From NCBI GenBank assembly GCA_037157565.1, contig JAZHRO010000055.1, positions 39,897,001 through 39,961,000 of the forward strand: 64,000 nt of DNA, written 5' to 3'. Both the position numbers and the translations under genes were made by a program. Below the pieces are notes generated by a model. That model saw only the letters and a list, made by a program, of their open reading frames with translations. It searched no databases and was not told where the DNA came from. Every line of letters begins with the position of its first letter. The stretch's first letter is position 1. This document shows positions 1-64,000 of this stretch, piece after piece. The DNA comes from Thalassia testudinum (lineage: Eukaryota > Streptophyta > Magnoliopsida > Alismatales > Hydrocharitaceae).

Positions 1-871
1 TTGGAGCTCTCTACTTTAGATTAGGATCCGAAATGGTGTTCAAACAGTGGGGCATCTTCTAGTGATTACTCCTTCCAAATTTGGCATGAATTGGTTGCTG
101 ATTGAAGGAGAATTAGTGTTTGAAGTTCTCGAACCTTGGGTTTAGGTTTGTCTTCAGGCGAAGGAGAGAGAAAAGGCGACAGGGGCTTAGTTGTGAAGAA
201 GATGAGAACTTAGGGGCCTGGTTGAAAGGAAAATATAAGAGCTAAGGGAGTTTAAAGATTAGAGATCTAGGGACTAAATTGCAAACTAGGTTAAGATGGA
301 CTCTGATTCGGTCTAAATTTTGGTGTCAATCTAATTTGGACCTAAGGAATCTAATGGTGAACTTAGATTTGAGTTTTGATCACGTTTGAATGGGTAAATT
401 TCATAGGATCCCAAATCAAGGAAAATTCCTATCTAAATCTCTATCTAGGTCAAAATGGGTTTAGATGGTCAAACTAAAGGTACCAAACCTCATAGAATAT
501 TTTTCCATGAATTATAGGAGGTTTAGATAGATTTTATCTTGACAAAAACCCTTTCAATTTAAGTACGATTGATAATTAGGGTTTTTAATGATATTTTGAT
601 CCTCGAAATGTGTGAAACTTTGATTCAATCAGTGTAAGCCCACTTCTTGGTCTTTTATGTTCATTGGACCTTTAATTAACCCCTAAGTAACCCCGTGGTT
701 AATATGAATTTGTGATGTGCTATTAAAACAACAAAATTAACCCTTCTTTCTTGTCTTCTTCTCAAATCAAATCAGTGAGGAATTATGGTCCTCATATAAT
801 CATTTAAGAGCATTTATCATTTGATTCTGACTAATTCAAGTTAGTTATGACGAATGATGGTGTTACCATCA
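1..871 (-). repeat. LTR fragment of family F (copy F1), cut by the window edge
   Basis: Read on the minus strand, the block begins at 871 with the hairpin TGATGG-TAACA-CCATCA. The same terminus occurs in the F-family LTRs that begin at 42398 (minus) and 52884 (plus). The body matches 41400-42398 in order, for example around 280-480 and 41860-42010. No coding capacity is visible. The left part lies outside the window, so neither length nor solo status is known. The bases after the terminus (872-876, CCTAC) would be one copy of its target duplication. Confidence 0.75.
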
Positions 872-966
872 CCTACTACTGGGCATTAGGGGCCAGACTT
901 TGCTGTGAAGCTCTTGCTAGAATGGACTAACCCACAAGTTGAGATACCTCCCATGCTAGTGAGGTA
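872..966. other. unassigned 95-bp spacer
   Basis: A short segment between the F1 terminus and the degenerate LTR-like block. I found no reading frame, repeat or recognisable element sequence in it. It may be interior or host-element sequence of the layer that F1 inserted into. Confidence 0.3.
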
Positions 967-2460
967 TGTGACATTGGAAAACACATTTAGATAATTCGTT
1001 CATTGTAGCATGCATTTACGACATCAATTTTAAATGAATATAGATGGTGAGTCTAAGTGTCGAACATACGGAGGCACGGCATTGGATCAATTAATCGCTT
1101 ATTGACACAAGATATTTTATTCCGTGTGCTTGTGAAGAGAGAAGGAAGAGAGAGAAAGTCAAAATCCATGGTAGAATACGAGTTGTAATTCTATATCCAA
1201 GAAGATAAGTACCAGGAAAAACTATTTCAACACAAGCATATAGAAAAGAAGCCGAATTCAAAATGCATGAAAAGAATATCAAACACAAGGGAAATGATTA
1301 CTTATAAGAATCGTTTTGCAAACGTCATAGAGACATGCCTGAATAAAGTGCAAAAATATGAGCTAAAGAGGACTAAAAACTAATTGCTAAAATGGGGCGT
1401 CGAGGCAACCACGGTGGTGGAGAGACTTTCATCGACGGCTCGACAACATCGGGACCTTGCTTTGAGCTTTATGGATGTGGGAGTATGCTTGGTAGAATCT
1501 AGGAAGAGAGATGACCATGAATGGAGGGGTGTAGGCCTCTTTATAGGGGAGGAGAGGTGGCCAAAACAGGTATTGAACAATTAGCGGCAACAAGGATGTC
1601 GCTGTAGCCCAACCATAAGCGTTGCTAAAGCCCAGCTCACACACCCATTGGCGCTCACGCTCGCACAGCTGCCATCTCATATGATCCATGTGCTCGCGTT
1701 GCTGACCATCCGATGGGAAACCAAGGGCTGAGATCATGCCTAACCGTGTGCTTAGGATCGCACCCTGCCCCCGCATACAATCGCGCACGCGATCACACAT
1801 GGGATCACGCATATGCGTATCATGCATCGTGTACTCCAGAGCCGCCACGTCACCCCTATCGTCGTTGTCCGCTTCCGCATCAACAACTGAATTTCACTCG
1901 CACACGTGATAGCAAATCAAATTCACACGTAGGGCTTTGAACTTGCAGTGTGGATTTGAGAGCGCTCTTCTCAACCGTTGGGCCACATATACAGATTGTC
2001 GTGTGGATGAGTTACTGGTCGCACGTTTCCCACCGTTGGATGAGGATTGTATGGTTCAGATCTCGTGTGCTCGTGATGAGGAGAGGCTACGGGCATTGAT
2101 GGAGGGTGGAGCAAATGCCATGTGGCACAATGAGGGCTATTGATCATCAGACCAACTATCAGAACTTGTGGCTCTTGTTGTGGGAGCTACGAAAGTCAGA
2201 TTGAGGTGATTTTGAGTCCGTTGGACTCTGTTCGTTGATTTGGATCCATCTGTATGGTGTGATTGCTCATCTAAGACCTGTTTCAATATGCACTTGTATA
2301 CCATGCCATTAAAGATTAATTCTAAGCAATCTTAACATAAAATACTGTAGAATGCATGCAATGCTCCCAAACCCACTGTATCGTGATATTTATGCTCATA
2401 TGTTCTTGAAGTTGACTCTAATTGATGTAATTAATGCTATTATTTGTAGAGTCATTAGTA
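967..2460 (-). repeat. degenerate LTR-like remnant (O), probably Athila-like
   Basis: The block has the layout of the minus-strand B LTR at 11278-13008. Near its left end is a gtcgaacatacggagg motif like the tcgaacacagggagg of the B LTR. A TATA-like TATAAA (minus, about 1540-1545) lies in a comparable place. A GC-rich centre full of gcgc/cacg words and an AT-rich right end follow. Similarity is patchy and both boundaries are approximate; no convincing target duplication was found. Short open frames here are uncharacteristic of any protein and are treated as chance. A broken LTR of another family is possible. Confidence 0.4.
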
Positions 2461-2859
2461 TGTTGGGTTAGGTCATACCTCCTCTTCTAACATCCCTGGG
2501 TCCAATCGTGGTAGAAGACCCTCCTCCTGGGTTCCCAATCAGCATCCCTTTGAAACTAGTTCGTGTCCTCATAAGTCATTGCTACCTCAAAGACTCTAGA
2601 TAAGGTAGGTAACTTCAAAGGTTTCTCATACCCCTAAATCGATGACCTCAAACTCTTGATGAACTTAAACAGCTTCTCCCCTATAGTGCTACAGATGAAG
2701 GTGTGAAATAGGAGAGCTTAAGGAACCTGATGCAGATTGTGAAACCCTCGTATCCTCTGATCCTTCTACATCCGAGGGTAGTACTACTCATAGAAGAGAT
2801 CCACAAACTACTCCCAAGTAATCTCTCTATCCTCCAACTCTCAAATAGCTCGCCACCAT
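2461..2859 (-). pseudogene. gag: gag of chromovirus H, C-terminal part
   Basis: The minus strand shows the second half of a Ty3/gypsy chromovirus (Del/Tekay type) capsid domain. A tryptophan pair next to the A insertion is followed by ITWE and YYPR segments and then a FHNLHQ-like segment, in the order usual for this family. At least three in-frame stops interrupt it, so it is dead. The first half of the same gene lies at 25744-26306 beyond element A; the 5-bp ACCAT duplication at 2855-2859 and 25744-25748 marks where the gene was split. Towards 2461 similarity fades into unassigned sequence. Confidence 0.75.
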
Positions 2860-4115
2860 TGATTGCACAGCAATCATAGGTCTCAGCACACACTGTCCAA
2901 TTAGACTCAGTGAGAGTCCAATTAACCTAGACCTGACTTAATTGAGTTAGTTTACTCTCAATTAGGTTTCCACAAACCCAATTAAACTTGTATTAAGTTT
3001 AATTGCACTTTACCTTAGTGAATTAGGGTTTGCAACCCTAATTTGAGCACTAACCTAGACCTAAACCCATTAGAACCTATCCTAACCCACTTAACCACTT
3101 AGGGCACGACCACACACACACCCATTCACACACTCCAACACCATCTAGAGTATTCTAGGACCTTCCAAAGGTGGCCCACCTTGGTTGCCAAAAATAGCAA
3201 CCAAGGATGAGTCTTCTCTTAGATCCACTTTTGGTGGAACTAAGAACAACCCTCTCTCTCTTCTTGGATGGCCACACTTGGAGCTCTCTCTAGAGAGTTC
3301 CACACTTCTCTAGAGAGTCTCCCTTAGACCTAAGGGGTAGCCATTTGCACCCATCCACTCTTGGCTCCATTTTAGCTTAGCTTCATTCCACCTCCACTCC
3401 ACCTTCACGAGTAGCTTCACCAAGGCCACCACCATCTCCACGCCAAGATGTTGGATCACCTCCTCAACCTCTCTCCAAGGGCCAGCCTAAGCACCATTGA
3501 CCGCCCCTCCTTCTCCTCTCAACCAAGTGAAAGGCCATCGGAGCCCACCTCTGAATGCCCTTAGTTCTGATAGATTAGATTATAGTTCTTCATAGTTTTG
3601 CTGCTTTATTTACTGCTTAATAATGTAGCTCTAAATTCTCCCCTAATGATGCATACATAATCCCCCCTTAGATTCATGTATGCGATCAATTTCTGTTAGC
3701 TAGATTTATGTTTTCAAGCATTCCTCTACAAGCTTTTCATGAGCTTTATGTTGCAAACACCATCATGAATCAATGAAAATCTTTCTATATATATATATAT
3801 ATATATCTATTTGTGAAAATCACCATGAGCCTTGTTGCAATATTTTTGTGTGATTGAATTTGCATGTTTTAAATTCTGATATTCTGGCAACTAAGCATGT
3901 CATGCATAAATACGAACTTAGCATAAATCAACATGCGATCTTGAATAAGTAGAGCAAGAGAGATCAATTTCAAATCTGCATTTCCATAAACACCTCCCAA
4001 AGATGAACGACCAGGACTCAAATCTCATTATCTTAGAAATTATTTTTGTTGATCGTATTTTGCAACTGTACTACGATGCATTTCTTATAAAAAACGTGAT
4101 TTACGATACCCAACA
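2860..4115 (+). repeat. 5' LTR of A, internally deleted
   Basis: It starts with TGATTGCACAGCAATCA (perfect 7-bp stem) and ends CCCAACA. It is 1256 bp against 2251 bp for the 3' LTR. About 910 bp are missing after position 2880, joined at a short TCT overlap, which removes the whole GACGTC array. A 12-bp deletion near 3327 removes the TATA box. The 79-bp duplication of the 3' LTR is also absent. A (TA)n run lies at about 3786-3806. As the upstream LTR it should have carried the promoter, so these losses fit a silent element. Confidence 0.9.
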
Positions 4116-4118
4116 AAA

Positions 4119-4136
4119 TGGTGCCGTTGCCAGGGA
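4119..4136 (+). other. primer binding site of A, tRNA-Asp type
   Basis: Three bases after the LTR end lies an 18-mer that differs at two positions from the complement of the plant tRNA-Asp 3' end (TGGCGCCGTTGCCGGGGA). Athila-type elements use this tRNA. It fixes the plus-strand orientation of A. Confidence 0.85.
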
Positions 4137-5238
4137 GGCAACGTCATTTTTTATTTCGATCTCTTGAATTATCACTGATAAATCTTCCTCTGCTTGTCTG
4201 TTGGATGTGCAAGAAAGCAGGAAAAACGGGATCTACGCACACATCGGGCGTAGAAAAATCATTAGGTGCACATCTCTTCTTAGATTAGGATTTCCTTTTT
4301 TTGAACCCTAGGTCAGATTTCATTCTAGCAATTTCATTTGAAAAAAAAATGCCTATTTATTTTCGTGAAAAAAAAAATTAAAAAAGTCTAGGTAGTTAGA
4401 TTAGGTCTCCATTTGTATCTTAAGTTAGTTTACTCGAAACAAAAAAAAGAAAATTTTTTTTTGAAAAAAAATATTTTCCTTAAAATAAAATTTAAAAGTT
4501 AAAAAAAAAATTTATTTTGGTGGAAAGTTTGAATTTCAAATTCAAATACCTTTTCAAAAGCTTCTCCACCACCCACTGATTTTCGGTTGAGCTTCAAATT
4601 CTGATTTAAAAATTCAATTCCTGAAATATTAATGAGAAAAAAATTCTGAAATTTGGGCTAGACCTTCATTTTTAAACCATATTTCAAACAGCATTTCCCA
4701 TTTGAAAAAATTTCTAGTGCAAAATTTTTAAAAATTCGTGAACTGGAAGGGTGTCAGACTGACATAGATTTGAAAATTTTCAAAGCTCAAAAAGCAATTT
4801 CGAGCAATCTGTGAATCTGTTTTGACTAAAAATGGTGTAGTTTGAAAGCTGATCTCATTGACTTTAATTCTCAAATTTTTCCCGAATTTGTGAAGGTCAT
4901 TTGATACTATTTCAATTTGAAAAATCGACCAGGGGTCACAATTCCAATTCTGACTCCCTGACATTCAAAAATTCTTAGAAATTCTATTGAAATAGTAAAA
5001 ATCACAAAAAAATATTATTTGAAAAGATAATTGAAAAAGAAATCTACTTGCAAAATTTCAATTTATTTGGATTCAAATTTTATCCAAAGAATTATTTGTG
5101 TTTCATTATTATGCTAAAATCTCAAAGAAAACCCTAGAATTGCCTGAACCCTATGTTATACCTTTAGGGTTACATTCTAGAGACTACATTTGGGCTAGCC
5201 TAGACTTAGTCAAGTCTAGTGTTTAGCTAGTGAGCTTG
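4137..5238 (+). other. untranslated leader of A, first part
   Basis: AT-rich and low-complexity sequence with many A and T runs and no sustained reading frame. This is the usual long leader between primer site and gag in Athila-like elements. It is broken at 5239 by the inverted solo LTR and resumes at 7361. Confidence 0.7.
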
Positions 5239-5243
5239 GTCAC

Positions 5244-7360
5244 TGTTGTGAAACGTAAAGTGCATTTTTGATAAGAAAAAGCATCGTAGTATAGTGCGTA
5301 ATACGATCAAACAAAAATATTTATGAAGGTAACGAGACTTGAGTCCCGGTCGTTCGTCTCTGGGAGACGTTTATGGAAATGAAGATTTGAAATTGACCTC
5401 TTTCTCTCTACTTGCTTAAAATCTCATGCCGATTTATGGTGATTTACGTATTGATGTACGACATGCTAGTTGCCAAAAGATAGTAATTCAGACATACAAC
5501 TTCAATCACACCAAAAGATGATAACTAGGCACATGGTGATTTTCAACATATATATTTATATATATATAAGATGATGATGATATCAGAATTGCAGAGCACA
5601 AGTAGAGAAATGCTTGTATAGAGAAATAAAACTACTCGCTACCAGAAAACGACTGCATACATGAATTTATGGGAGGATTTTGCATGCATCATTGGGGGAA
5701 AAGTAAGGAACTGCACTATTAAGTAGTAAATAGAGCATGTAAATCTAAGAAGAACTATAATCAAATCTAGCAGAAATAAGGGCATTCGGGGGTGGCTCCG
5801 ATGGCCTTTGAGTTGGTTGAGAGGAGGAGGGGTGGCCAATGGTGCTTAGGCCGACCCTTGGAGAGAGGTTGGAGAAGTGATCCAACATCTTGGCATGGAG
5901 GTGATGGTGGCCATGGTGAAGCTACTCGTGGACATGGAGGTGGAGTGGATGAGGAATGAAACTAAGCTAAATGGAACTAAGAGTGGATGGGTGCAAATGG
6001 CCACCCCTTAGGTCTCTAGAGAATTATGGAATTCTCTAGAGAGGCCTATGGTGGGTGCTCATGAGAGAGTGAGAGAGAGAGGATGGATGGTGGTTTTTAG
6101 ATCCACCAAATGTAGATCTAAAAATTGAATGGCTCTTGGTTGCTAAGTTTAGCAACCAAGGCAACAACACATGGTAGAGAGTTCTAGAGAACTCTAGGCT
6201 AGGTATTTTCGTGTGGATGATGTGTGTAGGTGTGTGTGGGTGTGTGTGGGTCAAAACTTAGGTGGCTAGGTTCATTAGGTTAGGTTCTAGTGGGTTTAGG
6301 TCAAGGTAGGTCTCAAATTAGGGTTGTAAACCCTAATTCACTAAGGTAAAGTGCAATTAAACTTAATTGGGTGTGTGAAAACTTAATTGAGAGTAAAATA
6401 ACTCAATTAAGTCAGGTATAGGTCAATTGGACTCTCACTGAGTCCAATTGGACAGTGTGTGTTAAGATCAGGGCTCAGTTGGACTCAATGAGTCTAATTG
6501 AATAGACTGAAGAGATGGACCATGATCCAAGTCAATTAGGTTTAGTGAGGACTTAATTAGGTCCTTAGGAAGGTCTAGAGGTGATGTACTAGGGTTAGGG
6601 CACCTTAATTTAGGTTCCTATAGGGTTGGAATTGGGTTTAGGGACCTAGAAATCCAAGATCAAGGCTTGAATTCCAAAATAAGAACTGGAGGACAGTATC
6701 AGACGTCTAATAAAGTTGTTAGATGTCTTATAGTGAAAAATCAGAAGTCCAGACTTCAAGTCTGGACGTCTAATCAGAGTTAGGAAGGATTCTAGGTTCT
6801 GTCTTGGGTATTCTACAGAAATTGTACGTCCAATAACACTACAGAAGTGGGTTTAAGGTGTGCGGGAGTTGGCTAAGGGTTCTGGACGTCCTATAACTTA
6901 TCTGGACATCCAGATAGAGGCTAGAATTAGGGTGTGGTGACTTAATCTAAGGGTGGCTAAGGCTTGAGGAAGCTTCTAGGCTATCCTAAGGCTAGGATGG
7001 ACCTAAGTTCTTCACAATTTATTGTTTTATTCCTACTTAATAGAATAGCATACCTTAACTCCCTTACATTATTATCTACTCCATTTAATCTAGGTCTTCC
7101 ACTCCAGCTCTGTTGCAACACTAGTTATTTTTTATTCTTCAAATCCAACTTTAAATCCAGCTTCAGATCTAGCTTCTAATCAGTTTATTACCTGCAATTG
7201 ACATAATGCACCTAATCAGTACATTATAGCATTATTTTATGCATAGCTAAAAGAAAGCAGTAAAGGTGCTAGTAATGCTTATGCATGCATGAATTACCCT
7301 AACTTATCTAAGTCCTAGCCTAATTTAGGTCAATTAAGACCTATGATTGTTGCGCAATCA
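5244..7360 (-). repeat. solo LTR of family A in reverse orientation (copy C)
   Basis: On the minus strand it starts at 7360 with TGATTG-CGCAA-CAATCA and ends at 5244 with ACAACA, colinear with 23493-25743. It is flanked by GTCAC (5239-5243) and ATCAC (7361-7365), a target duplication with one change. No internal sequence is attached, so it is a solo LTR left by LTR-LTR recombination. It lies inside the leader of a relative of itself. Its GACGTC array survives (6702-6910) with one pair lost. The TATA segment is deleted near 6010. Confidence 0.9.
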
Positions 7361-7772
7361 ATCACCTTGTGGACCACTCACCATAAACCCCAACTGAAGA
7401 AAAACGGGCTCAAATTAATTTTAAAACACGAAATCAACCAGAATTCGTTGTCATACTACTGGGTGTTTTCAACCTCTCTTGCCAAACCTGGTGACTAAGT
7501 CTGCGGGGTGGTGTCAAACGACCACGACTCGGGGGTAACGGAACTGAAGGCGTGAGCCGAAGGAAGAACCTTCCCCTTAGTCCTCTCGTAACCAGACTAG
7601 CTGAGTTAGCTTGAGAAGCAAGAATCACTTTCAGTCGGTTGCACGATGAATTTTTCTTCAGGAATTTGAACTTAAAATGAAAAATCTGGTGATCCGATCA
7701 TAAGGACCATCTGATTGACAGGGTCTTAGCCTTGTCTGGCTTGGCTACACCAAACCTGGGGTTGGGTGGTGT
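7361..7772 (+). other. untranslated leader of A, second part
   Basis: Continuation of the A leader after the solo LTR, up to the first gag-like frame. No ORF or structure of note is visible. Confidence 0.6.
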
Positions 7773-9875
7773 ATGCAAGGAAAGAGGTCACTCAGACCTC
7801 GACTGGTTGGACCTTGGGAGCCGCTCCCAAGGAGGCGAGTCACCTCGCCAGGATCATCTTCTCCCCCCACTTGTTCTACTCCCTTAGCCGCAATGGCTAA
7901 TCTTGGACCTGGACCTAGACCAGGTCAGGATGCAGGTAATCTGGACCCGATGGCTCATCTAGAGGCCCTAGTTGTTGAATCAGAGGAGCGGTATCAGCAG
8001 AGCATCGACCGTATCTTGACGACGCTTGACAGAATGCAGCATCCACTGCGAGGAGAACAACTTCAGGATTTCTATGATCCAACTACACCGATCATTGCAC
8101 CCTTAGTCCGAATTCCCGTAGGCAGAGACGCGTTTGAGCTCAAGCCTAAGGTGATTGGTTTGATCAATAGTCATTTCTATGGAAACTCAAGCGAAGATTC
8201 GTTCCAACACTTAGAAGACCTGAGTCGACTCACAGAAATGATTCAACCCAGGAATGTTGATCTTGGGATTGTTTTGATGAAGCTTTTCCCATTTTCTCTG
8301 AGGGGCAAAGCTTCATATTGGTTCAAGACCATCAGGAAGCCAATTGGAACATGGCCGGAATTACGATGTGAATTCCTGCAAAAGTTCTTCCCGATCGGTT
8401 GAACGAACGCAATGAGGTATGCGATCACAACTTTCTCCCAAGGAGCTGAAGAGAAGTTGCATGACGCCTGGGACCGATTTCACAACCCTCTTCAGAAATG
8501 CCCGCACCATGGTGTGCCCAGATGGCACCTAGCTCTGATCTTTTACCATGGGCTAGATGGCACACATCGGAATCTAGCCGATGCATCTAGTGGCGGGAAT
8601 TTCCTCGCGAAAGACGAGTACAGTGCATTTGAGTTGTTCGAATCTTTGACGGAGAACTCGATGAATGTCGAGTTCATGAACCAGTTCCAGCGGCCTGGTC
8701 AACAGTGGGTTGGTGTCCACGAGGCACACACTGAGTCTATCCGAGCCGACATGGATATCATCGTCAAGCAGCTGGATAGAATAAACTTAATCAAAAAAAA
8801 GATTGACCAAATTAATCAGGGTCAATCTGACCTGAACTCTGCTGCTCCAAGACCCTCCTATGCACCTCGAGCCCCTCCTGCTCGAGTTAATCTACTCACT
8901 TGGGATGCATCCTCTCCTTATTTACGAGATCCTGCATATTAGGATTCCGTAAACAATCTCGATCTGGCACCATATGACTAGGGTTACGCACCACTCACTA
9001 ACTATAATACATATCCCCTTGATGGATACATGTCTCAGACGTCTTCAGCCTACGAGGACATCAGCGCTATTCAAGGATACAGGCATAATAACCCATATTC
9101 AGAGACGCATAACCCTAGTTGGCATCAGCATCCGAACTTCTCCTGGTCTAGTAACTCACAGAGACCACATCAAGACCTACACTACCTGACCAGGAAATAT
9201 GGGAATGTGCAAAACACATACCCTAGGCAGCAGCCATTCCCGTCTCAGCAGCAGTAAACCCGTTCTATATACCAGCCCCTGCACCAAGCTGCCAGTCACC
9301 CTCCAAAGCGGGCTGACCCTCCGGAGGCACTGAAAGAGGAGCTACAAGAATCGATGAGGAAGTTTACGTAGGATAGCTTGCAGATAATGAAGGCAATGGC
9401 TGACCAAATACAGACTATACAGAACACGCAAAACCAGCTATTGCAGGAGCATAGGACTCAGGGAGCCTTGCCCACCCAAAGTGTCCCGAACCCTCAGTAT
9501 GTGCAGAACCAAGGCGCCTCGCCTAGGTTTCAAGCACCACACGGACAAGCACATGCCATATTACAGGCGCCTCCTACACCACCTGGTTACGCTCAAGGCC
9601 AGCCGCCTTTGATGTAGAACCCTACATACTCTGCCCCTTCCGCTCCCCCACCACCTCATGGACAGCAAGCCAATGCAAATGCTATCTCATTGAGGAGTGG
9701 AAGGAAGACATTAGACCCACCACATAAGCAGGCGGGTCCTAATTTTTCCCACCCTTCACCGCAGGCGAGTTCAACTCCATCTCAGGAGCCACCTACAGTA
9801 GATAAGGGTAAGAGGCCACTTGACCCTGAAATTCCCGTCCCTTTTCTCAAGGATCTGACGCGAAATGTAGTATAG
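7773..9875 (+). pseudogene. gag: gag of element A
   Basis: One reading frame can be followed from 7773 to 9875, broken by about seven in-frame stops, the first a TGA at 8400. A later Met at 7893 is a plausible true start, because residues before it look unconserved. The capsid region, about 100-330 residues in, has the Athila pattern: FELKP, then LFPFSLRGKASYWF, a W..L..EFLQKFFP stretch, and KCPHHG after the first stop. The C-terminal third is Gln/Pro-rich (QNTQNQLLQ and similar) and lacks a clear zinc knuckle. Most stops are Gln codons changed by C to T. Gag would package the element RNA in cytoplasmic particles; this copy cannot make it full length. Confidence 0.88.
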
Positions 9876-10031
9876 AAGAAGGACATGTGAAATTTTGAGG
9901 ACCTGAAGTCAATGTTCAAGGAAGTACATATTCAGGTCCCTTTCCTCAAGGTAATTGATCACATCCCCACTGTCGCTAGGTTCTTCAAGGACTATTGTAC
10001 CCTGAAGTGACAGCCTAGAATTGGGCGACAG

Positions 10032-10471
10032 GTGGTACTGTCAAAAGAGGCTAGCACCGTAATTCTAGTCGACTTACCGCCGAAAAGGAAAGACCCTGGT
10101 ACCCCACTCATATCCTTCTTCTTGCAGAATTCTCCATTTGATCGGGCCCTTCTAGATCTAGGTTCGTCCATCAACTTGACTCCCATTGCCGTATTTGATC
10201 GATTTCGATTCGGGGAGTTAAAGCCAACCTCGGTCACGATTCAGCTGGATGATAGATCAGTAAAAACACCAAGGGGGTGGTTGAGAACGTGATCGTAGAA
10301 GTCCACGGATTATGCTTTCCCGTAGACTTTTTCGTTCTCGATATGGAGGTTCCTCCTAATCTCCGAGATGCACCAATCATTTTGGGCCTCCCATTTCTAG
10401 CGACAGCCCGAGCAAACATTGACTATGCATCCGGGTGTATGGAGATAGCCCTAGGTAATGAGCGACTTTGA
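10032..10471 (+). pseudogene. pol: aspartic protease domain of A
   Basis: A retropepsin-like domain typical of Athila. It has KDPGTP near the start, the active-site segment ALLDLGSSIN (DLG where many families have DTG or DSG), a DRS segment, and a C-terminal ILGLPFLATARA box matching the usual ILGRPFL. The domain begins in the gag frame. Near 10270-10290, beside a run of five G, it shifts frame and continues in the frame used by the linker and RT. The protease would cut the Gag-Pol polyprotein. It is broken by the frameshift here. Confidence 0.85.
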
Positions 10472-11277
10472 CTTGACATATTTAGTGCATCAAGGAATTT
10501 TCACTGTGATCGCATAGAGGAGGATGCGGAAGATGAAGATTCGGCATACTGTGGTAACATTGGGCTCCTTTGTGGCGACCCAATGTCTCATTCGTCTGCA
10601 CTATCAGGGTTCTTGGACCTCGATCCACATGGGACTGAGACCACTACATTGCACATATCTCCCCGAGGATCCGATTGTTTAGGGTGTGTTTCTGACCACA
10701 GCACCCCTAAATCTAGCTATCCTAATCTATACACTACTGGATCGCCCTTGTTGTTACAAGAAGACATGACCACAGCTAACGGGTTTCCCGTTAACACAGT
10801 CACAACCGATTATCTCACAGGTAGCGAATCAGCAGGAATTCACACGCATCCGGATCATCAGATTCCCACCTTCGAGTCTACTCCTCCTATTCCCATTTCT
10901 GACTCTGACCCACCCGAGATTGAATTGAAGTCCTTACCTAACTCACTTAAGTATGTGTTCTTGGGCGAAAATGAGACATACCCGGTCATTATTAGTGCTC
11001 ACTTAACCCAAGAATAGGAGCATCAACTGATTTCGATTTTACAAGGCCATAGGGCTGCTATAGGGTGGAGCATTACTGATCTTCGCGGTATTCGCCCCTC
11101 ATATTGCACCCATCACATTTACATGAATGAGGGGGTGAAACCTTCGAGACAACCTCAAAGACGGCTAAACCCGAATATGCTAGAGGTTGTTAAGAAGGAG
11201 ATCCTCAAATGGCTGGATGTAGGTATTGTATACCCAATCTCTGACAGCCAATCGGTGAGTTCGATCTAGATAGTACC
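10472..11277 (+). pseudogene. pol: protease-RT linker and N-terminal RT segment of A
   Basis: An open stretch (10583-11017) in the shifted pol frame carries a poorly conserved Ser/Thr/Pro-rich linker. From about 11100 comes the start of the reverse transcriptase fingers: a YMNEG segment, then QPQRRLNPNM, then VGIVYPISDS, which is typical of Athila. The frame holds a stop near 11015 and another near 11270, where the family usually has Gln. At 11277 it is interrupted by element B and resumes at 18925. Confidence 0.83.
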
Positions 11278-13008
11278 TGTTGAATGCACGGGTTGCTACG
11301 CTAACGTGTTTGGTTTTGAAAAACCTTGTCGTTGTAGTTTGAAAGCGAAGAACTCGTGTTCAACAAATAAAATTTATACCGGAATGAAAATCCCGGGTTC
11401 AACACAGGAAGGCGGATGTTTGATTTAAAAACACACGTTTGTTTTATTTGTCATGAAGTAAATTAATTGATTAGAACTATGTAACTATTTACAATAAATA
11501 GAAGAGAGAGAGAGAATATTACAAACAAAAACCAAAAAGAGATGTAGAATGAACATGGAATTTCATCATTAGAAAGATTGTTCATTACACTAGAAAGCGG
11601 GAAAATGATTACACTAGAAAGTAGTAAATCTACTCTAGAAAGCAGTAAGTCTATTCTAGAAAGTAGTAAATAGAATGGGGAGAGAGATATCCTCCTCAAC
11701 GGTCCATTGGAGGATGAGCCAGACGGGACGATGCCTGGACGAAGGAGGACGGAGCAAAACGAAGGAGGACGAAGCGGAAGAACTGGAACAAGGCAGCACG
11801 TCGTCGTTGTCATGGGATCCGCTTCCGAAAGGGGGACGAAAAATTGACTTTATCTCGCGAGAAGCATCCCGAGTGTGGGACAAGCTTCTCTTGAGCTTTG
11901 GTGAGGGAGAGAAGAGAAGGAAGGGATGAGAATTTCGTATGGAGGGGGTCTCCTTTTATAGTTGCAAGGAGTAGGGGCAATTTGGTCATTATAACTCTAA
12001 AAACATTAATTCAGGACCTTTAGTGACGGATAAAACTGTCGCTAAAGGTCCAAACGTGGCCGACGTGGGTGGTGCGCTCGTGCCTCTTCGCCTATCACAT
12101 GCTCAACGCACGCTCACGTTCGCTGAATCTCAGCCATTCGATCGTGAGATCGAACGGCTGAGATGCAATCCTCATTGCGCCTTAACTATGCCCGCGTCAG
12201 ATCGAGCGTTAAAACGCACGTTTGATCGCGCGTGCGTGATTCGTGCGCCCAAATCACGCCACGTCTCTGCATCTGAACCGTCCGCTTACCATCCGACGGC
12301 TCAATTGAGCCTGCTCCATGCTCACGCCTAATTTGAGGCTCGTGGGGCTCGACCCCGCGACCTCTAGTTCGCCCGCAGCATTGCCTCCGCTATGCTACGC
12401 AGTCTTTTGAGTGGCACAGATGTTAAAAAAAGCAGGCAAGGTCAGCCGCCGGATTTGATCCAACGGCTGAGATTAGCCGAGCCTTGAGGAGAAAGAGAGT
12501 AGCAACGATCTTGGAGGCCGGTTTGGCGGCTGGGATGGCACCACATGGAGCCATCTTGGCCGTCCATCTTCTGAGTGTTGTAGATGGTGCCACGGGTGTT
12601 GGATTGAATCGATTTTCACACCATTAGGCTGCGATCGTCGATCTGAATCCATCCGTGTGGTAAGATTTGTCGTCTAAAGTGCAGATTCACACCATCTTAG
12701 CTGTTGATCTTCTAGGATTCCCCGATCTCTATCTGATATACAGATGTCTGATTAGGGTGATCTTGGAATCGTTGAACTCCAATCGTCGCCCTGAACACAT
12801 ATGTACAGTTGGAACTTCGATCCGAGGCCCCGATAAAAGGTTTGACCTGTCCATGAACATAAAATGAGACAATTAACCTCCATTTTATTCAAACTAATCT
12901 AAATGCAAGATGATGCCTGTTATACAATATTTATAGTATGCAATGCGTTCCTATGCTTAAGAACTTGCATAAATGGACATCTTAAATAGTGTAAACATGT
13001 TTACATCA
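11278..13008 (-). repeat. 3' LTR of B
   Basis: In element orientation it begins at 13008 with TGAT followed by the 14-bp palindrome GTAAACATGTTTAC, and ends at 11278 with CAACA. A TATA box lies at 11954-11960 (minus). A 17-bp inverted repeat with one mismatch lies at 12127-12164, spaced by GTGA. Open frames in it are short and appear on both strands without family features. Confidence 0.85.
11954..11960 (-). promoter_or_regulatory. TATA box in B LTR
   Basis: TATAAAA read on the minus strand, preceded by cttgcaac and followed by a ggagacccc stretch. The other LTR has the same box at 17869-17875. Its position well inside the LTR fits a U3 promoter. Confidence 0.55.
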
Positions 13009-13021
13009 TACCCCCATGCCT
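13009..13021 (-). other. polypurine tract of B
   Basis: Read on the minus strand, AGGCATGGGGGTA directly precedes the TGATG start of the 3' LTR. The same 13-mer precedes the 3' LTR of A (23480-23492). It is where plus-strand DNA synthesis would start. Confidence 0.75.
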
Positions 13022-14148
13022 ATCTTTTTCTAGCCCCTAGCGAAAACTATATGCTATTTACAAAAGAATCAGGTTGGATTATTTGGGCATGAGTTATTTT
13101 CAATCATTAAGAAAATGTCTACTTAGGATCTAAACTTTCAAAGACACAACAGTGCCTGAGCATCTGCCAAAATGCAGACCACGTCAAGCCCTCTCCTTAT
13201 TCAGAGAAAAATTTCTTTTTCTTCTTTTTTTCAAATTTCTTTTTGGATTTTCAAGTTTTATGGTTTAAGAGTGGCTTTCTATGGCCATTCAACTCACCTA
13301 AGATTTGATGAGAACCCTAAGTTCTAAGCATCTTATTGTGAATGTGATAGACTCGTTGACCGGCAGTTAAAACGGACTTCAGATTTCTATGCCTCTAAGT
13401 GACCTAAAAAAGAATTCTGCCTAAAGGTGTATCTTTACAACCGGTAGCTTTCTCCATACTTTTATTTTTTACGGGGTCAACACAAGGGTGAATCTAGTGT
13501 ATATCTCCCCGGTTTATTCTACTTCTCCGCTTCTTCCTAAGTGTTTTGGGAATTTTCAGTGCATTTATTGAGCTAGGTTCTGGACAACCGGTCGATGAGC
13601 TGTTACCACCGACAACTTTCCAGCCATACTCGTGCAACAAAGTGTAGCTTTTTTTTTCTTTTCTCCTTTTCTTTTTGATTTTTTTTTTCTTAAGTAGGTG
13701 GCTTCCCTGGTCTAAGATTTACCTAAAGGCAGCAAAGAGAGAAAGATCCAGTGACTGGGCTCTAGACAACCTACTTATGGGATGTTACCCACGATAACTT
13801 GCTAGCCATATCACCCTAGAAGGTTCATTAGCTACCCAATTTCCGTTAGAATCGCCAAATAACGAGTCAGTGACAAGATAGTGTGTAGATACTTAAAACT
13901 CAAAATTCCCTCAAATCAGAAGGTGGGTTGATAAATCGTATACTTATCACCCAAACTTATTTACTCCAATTAAAATAGAATTTAGGTTGGCGAGGACTCG
14001 AAAAATAAATCCACATTTTAGTGGATACACAGGTTGATTAAGTCCAAAGACCTGAAGGGTCTTTGTGTTCAGATTATAATGTAGTATTTCCTAAGATTGA
14101 AAATTTTTTTAAACCCAAGTTCTCTTTCCTAATTTCACAATTTTTTTT
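13022..14148 (-). other. noncoding 3' region of B
   Basis: Low-complexity sequence with long T and A runs and no sustained frame. It corresponds in place to the long 3' untranslated region of Athila-like elements. Confidence 0.5.
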
Positions 14149-14604
14149 TTAATAAAAGAAAACAAATCTACGGAGTTGACGAATAAATTCAGAGATGAAT
14201 ATCCACCCCCTATGCCTATCTAATGCAATGTCCTCATTGTATTGAAAGACATAAAATAGAGTGGATGAGCATAGAAAGCACCCGAATTGCATGAATGTCA
14301 GATCCGCTCCGAGATGAAAACTAAAAAGAACTGTATACGTGCTGAATTTAGTGCATTCAGTTAGGCACACTATACAAAGAAGAGAAATAAAGAATTCACA
14401 AGTGTAGGTCAGAATCAGAATAAATAGAAGAAACCTCTGACCTGTCAATAGATGTCCACAAATGTGGGCTAGATTGTAGTGCAGACCCATACCCCATAAT
14501 TGAGAATATCTTAGGTTCTGGATAAAAATTACCCAAAATCTAAAATCAGTATGCAAGCAGGGTCGGGCCTGCGATTTATGAGGATGCAACCCAAGACCAA
14601 AAAG
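14149..14604 (-). other. conserved 3' box region of B; the 146-codon frame is probably not a gene
   Basis: A minus-strand frame of 146 codons (14149-14589) covers this stretch. Its product is hydrophobic and rich in Phe, Leu and Cys, without a recognisable domain. On the minus strand near 14199-14239 lies a GAGGACAT...AGGCATAGGGGGT box, also found in A at about 21695-21735 after integrase. Such a box is usual in the 3' untranslated region of Athila-type elements. I therefore read this as noncoding with a chance frame. Confidence 0.5.
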
Positions 14605-15195
14605 TCAGGTTACAGAGAAATCAAAAGGATAATCAATGAATGTGTGCTTGGGTTCGTCATCCTCAGAACAAATGTTGTAAGGGTTCCGGTTTGATGGTTT
14701 CAGCTTAATAGGAACCCTTTGACTCAGTCTTCTACTTCCTCCAAAACTTACTTCCCAAATCAAAATTTCTCGGCTCCTATCATCCTTATTCAGCATGTCA
14801 AATTCCAGGACCTCTTGTATATTAATCACCCTACCTGAAATCTCCAAGTCTAAATGATGTGGCTGAATCAGAATTGACTTGGGTCTAATTATCTCAGAAA
14901 TAGAATCATCGATAAGCTCAACGGGGTGTAACTGACAATCAGGGCATTTGATTGAATCCTCCAGAAAATGCGATTTTGGATCCATAATGTGAGCCCTAAT
15001 AAAATCAATTTCCTTAGTTATTGGGCTATCAAATGATCTTTCAGATTCCTCAGGCCCAATCGTCTCACAAAAATTGTGTTCTGTAAACTCACGTGAGACT
15101 TCGCAAATTGAATCTTCACCATCAGAATCAAAGAAATCGAAATCCGTATTAATGTGTGTCTCAAAATCATCTATCACTTTCTGTTCCAAGGACAC
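14605..15195 (-). CDS. unknown protein of element B, C-terminal part (shifted frame)
   Basis: An open minus-strand frame of 196 codons, listed from a GTG at 15195. The frame is open further upstream, to about 15300, so the true product probably does not start here. The product is acidic at its start, with many Asp, Glu and Ser, and contains a CPDC pair near residue 85. It ends in a more basic, Pro-rich part. I do not recognise it: it lacks capsid, zinc-knuckle, protease or polymerase motifs. It appears to be the continuation of the frame at 15264-16070, separated by a one-base shift at a run of six G. An env-like or regulatory role is possible but not supported by any motif. Confidence 0.55.
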   Translation of the reverse strand: MSLEQKVIDDFETHINTDFDFFDSDGEDSICEVSREFTEHNFCETIGPEESERSFDSPITKEIDFIRAHIMDPKSHFLEDSIKCPDCQLHPVELIDDSISEIIRPKSILIQPHHLDLEISGRVINIQEVLEFDMLNKDDRSREILIWEVSFGGSRRLSQRVPIKLKPSNRNPYNICSEDDEPKHTFIDYPFDFSVT

Positions 15196-15263
15196 ATACG
15201 TTTCCTCGTACCCTAGCTCAGGGATCTCAGGTGAAGAATTCAGATCATCCTTAATTGGTTGCT

Positions 15264-16070
15264 CTAATTCAATCTGGTCAGCCTCGTAACACGTGTCCCC
15301 CCATCAGGTGCCTGAACGGGTTCTGAAATTGGCTCTCCTGAAGAGGGTTGATCCTGGGAATCATCCCATGATTGAATCAAAGCGACCACAAATCTCATCC
15401 TCAATTTCTCTAACCTCCCAAGTAGAAACTCACCCGGGTTCTTATCCTTAACATCGTGGAGCCATTCCAACAAATACTTATTCAAATCATCAATCATCTG
15501 AATCAGAGGCTCCAATCTCTCAATGCAAGGTATTGGCTGAACTTCTAAAGATTGTATGATATTCCTTAAGTTAGCCAGAACCTTATCTTGAACCTGGTTA
15601 CCCTGAACCAAATGAGTTGGTTCAGGGTTGGGCGGGTTTGGGGTCAATGCAGGGGAATTAACGAATTGAGATTCGTTATACCCTTCCTGATAATAGGTCA
15701 TTTCAGATTGTTCAAAAGGTGGTGATGACCTAAAGGCAGTGTAATCAGAGGATGGGTAAGGATCAGTGTATCCTTCTTGATTGTAGATCATATTATGTTG
15801 TTCATGAAAGGCTGACGATCTATAATCGATGTGACTCTGAGAAGGATAGAAATCACAATCATAGTGTTCAGGGTTAGACCCTAAACACAGAGGTCTAGAA
15901 CTGTATCCCCAATCCGAGTTATCCCAACTAACTGATGATTGATTACAGTACAAGTTGGGATAGTCATCATGTTGAGGATAATTCAAAACAGGAGGGAAAG
16001 AGCGGGAGTGCGTGTAATATGTGGAAGAATTCATGAGAGACGGGAGGAAGAAAGGCACCCTGCAATACAA
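15264..16070 (-). CDS. unknown protein of element B, N-terminal part
   Basis: A minus-strand frame of 268 codons whose first Met is at 16070; another Met twelve codons in would also serve. The N-terminal half is rich in Tyr, Ser, Pro and Asn and repeats a Y.QEGY motif (NQEGY and YYQEGY) about 30 residues apart. The second half, about residues 155-240, looks helical with regular Leu and Ile, for example LANLRNIIQSLE and LNKYLLEWLHDV. It has no transmembrane segment and no gag or pol motif. The frame ends close after a GGGGGG run at about 15297-15302, where a one-base shift would lead into the frame of 14605-15195. It is the first coding region after the leader, where gag would normally be. Function unknown. 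Confidence 0.6.
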   Translation of the reverse strand: MYCRVPFFLPSLMNSSTYYTHSRSFPPVLNYPQHDDYPNLYCNQSSVSWDNSDWGYSSRPLCLGSNPEHYDCDFYPSQSHIDYRSSAFHEQHNMIYNQEGYTDPYPSSDYTAFRSSPPFEQSEMTYYQEGYNESQFVNSPALTPNPPNPEPTHLVQGNQVQDKVLANLRNIIQSLEVQPIPCIERLEPLIQMIDDLNKYLLEWLHDVKDKNPGEFLLGRLEKLRMRFVVALIQSWDDSQDQPSSGEPISEPVQAPDGGTRVTRLTRLN

Positions 16071-17193
16071 GAAATCAAACCTATCCTTAAGTAGGCTAGC
16101 TTAAAGACCTACAGACTCCCAAACCCGTCTTGAGATAAAGGAACGATTTGATCTACTTCTGTCTGTTCAATCCAACCAGTTAGAAGGAGGGAGTGGGGAG
16201 AAGGTTCTTCCTTCAATTTGCGCCTCCAGTTCCTAGTGTACCCCCCAGCCGCGATCGTTTGATTCTGCTCCCCTAGCTAAACATCAGATTGAATAGTAGA
16301 AACAGACTAATCGAAAATAATCTCGTTCTGGGCTCTGAAGAGCGAATCGAATCCTTAAGGCCAACGTCTACTCTGTTTTATTTAGGGCTAGGTTTAAATG
16401 TGCTTTAGAATGTGATGGGCCCTTTATCTGGGTTGTGCCCTTAATGATTGATTGATTTGGGCGTGCGTGAACAACCAGTGGTTTTCAAGCAAGATTATTT
16501 TTGATGCGGTGAATTTTAGGGTTCAAATCTTGCTTAGTAGCTTTTAGGATTCAACTTTAGGTGTTTTCAAATAACTTTTGTTGGCACACCAGGTTTTGAA
16601 AGCATAGGTGAAGATGTTTTCCTTTAAAACTTAAAAGAATGTGGAGTACCTGGTAAATCCCTAATAGTTGAACCTAAGTGGTAGCTACTTGATCAGTTGA
16701 TTTTAATTGAAGTGATGTGGCCTAATCAACTTAAACAATTGGCCTGTTGCACCACTTAATTAGGAACACAAGTGATTACCTAATCTGATTTCTACTCAAT
16801 TATGTGTTTGGATGTGTGTACCGGCTCCAAAGATCGGTTTACCTGTTGAGTTTGAAAATCAGATGAGGTTGTGTACCTCTGTGAGATTTTTTTTTATTTT
16901 TCTTTTTATTAATGTGGAGGTTGGGGCGGGTGTGGGTGTCAAACAACAAATAATCTAACCTTAGAGTTTATAAGAACACCTAGGTTGATTGATGTTTGTG
17001 TTATTATGTGGTGAAATAAAATCTAATGGGTGGAGGTGGGGGTAACTTACAAAACCTCCCACAGCACTTTACTCCAATCTACCGCTTTTGCTCATCTCGA
17101 AAGAGTATCTGCAATCATAATAAGAAAGGAGAGAAGTGAGGTAAATGATTTGTAAGTTCGAAAAAACAAAGAAAAAAAATCAAAGAGCGTCGC
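16071..17193 (-). other. leader of element B
   Basis: Between primer site and the unknown gene. It is AT-rich with several short T runs and no reading frame of note, comparable to the Athila leader at 4137-5238. Confidence 0.55.
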
Positions 17194-17213
17194 CTCCCCG
17201 GCAACAGCGCAAA
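17194..17213 (-). other. primer binding site of B, tRNA-Asp type
   Basis: On the minus strand, right after the LTR end, comes GCGCTGTTGCCGGGGA. It matches the tRNA-Asp complement core with one change, closer than the site of A. It fixes the minus-strand orientation of B. Confidence 0.82.
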
Positions 17214-17215
17214 AA

Positions 17216-18924
17216 TGTTGAACGCATGGGTTGCTACGCTAACGTGTTTGGTTTTCAAAAACCTTGTCATTGTAGTTTGAAAGCGCAGAACTCGTGTTCA
17301 ACAAATAAAATTTATACTGGAATGAAAATCCCAGGTCGAACACAGGGAGGTGGACGTTTGATTTAAAAACACGCGTTTGTTTTATTTGTCACGAAGTAAA
17401 TTAATTGATTAGAACTATCTAACTATTTACAATAAGTAGAAGAGAGAGAGAATATTACAAACAAAAATCAAAAAGAGATGTAGAATGAGCATGGAATTTC
17501 ATCATTAGAATGATTCTTCATTACACTAGAAAGCGGGAAAATGATTACACTAGAAAGCAGTAAATCTATTCTAGAAAGCAGTAAAAAGAATGGGGAGAGA
17601 GATATCCTCCTCGACGGTCACTTGGAGGACGAGCCGAACGGGACGATGCCTGGACGAAGGAGGACGGAGCAGGACGAAGGAGGATGAAGCGAAAGAACGG
17701 GAATGGGGCAGCACATCGTCGTCGTCACGGGATCCACTTCCGAAAGGGGGACGAAAAATTGACTTTATCTTGCAAGAAGCATCCTGAGTGTGGGACAAGC
17801 TTCTCTTGAGCTTTGGAGAGAGAGAGAAGAGTAGGAAGGGATGAGAATTTCGTATGGAGGGGGTCTCCTTTTATAGTTGCAAGGAGTAGGGGCAATTTGG
17901 TCATTACAACTCTAAAAACCTTAATTCAGGACCTTTAGTGACGGATAAAACCGTCGCTAAAGGTCCAAACGTGGCCAACGTGGGCGACGCGCTCGCGCCT
18001 CTTCGCCTGTCATGCACTCAACGCATGCTCACGTTCGCTGAATCTCAGCTATTTGATCGTGAGATCGAACGACTGAGATGCATTCCTCGCCGCGCCTTAA
18101 CTGTGCTCGCGTCAGATTGAGCGTTGAAACACGTGTTTGATCGCGTGTCTGTGATTCGTGCGCTAAGATCACTCCACGTCTCCGCATCTGAATCGTCCAC
18201 TCACCATCCGATGGCTCAATTGAGCTGCTCCATGCCCGCGCCTAATTTGAGGTTCGCGGGGGCTCAACCCCACGACCTCTGCTTCTTCCGCATCGTCGTC
18301 TCCGCTGTGCTACGTAGTCTTTTGAGTCACGCAGATGTCAAAAAAACAAGCGAGGTCAGCCGTTGGATCAAGATCCAACGGCTGAGATTAGCCGAGCCTT
18401 GAGGAGAAAGAGAGCAGCAGCGGTCTTGGAGGCCTGTTGGGCGGCTGGGATGGCACCACGTGGTGCCATCTTGGCGATCCATCGTCTGAGTGTTGTAGAT
18501 GGTGCCATGGGTGTTGGACTGGATCGATTTTCACGCTGTTAGGCTGTGATCGTCGATCTGAATCCATCCGTGCGGTCGGATTTGTCGTCTAAAGTGTGGA
18601 TTCACACTATCTTGGCCGTTGATCTTTTAGGGTTCCCCGATCTCTATCTGATGCTACAGATGTCTGATTAAGGCAACCTTGGAGTCGTTGAACTCCAATC
18701 GTCGCTTTGATCACATTTGTATGGTTGGATCTTCGATCCGAGGCCCCGATAAAAGGTTTGCCCTGTCCATGAACATAAAAGGAGACAATTAACCTCCATT
18801 TTATTCAAACTAATCTAAATGCAAGATGATGCATGTTATGCAATATTTATAGTATGCAATGCAATCCTATGCTTAAGAACATGCATAAATAGACATCTTA
18901 AGTAGTGTAAACATGTTTGCATCA
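17216..18924 (-). repeat. 5' LTR of B
   Basis: Same family and orientation as 11278-13008. It begins on the minus strand at 18924 with TGATGCAAACATGTTTAC and ends at 17216 with CAACA. A perfect 14-bp inverted repeat with a 2-nt spacer lies at 18356-18385 (TCAGCCGTTGGATC arms); the matching place in the other LTR is worn. TATA box at 17869-17875 (minus). Confidence 0.88.
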
Positions 18925-19788
18925 GTACCCAAGAAAGCAGGACTCACCATAGTGAAAAATGATCAAGGCGAATCCATCCCGACCTGCACTGCAACATCAT
19001 GGTGGGTCTGCATCAACTATAGGAAACTGAACATGGTTACTCAGAAGGATCACTTTCCTTTGCCTTTCATTGATCAGATCTTGAAATGGTTAGCCAGATG
19101 AAATTTATTTTGCTTTATGAATGGATACTCTGGGTATAATCAAGTAGCGATTAGCCTGGAAGATCAAGACAAGACCATATTCACATGCCCCTTTGGAACA
19201 TTCTCTTTCAATCTGATGCCCTTTGGCCTCTACAACGCACCAGCAACATTTCAGCGCTGTATGATGGCCATCTTCTCTGACATGATTGGGGACTATGTGG
19301 GGGTGTTCATGGATGACTTCTCCATTTTTGGAGATGATTTCGCATCTTGTCTTGATAACCTCACCAAAATCCTAAAACGGTGTATTGAGGTAAACCTAGT
19401 ACTATCCTGGGAGAAAAGCCATTTCATGGTGAGGGATGGCATAGTACTATGGCACAAGATCTCTAAAAATGGACTCGAGGTTGATCGAGCTAAATCTGAG
19501 ATTATTTCCCACTTATCGCCACCTAACTTGGTCAAGCAGATCAGATCATTCTTGGGTCACATCAGCTTCTATCGGACATTTATACGTGATTTCTCGAAAA
19601 TTGCACGACCTTTGACGAATCTCGTTGTTGCCGATGCCCCATTCGAATTTGACACCTCGTGTCTCAGTGCCTTCGAGACTTTACGAAGCACTGTCTCTGA
19701 TGCCTCGATTCTCCAACCACTCGACTGGTCGCTTTATTTCGAGATGATGTGCGACGCTTCTAATCTTGCCGTCGGTGTTGTTTTAGGA
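18925..19788 (+). pseudogene. pol: reverse transcriptase of A (continued after B)
   Basis: The RT fingers and palm resume exactly at the GTACC duplication with VPKKAG. Visible landmarks are CINYRKLN, KDHFPLPFIDQ, GYSGYNQ, FTCPFGTF, LMPFGL.NAPATFQRCM and the catalytic FMDDFSIFG (Asp pair near 19312-19317), then IRSFLGH.SFYR. A TGA near 19099 and a TAG at 19789 break it. The frame is otherwise kept over 280 codons, showing a once-functional Athila-type polymerase. Confidence 0.9.
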
Positions 19789-20110
19789 TAGCGTCGAGAA
19801 AAACAACCTTTTGTCATATACTATGCTAGCAAGACACTAAATGAGGCTTAGCGTAATTATACTGTCTCCGAGAAAGAACTGCTAGAAGTAGTATTCGGGT
19901 TGGAGAAATTCAGATCTTATCATTAGCGTCCAAAGTTATCATCTTCACTAACCACTCTGCCCTCCGACATTTGTTGGCAAAGAAGGATGCCAAACCCTGG
20001 CTTATCAAATGGATCCTTCTATTGCAAGAATTTGATATCGAAATCCGTGACAAAGCCGGAAAGCAGAATGCTGTGGCGGATCACCTATCCAGACTGGACC
20101 TAGCCCACAT
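19789..20110 (+). pseudogene. pol: RNase H domain of A
   Basis: Starts around DASNLAVGVVLG at the end of the RT frame and continues with YYASKTLNEA, then YTVSEKELLEVVF. A frameshift near 19930-19970 follows, then the C-terminal part with WLLLLQEFDIEIRDK-like and NAVADHLSRL segments in another frame. Stops stand where the family usually has Gln. RNase H would remove the RNA template during cDNA synthesis. Broken. Confidence 0.82.
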
Positions 20111-21470
20111 TCCTTCTTCCCTGCCTATCCATGACCAATTTTCGGATGAATCCCTTTTGGCAGTTCACTCTATTGAGTTCCCCTGGTATGCGGATATCGC
20201 AAACTATCTTGCTGCAGGCAAGATTCCCGGGAACTTATCTAAGGACCAAAAACTCAAATTTACTGCAGAGGCCAAATTCTACCTCTGGGATGACCCACTG
20301 CTCTTCCGCATTGGAGTGGATCAGATTATTCGAAGATGCATCCCAAATTCTAAGATCCCCAGTGTGTTATCTTTTTGCCACAACGATGCTTGTGCTGGTC
20401 ATTTCTCAGGACGAAAAATCGCTGCAAAAATTTTGCAGTCGCGATTTTTCTAGCCAACTATTTTCAGAGATACACACAAATATGCCCAGCACTGTAAACG
20501 ATGCCAGTCGGTCGGTTCTATGACCAAGAGAGACATGATGCCACTCCAGCCCATCATGGTTGTAGAAGTGTTCAATGTCTAGGGCATCGATTTTATGGGT
20601 CCTTTTCTGAACTCGCATAGCTTCGAGTACATATTACTAGCTGTTGACTATGTCTCAAAGTGGGTCGAGGCCATCCCGGTGAGATGGGCTGATCATAAGA
20701 CCGGCATTTCTTTCGTACGGGAATACATCTTCGCGAGATTCGGAATACCCCACGCTCTGATTAGCGACGGGGGAAGCCACTTCATCCATGCCCACTTCAA
20801 GTCATTATTAAAGAAATATAGGGTACATCACCATATAGCCACCCCGTATCACCTGTAGACCAATGGGCAGGCTGAAGTGTCTAACCGTCAGATCAAGCTG
20901 AGTCTCCAGAAGACAGTTAGACCAAACAAGAAGGACTGGTCCGATAAATTAGTTGATGCACTCTAGGCATATCGGACCGCATACAAGACCCCACTCGGAA
21001 TGTCACCATATCGTATGGTATATGGCAAGGCTTGTCACCTTCCTGTAGAGTTGGAACACCGCACCTTTTGGGCGGTGCAAAAATGTAACCTTGACCTCGA
21101 TGCAGGAGGTCAAGAACGAAAACTCCAGCTCAGCAAATTAGAAGAGATCTGGCGGGAGGCCTATGAGAATGCATTGATATACAAGGACAATACCAAGGCC
21201 TTTCATGACCACCACATCCAGAGGAAAGCATTCACGCCCAACTAGCAAGTCTGGTTGTTTGATTTGCGATTAAAACTTTTTTCAGGGAAGCTCAAGTCCA
21301 AGTGGACTGGCCCATATATTGTGATTCACCCATATCCTAATGGGGCGGTCCAAATCAAGGACCCAAAATCTGGGCATGTATCTACAGTAAATGGCCAGTG
21401 CCTCAAGCCATTTAGGGCCCAGGAACCTCCTCTAGCTGACGAACTCATTCATCTTATCAAGGATATCTGA
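20111..21470 (+). pseudogene. pol: integrase of A
   Basis: It has an N-terminal zinc-binding region (CHNDACAGHFSG, then HCKRCQ). The core catalytic residues are visible: Asp in IDFMGPF, Asp in ISDGGSHF and Glu in TNGQAEVSNRQ. The C-terminal part holds [21 protein letters not shown], a typical Athila segment, and a GPY-like KWTGPYIV near 21305. At least five stops interrupt it (about 20453, 20580, 20857, 20964, 21243); each is a usual Gln or Trp position turned into a stop. The frame is single from 19971 to 21470. It would insert the cDNA into the genome; inactive here. Confidence 0.9.
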
Positions 21471-23479
21471 GTAAGTTCTCGCCCAGCTGGAGGCGTTAAA
21501 CTCAGCATGTATAGATAGCATATCCCACATTCTACCATCATCTATACATAACCATTTTTATACATAGCATATTTTTCTTTTGCATATTGCATACTATCAG
21601 GTTGGCTGGTGCTGAACATTAAATTTTCAGGAGCAATTCCAGGTGATTTCTACCCATTTACTCCTTGCTATATTTATTTTCTTTTATATTCATGAATGAG
21701 GACATGCAAGAACTTAGGCATAGAGGGGGTAGATATGACAAAACTGAAAATTTTTATGCCAACATTTACGAAAACCTCGGAGCTGCATGTCAAACATACT
21801 TTAGGACCCTAAATAAAAGAACCAGCTCCACCTCCGATGTTCGCATTGGAGCTAAAAATCGTCTGCAATGGCCACTTCCGACTCACCCACTCACCTTTTG
21901 TTCTAAATTTAGGGTCAAGTTGAATGTAACCCGAAAGGGAAATTTCATGAAGTACGAATATAAGCGGTTACTTGTTTATAGCATATATACATAGTGCATC
22001 CATGAATAAGATTATCTTATTAAGAGAATGCATTAGGGATTTTATCCTCTAGTTGATTCCTATAATCTGGAATCCAATACAATTTTTCACACACACGTAG
22101 AATTTGCAATGGATTCACGGTGAAGGCTGATAAACACCTTTAGTCTGTCAAGAAGAAGCAGTGCTTCTTCTCCTGAACCCCTGGACAGTGTTTTGGGAGT
22201 CAGGCAGTTTTTCATCCAAAAATCCACCAAATAGTGTGAGATGAGAGTAGAGTGTACTGGTGCTCTAAGATTAGTGCAAGGAATCCATAATCTAGATAAT
22301 TAGGTGATGATACTCAGAGATTTGGCATAGTTTCCGCTCTTGGTTCTTGCGTATACATTTTTGTGAGAAATTTTGAGAGCCACCAAATAAGATAAATATG
22401 CAAAGAGCGAGTTTTCATAAAACTAGGGCTAAGGTGGATGATTATGGCCATTCTTTACGGAATCCTCGGCTGAAGGAAGGTATTGATGTCAAGATCAGAA
22501 ATATACTATCCTTTCCATCTCTCCTGGTGCCATGAGTAGGCACTTCCACCAACTAAGCCACCCAATGTCTCTTGAGTACCACTAATCCCTAATAATGCCT
22601 CCTCAATAAGGTTCATGGATGTGTGCTAGTTGTGTTATGTTGAAAAAAAATAAAAAGAGAAAAAAAAATGAAAAAAAATTGATGAAAAGAAAGAAAAATT
22701 GAAAAAAATTAGAAAAAGAAGGAAAGTAAGGAAAAAAAGAGTGTGTGAATATTTAGTGTTTATTTTAGTTGCATTGAGGTAATACCACCAAATAAATTTG
22801 AGATCCACTAAATATGGCCTTAACCCACCTTTCTTGTGTTTCTGACCGCCCAAATACTGGCTGAGGAATTCTGACTTAGTGTTAGAGTTATGGGAATTCA
22901 ATTAAAGTGTTAATGCCAAGTAAGACCACCAAATATAGGTCATATGTGTAAATTTGGTGAGATTGTGAGCTCTAAGAAAAAGAAAGAAAAAAAAGAAAAA
23001 GAAAAAAAAGAGAGAATGAATACAAAGGAACCAAAAGAGAGCATAGTTTTTCTCGTCTCTCTGAGTTGAGTTATGTAATAATTTGTGAATCTAGATTCTA
23101 TAGTACTAATCTCTATGTAGCACCAGTCAAGAGTGAGCCACTAAATATATAATCTTTTCCCTCTAAGATTCTCTACCTAAGCTTAAAGTCGTGGTGGAAT
23201 TCAAAGAATATATTAAATACCCGAGGGAAGAAGTCCGCCTATCCCACTAGAATTTTTACTAGGGGTCAAGTACAGGCTTTAGAGGTGAATTAGTTTTTCA
23301 CTCGAATCCATTGCAAAAGCTACATAGCTACACTTTCACAATTGTCTGGATTTCTAGAACATAGGACAAAAACAAAAAGGAGAAAAATCTCTACGCATAC
23401 ACTTGATAAAATAATTAATCCCGTAGGGTCCCTTATGTGAATAATTTAGTCTTGCATTTGCTAGGAACTAGCAAGATTT
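21471..23479 (+). other. 3' noncoding region of A
   Basis: Two kilobases between integrase and the 3' LTR, with no env-like gene. A GAATGAGGACATG...AGGCATAGAGGGGGT box lies at about 21690-21735 and is shared with element B. A-rich low-complexity patches stand at 22640-22740 and 22975-23015. Confidence 0.7.
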
Positions 23480-23492
23480 AGGCATGGGGGTA
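23480..23492 (+). other. polypurine tract of A
   Basis: AGGCATGGGGGTA directly precedes the TGATTGC start of the 3' LTR. It is identical to the tract of B. Confidence 0.8.
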
Positions 23493-23960
23493 TGATTGCA
23501 CAGCAATCATAGGTCTTAATTAACCTAAATTAGGCTAGGACTTAGCATAAGTTAGGGTAATTCATGCATGCATAAGTATTACTAGTACCTTTACTGCTTT
23601 CTTTTAGCTATGCATAAAATAATGCTATAATGTACTGATAGGTGCATTATGTCAATTGCAAGTAACAAGCTGATCAGAAGCTAGATCTGAAGCTGGAGCT
23701 AAAGCTGGATCTAAAGAATAAAGAATAACTGGTGTTGTAGCAGAGCTGAAGTGGAAAGCCTAGATTAGATGTAGTAGATAATAATGTAAGGGAGTTAAGG
23801 TACGCTACTCTATTAAGTAGGAATAAAACAATCAATTGTGAAGAACTTAGGTCCATCCTAGCCTTAGGACAGCCTAAAAGCCTCCCCAAGCCTTAGCCAC
23901 CCTTAGATTAGGTCACCGCACCCTAGGAAACCTTAAAACCCTAATTTCAACCTCTATCTG

Positions 23961-24189
23961 GATGTCCAGATGAGTTATAGGACGTCCAAAACCCTTAGCC
24001 AACTCCCGCACACCTCAAACCCACTTCTGCAGTATTATTGGACGTCCAGACACTTGGTCAGACGTCCAATTTCTGTAGAATACCCAAGACAGAACCTAGA
24101 AACCCTCCTGACTCTAATTGGACGTCCAAACAATAAGTCTAGACTTCTGATTTTTCATTATAAGACGTCTGATAAGTTTATTGGATGTC
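23961..24189 (+). promoter_or_regulatory. GACGTC dyad array in A LTR
   Basis: Eight copies of GACGTC or one-off variants start at 23961, 23981, 24041, 24061, 24121, 24142, 24164 and 24184. They form pairs 20-22 bp apart; pair starts repeat at 80 bp. Flanks are often GGACGTCC or AGACGTCT. It lies about 770-990 bp upstream of the TATA box. It could be a binding array for a dimeric host factor or a source of structured RNA; neither is shown. Confidence 0.7.
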
Positions 24190-24530
24190 TGTAACTGCCC
24201 TCCAGACCCTATTTTGATATTCAAGCCTTGATCTTAGATCTCTAGCTCCCTAAACCCAATTCTAACCCCCTAGGAACCTAAATTAAGGTGCCCTAACCTT
24301 AGTACATCACATCTAGACCTCCCTAAGGACCTAATTAGGTCCTCACTAAACCTAATTGACTTGGATCATGGTCAATCTCTTCATTCTATTCAATTGGGCT
24401 CATTGAGTCCAATTGAGCCCTGATCTCAGCATACACTATCCAATTGGACTCAGTGAGAGTCCAATTGACCTAGACCTGACTTAATTAAGTTATTTTACTC
24501 TCAATTAGGTTTCTACACACCCAATTAAAC

Positions 24531-24688
24531 TTGTATTAAGTTTAATTACACTTTACCTTAGTGAATTAGGGTTTGCAACCCTAATTTGAGACCTAACCTA
24601 GACCTAAACTTGTATTAAGTTTAATTACACTTTACCTTAGTGAATTAGGGTTTGCAACCCTAATTTGAGACCTAACCTAGACCTAAAC
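24531..24688 (+). repeat. 79-bp tandem duplication in A 3' LTR
   Basis: Two identical 79-bp units (24531-24609 and 24610-24688). The 5' LTR and copies C and D have one unit, so the duplication is private to this LTR and arose after insertion. Confidence 0.9.
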
Positions 24689-24943
24689 CCATTAGAACCT
24701 ATCCTAACCCACCTAACCACTTAGGGCATGACCACACACACACCCATTCATGCACTCCCACACCACCTAGAGTATTCTAGGACCTTCCAAAGGTGGCGCC
24801 ACCTTGGTTGCCAAAAATAGCAACCAAGGATGAGTCTTCTCTTAGATCCACTTTTGGTGGAACTAAGAACCACCCTCTCTCTCTCCTTGGATGGCCACAC
24901 TTGGAGCTCTCTCTAGAGAGTTCCACACTTCTCTAGAGAGTCT

Positions 24944-24971
24944 CCCTTAGGTCTATAAAATGACCTAAGGG
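24944..24971 (+). promoter_or_regulatory. TATA box inside a perfect inverted repeat
   Basis: TATAAAAT (24954-24961) is flanked by CCCTTAGGTC and GACCTAAGGG, a perfect 10-bp stem with the TATA box as loop. It is the likely LTR promoter. The same place is deleted in the 5' LTR and in solo LTR C. Confidence 0.7.
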
Positions 24972-25743
24972 GTGACCATTTACACCCATCCACTCTTGGT
25001 TCCATTTTAGCTTAGCTTCATTCCACCGCCACTCCACCTTCATGAGTAGCTTCACCATGGCCACCACCATCTCCATGCTAAGATGTTGGATCACCTCCTC
25101 AACTTCTCTCCAAGGGCCAGCCTAAGCACCATTGGCCGCCCCCCCTTCTCTCAACCAAGTCAAAGGCCATCGAAGCCCACCTCTGAATGCCCTTAGTTCT
25201 GATAGATTAGATTATAGTTCTTCATAGTTTTACTGCTTTATTTATTCCTTAATAGTGTAACTCTAAATTCTCCCCCAATGATGCATGCATAATCCCCCCT
25301 TAGATTCATGTATGCAATCATTTTCTGTTAGCTAGATTTATGTTTTCAAGCATTCCTCTACAAGCTTTTCATGAGCTTTATGTTGCAATCACCATCATGA
25401 ATCAATGAACATCTTTTTCTATATATATATATATCTATTTGTGAAAATCACCATAAGCCTTGTTGCAATAATTTTGTGTGATTGAAGTTGCATGTTTTAA
25501 TTTCTGATATTCTGGCAACTAAGCATGTCATGCATAAATACGAACTTAGCATAAATCGACATGCGATTTTGAATAAGTAGAGCAAGAGAGATCGATTTCA
25601 AATCTGCATTTTCATAAATGCCTCCCAGAGACGAACAACCAGGACTCAAATCTCGTTATCTTAGAAATTATTTTTGTTGATCATATTTTGCAACTGTACT
25701 ACAATGCATTTCTTATCAAAAATGCACTTTACGATACCCAACA

Positions 25744-26463
25744 ACCATCCATTTTTGACTCTCGTTGCTAGAAGGGTGAAAATTGGACACGACAATCTTC
25801 AAGTGGTCGCAAGGCATTGAAGGTCTCCTCGATCTGCTCTAACCAATCCTCAACTTCATTCAGGCCTTCGTCTCCCTTGAAGGTGGGAGGCTTCAGTTTG
25901 CTAAAATTCTCAAACAACTCGCATTGCTACCATAGTGGGTTCTCTAACTCAACTCTGAGTGGTAGTGACTCCTACTCCACACTATCCTCAAAGTTTGAGG
26001 GTGATGGTGGAGCTTCGCCCATACATCCTATGCCATCTCCGAATCTAGCACCACTTTGACCCCTGCCTCAACCTCCAGCATGGTCCCCACTATGTTGCTT
26101 ATTCCAACACATAGAGACCTCCTTGCTCAATACGTCCTAAGGCTCCCCACCTTCGTCCTACTACAGTGGGAGATGCTGCCCAAGGAATGCAAACAACATC
26201 TAAGTGATCTATTGGGCCTAAGCACCCTGGCTCTGCTCCTCTTGAGCTCCACCTTGACAGCCACCACATCCCCTCGTCTACCATGTGCTCCACACTTGGG
26301 AGGCATCTTCTACAAGGAAGATCTCCAAGAATTAGATACAAAAGATACACTCACGAGAAAAATAATTCAAGAACTTCATATCAACTCAATTCAATGGCTA
26401 TGAGTCGTGATGTATCATCAATCCACTTAGCTCATCTAGCATATTCTATGTTTATACGAGACA
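25744..26463 (-). pseudogene. gag: gag of chromovirus H, N-terminal part, with leader
   Basis: On the minus strand a start Met at 26306 begins MPPKCGAHGRRG, like the basic start of Del/Tekay gag. Near 25900-25800 is a clear capsid start: LKPPTFKG, then VEDWLEQIEETFNALRPLED. Stops interrupt the linker. The gene is cut at 25744 by element A and continues at 2859. 26307-26463 is the leader, cut off from its primer site by element I. Confidence 0.8.
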
Positions 26464-28246
26464 ACCTTTGTAACGACCCGGTTCCCGAGTCCCTACGAGA
26501 CACGAGAACCGGACCGACTCGACTAATCCCAAGACCCAGTCGTCCAACGAGGAAGTAACCAAAAGACAGTAAAATAAACCACATTCAGCATGAATATAAC
26601 TAACAGTAAAAAGTACAGCAGTAAGGAAAGAAACTACTACAGTAGGCACCACCACAACAGTAAAACAACATTTATCGTATAACAAAAACTGCAGGTAAAG
26701 AAGGTACAGCGGAAACAAAACTACTCACTAGAACAGAAACAAAAGAAGGTACAAAGCTGTGGCAACTCTACTGGACCCTACTCGGCCTAGCGTCCTCTGC
26801 AGCCGCCGACCCTGGCTGCTCAACACCTGGTCCTGAAAAAGGTAACGAGTGTAACACGTCAGCAAAACGCTGAGTAGAGTGGCAAACTAACTAAAGGCAA
26901 CAGTAGAGTGTACAGTAGCTGTTATGTTCTATTACTTCCTTTATTTACATCTTTCAATTTTTCTCACTATTTCATTTACTTCTCAGATCCTTTACTTGAT
27001 CTCGAATGTCCTCGTGGGACGATCTTGATTGCAGTCTTTTCCAACAGTAGAAGTAGCACGTGGTGCTCTCCTGGCCGGGAGAGTCCCCCGTGGTGATCCT
27101 ACCCTCAGTCAACCACCCCAAGGTCACTGACAGACGTAACGGTGACTACGGCACGCGCGATAAACGCACAGGTAGCTAGCCCGTACTGGCACGCGGTCAG
27201 TCGTTTCCGTTAACGGGTGCGCCCAAAGCACAGCACGGAACCAGGGCAGAGCCCTCTCAGTAACAGGGGTCCAACCCCTCCACAGTAACCAAACCGGGGC
27301 CTTGCCCCTCCACAGTCCGCGCACCCTCGTCTGACTACCCTGGTTTGCCCTAGTGGGCCTAACAAGTCGGTGAAGGAGGCTAGCAGAACCCCGGGGCCCG
27401 TGGGGTAGCTAGTACTCTCCTAACACTACTAGCTCTCCTCGGTACTACGTACACGAGGGCCAACAAGTCGGTACAGAGCGGCCAAGCCTAACCCCGGGTC
27501 CCTGGGGCGGCTGGCCCCACTCTGCACTAAAACAGGTACAGGTACTTCCCTTGGTACTGCGTACCCAAGAGACAGTACAACTACATCTCAGTTCCATTCC
27601 TTTTCTTTCCAGGAGTTCCACTCCTAATTCCCCGTAGGGTTCCAGCCCTTTATCTCAGAACATCATATGTTTCACTTTCCAGATTCACGTTCTCAATTTC
27701 CATGATCTCAAACATGTTTCTTTGTTCATAACAGGCAGCTGTTAATTAATTTCACAGGCAGCTTATATATTCCTTTCCATTTTTCCAAGACTGCAGTAAT
27801 ATACATTCCACTAGTTTTTCCATCCTAGGATTCATGCCATATCCTAGGATCTATCATACAATCTAGTTTTCCGGCCCTAGGATTCATGCAACACCTAGGA
27901 GCTATCATTCCATACATTTCTCATTCCTAGGGTTCATGCAATGCCCTAGGTTCTAGTTATGGTTCCATACTTTAACAGATTTTATTAATGCTTAAAACCA
28001 CTCTACCAGGTACAACGGAAGTAATGGGGGCGTGGTCGGGAATCCCGCGCGCCTCCGCGACTCTCAAGACGGCAACCGAACGAGGTCCTATCACAAGGAT
28101 CAAACACAAGGAGTGTCTCAAAACAGTGTATAGCTACTGTAGGCGGGTAGAGGAATAAATTCTGAATCGAACGCAACTCGAATCGTGGAAGACGGAGCCC
28201 AAACGGGCCCTAAACGGGTCGAGAAAGACAATACTGTGCAAAATCA

Positions 28247-28586
28247 GACGTCTGGAACTCCTTCCAGACGTCTTAAACGGTGGATCAGAGAATTACCTGT
28301 TCGGCGTGGTTCCCCGGACGTCCAGAAGTCTGTGGCGACGTCTCTCCTAGATCCCAGACGTCCGATGGTCTCTCCGGACGTCTGGAGGTCACTCCCGCCG
28401 TCTGGTACAACTTCCAGACGTCGGATTCGCAAAGGATGACGAATCCGAACACCTGCGCACAGCCAACCCTCCTCCTTCAGTACGGTCAGTCGACAAAAGA
28501 AGAAGGAGAAAGCGGAACTCACCTTTCAGACGTCTGTATGATCACATAGACGTCGACCTTGCCGTCTGGATATCAGTCCAGACGTC
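28247..28586 (+). promoter_or_regulatory. GACGTC dyad array in I LTR, inner block
   Basis: GACGTC starts at 28247, 28267, 28317, 28337, 28357, 28377, 28417, 28529, 28549 and 28581, with one-off copies at 28397 and 28561. Most lie in the 12-bp palindrome CCAGACGTCTGG or a near form. Steps are 20 bp, with 50, 40 and 12 where a copy is lost or a pair ends. The matching block in the 5' LTR is 33217-33556. Confidence 0.75.
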
Positions 28587-29034
28587 TGATTCTGGAGATT
28601 TTTCCAGAATCAGAACCTCGCTCGGCCTCCGCTCGCGACGCCGCCCGCGTCGCACCTCGCGCGTCCGCTGCTCCGCCCGCAGCAGGTCCCTCTTCGCGAC
28701 GCTCTGCGCCCCCTGCGCCCTCCGCCGGCCGGCCAAGCCGCTCCCGGCGAGCTCGCCCTCACGGCAGAGTCCCGCCCTCGCACGCCGCAGCTCCTCCGCG
28801 CCTTTGCTGCGCCGCTGCCGCTGCGCCCTCGCGTCCGCTCGCTCCGCCCGCAGCAGGAGAGGAGGAAGATGGTGGAGACGGGAGGGGAGGCGCGCCCCCT
28901 CCCCCTTTTAACGCCGCGCGGAGAGGAGGAGAGAGACGGCCGCAGTCGCCTGCAGCCGCAGAGAAGATGCGGATCGCAGGTCTGCGCGCACAGGCGCGCA
29001 GACGAATATCCCGTGCGAGTATAACTGTTCGTCA

Positions 29035-29092
29035 GACGTCTGTAAACTATCCCGGACGTCTGGATGTGATCCCAGACGTCTTAAAAGACGTC
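29035..29092 (+). promoter_or_regulatory. GACGTC dyad array in I LTR, terminal block
   Basis: Copies at 29035, 29055, 29075 and 29087 (steps 20, 20, 12) lie within 80 bp of the LTR start. The other LTR has two more copies here (34005, 34025, 34045, 34057, 34077, 34089), owing to a 32-bp unit. Confidence 0.75.
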
Positions 29093-29198
29093 TGGGGTAC
29101 GCGCTCGTTACAATATAACAAACTCAAAGGAAGTTTCGTCCCCGAAACTTGCGCCAACTAAGGTGCGGAAAAAGGATGTCCAAATAACCATAACAAAC

Positions 29199-31456
29199 TC
29201 AAAGAGGACCGAAGCCGGTCCGAAAAGACGTACCCGCGAAAAGCTCTGGGTACCGCTCCCGCATTGCCGCCTCAGGCTCCCAGGTAGCCTCCTCGTACCG
29301 CTGGCTCCTCCACAAAACCTTTACCAGGGGTACTTGCTTTCGTCTCAACCTGCGGACGGCTCGGTCTAGGATCTGCACTGGCCGCTCAGGGTAGGTCAGG
29401 TCGTCGCTCACCTCGACGCTCTCGTGACTCAGTACGTGGCTGAGATCGGCTACGTACTTCCTGAGGTTGGACACGTGGAACACGTCGTGCACACCAGAAA
29501 GCTGCGGGGGAAGGGCAAGTCTGTAAGCAACGGGTCCAACCCGCTCCAGGACCTCGAAGGGCCCCACGAACCTCGGCGCGAGCTTCCCTCTCACCCCAAA
29601 CCGCTGTAAGCCCTTCATGGGCGAAACACGAAGAAAGACGTGGTCCCCAACCTCGAACTGCACCTCTCTGCGTCTGCGATCTGCGTAGCTCTTCTGTCTG
29701 CTCCTGACAGTGCGGAGTCGTCTGTGGATCTGTTCAACTACCTCCTGACTCTGCCGGATCATCCTGGCGCCAACCTCCCACTTGGTCCCCACCTCAACCC
29801 AACTCAAGGGTGCCGTGCATTTCCGTCCGTACAGAGCCTCGTAGGGAGCCATGCCGATGCTCGAGTGATAACTGTTGTTGTATGCAAACTCTGCCAGGGG
29901 CAGGTGTTCCTCCCAAGAGCCCCTCCAGTCTAGTACACAGGCACGCAAAAGATCCTCAAGTGTCTGTATCGTGCGTTCCGACTGTCCGTCCGTCTGGGGG
30001 TGGTAAGCCGTGCTAAACCTCAACCTCGTCCCCAAAGCCTGCTGAAACTCAGCCCAAAACTGGGACGTAAAGCGGGTATCCCGGTCGGATACGATCTCCC
30101 GCGGAACTCCGTGTAGTCGCACCACATCACGGATATACCTCTCTGCCAACTGTGCTGGTCCCAAAGTGACTCGGATCGGCAAGAATCGTGCCGTCTTCGT
30201 CAACCTATCCACTATTACCCAGACCGCGACGTGTCCTTGCTGGGTAACAGGTAAACCCACCACCAAGTCCATGGTGATGCTCTCCCACTTCCACTCCGGC
30301 ACTGGAAGCGGCTGAAGCGGCCCTGCAGGCCTCTGATGCTCGGCTTTCACCTGCTGGCACACTAAGCACTGCTGCACGAACTCACCCACATCCCGCTTCA
30401 TCCCTCTCCACCAGAACTCGCGTCTCAAGTCATGGTACATTTTCGTGTTTCCGGGATGTATGGTGAATCTGGAACCGTGTGCCTCAGTCAGGAGCTCTCT
30501 CAACAGCTCCTCGTCTCTGGGGACGCACAGCCGTCCCCTCAAGCGTAACACCTGGTCTGTGAAAGAGAAGTCCCCTGGGTCCCCTGACAGTACTCTGTCG
30601 CGCAAAGACTGCAAGTACGGATCGGCCATCTGTCCCGTGATGATGCGGTCTATCAACTCTGGTCTGGTCTGCCGTGTCACCGTCACTGCCCCACAGTATC
30701 CTCGTAACTCTAGAGGTCGCCAACTGCCCACCTCCTCCAAAAGGCTCCAACTCTGTAACTGTAGACTGGCCAAGCGTGCGGGCGCCTTACGGCTCAAGGC
30801 GTCAGCCACCACATTGGCCTTTCCCGGGTGGTAGGAGATGCTGCAGTCGTAGTCCTTTAGGAGCTCCAACCAACGTCTCTGTCTCATGTTGAGCTCCTTC
30901 TGGTCAAAAAGATATCTGAGGCTCTTGTGATCTGTAAAAATCTCGAAGGTCTCACCGTACAAGTAGTGCCTCCATGTCTTCAGCGCGAAGACAACAGCTG
31001 CCAACTCTAGGTCATGGGTAGGGTAGGTATGCTCATGGGGCTTCAGTTGCCGCGAAGCGTAAGCGACCACGTGACCCCTCTGCATGAGCACACCTCCTAA
31101 CCCCTGCAAGGAAGCGTTCGTGTACACGACGAACCCGCCACTACTGTCAGGAATGGTGAGCACGGGAGCCGAGGTCAACCTCTCCTTCAGCTCCAGAAAA
31201 CACGCCTCACAGGCGTCTGTCCAAGTGAAAGGCACATCCTTCCGAGTCAACTGTGTCATAGGACGTGCAATCTGCGAAAACCCTCTGATGAACCGTCTGT
31301 AGTAACCTGCCAGTCCCAGGAAACTGCGAATCTCAGTGACTGAACGCGGTCTCTCCCACCTGAGCACTACCTCGACCTTGGCAGGATCCACCGCCAGGCC
31401 GTCTCCAGAGATCACATGACCCAAAAAGGTCACCTCCCTCAACCAGAACTCGCGCT
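29199..31456 (-). CDS. pol: truncated pol of I: RT tail, RNase H, integrase, chromodomain
   Basis: An open frame extends from 31688 to 29199 (829 codons), but the first 77 codons are LTR sequence read through the deletion join; pol begins with [12 protein letters not shown]. Residues below count in the 829-codon frame. RT connection 80-180; RNase H about 185-300, with the first catalytic Asp replaced by Asn (VYTNAS, N191) while E228 and D253 remain. The integrase zinc site is H404/H411/C441/C444, and the catalytic triad D474, D535 and E571 (35 residues between the last two) is intact. A GPF-type segment lies near 709 and a chromodomain near 768-815 ([21 protein letters not shown]). The chromodomain would guide integration to marked chromatin. 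Without RT, Gag or protease it cannot act alone. Confidence 0.93.
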
Positions 31457-34114
31457 GAGTCCCTACGAGACACGAGAACCGGACCGACTCGACTAATCCC
31501 AAGACCCAGTCGTCCAACGAGGAAGTAACCAAAAGACAGTAAAATAAACCACATTCAGCATGAATATAACTAACAGTAAAAAGTACAGCAGTAAGGAAAG
31601 AAACTACTACAGTAGGCACCACCACAACAGTAAAACAACATTTATCATATAACAAAAACTGCAGGTAAAGAAGGTACAGCGGAAACAAAACTACTCACTA
31701 GAACAGAAACAAAAGAAGGTACAAAGCTGTGGCAACTCTACTGGACCCTACTCGGCCCAGCGTCCTCTGCAGCCGCCGACCCTGGCTGCTCAACACCTGG
31801 TCCTGAAAAAGGTAACGAGTGTAACACGTCAGCAAAACGCTGAGTAGAGTGGCAAACTAACTAAAGGCAACAGTAGAGTGTACAGTAGCTGTTATGTTCT
31901 ATTACTTCCTTTATTTACATCTTTCAATTTTTCTCACTATTTCATTTACTTCTCAGATCCTTTACTTGATCTCGAATGTCCTCGTGGGACGATCTTGATT
32001 GCAGTCTTTTCCAACAGTAGAAGTAGCACGTGGTGCTCTCCTGGCCGGGAGAGTCCCCCGTGGTGATCCTACCCTCAGTCAACCACCCCAAGGTCACTGA
32101 CAGACGTAACGGTGACTACGGCACGCGCGATAAACGCACAGGTAGCTAGCCCGTACTGGCACGCGGTCAGTCGTTTCCGTTAACGGGTGCGCCCAAAGCA
32201 CAGCACGGAACCAGGGCAGAGCCCTCTCAGTAACAGGGGTCCAACCCCTCCACAGTAACCAAACCGGGGCCTTGCCCCTCCACAGTCCGCGCACCCTCGT
32301 CTGACTACCCTGGTTTGCCCTAGTGGGCCTAACAAGTCGGTGAAGGAGGCTAGCAGAACCCCGGGGCCCGTGGGGTAGCTAGTACTCTCCTAACACTACT
32401 AGCTCTCCTCGGTACTACGTACACGAGGGCCAACAAGTCGGTACAGAGCGGCCAAGCCTAACCCCGGGTCCCTGGGGCGGCTGGCCCCACTCTGCACTAA
32501 AACAGGTACAGGTACTTCCCTTGGTACTGCGTACCCAAGAGACAGTACAACTACATCTCAGTTCCATTCCTTTTCTTTCCAGGAGTTCCACTCCTAATTC
32601 CCCGTAGGGTTCCAGCCCTTTATCTCAGAACATCATATGTTTCACTTTCCAGATTCACGTTCTCAATTTCCATGATCTCAAACATGTTTCTTTGTTCATA
32701 ACAGGCAGCTGTTAATTAATTTCACAGGCAGCTTATATATTCCTTTCCATTTTTCCAAGACTGCAGTAATATACATTCCACTAGTTTTTCCATCCTAGGA
32801 TTCATGCCATATCCTAGGATCTATCATACAATCTAGTTTTCCGGCCCTAGGATTCATGCAACACCTAGGAGCTATCATTCCATACATTTCTCATTCCTAG
32901 GGTTCATGCAATGCCCTAGGTTCTAGTTATGGTTCCATACTTTAACAGATTTTATTAATGCTTAAAACCACTCTACCAGGTACAACGGAAGTAATGGGGG
33001 CGTGGTCGGGAATCCCGCGCGCCTCCGCGACTCTCAAGACGGCAACCGAACGAGGTCCTATCACAAGGATCAAACACAAGGAGTGTCTCAAAACAGTGTA
33101 TAGCTACTGTAGGCGGGTAGAGGAATAAATTCTGAATCGAACGCAACTCGAATCGTGGAAGACGGAGCCCAAACGGGCCCTAAACGGGTCGAGAAAGACA
33201 ATACTGTGCAAAATCAGACGTCTGGAACTCCTTCCAGACGTCTTAAACGGTGGATCAGAGAATTACCTGTTCGGCGTGGTTCCCCGGATGTCCAGAAGTC
33301 TGTGGCGACGTCTCTCCTAGATCCCAGACGTCCGATGGTCTCTCCGGACGTCTGGAGGTCACTCCCGCCGTCTGGTACAACTTCCAGACGTCGGATTCGC
33401 AAAGGATGACGAATCCGAACACCTGCGCACAGCCAACCCTCCTCCTTCAGTACGGTCAGTCGACAAAAGAAGAAGGAGAAAGCGGAACTCACCTTTCAGA
33501 CGTCTGTATGATCACACAGACGTCGACCTTGCCGTCTGGATATCAGTCCAGACGTCTGATTCTGGAGATTTTTCCAGAATCAGAACCTCGCTCGGCCTCC
33601 GCTCGCGACGCCGCCCGCGTCGCACCTCGCGCGTCCGCTGCTCCGCCCGCAGCAGGTCCCTCTTCGCGACGCTCTGCGCCCCCTGCGCCCTCCGCCGGCC
33701 GGCCAAGCCGCTCCCGGCGAGCTCGCCCTCACGGCAGAGTCCCGCCCTCGCACGCCGCAGCTCCTCCGCGCCTTTGCTGCGCCGCTGCCGCTGCGCCCTC
33801 GCGTCCGCTCGCTCCGCCCGCAGCAGGAGAGGAGGAAGATGGTGGAGACGGGAGGGGAGGCGCGCCCCCTCCCCCTTTTAACGCCGCGCGGAGAGGAGGA
33901 GAGAGACGGCCGCAGTCGCCTGCAGCCGCAGAGAAGATGCGGATCGCAGGTCTGCGCGCACAGGCGCGCAGACGAATATCCCGTGCGAGTATAACTGTTC
34001 GTCAGACGTCTGTAAACTATCCCGGACGTCTGGATGTGATCCCAGACGTCTTGACAGACGTCTGGGCCACCTCCCAGACGTCTTAAAAGACGTCTGGGGT
34101 ACGCGCTCGTTACA
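31457..34114 (-). repeat. 5' LTR of I, lacking its inner 18 bp
   Basis: 2658 bp, matching 26487-29112 with four transitions and one extra 32-bp unit near 34045-34080. The missing part is the GGGTCGTTACA end next to the primer site. It starts at 34114 with TGTAACG. The same GACGTC blocks are at 33217-33556 and 34005-34094. Confidence 0.95.
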
Positions 34115-34132
34115 ACCTTGCTCTGATACATC
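34115..34132 (-). other. primer binding site of H, tRNA-iMet type
   Basis: On the minus strand this reads TATCAGAGCAAGGT after the H LTR end. It matches the initiator-Met primer site (TGGTATCAGAGC) apart from its first bases. Its last five bases are the ACCTT duplicated by element I. Confidence 0.75.
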
Positions 34133-36168
34133 TGTTATGGTCTAAGCCCTCACTCTAATGGGACTCGAATCAATTTCCTAAATACCCAAGAGTTGGTCAT
34201 CCAATATCTAAACATGAAACAATATTACAACACATGTTCAATGTACACATCACACATATAAATAGAGGAAAGGAGAAATAAGTTGAACTAAAATAATATC
34301 AAAAGGTAAACATTCATAGCCATCATAATCCATAAGTATAGAACTGAAGAAAATAATACAAAGGAAACTACTGAAAGAAAACTGAAGCTAGAAGAACTAC
34401 ACTATTACCAAAAACTAGAGTGCTACACTCAGACTAGCACCGTCACCTCCTACAGCTATGGAACCCGGTTGCAACTCACCAAGACCTGAGTATAGTGTCC
34501 AACAAGAGAAAACATCAGCAATAGCTGAGTAGACCAAAAAAGCGAAAATATACAATAATTTTAAAAGGGCTATAAGAAACAAGAGAAATAGGTACTATTC
34601 ATATAGTTATAGATTTCTATCATTCATTTATCATGTAATTTCATATTATCCATTCCTTCTCACTATTGCGATCGTTAATAACTCAAATCATTTCTTTCAG
34701 AATGTGTAAGGAGATTTCATTGTGACATCCTAAATAGGAAGGTCAATATGGAACACTCTCTTAGCGAAGAAAATGGCCCACACCTCCCCTATTACTTGGT
34801 TAACTACCTCAGGGTCCCAGCTTAGGTGAAGTGATGACTACAACTCATGTGGTACGCATGTATGGAGCTACCCCTCACTAGCATGCGGCCAATTATTTCC
34901 ACTTTAGGGTACAAAAGTAAATAGCACCAAGTCCCTCATAGTTAGTAACACGTACCCACTCATACCTAGCTATTCAGTTGACTGGCAACCTAGCAAACAA
35001 GTCGTAGGTAAGCTAACTCACTCCCTAAACCAATCTCTACCTCTAAACATCGTATAGCCAGGCATGTTATTGATACTAGGCATGAGACTTAGATCTCACA
35101 AGCTCTCATGGTCACTAGTCATCCGACCATTCATTATTCCAATTTGTTCATTATATCACTAGGTATAGTAGGTATTTCCTATCCTTTTCATAAGTTTACA
35201 AGCTTTTAATCTCTTAATCAGATTCATCATATTTTCGAAGGTGAAGGCATTATTACACTCCTTTATTTAATAATAAAATTAATAGATGCATTACTTAGCA
35301 GTCCACAGTATAATCCATATTCATCGATTCATTAATCAACATAACCAAACAAATATCCTATTACAATCATAAACACAAATTCTTAATCTTTGATTACTCA
35401 AGTACCCAGAAGATAACAATAACGTAGTAGAGAACTCCTATACTTGATAAGAGAGAATGGATAATGGCTAGAACTCAACAAATTAGAAGTTTTAACGTAG
35501 GGGTAGGACTACTCTACCTTGGGTCATCGGAGGGTAATAGCCACTCCAAGGAAATAAGTCAGAGGCTCCTGATGTCGCTAATTGCTCCTCAGGCCCTGCA
35601 CACATCTGGGACATCAATCCTATCTCAATAAGGTAGGGATGGGGTCAAAATGCAATTAAAAGAGTTTTATGGATAGAAAGGCTTGCCAAATTGAAGTTCA
35701 CGTCATGACCATTTCGATGATATGTGGATTGTCGAAATTAAACTTCGGATGGTCCCTAATCCAAGCAATTAAAAATCCAATTGTTAGGGACTAAAACATA
35801 ACTACTGAAACTTGAAATTTTGCTTCACAATCTTTTCAAACAAACCCCTCCCCTATGTCTTCTTCCCCTATTCTCTCTCAAGCACGCTGGTGCATTCTGC
35901 AACCATGGTGGCCACTGATCCTCCCTCTAGCCAACCCTGCCCTGGCCATGGCAGCCCTTGCCAACACCCACTGCACCTTCGGCAACTCCCTCGTCGGCTA
36001 GACTCCTCCTGGAGCACACCCTTCCATGTGACCATTCGAAGGTGGAGAACCCACCACAATTGCTGCACGTCATGGCACCATCAACCTTCACTGCCCACAT
36101 CACACCAACATGCCACCAAGGCCTCGATTAGACCTTCATCAACCATGGTCCTTCCCTTCCCTCTCCTC
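34133..36168 (-). repeat. 5' LTR of chromovirus H, inner part
   Basis: From TGTTATGG at 34133 next to the primer site. The sequence has the layout of chromovirus LTRs such as J and K, including a taggtaagctaactcac-like stretch near 35010 and many catttc/attcat words. The part at 35812-36168 has short proline- and histidine-rich frames without domain features. Cut at 36168 by copia G; continues at 48715. No coding capacity accepted. Confidence 0.72.
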
Positions 36169-37123
36169 TAAAGGTCCTACGGATCTAGGTGGTATACTAG
36201 AGGAGACGGATGAATAGTATCTCTCAACAATTTAAAAATAATAGCTACGAGATAAATTCAAGTCACAAAAAAATCATGCACAAGTGACACTTGAATTTAT
36301 AGCGGAAACCTTCTTGGGTAAAAACCACTACCTAAGCCTCCCTGCTTAGGATTTCTTGACTAGGCAATTCTAGTCAATCCACTAAGACACCACTTGAACG
36401 AAGGTGGCACAACTTCTTACAAGAATCCCTTCTCTTATCAACCTAAAGAGAAGCACAACAACAACGGGTCTTCCCAAAAACTTGGGACCCAAATCAAAGC
36501 AGTAGATAAAGATAAATACAGTAAAGTCCTATAGAACCTCAAAAGAAATCGAACCGATATTTTTGCAGAGGTATTTTGATCGGTGTGCCTTTTAAAAGCG
36601 TAGAAGCCCTTGAGAGAAAGCACGAGAGCTCTTTTTCTAAAGAGTTTTCTTCTTTGAATGTGTTATGAAAAAGTGCTACCACGAACCTCTATTTATATTA
36701 GTAAATCGACCTCAATAGGAAGTTTATCAAATCTAATTGGTTGATCAATTAAGGTAGCTTAGTCAATCAAAATGGCTTTTGGTCGATCAAACTAGTTATT
36801 TGAACGATCACCTATTGGTCGATTAATTAGGCTAAATGGTCGATTAAAGGTATCTTAATCAACTTCCTAATTTGAATAGATTTAATCAATTAATCAAGAA
36901 TTTGATCTTTCAAAGTTGTTTGGCCGATCAATTAACCTAAAAACTTGATTTTAGAAATAATTTGAGGTTCCTTACAAAATAATCTAGACTCAAAGAAATG
37001 TAAAAGACTCAACGGAAGATCCCGACGAGCTTTTTACTCCTTTCCATGAGTCAACGAGAGAGTTCTGAAAGATTAGTCTAGCAAATAATATAATTTTGGT
37101 GCATTAAAACAAAGGTGCTGACA
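36169..37123 (-). repeat. 3' LTR of G
   Basis: 955 bp, ending GCTGACA on the right and starting TAAAGGTCC on the left, where the partner has TGAAGG. The body holds TTGATCAATT-type words and a ctatttata promoter-like patch near 36690 (minus). Confidence 0.88.
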
Positions 37124-37290
37124 TTCTCCTTTCTAATGACAACAATTATAATTATGTAGAGAGATAGCTAAAAAATTTAAGATTTTAAAGAATGCATAAT
37201 ATCTCCCCCTTTTTGTTTCGTCAAAAAGTAAGTAAAATAGATAATATAAATTTTGATTTTCTCCCCCTTAAACAAGTAGTTGAAGCAAGA
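37124..37290 (-). other. polypurine tracts of G
   Basis: Minus-strand purine runs AGAAAGGAGA (next to the LTR), AAAAAGGGGGAGATAT (near 37200) and TTAAGGGGGAGAA (near 37262). Repeated tracts before the 3' LTR are a mark of Sireviruses. Confidence 0.65.
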
Positions 37291-37859
37291 ATATAAATAA
37301 TATGCAGCTCAACTATAGAAACATCTCAAATATAAGCATGCAGTTGAACTATCAAATATAAGCATGCATCTGAACTATATAAAGAATAACAGAAAAAACA
37401 AGTCGATATAAGATAAAGCATACAGACTAGAGAATACTATAAAGTACTAGCTAGATAATAGGCCACAGTAATAAAAACTACTCTAAAGAGGCCATGAATG
37501 CATCCATGGTGCTCTAGAGGTCTGTGTCAAGCTTGACGTCCATTGAGTTTGAGAGACCTAAGGAGGATGGACAGCCAAGATAAAGGCATCTCTAAGCGGA
37601 CAAGGACGGCGTCGGCTGCCTAACTGTCTGGTGAGGAGTGATCTGCTGATCTATTGCTGCTGGAGGAGTAGGAGTAGGAGGTGCTACAAAAGGAGGAACT
37701 GCAGTAGAGTAGTGAGGATGAGGAGGCCTGTGAAGTTGTTGCTATATGCCATGAATAGACTCTCCAAGTCTATCCAAGAATTGTCCTTAAGCATTCAGGT
37801 AGTCGAATACCCAATGCCCGTGTCTCATCATCACTAAGTTTGTCTCCTGCTGCCTATGG
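37291..37859 (-). other. 3' noncoding part of G
   Basis: Sequence between RNase H and the polypurine tracts, with a few short frames and no domain. It is probably the worn C-terminal coding tail and untranslated region. Confidence 0.45.
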
Positions 37860-38390
37860 ATAGAATAGTCCTAGGTCTGATGTGTGGTTTAGGTACTTAA
37901 GTATTCTTTTTACGGCATTTAGGTGTGTTTCTTTAGGATCAACTTGAAAATGAGCACACAAGCAAGTACTAAACAGAATGTCAGGTCTACTGGCAGTTAA
38001 ATAAAGTAGAGATCCTATCATAATTCTATATAACTTTCATCACTTTTGAGTTGAAGCTGCCATAGGTGTTTCTTTTCCTTTCACCTTATCCATGGAGAAT
38101 TTCTTCAAAATCTCCATGGTGTACTTTGTTTAGGATATGAATATCTCATAGCATAGTTGGTCAATTTGAAAACCAAGAAAGAATTGAAGTTCTCCCATCA
38201 TACTCATCTCGAATTGATCTTTCACAACCTTGGCAAACTCTTAGCATAAAAAATCATTAGTAGCACCAAAATGATGCCATCAATGTAGATTTGAATTAAT
38301 AAAAGATTATTTTCCTTTCTTTTTGTTAAAAGAGTTGGATCTATTTTTCTTCTTACTAGTGTCAAGAGTCGGAATTGATAGATTTGAGAA
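37860..38390 (-). pseudogene. pol: RT end and RNase H start of copia G
   Basis: On the minus strand the copia RT palm end is clear: LLIQIYIDGIIFGAT (family YVDDIIFGAT, so the second catalytic Asp is Gly here), then MSMMGELQFFLG.QI, YTMEILKKFSMD and TPMA, then GSLLYLTASRPDI and CAHFQ.DPKETHLNAVKRILKYL. Several stops are present. At about 38390 the match ends and the leader of element E begins. Confidence 0.82.
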
Positions 38391-39051
38391 AATAATTCTG
38401 CAAAAATCTCAATTGGCCTAAATTTTTTTTGAGAATTTTATATGATGTAGAGAATTTCTCAAGGTTTCCAGTAATATAAAGTTTACCTAAATCTAATGAG
38501 TAGAAAAATTTATAAAATTCATGGATAGTAAGAAAACAAGGTCTGACCCTTGTCTAGTCCACAAATTTTTTATTTTTTTTCTATTAGTCAAAATTATTTG
38601 AAAATTGAACTCAAGGTTCCTGACTCAAAGGGGCTTCCTTGGGTGAAATTTGGTGATTTTAGGAAGCTCTTAACTGCCCGAACTTGATTTTTGAAAGTCA
38701 AAACAAAAGTCTGGATTTTCCAAGATCAAACACCAATCAGACCAAGGTGGTGGAAAAATGAAGCAATCAAGCAACAAAGTAATTTTTAGGGTTCCACCAC
38801 CCTCAATTTTTCTTATTTTTGAATTTTTTTGATAATTTGAATATTTTTTTAAGAAATTTTTGTGATGATGAAAGAGATGGCCGAGGGTACTAACCTGAAG
38901 TACGTAGGAAGACAAGTTCACTTGAAACCTTCGCTCCAAGAAAATCTGAATCCCGCTCCCGCTCCTGATTCGCACCTAAACAACGCAAAACACAAAAGTT
39001 TGTGAAGATCTAATAAAGCAAGAGAGATACTAAATGAGACTAAACCATGCC
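38391..39051 (-). other. leader of Athila-like element E (truncated)
   Basis: AT-rich noncoding sequence next to the E primer site, in the style of the A leader at 4137-5238. It ends abruptly against copia RT, so everything downstream in E (gag, pol, 3' LTR) is deleted. Confidence 0.6.
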
Positions 39052-39069
39052 TCCCTGGCATCGGTGCCA
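39052..39069 (-). other. primer binding site of E
   Basis: Minus strand TGGCACCGATGCCAGGGA, five bases from the LTR end at 39075. It differs at three positions from the tRNA-Asp complement. It shows that the LTR to the right is a 5' LTR read on the minus strand. Confidence 0.75.
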
Positions 39070-40071
39070 CAAAGTGATGTCAAAAATATGTGGTTTTGTA
39101 AAAAGCGAGTTTTGTCATTGAGATGCATACTTTGCAATCAAATCTTAAAATTTATAACCTAGATAGTGGGGTATCTAGGGTCATCCAAGGAGGCCAAATT
39201 ATTAGTCACATAAAAGATACTCTCTCTCACCTCTCAAATTCACACTTGTCTTTTGGTATTTTTGATTTTGTTGTTTTTAGGGTTTTCAAAATGATCGAGC
39301 ACTTGAAAGCGAAGTTAACTACACTAAAGCTATGCCTAAAGTGACAAGAAGAAACCCCTTTCTTCTAAGCTCACCCTCAGCAAGTGCACCTAGGGTAATT
39401 AGAAGAAAAGAGTGTGTGCACTAAGATTACTATAAACAAGAAAAACACACTAACTAGAAAACATGAAATTGGAAGGCAATAGAAAGCTTGTATTGCTAGG
39501 AAAATGTAGGACAGGTAGCTGAATGCTTGTTACATGAAAACAAGAAAACACTAGCTAATACAAGAAAATAGAAAAATGAAGAAAAGAAGAAAAATCCTCT
39601 AGTAGAAGCTTTGGATGGTCCTTGCTCCAAGTGCGATTGCCCTGCACTTAAAAAGGCTTCTGCTTAGCTTTCTTCTTCAAGTAGTCCTCCTTCAAGCTTC
39701 CTCCAAGGGTGGACGTCCACCACCCTCAAGACTCTTCCTTGCCTGGCTGTCCCCTCTAGATGAAGACCTCCTCCTTGGCGTGGCACAAGGGAGAGGAAGA
39801 AAGAGGAAGAAGGCACCAAGGGGGCAGGTAGGTTGCCCCTTTGATCTTCTTCTCTTCTTCTTCTTCTTCCTTGGCCTAGGTTTAAATGAATATGGGTAGA
39901 ATTAAACTAAGAGAGGATGATGGTATGGTGGTGGTTATGGGGAGTACAGGTGGAGAGGTGGTGGTTGGCGTGGACTAAATGGAGGGCCAAGATGGGTTTT
40001 TGGTGGTGGTGGTGGTTAGTGCCCTTTACGGTGGAGAGACACCACTAAATTGATGCCAACTTGAGGCTTCT

Positions 40072-42398
40072 TGTTGAACGCTCTAAATCGGTGTTTTAAA
40101 AGTAATGCGCTATAGTATAGCCGATAAATTGCAGAGAACACTTAAAATTTATAACTCAAAAGAAATTTTGAGGTCGAACGTAGGGAGCAATATAGCAATT
40201 TATCTCAAGATCATAATTTTAATCAAGAATATGGCAATGTAACAGCAATTTCGAGCACAAATGATATAGATATAAATTCAAGAGTCAATGTGGCTAAAAA
40301 TTAGGGTAAAAATAGTGATTTGAATCACCAAATTACCCTATTACAATTCTACTTAACTAATGTAATAGTATCAATCAACCAAATGCCACGTCAACTTAAG
40401 TGCTACAGTGTCTCAAAACCAGCTCTTTTTCCTTCAAGCCTCAGGGAGAGGCACAGCAACCATGCACACCAGAGGCAAAGGCCTCTTCTTAATTCTTCTA
40501 ATTGTCAAAGAGTTAGAGAACAAGGCAAAAACCCCCCTCTCTCTCTCCTTCCCTTTCTTTCCTTCTTTTCTTTCTCTCATAGACCCAGGGTTAACCAAGT
40601 AATAGGGTAGGAACAGTAACCAGATCCGGGTACAAGGCTACGTGCGTGGGGTCACAGTCGAGCAGTGAAACGGGTCGTGTCAGGTGAGCGGGATACGGGG
40701 ACCTCACCCCCAGTGTGTCGAGGCAATAAAGCCTCAGCACAAAAACAACTTATGCGGCTCTTGCCACTTCAATTCCCACGATGTGGGACTATCTGTCCCC
40801 GCTTCTTCGCACAGCAGCTGCAGTAGGTAAAGGCGTTAATTGAGGTCGAAGGAGAAATGGGCAGCATCAATTGACCACTCGGAATGCTTCTTTGGACTGG
40901 GCTACATGACCTGGAGAGGGAATTAAAAATGAACACAGCCAGAGATCTACAGGTGGAGCTGGAGATGATGGTGGCGGCAATAGCGACCAGCGAAGTACCT
41001 GAAACAAGGAATACAGCCTAATGGCCACGTCAGAGCAACTCAGAAGGATCGCCAGATGTCGACGAGTGCAATGGTGTTTGTGACGTCGCGTGAGGGTGTG
41101 TGTGGAGATCTGGTGACCTTGAGAAGGTGGTGCAGTGAGGGTGGTGTCGAATGGAGGTGTTGAGTGGCCAATCCCCTCAATTACTTGAGGGGTTTTGGTG
41201 GGCGAGGAACGACGAAGCTTATGAGGTGGTTGGCGAGGTGTTTGGGGTGATGAAGCGTACGGAAGACCTCGCTGGAGTGGTTGCCGGAGAGGAGGAAGAT
41301 GAAGTCGCAGGAGGTGATGCAATGGTCAAGTCAGAGTGGTGAAGACAGAGTTGTGAAGTAGCGGAGTTGGGGAGTTGATATAAGTAGGTAGCTGACAACG
41401 GGGAGGACGAGCGATGCCGGAGCCAAGGAGAAGAGGAAATAGGGCTAGATTTGGCTCAATTTCTTGCTAAGGAGGCAAGGAATGCCATGGGGGGTCTTTT
41501 ATAGGCCTGAGGGCAAGCTTTCAAGCTTTGGAAACCAAGCTTGGAAGCTCCCAAGCTTCATGAAATAGGAGACCCGAATCTTTGAAGGATTCGCATGAAC
41601 TTTTTAGAGAGATTTAAAGACTTAGACATAGCTCAATAGGACAAAGATTACCAAATGAATCTCCCTTTCAATTTTGAGAGGGATTCGTCAAGTAATCAAA
41701 GAGTTCTTGCCAAAAGAAGCTTGTCGGAGTACGATTCCTCCATGATAATGGCAGAGGGACTTCTTTTCTAGGAGTGATGACAAAGGTAGGGGCCTATTTG
41801 TAATGAATTTCAAAAGTTAGGGGTACTTGTGAAATAGAAAGAATCAAATAGGATTGAAATGCAAACTAGGTCAAGAAAATCTCTGATTGGGCCTAAATTT
41901 TGATACAAACCTCATTTGACTGGGTAATTTATGTAAAAACCTAAATTAGGGCAATAGTCTATCTAAGACTATTTTAGATCAAAACAAGTTCAAATGGTCA
42001 AATTAAGGATGCCAAACCCTAGAGAATATTTTTATATGATTTTTATAGGGTTTAGATGAATTTTGTTCTGACCAGAACCTCAATTAATTAAGCGGGTCTA
42101 TTTTTAGAGTTTTAGATGTTCATTAATTCTTAAAATGCGTGAAAACTCGTTTCTGTCTACATGGGCCCACTTATTAGACATTAACGACTAAATGACCTTT
42201 AATAAATCCTTGGCATATCCCGTGGTTATTCTGTAGTTGTGATAAGATGGTAAAATTGCAGAAATAACCATGTTTTCATCTTTTGTTCCCAGAACAACTT
42301 AACCTGCCCAAAAGAACTTCTAACTGATATGTAAGAGCTTTTATTGATTTTACCAGACCAAGTTTAGCTAGTTATGGCTCATGATGGTGTTCCCATCA
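40072..42398 (-). repeat. solo LTR of family F (copy F2)
   Basis: 2327 bp with a perfect target duplication CTTCT (40067-40071, 42399-42403). In element direction it starts at 42398 with TGATGG-GAACA-CCATCA and ends TTCAACA. TATA box at 41497-41503 (minus). Frames near 40867-41342 overlap on both strands and are not accepted as genes. Confidence 0.92.
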
Positions 42399-42557
42399 CT
42401 TCTAGAAGGGATCTTAGGTGGCGCCAAAAATGGATGGTTGGGATGGCTTAGAGGGGTAGATGTAGGGTTGAAATGAGGGGTTAGTTTGGTGCCAAAAAGG
42501 GGAGGGTGCTTATGGGTATTTTGGTGACAATTGTAGGTGCCTTTTGGTGGTGGTGGT

Positions 42558-44411
42558 TGATTGCGCAGCAAGCATAGGTCTTAATTGACCTAAATTAGGC
42601 TAGGACTTAGCATAAGTTAGGGTTATTCATGCATGCATATGCATTATCTGCATCTTTACTGCTTTCCTTTAGCTATGAATAAAATAATGTTATAATGTGT
42701 TGATTAAGTGCATTATGTCGATTGCAAGGAATAAGCTGATCAGGAGCTGGATCTGAAGCTGGATCAGGAATAACAGGAGTTGTAGCAGAGCTGGAGCAGA
42801 AGGCCTAGTTTAGATGTAGGAATAATAATGTAAGGGGGTTAAAAGTTTGCTATTCTATTAAGTAGGAATAAAGTAGTAAAATGTGAAGAGCTTAGGTCGA
42901 TCCTAGCCCTAGGATAGCCTAGAGACTTCCCCAAGCTTTAGCCACCCTTAGATTAGGTCACAACACCCTAGGAAGCCCTAAAACCCTAGTTCCAACCCTT
43001 CTCTGGACGTCCAGATAAGTTTTAAGACATCCAGGACCCTTAGCCAACTCCCGCACACTTCAAACTCACTTCTGCAGTGTTATTGGACGTCCAAACATTT
43101 TGTCAGACGTCTAATTTCTGCAAAATACCCAAAACAGAACCCGAAATCCTTCCTGACTCTGATTGGATGTCCAGACAACAAGTCCGGACTACTGATTTTT
43201 GAGTATAAGATGTCTGATTATATTATTAGACGTCTGATACTGCTCTCCAATTCCTGTTTTGAGATTTAAGCCTTGATCTTAGTTCTCTAGGTCCATAAAC
43301 CCAATTCCAACTCCATAGGAACATAAATTAAGGTGCCCTAACCCTAGTACATCACCTCTAGACCTCCCTAAGGACCTAATTAGGTCCTCACTAAACCTAA
43401 TTGACTTAGATCTTAGTCAATTCCATCAGCCTATTCAATTGGACTCATTGAGTCCAATTGAGCCCTGATTGCAGCACACACTGTCCAATTGGACTCAGTG
43501 AGAGTCCAATTGTCCTAGACCTGACTTAATTGAGTTGTTTTACTCTCAATTAAGTTTCCACACACCCAATTAAACTTGTATTAAGTTTAATTGCACTTTA
43601 CTTTAGTGAATTAGGGTTTATAACCCTAATTTGAGACCTACCTTGACCTAAACCCACTAAAACCCAACCTAATAAACCTAGCCACCTAAGTTTCGACCCA
43701 CACACACCCACACACACCATCCACACAAAAATATCTAGCCTAGAGTTCTCTAGAACTCTCTACCATGTGTGGTTGCCTTGGTTGCCAAAAATAGCAACCA
43801 AGAGCCATTCAATTTTTAGATCCACATTTGGTGGATCTAAAAACCACCATCCACCCTCTCTTTCTCTCTCACTCTCCCACGAGCTCCCACCATAGGCCTC
43901 TCTAGAGAATTCCATAATTCTCTAGAGAGCTTCCCTTAGGTCTATAAAAAGACCCCTTGGGTGGCCATTTGCACCCATTCACTTCCTTGGCATCCATTCC
44001 ACTTAGAATAGCCACTTCCATCTCTACTCCACCTCCACGAGTTGAGCACCACCATGGAGGCCACCATCTCCACACCAGGAAGCTGGATCAGCTCCCCAAC
44101 CTCTCTCCAATGGCCGGCCTAAGTTCCATTGGCCACCCCTCCTTCTTCTCTCAACCATTCAAAGACCATCAAGGACCACCCCTGAATGCCCTTTCATTCT
44201 GCTAGATTTAGATTATGCTCTTCGTATATTTACTGCATTTATTTACTGCTTAGTAGTGTAGTCTTACTTCTCCCCCAATGATGCATGCGAAATCCCCCCA
44301 TCGATTCTTGTATGCAATCATTTTCTGGTAGCTAGATTTAATTTTCAAGCATTTATGTACAAGCTTTCCTCTAGATTCCTTGTGCAACAACTCCCAAATG
44401 AATGAATGAAA

Positions 44412-44463
<52 letters not shown>

Positions 44464-44776
44464 GTTTGAAATCACCATGAGCTTAATGATTGCTATTATC
44501 TTTTGCGTGATAAATGTTTCCTGTTTCTAACTCTTAATATTCTTGAAACTAAGCATGTCGTACATAAATACATAATAATCACAAATTGGCATGCGATTTT
44601 AAACAAAGTAGAGCGGCAAAAAGATCGATTTCAAAAGTAAAAGCAACGCCTCCCAGAGACGAACGACCGGGACTCAAGTCTCGTTATCTTTAGAAATCAG
44701 TTTTTGACGAACGTTTTTGCGCAACTATACTACGATTTCCGACGACTTCCAAATGCGCGAAAATGGCTTTTTGTCA
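42558..44776 (+). repeat. solo LTR of family A (copy D)
   Basis: 2219 bp with a perfect target duplication GTGGT (42553-42557, 44777-44781). It is colinear with the A 3' LTR. GACGTC-type array at 43006-43234, TATA box TATAAAAA at 43943-43950, and a long (AC)n(TA)n run at 44410-44463. The start is TGATTGCGCAGCAAGCA, with one mismatch in the terminal stem. Confidence 0.93.
43006..43234 (+). promoter_or_regulatory. GACGTC dyad array in solo LTR D
   Basis: Motif starts at 43006, 43026, 43086, 43106, 43166, 43187, 43209 and 43229: the same eight positions and the same 20/80-bp spacing as 23961-24189. Several copies carry a C to T or G to A change (GATGTC, GACATC), but the spacing is unchanged. 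Confidence 0.7.
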
Positions 44777-44989
44777 GTGGTAGGGTGAAAGGAGGTGTAG
44801 TGTTGGGGCCAAAGTGGTGTAGGAATATGGAAGCTTAGGTGTACTTAAGTAAGCTTATTTAGTGGAGCTAGTTATATGGAGTTTTAGGGTTAGGATTGGA
44901 TGACATGGAGGTGGACTATCTAAGCTAGCTTAGCTAGTAGATGAGTGGAGTAGGAGGCGGAAGGAGCCAGGGTTTGTGAGGAGCTGAGG

Positions 44990-45555
44990 AGGAGTTGCAT
45001 TGAGCCGCACTGAAGTTAGCTGAAGCTGAAGAGGGTTGCATCAGAGCTCATTAGCTATCTTAGCTAGCTAGTTCTTTGCTAGCTACTAAGTCAAGATAAG
45101 ATGAGTTGGCTCCTACTGATATGAGCTGAGGTGAGCTAAATCTGGTCTACCCGGAGATTACTTAGCTAGCTAGAGTAGCTAGCTTAGGTCAGGTAGCTAA
45201 ACTCAACCAAGTTGAGCTAAGTTAAGTCTCTAAGAGCTAGACTTGAGTTGGCCTAAGCTGGTTGAGGACTTCTTCAGTTGACTAAGCTTAGCTAGTTGAT
45301 GGCAGTAGCTAGTCCTAGTCAAGTAGAGCTTCCAGTGAATTGTCTTGAGCTTGGAGGAGCTGGAATAGAGCTGGTATCAACTGTCTTGAGCTAGTTTGAG
45401 CTGCCATCCAGTTGAGGTGAGTTGAATGGAGCTGAGGTGAACTAGCTTGAGCTACCATTTAGCTGAGATGAGCTGAATGGAGCTAAGGATGAGTTGATCT
45501 AGCTAGAATGAGCTGGGATCCAGCTGGGATGAGCTGGATCCAGTTGAAGTGAGCT
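44990..45555 (-). promoter_or_regulatory. AGCT array in E LTR
   Basis: Dozens of AGCT tetramers, many as GAGCTG or TAGCTAGCT. In 45461-45552 they start at 45461, 45471, 45481, 45501, 45511, 45522, 45532 and 45552, all multiples of about 10 bp. It is colinear with 50296-50870 in E2. Confidence 0.65.
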
Positions 45556-45774
45556 TCTTCATCTTCTGCCTTCCTGAGTGCCAAGGTTTGAGGGATCTGA
45601 CTCTCTGCTTATCCCTGACACTCAAATAAACACAACAAAAGCACAATAAAATATAATGCATGCCTATCCTAGGTGAATGCCTAAATGCTACTTGAAAACC
45701 CATTTGCGAAGATAAAATCCTAAGAACTAGATCTGTTTTAAGGCATAAGAATGATGATAAACTAACATTTATCA

Positions 45775-46068
45775 GTGACCTTTAAGGAGGATTTGCTTGG
45801 TTTCTTTGTCTCTTATTTTAAAATCAATTGAGTTGAAACTAATTTTATAACCTTTGGCACAGATTTCACTTACACTAAGAAAATTATGTTTTAACCCTTT
45901 AACTAAATGCACATTATCAAACGATGCAGAAGGGTTACCAATTTGGCCAATACCAATAATACGACCCTTGTGGTTGTTCCCAAATGTAATTGTACCACCT
46001 TCCTGGCAGATGAGATGTAGGAACAAGCTTTCTTCTCCTGTCATGTACTTGGAGCACCCATTATCCAT
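45775..46068 (-). pseudogene. pol: protease domain of copia G
   Basis: The minus-strand start DNGCSKYMTGE is the usual copia protease site (D..CS.HMTG). It continues with ITFGNNHKGRIIGIG, a NVHLVKGLKHNFLSVSE segment and ILLKGH, all typical of the protease-to-integrase region. It stops at the E insertion. Confidence 0.88.
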
Positions 46069-47694
46069 GATCCACCTTCTTTCTCCTTGATCCTATCATT
46101 TGTTTACGTCTGTGAGGACTGGGATCATGGGATCTATGTATTGGCTTCAAGCTTCCATTTGATTTACGATAGTCCACCTTTTATAATTTACTTAACCTAC
46201 AAAATAAGATTTCAAGAGTGATTTTGGTACCCATTTTCGCTTGGGACCATGATTGTTAGTTGATGCTGCCTATTTATGCAAGCTACCTTTCCAGTTCTTT
46301 TGGTTTAAACTAGATGCTTCATGATCATTTTTGGGTATGTATCCTAACACAAATTTTGTGGTGGTCTAGATTTGTGTTCCTAGTAGTTTATGCAGATTAC
46401 AACCTCCTTTTGTAAATTTTGCTAGATCATTTATGAGATTGGCAAACTTTTCTTTAAGCTTATCAATGTCTAGCTTTAGGTCATCTATCTGTGATCTAAG
46501 TGATGTGATCTCAAAAGATAGTTCTTTATTTTGTAATGCAAATATCTCTTTTACTGCTTTTTCTTCTTCTAAAGTTTTTACTAAGTTTCTATTTTCTATT
46601 TTAAGAGATTTGGCTACATCATGCATTTCAAAAAAGGCTTCTAATAATTCATCAAGAGTAAAAGATGTTACCTCGTCTTCTAGAGCCATGAGTCCTAGAA
46701 GAGCTTCTTCACCAGAGGTTTCTTCGTATTCTGAGCTTGAGTCAGACTCATCCCAGGTTCCTTGAAGAGCTTTCTTCTGCCCATCCTTCTTTGAGAATTT
46801 CTTCATCTTCTTTCTTTCCGTCTCCTTTTTAAGGAGTGGGCAATCCTTTCAGATGTGTCCTTTTCTCTTGTAGTTGTAGCAGATAATGGCTTTTTCCTTG
46901 GAGTCTTCCTTCTTTCTCTAATTCCTCTTATTTTTTATGAACTTTCTAAACTTCCGCAAGAGAAGAAAGATGTCTTCTTCTTCTTCACTTGAGGTTTCCT
47001 CTGAGTGATAGTTGGCTTCAAGTGCTACAGTCTTCTTCTTGGTTACCTCACTTTCATTCTCCTTCGTATGTTGGAGTTGAACTTCGTATGCCATAAGAAT
47101 ACCAATAAGATCATCCAGCTTTAAGGTTGACAGATCCTTTGATTCCTGGATGGCAGTAGTCTTTGTTTCCCAATCACTGGTGAGAGATCGAAGAATCTTC
47201 CTCACCAAGGCTTCATTCTTAATCTCTTGGTTCAAGTTCCATAGAGAGTTTACAATGTCCGTGAGCCTTTTAAACATCTCGTTGATAGATTCACCCTTCA
47301 TCATCCTGAACAACTCACACTTTTGGGTTAATAGCTCGAGTTTGTTTTACCTTGGAGGTGCCTTCGTAGGTGACTTCCAAGATGCTCCAGATCTCATGAG
47401 CAATTTTGTAGGATGACACTTGATTGAACTCTTCCTTCAAGAGTCTATAGAAGATGGCATTCATTGCCTTTGCATTGTGCATTGCCAACTTCTTCTGGTC
47501 TAGAGTCATGGCTACTCCTTCTTTGATCTCCAGCCATGTGTACTTGGAGGCAATGATGTCCCATATCTCAAATCCATTGATTCCAGGAAGATCTACATTC
47601 TGGTATTCCAGTAACTATAGTTTTTTCCATCGAACAGTGGAGGTTGAATAGCAGATTGCCCCTCAACATACATGTTGACAGAGGATTTTGACAT
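46069..47694 (-). pseudogene. gag: gag of copia G
   Basis: Start Met at 47694 (MSKSSVNMYVEG, then PPLFDG). The capsid (UBN2-type) region follows through 47500-46918: WLEIKEGVAMTLD, then AMNAIFYRLLKEEF, VTYEGTSKVK, SINEMFKRLTDIVNSL. A worn zinc knuckle lies near 46830-46870 (CYNY...GHI.KDCP, second Cys replaced by Tyr). A coiled-coil-like stretch follows at 46806-46366, rich in Leu, Glu and Lys. Several stops and shifts are present. A long gag tail is usual in Sireviruses. Confidence 0.85.
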
Positions 47695-47709
47695 CTTCTA
47701 GATAGGTTA

Positions 47710-47722
47710 GGCTCTAATACCA
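47710..47722 (-). other. primer binding site of G
   Basis: Minus strand TGGTATTAGAGCC, two bases inside the LTR end. It matches the initiator-Met site with one change. Confidence 0.8.
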
Positions 47723-47724
47723 AG

Positions 47725-48714
47725 TGAAGGTCCCACGAATCTAGGTGATATACTAAAGGGGAGTGGTCAATAGTATCGCTCAACAATTTTAAAAAAATAA
47801 CTACGAGATAAATTCAAGTCACAGAAAAATCATGCAGAAGTGACACTTAAATTTATAGTGGAAACCCTCTCGGGTAAAAACCACTACCTAAGCCACCCAA
47901 CTTAGGATTTTTCCGACTAGGCAATGCTAGTCAATCCACTAATGCACCACTTGAATGAGAGTGGCACAACCTCTTACAAGAATCCCTTCTCTTATCAACC
48001 TGAATAGAAGCACAACAACAACGAGTCTTCCCAACAACTTGGGACCCGAATGAAAGCAATAGATAAAGATAAATATAATAAAGTCCAATGGAACCTCAAA
48101 AGAAATCAAACTGATATTTTCATAGAGGTATTTTGATTGGTGTGCCTTTTGAAAGAGTAGAAGTAGAAGTGCAGAAGCACTTAAGAGAAAGCACGAGAGC
48201 TCTTTTTCTAGATAGTGTTCTTCTTTGAATGTGTTATGAAAAAGGGCTACCACGGACCTCTATTTATATTAGTAAATTAACCTCAATAAGAAGTCTTTCA
48301 AATCCAATTGGTTGATCAATTAAGGTAGTTTAGTCAATCAAAATGGCTATTAGTTGACCAAACTAGTTATTTGATCAATTATCTATTGGTTGATTAAAGG
48401 TATCTTAATCAACTTCCTAATTTTAATAGATTTGATCAATTAATCAAAAATTTGGCTGATCAAAGTTATTTAGTCGATCAATTAATAATTTGGTCAATCA
48501 ATTAACCTAAAAACTTGATTTTAGAAATTTACGTTTAGCATAAAAAATAATTTGAAGTTCCTTGTAAAATAATCTAGACTCAAAGAAATGTAAAAGACTT
48601 AACAGAAGACTACAACAAGCTTTTTGCTCCTTTCCATGAGTCAACGAGAGAATCTTGAAAGATTAGTCTAGACAGATAACGTAATTTTGGTACATCAAAA
48701 CAGAGGTACTAACA
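47725..48714 (-). repeat. 5' LTR of G
   Basis: 990 bp, left end TGAAGGTCC, right end ACTAACA, colinear with 36169-37123. Many small substitutions separate the two, so G is old. A 104-codon frame at 47939-48253 has no family feature. Confidence 0.9.
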
Positions 48715-49072
48715 TCCTCTTCATCAACGTGAATCCAAACTACACGTAAACAACAATGGAGAAGGAAAAGAAAAGATCACCTTCCACCATGCAACACATG
48801 CCATTGATGTCCTCCAACCATCCCTATCGATCCCCGCATAGCAGAGGAGTTGAAGAGGGTTAGGAGAGGGGGCATATCAAGGGATCGAACATGAAGAGAG
48901 GAAGGAACAACAGTGGGACTCCCCCCCAACCCCAATCTCACAAGAGTCTAAGCATCAATGTGACGATGGTGGACACCAGCACCCTATTTATAGGGTCTTG
49001 GGGTGTGTGCTAGGTCAAATAAAATAATGCGATAGGGATGAAAATGCCCTAGGCATATTCCACATTCCTACA
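48715..49072 (-). repeat. 5' LTR of chromovirus H, outer part
   Basis: Continuation of 34133-36168 beyond G, beginning with the second TCCTC. A palindromic TATA region ACCCTATTTATAGGGT lies at 48981-48996. The LTR probably starts (minus strand) TGTAGGAATG at 49072; that boundary is inferred. Confidence 0.6.
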
Positions 49073-49076
49073 AAGT

Positions 49077-49954
49077 ATGTTTCATGCATTACTTTTGCTA
49101 CGCAACTTGAATTTTTACGAAATCGGTCTTGTTGGAAAACTTACAACAGAAGGAGTTGTCTCAATTATTGCAGATGCCCATAGCCACCCTCCCTATCAGG
49201 TATTTTGGTTTACCATTGCAAGGCAAGAGAATGAAAAAGGACTGGGCCCAGCTTTTTAGAAGGTGTCAATGAAAATGGAAGGGTGGTGCAGTAGGTTCTA
49301 TCAAAGGGGAAACGCATGGTTTTACTTAACTCAATCCTCTCAGCGATCTCGATGTTTTTCCTTTCTATGTCCAAACTGCCAGGTTCGGTGCTAAAGCGAA
49401 TGGACATTTTTTGCAAGCATTTTTTCTGGAAGGGGCTAGCGCACAGTAGTAGATTCTTTCAGCTAGTGCAGTCGAAGTCGGTGTGCACGCCAAAGAGAAA
49501 AGGGGGACTAGGGGTGAGATCTCTACGTGAATTTGGAGACTCCCTATTGCTGAAGTGGGGGGTGATTATCCTGTGTGGAGATGAGGGTCTACGGCAGACC
49601 ATTGTTCGTGACTCCTATGGTGGCAGACGTGGTTCGGAAACAATCAATATCTCCTTTTTGGGACTCCATCTCCAAAGCCATAGTGAAACCCTGGGAGCTC
49701 TTCAAACCAATCTTGGGTTGTGGAGAGAGGTTACAGTTTTGGGATGATGATTGAAGCGGGCTAGGCCGTCTAGTGGATAGATACCCCCATGTCTATGATG
49801 GCTTGGAGAGTAAGCCTCATTGGCTGATATGTGGTAGCAGCAAGATCAGATGTGAGATATACCTTCTACGAGAGGCAGTCTTACTACTAAAGCTGGCGAG
49901 GAAGCAGACTCCATGCACCTTGCTTTAGCTACGTTCAAGCCAAGGGATGGGTTG
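49077..49954 (+). pseudogene. LINE reverse transcriptase, C-terminal part
   Basis: The plus strand shows the end of an L1-type RT and its zinc-binding tail. An FGLPLQGKRMKKDW-like segment near 49200 is followed, in a shifted frame, by LLNSILSAISMFFLSMSKLPGSVLKRMD, then FFWKG, then KRKGGLGVRSLREF...LLLKWG. Frameshifts and stops break it. The 5' part was probably split off by H; the 3' part is cut by L at 49955. It is the oldest layer visible in the right half. Confidence 0.83.
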
Positions 49955-50072
49955 TGTAATTTCTGATGGAGGGGGTGAGATATGCGGTATGAAAATAAGA
50001 TGCGAAAATACTATGTAACAATCACACAAAATGCAATCTCACAAAGCACACAAGAATTTTTAGGTGGAAACC

Positions 50073-52665
50073 TGATAAACGTCAGTTTATCATCATTCTT
50101 ATGCCCTAAAACAAACCTAGCTCTTAGAATTTTAACTACGCAAATGGGTTTTTGGGCTGCATTTAGGCATCATATAGGCTAGGCATGCATTGCATTATTT
50201 TGTTATATTTAACATGTTTATTTGAGTGTTAGGGTTAAAGCAAATAAGCAGAACCCTAGAATCCTGACACTCATGAAGGCAAATGGTGAAGAAGAAGCTC
50301 AATTCAGCTGGAACTCAGCCAGATCCAGCTCCACATAGCTGGATACTAGCTTTCCTGGATTAGGATTAGCTCCATTTAGCTCATCTTGGCTGGATGGCAG
50401 CTCAGGGAAACTCATTCTAGCTAAACCTAGCTTAAGTTAGCTCAGTTCCAGCTCAACTTGGCTGAGTTTAGTTCATCCCAACTCCATTCAATTCAATAGG
50501 AGCTCTAACTAGCTCAACTAAGTCGACATTAGCTTTAGTCAGCTCAGATCCAGCTCAACTTGGTTGAGTCTAGTTCATCCAAGCTTCAGTCAGTTCACTA
50601 AGGCTCCACTAGCTCAACTAAGTTGATATCAACTCAAAACCAGCTCTCTCCAGGTCCACATAGCTCATTGCAGCTCAACTCTTTCTAGCTTAGCTACTAC
50701 TTGTCAACTAGTAGCTAAGCTAGCTCAAGAGTCTCCATCTGAGGCAACTCTAGCTCAACCTAGCCCCAAATAGGTTGAAACCAGCTCACACCAGCTCAAC
50801 TGCCCTAGCTTAGCTACTAACCTGAAAAATAGCTAGCTAAGCTACTAGTTGAGTCTTTATGAAGATTCCCTCAGCTTCCTCAACTCCAATGCAGCATTAG
50901 TCCAGCTCCAGAAAATTTTCCCAACTCCTTCCTCAAATCCTAGCTCCACCATCTGCTACCCTACTAGCTAAGCTCCCAACCTACTCCAACTCCATGGTCG
51001 TCCACCCTTTCCCCTTAACCCTAACTAAACCCTAACCTAACCCACCTAATTTTGGCGCCAACCCTCATCAACCACCACCCCATCACACCTCTTCATGTTG
51101 GTGCCAAAATCACCCACACACACCCCTTCAAAATGGCACCAACCCCCCCTTAAATCTCCACCCTACACATCACCACAAAAGGCTATCTCTACCCTACACA
51201 TAAACCCCCTTCTAGAAGCCTTATGTGGTGCCAACCTTAACCACCTAACTCCACATCTAACCAACCCTAAACCACCCCTAGTTGGCTCCCAAAAAACTCC
51301 TACCCACACCCCTTCATGTTGGCTCCAACACCACCTTCAATCACCACCACCCAATCAACACCACAACCTATCCTAACCCTTCTTATGTTGGCGCCACATA
51401 ACCCTCTCCCTTAACCATCCTAAAGTGACGCCAAAACCGGTTAACCCAACAATAACCACCACTCCATACATCCCTCCTTTTGGCGCCACTTTTTATCTAC
51501 CCTATATTCACCAACCACCACCCTACAACACCATCCTAACCCTACACATACCCTACATGCCACCTAACCCTACCACCATCGATCCTTAACCCTAGTCCCC
51601 ACCTAGGGTTGGCATCAAACACAAAGCATCCCCCCATTTTGGTGCCACCCAATAACAAGACTAGGATTTCCTAACCACCCTCTACAACCCATCCTAGCCC
51701 TCCATCCATTAACTACCCTTAACCCCCTTCCACTCCTATAAAAAGACCAACACCCACCACCATTAATTCACCTTTGGCTACATAATTTTCTACCATACAT
51801 CCACCTTCCATAGACGGCCAAGAGAAGAAGAAGAAGAAGAAGATTAAGGGGATACTATGTCCCCTTGGTGCCTTCCCCTCTTCTCTTCTCTCTTGTGCCC
51901 ACGCCAGCCAGAGGAGAAGCCAGGCAAGGAAGACCTTAGGAGGAGGTCTTGAGGGCGGTGCACGCCCACCCTTGGAGGAGCTTTTGAGGTGGAAACCATC
52001 CACCTTTGGAGGAGCTAAGGAACGCCTCATCTAGGGATTACCAAGAGGAGGACACACCATGGAGGAGCAATTTAAGGAGAAGGAAAAGGAGGAATCCTTT
52101 TCAACTATGGGAGCAGCCGTAATTGGAGCAAGGACCCTCCCCTCTTCATCATCATCATCAAAAGGATATTGAGTTTTTATTTTTGTCTTTTTTTAATTTT
52201 AAGTAGAAGCATTCCTCTACTTGTAAAATAATATCTTCCTTTAGTAAAAGTTTCTTTCTTTAAATTCTTGTTGCAATTCTTATTGCGTTGTGTTGCTTTT
52301 TCCTTAGTGCATACACACACTCTCAATAATTACTCTAGGTCTTCACGTACCTAGAGTGAGCTTAGAAGAGAGAAATTGCTTGTCACTTAGGTTTTAGTTC
52401 TAGTAACTAAGGTGTGGTCGCTTTCTCGTTAACAAAGCTTCCATTACCGGTTATTTCAAAAACCAAAAAAAATTAATATTCAAAAATCAAAAGGATAGAT
52501 TTCCCATTTCTCGAGCAAGAGATTTCAATTTTGCAAAAATTTTCCTCCTTCGATGACCCTAGATACCACCACTATCTAGGTTATAAATTTAAAAGTGAAT
52601 CAATTTTTGCGCGTAACAACGATTCAAAAAACCCGCATTTTACAAACAGCGTAAAAACCCGATCA
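50073..52665 (+). repeat. solo LTR of family E (copy E2)
   Basis: 2593 bp. It starts with TGATAAAC-GTCA-GTTTATCA (perfect 8-bp stem) and ends CCCGATCA. Flanks are AAACC (50068-50072) and AAATC (52666-52670); the empty site in the other L LTR reads AAATC, so the left copy has one change. AGCT array 50296-50870; TATA box TATAAAAA at 51737-51744. The 51030-51720 stretch is rich in Pro/Thr-type cacc and ccaacc words and in GGCGCC. No gene. Confidence 0.9.
50296..50870 (+). promoter_or_regulatory. AGCT array with a pitch near 10 bp
   Basis: AGCT starts at 50296, 50306, 50327, 50337, 50348, 50368, 50378, 50399, 50419, 50429, 50439, 50450, 50501, 50511, 50531, 50541, 50552, 50582, 50611, 50642, 50662 and 50672. 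Nearly all steps are multiples of 10-10.5 bp. It lies 0.9-1.4 kb upstream of the TATA box. Either an eroded 10-bp tandem repeat or sites on one face of the helix. Confidence 0.65.
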
Positions 52666-53809
52666 AAATCCAAACCCGGGTAAAAACTACCACCTAAGCC
52701 TCTTGGCTTAGGATTTCCCGATTTACCAAGTCGATCAAATCCACTAACCAAGTCACTTCAACAAGGGTGACTTAACCTCTTACAACCACACTACTTAGAC
52801 GATGACAGCATACCTCAAACCCCTCCTTTTCATGAGGAGTATTTTGTCTCACGAGGGAGACAGGAATTTGCAAAACGAATACCTGATGAGAACCTCATCA
52901 TGAGCCATAACTAGCTCATTTTGACCTAATACAAAGGATAAAAGCTCCTACATAACTCAAGGAAAGGCTTAACTCAGAGAATTCTGAGTTTAAGAAGAAA
53001 ACAGAAACTAAGGGGTAAAAATGCAATTTTACCAGCACAATCTGCAAGCAGGGTAATTCAGGGTCCAAACACAGGTCAAACAAACCTAATAAGAAGGGAA
53101 GTGGGATGATCTGATCTGATAAGGGCTACAGCAACTCCAAGGAATTAAATGACAATCTGTAACCCTAAAACAAACCCACTTCAATTCAAGAGGTTTGAGG
53201 CAAAGAAAAAATTGAATAAACCCTCTAAAATTCGTAGAAAAATAATCTCTAGGGTTTAGAACCTTCAATTTGGCCTTAGGAACCCATTTTGACCTACGTT
53301 GAAACCATGCCCAATTAATGACTTAATTTGGGTTTTTACATAAATTGATCTGTCAAACAAGGTCTGATCTAGAAATAAAATTCACCATTAGAATCCTTAG
53401 GCTCCATTTAGTCATGCATAAAAACTTGAGCCTAAGAAGAGACCTTCTTGACCGACTTTTCATTTTGGTCCTCATTCATTACGTTTTGACCCTCAACTTT
53501 TGAAACCCTCGCATTTTGGCCCCTAACTCTTCTTCGTTCTTTGCATTTGGGTCCTCCCTGCAAAACCCTGAGCAGCGCCATGCTCCGGCGACCTTGCGTG
53601 AGGCATGGCGCCGCGCAAGGTGAGGGGGACCCCCTGCCAAGTCAACCAGGGGTTCCCTGCGACGTCAGCCGTCGCAGGAACACCCCCTGATCGCTGCAAT
53701 CGCCCATACCGCCCGTGCGAACGTACGGACGGTATGGGTCTCCATCTCCGGCATCCTCCGGCGAGGGAGGCACGTCGTCTCCCTCCGCCCTCCTCTCTGT
53801 TTCTGCCTC

Positions 53810-53817
53810 TATAAAAA
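53810..53817 (+). promoter_or_regulatory. TATA box of F3 LTR
   Basis: TATAAAAA preceded by a gcctc word and about 930 bp from the LTR start. F2 has the equivalent at 41497-41503 (minus). Confidence 0.6.
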
Positions 53818-55070
53818 CCCCCGACGCTATGCCGCTCTCTCCAGCTCGGTTCTGACGGAGAAACCCCCCCCCCTTTCCTCTCTTCCCACTCCGACAGAGG
53901 CCCCCTTGCTCCAGCGGTTCCTCCTCCTCCTCCTCGTCGCTCTGCCGCACTACCAACAGCAGGGCTGCCTTCACCTCCTCTTCCCGCGTCGCGCCGTACC
54001 CAGTACGCGCTCTCCCGCTATCTCCTCGCCGCAGCCCTCTCTCTCTGGGCACCTTCTTCTCCGGCGACAGTCGATACGACTGTCGCCCTGTTCCGGCCCC
54101 CCCTCGTCCCGCCGAGTAGGTACAATCTTTCCTCTTCCTCCCCTCTTTCTTCTCCTTACTGTAATTTGCATAACCACCCCTCGACCGCGCCTAATTGCCC
54201 TCACCTTCCCCATCTCCGGCCAAACTCCGGCGACTCGCTCCCATCACTCCAGCACCCCACACGGCTCGCCGACCCTCACAGAACCTCCACCTCCTAACCC
54301 TGATCAACCTCTGCCCTTCCACTTCCCACCAATCGCCCTCTGCAGACCCACCGACCAAACCCATCTCCCAACCTGCAGTTTGACCTAGGGCGGCCCTTAG
54401 GCTCCGCCCCACCACCTGCAGACCCCCCCGACCACCTTCGCCGTGCTACGGCGAAGGTCCTCCGCGTATCTGATTAGACCGAGAGGCCGTTTCTCTGTGA
54501 GCAGGTACTTCGCTCGCTGCAGCCATTGCTGAGTGAAGCAGCTTCTTCGACCTGCTCCTCCAGGCGCGCCACGCCCAGGTCAGACTCCCAGGCTGCGCGG
54601 GGCATCTCCGCAAAGAAGTCCCAGGCTACAGTTGGGGCAAAGCCTTCGCGTGGAGCCTCGATTGTGCGCTGCCTCCTCCACGCGGGCGTCCAATTGGGGT
54701 GGGACATTTAGTCCCACCTCTGAAACTCACTGCGGTGAGCAGGCGCTTAAAGACAAAAAGTGCCTTAAGCTGTTCGCCTCAGATCACGGGGTGAGGTCCC
54801 CTTCACCCGCCCGATTACCCGGCCTCATCCGCGCTCACGCCCCGCGGACCTGGCCCGACCCGATTAGCCCGACCTGCACTCCTCGCCCACCACCGCACGC
54901 CGGTGGGCCTGGACCTGGGCGCGACCCGCGTACCCAATTAACCTGTTGCTGTGGGAGAGCTTTCCTAAGAGCGAATTCTGAGAGAGAAAGAGACGCGGGG
55001 GGAGGGTAGAGTAGGTTTTGCCCTTTGATCGAACTTTGAGTGTGCAGGCACAGGTGAAGAAGAAGAAGAA

Positions 55071-55510
55071 GAGAAGGCAGGAAGAAGAAGAAGAAAGCCA
55101 CAGAGGAAAGAAGAAAAGACGCACTGTAGCCGCAGCTACTTAAGTCGTCTGATTGAGAAATCAGACGACGCTCTGAAGAACAGAAGGAAGAAGACAAAGA
55201 AGAGAAGCAGAAGACGAAGAGAAAGAAGAATGCACTTGGCCGAGAAAAGAAAGAGCAGAAGAAGAGGAAGCAGACCGCAAAAGAAGAGAAGGCAGGAAGA
55301 AGAAGAAGAAGAAAGCCACAGAGGAAAGAAGAAAAGACGCACTGTAGCAGCAGCTACTTAAGTCGTCTGATTGAGAAATCAAACGACGCTCTGAAGAACA
55401 GAAGGAAGAAGACAAAGAAGAGAAGCAGAAGACGAAGAGAAAGAAGAATGCACTTGGCCGAGAAAAGAAAGAGCAGAAGAAGAGGAAGCAGACCGCAAGA
55501 GAAGAGAAGG
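55071..55510 (+). repeat. purine-rich 215-bp tandem repeat
   Basis: Two units about 215 bp apart (starts 55071 and 55286) with a partial third start near 55500. Almost pure GA except for an inserted hairpin CGTCTGATT-GAGA-AATCAGACG at about 55144; the second copy has one mismatch. Open frames here are low-complexity and not genes. Confidence 0.85.
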
Positions 55511-56243
55511 AAAAAGAAGAAGAAGAAGGCCAAGAAAGAAGGACTGCGAGAAGAAGAAAGAAGAAGAAAAAAAAAGAGAAGAGAAAAGAAGACAGACAAG
55601 AAAGAAGAAGGAGAAGCCAACAAATTCTCTCTCTCTCTCTCTTTATTTTTGTAATAGAAATACTGTACTTCTAGAATACAACTTGCTCCCTGAGTTCGAC
55701 CTCGGGAGAACTTTCATTTCCGAGTAAAAATTGTAATAATGACAATGACTATCTGTACTACAACGTAATTTCTATAACAAAACAACAAAACCTAGTCACA
55801 ACGCCGTTATCAATACCAAACAAAGACAATTACAAAATATCCTATAAAGCCACAAAGTATGTAATAAACCTAGCTACCATAGCAAGGGAAACCTCCCTAT
55901 GATGGAAGTACATCGGCTAGCAACATGTCGTGTGTGAACCATGCAAGGCACTAAGATGCTCTCGTAAACGGAGACAGGAGAGTGGGTGTGTGGCGAAGAT
56001 GTTTCTCTCTAGAGTATAGACAAGGGCTTGGAGAGCAAGATCACTTTCTATCTCTTCTTTTGGACACAATATAAGTGGAAGTAGTTTCTCAAGGTGTACT
56101 TAACCTAGGATGGGTGCTCCTCTATTTATAGAGGTCCTAAGAAGGCCTTGGAAGCTTCTTGTAGCCATTGGAAACAAGGCTCAAGAGAGTGGTCCAAAAT
56201 CTCACCAAAATCAGGATCATTTATGATTCTGACAAGGTTATGA

Positions 56244-56884
56244 GACATCTAGTCTTATGGTCAGACGTTTGGGTCATCGTCTGATCTGATGGTCAGTCAT
56301 CTGATCTAGAAGGGCTGGTCGTCTGGATGGTGTTGAATCAAGATGGACATCTAAGAGTGTAGTTTAATACGTCTGGGAATTTAATTGGATGTCTAACTCT
56401 AAGATGGATTTCTTCCTATTTTCGCAAGATCGACATAGGGATCTAGAGTGTGTTGTACAAATAACAGGTCAGACATCTGGAAAGGGGATTCTCTGTGGGA
56501 ATTGATTTCCCGAGGCTCAAACGACTATGTGGTCTGACAAAAGTGATTTAGGTCAAATATTAGCCGAACGTCTATTTATTAGACTTCTAAAATGCTCTAT
56601 GGATGTCTGAAAGTAGATGTAAGTCTGATTAAGAATTAATCTTCTAAGATAATGGTCTAATAGTCCAACGATCCTATTGTTAGATGTCTGGCAAGGTCCT
56701 CAGATGTCTTGTAAGTCATCTGGACTATGTGTTGGACGTTTTAAGGTGGTAGACAGAGAGTAGGTTTCCAACCTAAGTATTTTGGACGTCTGGACAATAG
56801 GTCAAACGTCTTAAAAGTCAATATCAAACGTCTGATGCCCAGATTAGATGTTTATCAGGTTGTCTGATTTCTATATTGGTTTTC
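56244..56884 (+). promoter_or_regulatory. degenerate GACGTC dyad array in L LTR
   Basis: Motif positions (GACGTC with up to two changes): 56244, 56264, 56276, 56296, 56318; 56346, 56368, 56388; 56582, 56602; 56683, 56703, 56715, 56735; 56785, 56805, 56827, 56847, 56859, 56879. Steps are mainly 20, 12 and 22. Individual copies are eroded, but the spacing is kept. It lies 120-760 bp upstream of the TATA box in element direction. Confidence 0.62.
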
Positions 56885-57142
56885 TGAGTTTGTCAAAGAT
56901 TGTTTAAGTATCCTGGGGTTGTGTAAGTGATCCTAGGGCTACAATATGTTACTTTGAGGTTCTTTAACAATCATCTAAGAGATAAAAAGCAAAGAGCATA
57001 AAGAATGATAATCCATTTGCATTTATCCTTCACACTTAAATCCATTTGCATTTATCTTGAAATCCTAAACTCAATGCAAATGTTAAATAACAAGTATTTT
57101 GTTATCATCAAAATCAACAATTGAGGTGCTCTTGCACCAACA

Positions 57143-57440
57143 ATCTCCCCCTTTTTGATGATGACAAAACCACAAATAATAATCCATAAGATTCTCCCCC
57201 TTTTGACATTATCAAAAAGGTTTAATAAATTTTAATCATTTATCCTATACTCCCCCTTAATACATGTTCTAATTCACTCTTTTTGACATAACAAAATAGC
57301 TATTCATTTTATCCATTTACACCTCCTTTTTAATGGAAATATAGCTATGATTATCTTTTAAGATCTCCCCCTATCTAAACGAAGGAAATCTTTCTCCCCT
57401 TAGTAATGGACATATAGTATATAAGTTTTTAACTCCCCTT
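57143..57440 (-). other. repeated polypurine tracts of L
   Basis: On the minus strand AAAAAGGGGGAGAT directly precedes the 3' LTR. Further AAGGGGGAG-type runs follow at about 57193, 57250, 57365, 57393 and 57431. Such repeated tracts are characteristic of Sireviruses. No gene in this stretch. Confidence 0.75.
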
Positions 57441-57775
57441 ATCTAATGCTAAAAGAAAATCAAATAGGGTTAAGGGTGTACCTCACTTACCATGGCCAAC
57501 AAAATGGCCCTTGAGGTGGATGCCAAAATTGATGGGTTCCGATCCAAAACTTGGAGATCCAGACATCGGTGTTGGTCTCCACCTGATTGGATGACGCATG
57601 GCAATTCGATCACTCACGGATCATATCATCGGTCTCCTCGTCTTCTTCCTTAATCTACTCTTTGGTCCTCCCAATTTGAGTTGACCATTCTTCATGTTGT
57701 AGGTCCAATCTTTTACATTGAAGTCTTCATTTAAACCTACAAGACAAGATTCAAGTTCTCTCTTTGGTAGCCAAG
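57441..57775 (-). other. spacer between gag and polypurine tracts of L
   Basis: No domain is visible. It may hold the worn end of gag, and the pol region is missing at this place. Confidence 0.45.
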
Positions 57776-59254
57776 TCAATTTGGATTTGGATTTGTTAGT
57801 TGGTCTCCTTGATGGAGATCCTTTCTTAATCTTTTGGGTAAATCCAACTTTTCATTAGAGAAATTATCTAATTTATTCATCAAATTATTAGAATTTTCCT
57901 TAAGACGTGCAAGATCTTTTTCCATAAAGCTCATTTTGATTTTCAAACTAGAGATTTCAATTTTTAAGCTATTATTCTCCTTAGTCAATTTACTATTTTC
58001 ATTGATTAGGTTATTATTCTCTAACAACAAGTTATCCTTTTTAGGAATGTTAGGACTAGAACTAGTTTCTAAATCCTTAATTTTAATCTCTAACATTTCA
58101 TTTTCAATTTTTAGAAAACTAAGATTCTTTTTCATACTTTTATTTTCTATTTTTAATAACATACTAATTTTATATAGTTCTTCAAATGCTTCTTGCAATT
58201 CATTAAAAGAATTTACCTCCATATTGTCAACTTCATCCTCGCTATCACTTGCAATGGCCATGAAACCCATGCAAGCAGTTTTGTTCTTCTCTTCGGGATC
58301 TTCTTCCTCCTCTGAGGTCGAATCATCCCAAGTAGCTTGGAGTGCTTTCTTCTTATACTTCTTCTCCTTCTCCTTCTTCTTTTCTTTCTTTAGAAGAGGG
58401 CATTCAGGTATACTACTCCCCTTCTTGTTGCAATGATAGAAACGAGTTGAACTTTCCTTCTCTTTCCCCTTCCTCTCCTTCTCCTTCTTTGAAACCCTGT
58501 AAAACTTAGAAAATTTTTTAAATAAAATCCTAATGTCTTTGTCGTCATAACTTACCTCACTATCCGATGCGACTTTGAAGGCCAAACTTTTTCTTGGCTT
58601 TGGTTTTGGATTGTCCTTCTTCTACTTCATCTTCATCTCATATGCCATGAGATTGCCTAAGAGATCCTCCATGTTTAGCCCCTCTACTTCATTTGCCTCT
58701 TCGATGGCAGTGACCTTTTGTTCCCACTCTAGTCCAAAGGAATGAAGAAGCTTTCCTTGAAGCTTCCCCTTAATAAAAGTCTTACCTAAAGCTTTAAGAA
58801 TGTTCACTATAAGAGTGAACTTAGTGTACATCTCACTTAAGGATTTATTAGATTTCATTTAAAAAAACTCAAATTTTTGGGAAAGAATAATAATCTTGGA
58901 ATATTTTACCTTAGAGGTACCCTCGTGAGTCACCTCAAGTGTATTCCAAATCTTGTATGCAATAGCGCATTATGAGATGAGGTTGAATTCCTCTGGGCTC
59001 AATGCACAATATAAAGCGTTCATCGTCTTTGTGTTGAGTGATAACTCCCGAACTTGTTGCTGCAAGTATCCTCCCTCAGGCTTCTCTGAAATGTCGAAGG
59101 GGGTCTCACATCTAGCCCAGTTGGTGAAGTCGTTGGCTTGAAGCCACATCTTCATCCTAAGTTTCCAATACCCATAGTTGCTCCCATCGAAGTAGGGAGG
59201 ATGGGTAGTGGATTGCTCCTTGGCATGTCTGGTTGCGGTGATGCTTCCCTCCAT
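57776..59254 (-). pseudogene. gag: gag of element L
   Basis: A single minus-strand frame from 59254 to 57776, broken by stops near 58968, 58860 and 58620. The start MEGSITATRHAKEQ is followed by PPYFDGSNYGYWKLRMKMWL, the typical copia (UBN2) capsid start. Then come NALYCALSPEEFN, VTHEGTSKVK and SLSEMYTKFTLIVNIL. A worn zinc knuckle has CNKKGSSIPECP (first Cys and His replaced). It ends in a long Lys/Glu/Asn coiled-coil tail of about 150 residues. No protease follows, so L depended on another element for enzymes. Confidence 0.85.
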
Positions 59255-59298
59255 GATTTGATCCTCGCTGGGTTGTTATGCTGATGTTGCGAGACCTG

Positions 59299-59313
59299 CA
59301 TGCTTTGATACCA
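59299..59313 (-). other. primer binding site of L
   Basis: Minus strand TGGTATCAAAGCATG, two bases inside the LTR. It is an initiator-Met type site with changes; the same variant occurs in K at 63666. Confidence 0.75.
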
Positions 59314-59315
59314 AT

Positions 59316-59859
59316 TGTAATTTCAGACAGAGGGGGTAAGAAATGCGATATGAAAATAAGATGAGGAAATAATATGTAGCAATCACACAAAATGCAATCT
59401 CACAAAGCACACAAGGATTTTTAGGTGGAAATCCAAACTCGAGTAAAAATCACCTTCTAAACCTCTCGACTTAGGATTTCTCAATCTACCTAGTAGATCA
59501 AATCCACAACCAAGTCACTTAAACAAGGGTGACTTAACCTCTTACAGCCACTCTACTTAGACAAGGGTAGCATACCTCAAACCCCTCCTCTTCACGAGGA
59601 GTATTTTGTCCCGTGAGAAAGACGGGAATTCGCAAAGTGAATACCCAAACAAAGACAATTACAAAATATCCTATAGAAACACAAAGTATGTAATAAACCT
59701 AGCTACTATAGGCAAAAGAAACTTCCCTTTGATGGAAGTGCATCAGCTAGCAATGCATCATTCATGAACCACGCAAGGCACTAAGATGCTCTCATAAATG
59801 GAGACGGGAGAGCGGGTGTATGGTGAAGATGTTGCTATTTAGAGTATAGACAAGGGCTT
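59316..59859 (-). repeat. 5' LTR of L, partial
   Basis: Starts TGTAATTTC on the plus strand and matches 49955-50072, 52666-52883 and 55818-56030 in order, without E2 or F3. Cut at 59859 by the B-family LTR N, just after GGCTT. The rest would lie right of the window. Confidence 0.85.
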
Positions 59860-60983
59860 TGATGTAGACACATCTATGTCACACTGTCTATTTATGCGTG
59901 TTCTTACGCGTATAATTGCATCATGCATTATAAATATTGCATAACATGCATCATTATACATTTAGGTTAGATTGTATAAATTTTAGTTTAATTCTATCTT
60001 TTTGTGGTTAGGGAACAAGGCAGCATTTATCGAAGCCTCAGATTGAAGATCCAACTGTACGTATCTGATCAAGGTGACGATCGAAGTTCAACGACTCCAG
60101 GATCGCCCCGATCGAACCTCCATAGCATCAGAAGTAATTCGAGAAAGATAAGAGACCAAGAGGCAAGGTGGTGTAAAATCCAAAGTTCAGATAATAAATC
60201 CAACTACACAGATGGGTCCGGATCGACGATCGTAGCCCAACGGTGTGAAATCGGTCCAATCCGACATCTATGGCACTACTTATGAGTAAAAGAAGATGGA
60301 CGGCTCAAATGGCACCACATGGAGATATCCAAACCACCCACAGCCGCCGGCCTTCCTCTTCTTCATCTGAGCCTCTCAATCTTAGTCATTGGATTTCCAC
60401 TTCACTAAAGACTTACATTAATATTTTAATTTTAAAATGACCTATTTGCCCCCTATTCCTCACCTATAAAAGGCCCTACACCCTTCACATTTTTTTCATC
60501 TCTTCCTCTCTTCTCTCACCCCCTCCAAAGCTCCACAAGCTTGTCCCAAACCCGAGATGCTCTATTAGAGTTAAAAATATAATTTTTCCACCTTCTTACC
60601 CTGTTCGTAGAGCATCCCGCGGTTGTCCTCTCACCGTCGTTCGAGAAGCAAATCCCACTGCGACGTCGCCCTACTCCATCCTTCCTCTGTCTTTGTTCTC
60701 CCTCGTCCAGCATCTCACCACCCTCGTCCAGGTGCCCTGCCAACGTGGCTTGTCCTCCAAGTAGCCGTTGAGGAGGATAACTTCTCTCCCTCTTCTCTTT
60801 ATTGCTTTCTAGATTAGATTTTCTTCTTTGTAGTATAACAAGTAGTTGCAATGAACATGAAACTATGGCTATGAAATATTTGTTCGTTCTCTCCCTATTT
60901 TCTCTTTATTTGTATTATTCTTTCTCTCTCTTCTATTAATTACTCTCTAAGTAGATAGCTAGTGTAGATTTAATTCAACCAGT
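59860..60983 (+). repeat. LTR of family B (copy N), truncated
   Basis: Starts TGATGTAGACACATC and is colinear with the B LTRs read on the minus strand, for example around the ataaatattgcataac words near 59932 and the cagattgaagatccaactg stretch near 60040. A TATA-like tataaaaggccc lies near 60470. The CAACA end is absent because chromovirus LTR J starts at 60984. No gene. Confidence 0.75.
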
Positions 60984-62036
60984 TGTTACAACCGGATCCC
61001 AGATCCCAATATGACCCAAGACTGGCTCGCCTCAACTAATCCCATGACCCAGTTGTCCAACGAGAAATAATCAATAGCAGAAAATATTTCACAACCACAC
61101 ATGCAATGTAACTAAGTAGAAATAACTAAGAGGCAGTAAAGGAAAACTGGATGAAATGTCTCACAATATTACATGCCATCACAACTGCAACAGCGGAAAA
61201 TAAAGCAAAAATGTAACAGGAAACAATACTACATACTAGAGTACTCACTACTACAACTGGAAGCTCAGAAACAAAAAGGTGACAACTGCTATGGCTGGGC
61301 TCGACTGGGCCCAGCTCCCTCTGCAGCCGGTGGTGCTAGCTGCTCAACTCCCTGACCTGAACAAGGTTATAAAATCCATGGTCAGCTAACGTTGAGTAGA
61401 GTTGTGGTTAAGCCATTTATATGCAATTAACATAAGACAAGCAACTAATTTATTATTCAATTCCATTTAGCTCAACTAAGTAGTTCTAATTTGTTTATTC
61501 TCTTAAGAATCTGGTCAATTCTTGATCTTGTCTGTTCCTCAAGAGAATGATCTTGATTGCAGTCTTTCCCGTGATGTAGGATGTACACGTAGTGCTCTCC
61601 TGACCGAGAGAGTCCCCCATGATAGTCCTAAACCCAGTCAACCACCCCGAGATCACGATCGCGACATAGAGGTGACTATAGCACGCGCGATAAGCGCATG
61701 GGTAGCTATCCTGCACTAGCACGCGGTCAGTCATTTCCACTAGTGGATACACCTAAAAGTACAGCACGGAACAGCACAGGGCCTTGCCCTCTCAGAACAG
61801 GGGTCTCGCCCCTCCACAGTTTGCATACCCTCGTCCGACTATCCTGGTTTGCCTAATGGGCCTAACAAGAGTCGGTATAGGGTGGCTAGTGCTAACCCTG
61901 GGCCCCGTAGGGCAGCTAGCTCCCTCTCTACACTAAGTAGCTCACCTCGGTACCACGTACACAAAAGCTAAACAGGAGTTGGTGTAGAGTGATTAGTCCT
62001 AACCCCGGGTCTCAACCCAAAGAGGCGGCTAGCTCC
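60984..62036 (-). repeat. chromovirus LTR fragment J (reverse)
   Basis: Begins TGTTACAACCGGATCCC on the plus strand, which is the LTR end read backwards. It is the inverted counterpart of K over about 1 kb, for example the text at 61290-61390 and 63270-63350. It breaks at 62036 against a primer-site-like sequence. Related in layout to the LTR of I. Confidence 0.75.
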
Positions 62037-62239
62037 TGGTATCAGAGCCAGGTTTAGATCCTGGGACCTGTAGGTTATGGGACTGATATAGGTCTCCAAC
62101 CTGTAGCGTGTTCGAGGCCCGCGGAGACAACAGGACCTATGGTTCAGGCCCCCATTCCACCCATGAATCTTGGTAGAGTGGTTTACTTTAATATTAAGAT
62201 TTAAATAAGTAAAGTGCATGTTTAGAATAACTTGATTAA
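62037..62239 (+). other. primer-site-led fragment between J and K
   Basis: Begins exactly with TGGTATCAGAGCCAGGTT, a perfect complement to the plant initiator-Met tRNA 3' end. About 180 bp without coding capacity follow. No LTR end precedes it. Probably a leader fragment of another element trapped at the J-K join. Confidence 0.5.
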
Positions 62240-63661
62240 ACCCTAGGATGTGAAATGAACCCTAGGATGTGAAATGAACCCTAGGATAGAAGCGAATGAA
62301 TATTGCTTGAGCTATATTATTTACTTTGAGATGCATGTTAAACCCTAATTTCTAGCAAGTGTATAGATACTTGATGTGATGCTTTCTCAGTTATTAAAAC
62401 ATGAGCTGCCTGTTATAAAAATGAAAATCGGGATGTGAACAGTGAGATCTGAATGTTGAAAAATGGAATGGAAGGAATACAAGCATGAACCCTAAGGGGA
62501 ACTAGGAAAAGAACTCCTGTATAAGGAAAGAATCTTGTAGGTAGACGGGAAGTAGGCTGGCCCTTGTGTACACAATACCAAGGAGAGCAACTGTCCCTTT
62601 AGTGTAGAGGGGAGCTAGCCGCCCCATTGCGTTGAGATCCAGGGTTAGGACTAGTCACTCTACACCAACTCATGTTTGGCTCTCATGTACGTGGTACCGA
62701 GGTGAGCTACATAGTGTAGGGAGGGAGCTAGCTGCCCCATGGGGCTTGGGGTTAGGATTAGCCACCCTACACCAACTCTTGTTAGGCCCACTGGGTAAAC
62801 TAAGATAGTTGGACAAGGGTACGCAAACTGTGGAAGGGCAAGACCCCAGTTCTAAGAGGGCAAGGCCCTGTGTTGTTCCATGCTGCACTTTTAGGCGTAC
62901 CCGCTAGCGGAAATGACTGACCACGTGCCAGTGCGGGGTAGCTACCCTTGCGCTTATCGTGTGTGCCATAGTCACCGCTACGTTGCGACTATGACTTCGA
63001 GGTGGTTGATCGAGTGTAGAACTACCATGGGGAACTCTCCCGGCCAGGAGAGCACCACGTGTGCATCCTACATCGCAGGAAAGACTGCAATCAAAATCGT
63101 TCCCTTGAGGGACATACAAGATCAAGAATTTACCGGATTCTTAAGAGAATAAACAAATCAGAACTACTTAGTTGAGCTAAATGGAATTGAATAATAAATT
63201 AGTTTCTTGTCTTATGTTAATTGCATAAAAATGGCTTAACCACCACTCTACTCAGTGTTAGCTAACCATGGATTTTATAACCTTGTTCAAGTCAGAGAGT
63301 TGAGCAGCCAACACCACCAGCTGCAGAGGGAGCTGGCCCAGTCGAGCCCAGCCATAGCAGTTGTCACCTTTTTGTTTCCGAGCTTCCAATTGTAATAGTG
63401 AGTACTCTAGTATGTAACATTGTTTCTTGTTACATTTCTATTTTATTTTCTGCTGTTGTAGTTGTGATGGCATGTAATATTATGAGACATTTCGTCCTAT
63501 TTTCCTTTACTGTCTCATAGTTATTTCTATTTAGTTACATTGCATGTGTGGTTGTGGAATATTTTCTGTTATTGGTTATTTCTCATTGGACGATTAGGTC
63601 ATGGGATTAGTCAAGACGAGCCAATCTCGGGTCCTGTCGGGATCTGGGATGGGTTGTAACG
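62240..63661 (+). repeat. chromovirus LTR K (left end uncertain)
   Basis: Forward LTR ending GGGTTGTAACG at about 63661, followed by a primer site. Near 62243-62285 a 21-bp unit (ccctaggatgtgaaatgaa) is tandemly repeated. It is the inverted counterpart of J. The left boundary lies somewhere in 62057-62240. A gag start follows, so it is a 5' LTR. Confidence 0.72.
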
Positions 63662-63665
63662 AAGA

Positions 63666-63683
63666 TGGTATCAAAGCATGGTC
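63666..63683 (+). other. primer binding site of K
   Basis: TGGTATCAAAGCATGGTC, four bases after the LTR end; initiator-Met type with changes. Confidence 0.75.
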
Positions 63684-63849
63684 TTTTCGAGAAATGAACG
63701 AAATGGTCTGGAAGTAACCACTCACGTTCATGTAACTAGGATAGCCATCACAATGTATCGCTTTGATCTTCACTTCCGAGCCTTATTTCTTTATGTAATC
63801 CAGTATCATTAACAATTCTTGTTCTTTCTCTTGTATCTCCTTGTAAGAG

Positions 63850-64000
63850 ATGCCTCGTCGAGGAGTTTTCGAGGCAGGCCGTAGACGTGGCCGTGGGTAA
63901 GGTCGGAGGGGTGGACGTGCCGGACCTGAGGCACCAGTCGACCCACCTCTCCTTCCAGGCATTCAGACCCAGGATGTCGCCTAGCTGATTTGGGAAATAG
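63850..64000 (+). pseudogene. gag: gag start of chromovirus K, cut by window end
   Basis: Start Met at 63850 with MPRRGVFEAGRRRGRG, a basic N-terminus as in Del/Tekay gag. An in-frame TAA (63898) and a later TAG show it is defective. It stands about 170 bp after the primer site, the usual place. The capsid would lie beyond the window. Confidence 0.7.

What the first reader, a model, noticed from the sequence alone, without database searches (positions are those of the whole stretch)
23961..56884. Spacing-locked GACGTC dyad arrays shared by LTRs of three unrelated retrotransposon lineages
The Athila-like LTRs A, C and D (23961-24189, 6702-6910, 43006-43234), the chromovirus I (28247-28586, 29035-29092 and the partner LTR) and the Sirevirus-type copia L (56244-56884) all carry arrays of the palindrome GACGTC. 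Starts are 20 bp apart within pairs, with 12 or 22 bp between pairs; I and L share the runs 20-12-20. The rest of these LTRs is not similar and other families here (B, F, H, G) lack the array, so common descent of the LTRs does not explain it. Palindromes in Sirevirus LTRs have been described in maize. Sharing with two Ty3 lineages and a common spacing grammar suggests convergent capture of a host dimer-binding factor (GACGTC is a bZIP C-box core), anti-silencing, or structured RNA. This is my main candidate for an undescribed system.
Basis: partly seen in the sequence, partly recalled or inferred. Interest (0 to 1): 0.87.

Follow-up and report, generated by a model that had tools for sequence, protein, structure and literature searches.

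The report
Shared base-exact LTR palindrome arrays
Three unrelated kinds of plant jumping gene carry, in their control regions, the same short palindrome repeated at exactly fixed distances, which looks like docking sites for one still unidentified protein complex.

Summary
The window has 48 GACGTC against 5.8 expected, clustered upstream of TATA-like boxes in LTRs of an Athila-like family (A, C, D), a chromovirus (I) and a Sirevirus (L).

In the 4.26-Gb genome, exact pairs 20 bp apart number 478,420, 12 bp 85,986, 22 bp 49,205. Distances 13-19 bp together give 7,728 and 21 bp 2,769. The site is RGACGTCY: pairs at 20 bp with Y..R flanks at both sites number 25. Linkers of 22 bp nearly always carry TTA at one end (48 of 50 listed).

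Cores are conserved against linkers in most divergent comparisons. Linkers of different lineages are no more alike than chance.

Best reading: U3 enhancer arrays bound cooperatively by a dimeric DNA-binding factor. The factor is unknown; the TGACGTCA form of the bZIP C-box does not fit. Palindrome arrays in Sirevirus LTRs are published. Their sharing with two Ty3 lineages and the base-exact distance code were not seen in nine answered literature searches. Function is inferred, not shown.

The parts
23961..24189 (+). Array A in U3 of Athila-like LTR 23493-25743; starts 23961, 23981, 24041, 24061, 24121, (24142), 24164, 24184
   Evidence: TATA-like box at 24954
6702..6910 (-). Array C in LTR 5244-7360 (minus) of the same family; probably a solo LTR (flanks GTCAC and ATCAC, 4 of 5 alike)
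   Evidence: its TATA-like box falls in an alignment gap
43006..43234 (+). Array D in LTR 42558 to about 44736 of the same family
   Evidence: TATA-like box at 43943
28247..28586 (-). Array 1 in the left (3') LTR 26469-29112 of chromovirus I
29035..29092 (-). Array 2 in the same LTR, next to its 5' end; 20-20-12
33217..33556 (-). Array 1 in the right (5') LTR 31457-34114 of chromovirus I (inner edge cut)
34005..34094 (-). Array 2 in that LTR; one more 32-bp unit (20+12) than the left LTR
29199..31694 (-). Rest of pol of chromovirus I: RNase H, integrase, SH3-like domain, chromodomain
   Evidence: Pfam
56244..56832 (-). Array L in U3 of a Sirevirus LTR that starts at 57142 (minus); decayed
   Evidence: TATAAATA at 56130 minus
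57143..57156 (-). Polypurine tract and AT before the LTR of L, as in the Sirevirus AT/TG site
   Evidence: site described in PMC2829016
58625..59275 (-). Copia-type gag pieces in the body of L
   Evidence: Pfam Retrotran_gag_2, E 1.9e-9; DUF4219 below its cut-off
2860..4115 (+). LTR E of the Athila-like family without the array, followed by a PBS-like sequence at 4119

Best explanation
The arrays are enhancer-like cis-regulatory arrays in the U3 part of the LTRs. Each dyad, about YYR-GACGTC-YRR, is the binding site of a dimeric DNA-binding factor. Neighbouring dimers touch, so they bind only at fixed offsets: 20 bp within a pair, 12 or 22 bp between pairs. Pair-to-pair periods are then 32 or 42 bp, about 3 and 4 helical turns, which lines the complexes up on one face of the DNA. 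Binding would drive or permit transcription from the TATA box downstream. Each lineage came to use the same host factor (or one made by another element) and multiplied its sites by duplicating whole units. Shown: sites, exact distances, flank preference, place upstream of TATA-like boxes, core conservation in most divergent comparisons, gain or loss of whole units. Inferred: the protein, its dimeric and cooperative binding, activation of transcription, separate recruitment.
For: Distances exact to one base genome-wide: 20 bp 478,420, 21 bp 2,769, 13-19 bp together 7,728, 12 bp 85,986, 22 bp 49,205. Flanks: 25 pairs with Y..R at both sites; among 61 distinct linkers Y follows the core in 119 of 122 ends. 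22-bp linkers have TTA at one end in 48 of 50 listed places, 12-bp 43 of 100, 20-bp 0 of the first 48. Arrays upstream of TATA-like boxes in A, D, I, L and both LTRs of L020. Core against linker changes: I-L010 1 of 78 vs 60 of 370; I-L024 3 of 42 vs 65 of 181; I-L026 5 of 60 vs 107 of 329; D-L012 2 of 30 vs 96 of 268. Larger gaps phased near 10.1 bp. Whole-unit change of 32 bp between LTRs of I and a 52-bp repeat in C1.
Against: No binding, expression or chromatin data. The binder is unknown. TATA-like matches occur elsewhere too and C lacks the one of its family. Core conservation is not significant in A-D, A-C, C-D, C-L012 (p 0.054), L010-C1, I3-I5, L022-L and the two LTRs of L020. Phasing is weak if each distance is counted once (power 5.3). 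The TTA rule is partial at 12 bp: 6 of 27 distinct linkers. Duplication of units alone can spread a spacing within a family.
Confidence: 0.6

Rival explanations
1. Shared by exchange: one ancestral array moved between the lineages (template switching, gene conversion or capture of a U3 piece) and was then kept for the same use. This concerns origin and is compatible with the binding model.
For: Same distances, flanks and TTA rule in all three; short cross-lineage matches inside arrays: A-L 36 and 30 bp at 83%, L012-C1 Sirevirus 30 bp at 87%, L015-chromovirus 36 bp at 83%, and L023 44-49 bp at 80-82% to both a Sirevirus and a chromovirus.
Against: Middle 8 bases of linkers are no more alike between lineages than column shuffles: chromovirus-Athila p 0.71, chromovirus-Sirevirus p 0.998, Athila-Sirevirus p 0.10. 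No match outside arrays at E 0.01.
Confidence: 0.22
2. RNA structure: the palindromes act in the RNA as hairpins, for packaging, dimerisation or small-RNA production.
For: All five arrays fold better than dinucleotide shuffles, z -3.9 to -7.4. With 8-bp sites fixed and linkers shuffled z is still -2.4 to -5.5. Maize Sirevirus palindromes are small-RNA hotspots (PMC5311732, PMC10760457, passages).
Against: With 12-bp sites fixed z falls to -0.1, -1.0, -1.8, -2.0 and -3.1, so most of it follows from the palindromes. It gives no reason for 20 but not 19 or 21 bp. The inner bases of linkers are little complementary.
Confidence: 0.08
3. A protein made by one of the elements, for instance an anti-silencing factor, binds the arrays and others exploit it.
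For: Element-made factors with short repeated targets are known (VANC of VANDAL elements, recalled, not looked up). No data here.
Against: No candidate gene was found or sought genome-wide; the frames scanned in the window gave gag, pol or nothing.
Confidence: 0.08
4. Neutral minisatellite: spacing comes only from tandem duplication of 20-, 32- or 52-bp units.
For: Whole-unit changes exist.
Against: Linkers within an array differ while cores are intact, cores are kept between subfamilies about 25% apart, and the same distances recur in unrelated lineages.
Confidence: 0.02

Closest known systems
Sirevirus repeated motifs, RM boxes (Bousios 2010, PMC2829016; section 9 and passages read)
   Same: Many palindromic boxes in U3 upstream of a TATA box, starting 200-400 bp into the LTR. 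One of 13, Usier, has the consensus GTCGGACGTCCGAC, which contains GACGTC.
   Different: 12 of the 13 have a CGG-CCG core, absent here. The authors call the motif Sirevirus-specific within Ty1/copia; here two Ty3 lineages share it. No fixed spacing is mentioned in the passages seen.
Maize Sirevirus palindromes and small RNAs (Bousios 2016, not held; cited in PMC5311732 and PMC10760457, passages)
   Same: Palindrome clusters in the LTR cis region. PMC10760457 finds the same palindrome, CACCGGACNNNGTCCGGTG, in copia and Helitron structured regions: sharing across superfamilies has a precedent. Half sites GGAC/GTCC are alike.
   Different: Other core with a spacer; read there as RNA structure; no distance code in the passages seen.
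CpG islands of plant Del LTRs (PMC4029996, abstract and passages)
   Same: A 5' variable CpG-rich region in the LTR of chromoviruses in monocots; LTR I has a GC-rich stretch between its arrays.
   Different: No palindromes or spacing described (the word does not occur).
bZIP C-box GACGTC (PMC7468500, passages)
   Same: Same hexamer with ACGT core.
   Different: Flanks here R..Y; TGACGTCA (recalled as the strong form) does not fit.

Membership tests
Sirevirus RM boxes (PMC2829016) | palindromic, at least 8 copies per element | tested here: met
   L: 16 sites with at most one mismatch; L020: 14 and 16 per LTR, 11 and 14 exact
Sirevirus RM boxes (PMC2829016) | clustered 200-400 bp into the LTR, upstream of the TATA box | tested here: met
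   L: about 310-900 bp into the LTR, TATAAATA at 56130; L020 about 250-750 bp, TATA 119 bp further
Sirevirus RM boxes (PMC2829016) | CGG-CCG core (12 of 13 published) | tested here: not met
   flank is T/C then G/A then G/A
Sirevirus RM boxes (PMC2829016) | restricted to Sireviruses (tested by the authors within Ty1/copia) | tested here: not met
   present in chromovirus I and Athila-like A, C, D
Sirevirus (element L) | PPT followed by AT/TG attachment site | tested here: met
   minus strand at 57142-57156
chromovirus (element I) | integrase with chromodomain | tested here: met
   Pfam rve, Integrase_H2C2, Chromo (26.1 bits, cut-off 25.1); the Tekay/Del label is recalled
Athila lineage (A, C, D, E) | Athila-type protease, RT and PBS | tested here: inconclusive
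   Retrotrans_gag above cut-off, RVP_2 below cut-off, no RT match; motifs and PBS judged from recall
bZIP C-box in TGACGTCA form | T..A flanks | tested here: not met
   25 pairs with Y..R at both sites
bZIP C-box | bound by a bZIP protein | not testable with these tools
   no binding data

The most novel reading that the evidence does not exclude
One undescribed cooperative DNA-binding complex reads a strict code (RGACGTCY dyads at 20, 12 or 22 bp, with a TTA flank at 22-bp steps) that Sireviruses, chromoviruses and Athila-like elements adopted separately, so that a large part of the LTR retrotransposons of a 4.26-Gb genome hangs on one transcriptional switch.
Probability: 0.4. Interest if true: 0.88.

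Novelty: new variant of a known kind. Interest (0 to 1): 0.74.

Why it matters
If one factor binds nearly half a million site pairs in unrelated elements, it would be a shared licence, and weak point, for retrotransposon expression, and could help explain which lineages fill large plant genomes. The base-exact distances make the binder easy to recognise: it must prefer 20 bp over 19 or 21. The case also allows a test of whether unrelated elements converge on one host factor or trade regulatory modules.

Tried and rejected
Canonical TGACGTCA reading: rejected on flanks. Common descent of the LTRs: rejected, no similarity outside arrays. Neutral minisatellite: disfavoured. RNA structure as the cause: weakened. 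A viral-contig scan for the paired motif gave one GC-rich contig with an unrelated repeat. Other plants could not be searched: no relatives are held and the protein database was off. Genome-wide counts of the TTA rule did not complete (22 bp; 20 bp: 106, 110, 118, 122, 127), nor was 23-31 bp. One search was a first, one-sided conservation count, replaced. Literature: ten searches sent, nine answered, rejected for a short term. I saw listings, plus passages of PMC2829016 (section 9 whole), PMC5311732, PMC4029996, PMC7468500 and PMC10760457; PMC4728375 is not held. None of the titles and abstracts listed describes GACGTC arrays across lineages; most subscription papers are not in this library.
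Full report
WHAT WAS CHECKED. The window holds 48 GACGTC where shuffled sequence gives 5.8. LTR ends used in that script differ by up to about 11 bp from those in 'parts', which does not touch the sites.

WHICH ELEMENTS. I: the frame 29199-31694 minus holds RNase H, integrase, an SH3-like domain and a chromodomain, so it is a chromovirus. The frame runs into the right LTR copy, whose inner edge is cut; no gag, protease or RT domain is matched in it, so an internal deletion is inferred. ACCTT flanks both outer ends. L: on the minus strand AAAAAGGGGGAG-AT/TGTTGG marks a Sirevirus 3' LTR start (AT/TG site described in PMC2829016), with copia gag in the body. A, C, D and E are LTRs of one family, 79-87% alike among A, C and D. 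E is followed by a PBS-like sequence; the Athila label of the gag-protease-RT pieces at 7719-11266 rests largely on recall.

POSITION. TATA-like boxes lie downstream of the arrays on the element's own strand: A 24954, D 43943, L 56130 minus, I 27769 and 32739 minus. Other TATA-like matches occur in the scanned regions, so these are assignments by position. C lacks the box of its family. In a second Sirevirus, L020, both LTRs have the array with TATAAATA 119 bp downstream of the last site. The arrays are therefore placed in U3.

GENOME. The window belongs to an assembly of 4,261,771,670 bases. Exact pairs, start to start: 20 bp 478,420 (control 3,075); 12 bp 85,986 (5,715); 22 bp 49,205 (5,775); 21 bp 2,769 (2,813); 13-19 bp together 7,728 (13,078). 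The control is the pattern read backwards and is not matched for CpG. So 20 bp is about 170 times commoner than 21 bp and about 430 times the mean of 13-19.

SITE. In 61 distinct 20-bp linkers (99 used) and 37 linkers from assigned lineages, the core is followed mostly by Y, R, R, and from position 4 on there is little preference: a dyad of about 12 bp, YYR-GACGTC-YRR, with 8 free bases between. Pairs with Y..R at both sites number 25 genome-wide. GGACGTCC pairs at 20 bp number 1,437 (control 50); many listed ones have the linker of the first Athila A pair, so intact Athila pairs are widespread. TTA stands at one end of the linker in 48 of 50 listed 22-bp places (22 of 24 distinct), 43 of 100 listed 12-bp places (6 of 27 distinct) and 0 of the first 48 listed 20-bp places. 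In assigned lineages it is 12 of 12 distinct 22-bp linkers (Athila and Sirevirus), 4 of 7 at 12 bp (chromovirus and Sirevirus) and 2 of 76 at 20 bp. Many of these come from related copies.

PHASING. 20+12 and 20+22 make 32 and 42 bp, about three and four helical turns. The 69 larger neighbour gaps (25-140 bp) in 17 arrays show a period near 10.1 bp, power 21.5 against a 95% level of 6.6 from jittered gaps; counting each distance once the power is 5.3, and no null was run for that. Related copies are not independent.

CONSERVATION. Changes in cores against linkers. Chromovirus: I-L010 1 of 78 vs 60 of 370 (p 8.7e-5); I-C1 1 of 54 vs 38 of 262 (p 0.006); L010-C1 1 of 48 vs 16 of 240 (p 0.32); the two LTRs of I 1 of 84 vs 1 of 400 (p 0.32). 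Subfamilies about 25% apart: I-L024 3 of 42 vs 65 of 181; I-L026 5 of 60 vs 107 of 329; L010-L024 3 of 42 vs 69 of 183; L026-L024 2 of 36 vs 65 of 194, each p below 3e-4. Athila: A-L012 4 of 36 vs 76 of 240 (p 0.01); D-L012 2 of 30 vs 96 of 268 (p 7.7e-4); C-L012 p 0.054; A-D, A-C and C-D show no difference. Sirevirus: L022-L020 p 0.0026, L-L020 p 5.7e-4; L022-L p 0.54; the two LTRs of L020 p 0.34. CpG at sites is kept better than elsewhere over the eight pairs taken together (50 of 77 vs 94 of 288), but in only one of the ten pairs at p below 0.05. [quoted passage not shown]), but not in Sirevirus, where two of four pairs go the other way. Sites were those exact in either copy; alignments may be anchored by the sites.

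SPREAD. Of nine 10-kb stretches picked by round coordinates, three hold a 20-bp pair of exact sites: L010 chromovirus, L012 Athila-like, L015 Sirevirus-like. Of six 1.5-kb stretches picked because a pair or array was listed there, two are Sirevirus (L021, L022), two chromovirus (L024, L026), one unclear (L023) and one unplaced (L025).

CONVERGENCE OR EXCHANGE. Linkers of different lineages are no more alike than column-shuffled ones, and LTRs of different lineages match only in 30-49-bp pieces inside arrays. This favours separate recruitment; an old exchange with later linker change stays possible.

MECHANISM. Base-exact distances, flanks tied to the neighbour's distance, conserved cores with free linkers and a U3 place are what cooperative binding of dimers predicts. 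Change of arrays by whole units is seen directly: 32 bp between the two LTRs of I and a 52-bp repeat in C1. Fast linkers could mean pressure from small RNAs; this is inference, in line with small-RNA hotspots on maize Sirevirus palindromes (PMC5311732, PMC10760457, passages).

KNOWN OR NEW. Palindrome arrays upstream of TATA are a published trait of Sireviruses, one of which (Usier) contains GACGTC (PMC2829016). In maize one palindrome is shared by copia and Helitron structured regions (PMC10760457). Sharing with a chromovirus and an Athila-like family and the distance code were not seen in the nine answered searches, in a library that lacks most subscription papers, so priority is not certain.

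Noticed in passing
2860-11266: An Athila-like element (LTR E, PBS, gag to RT pieces on +) seems interrupted by LTR C (5244-7360, minus), probably a solo LTR with 5-bp flanks alike in 4 of 5 bases.
   Followed up: partly
49955-59862: The right-hand Sirevirus LTR piece 59316-59862 matches 49955-50070, 52666-52883 and 55812-56032: the LTR of L is split by two insertions.
   Followed up: partly
28600-28980 and 33570-33950: A very GC- and CpG-rich stretch lies between the two arrays of each LTR of I, like the CpG islands of Del LTRs (PMC4029996 passages).
   Followed up: no
L015 4834-5253: 20-bp pairs recur about every 132-134 bp in a Sirevirus-like LTR.
   Followed up: no
11278-13013 and 17216-18930: Direct repeats 89% alike, perhaps LTRs of another element, without a GACGTC array.
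   Followed up: no
L025 626-651: A lone intact 20-bp pair in DNA with no match to the arrays' LTR families.
   Followed up: partly
L018 9735-9900: A GC-rich viral contig has its own short repeats with GACGTC-like ends; unrelated by eye.
   Followed up: partly
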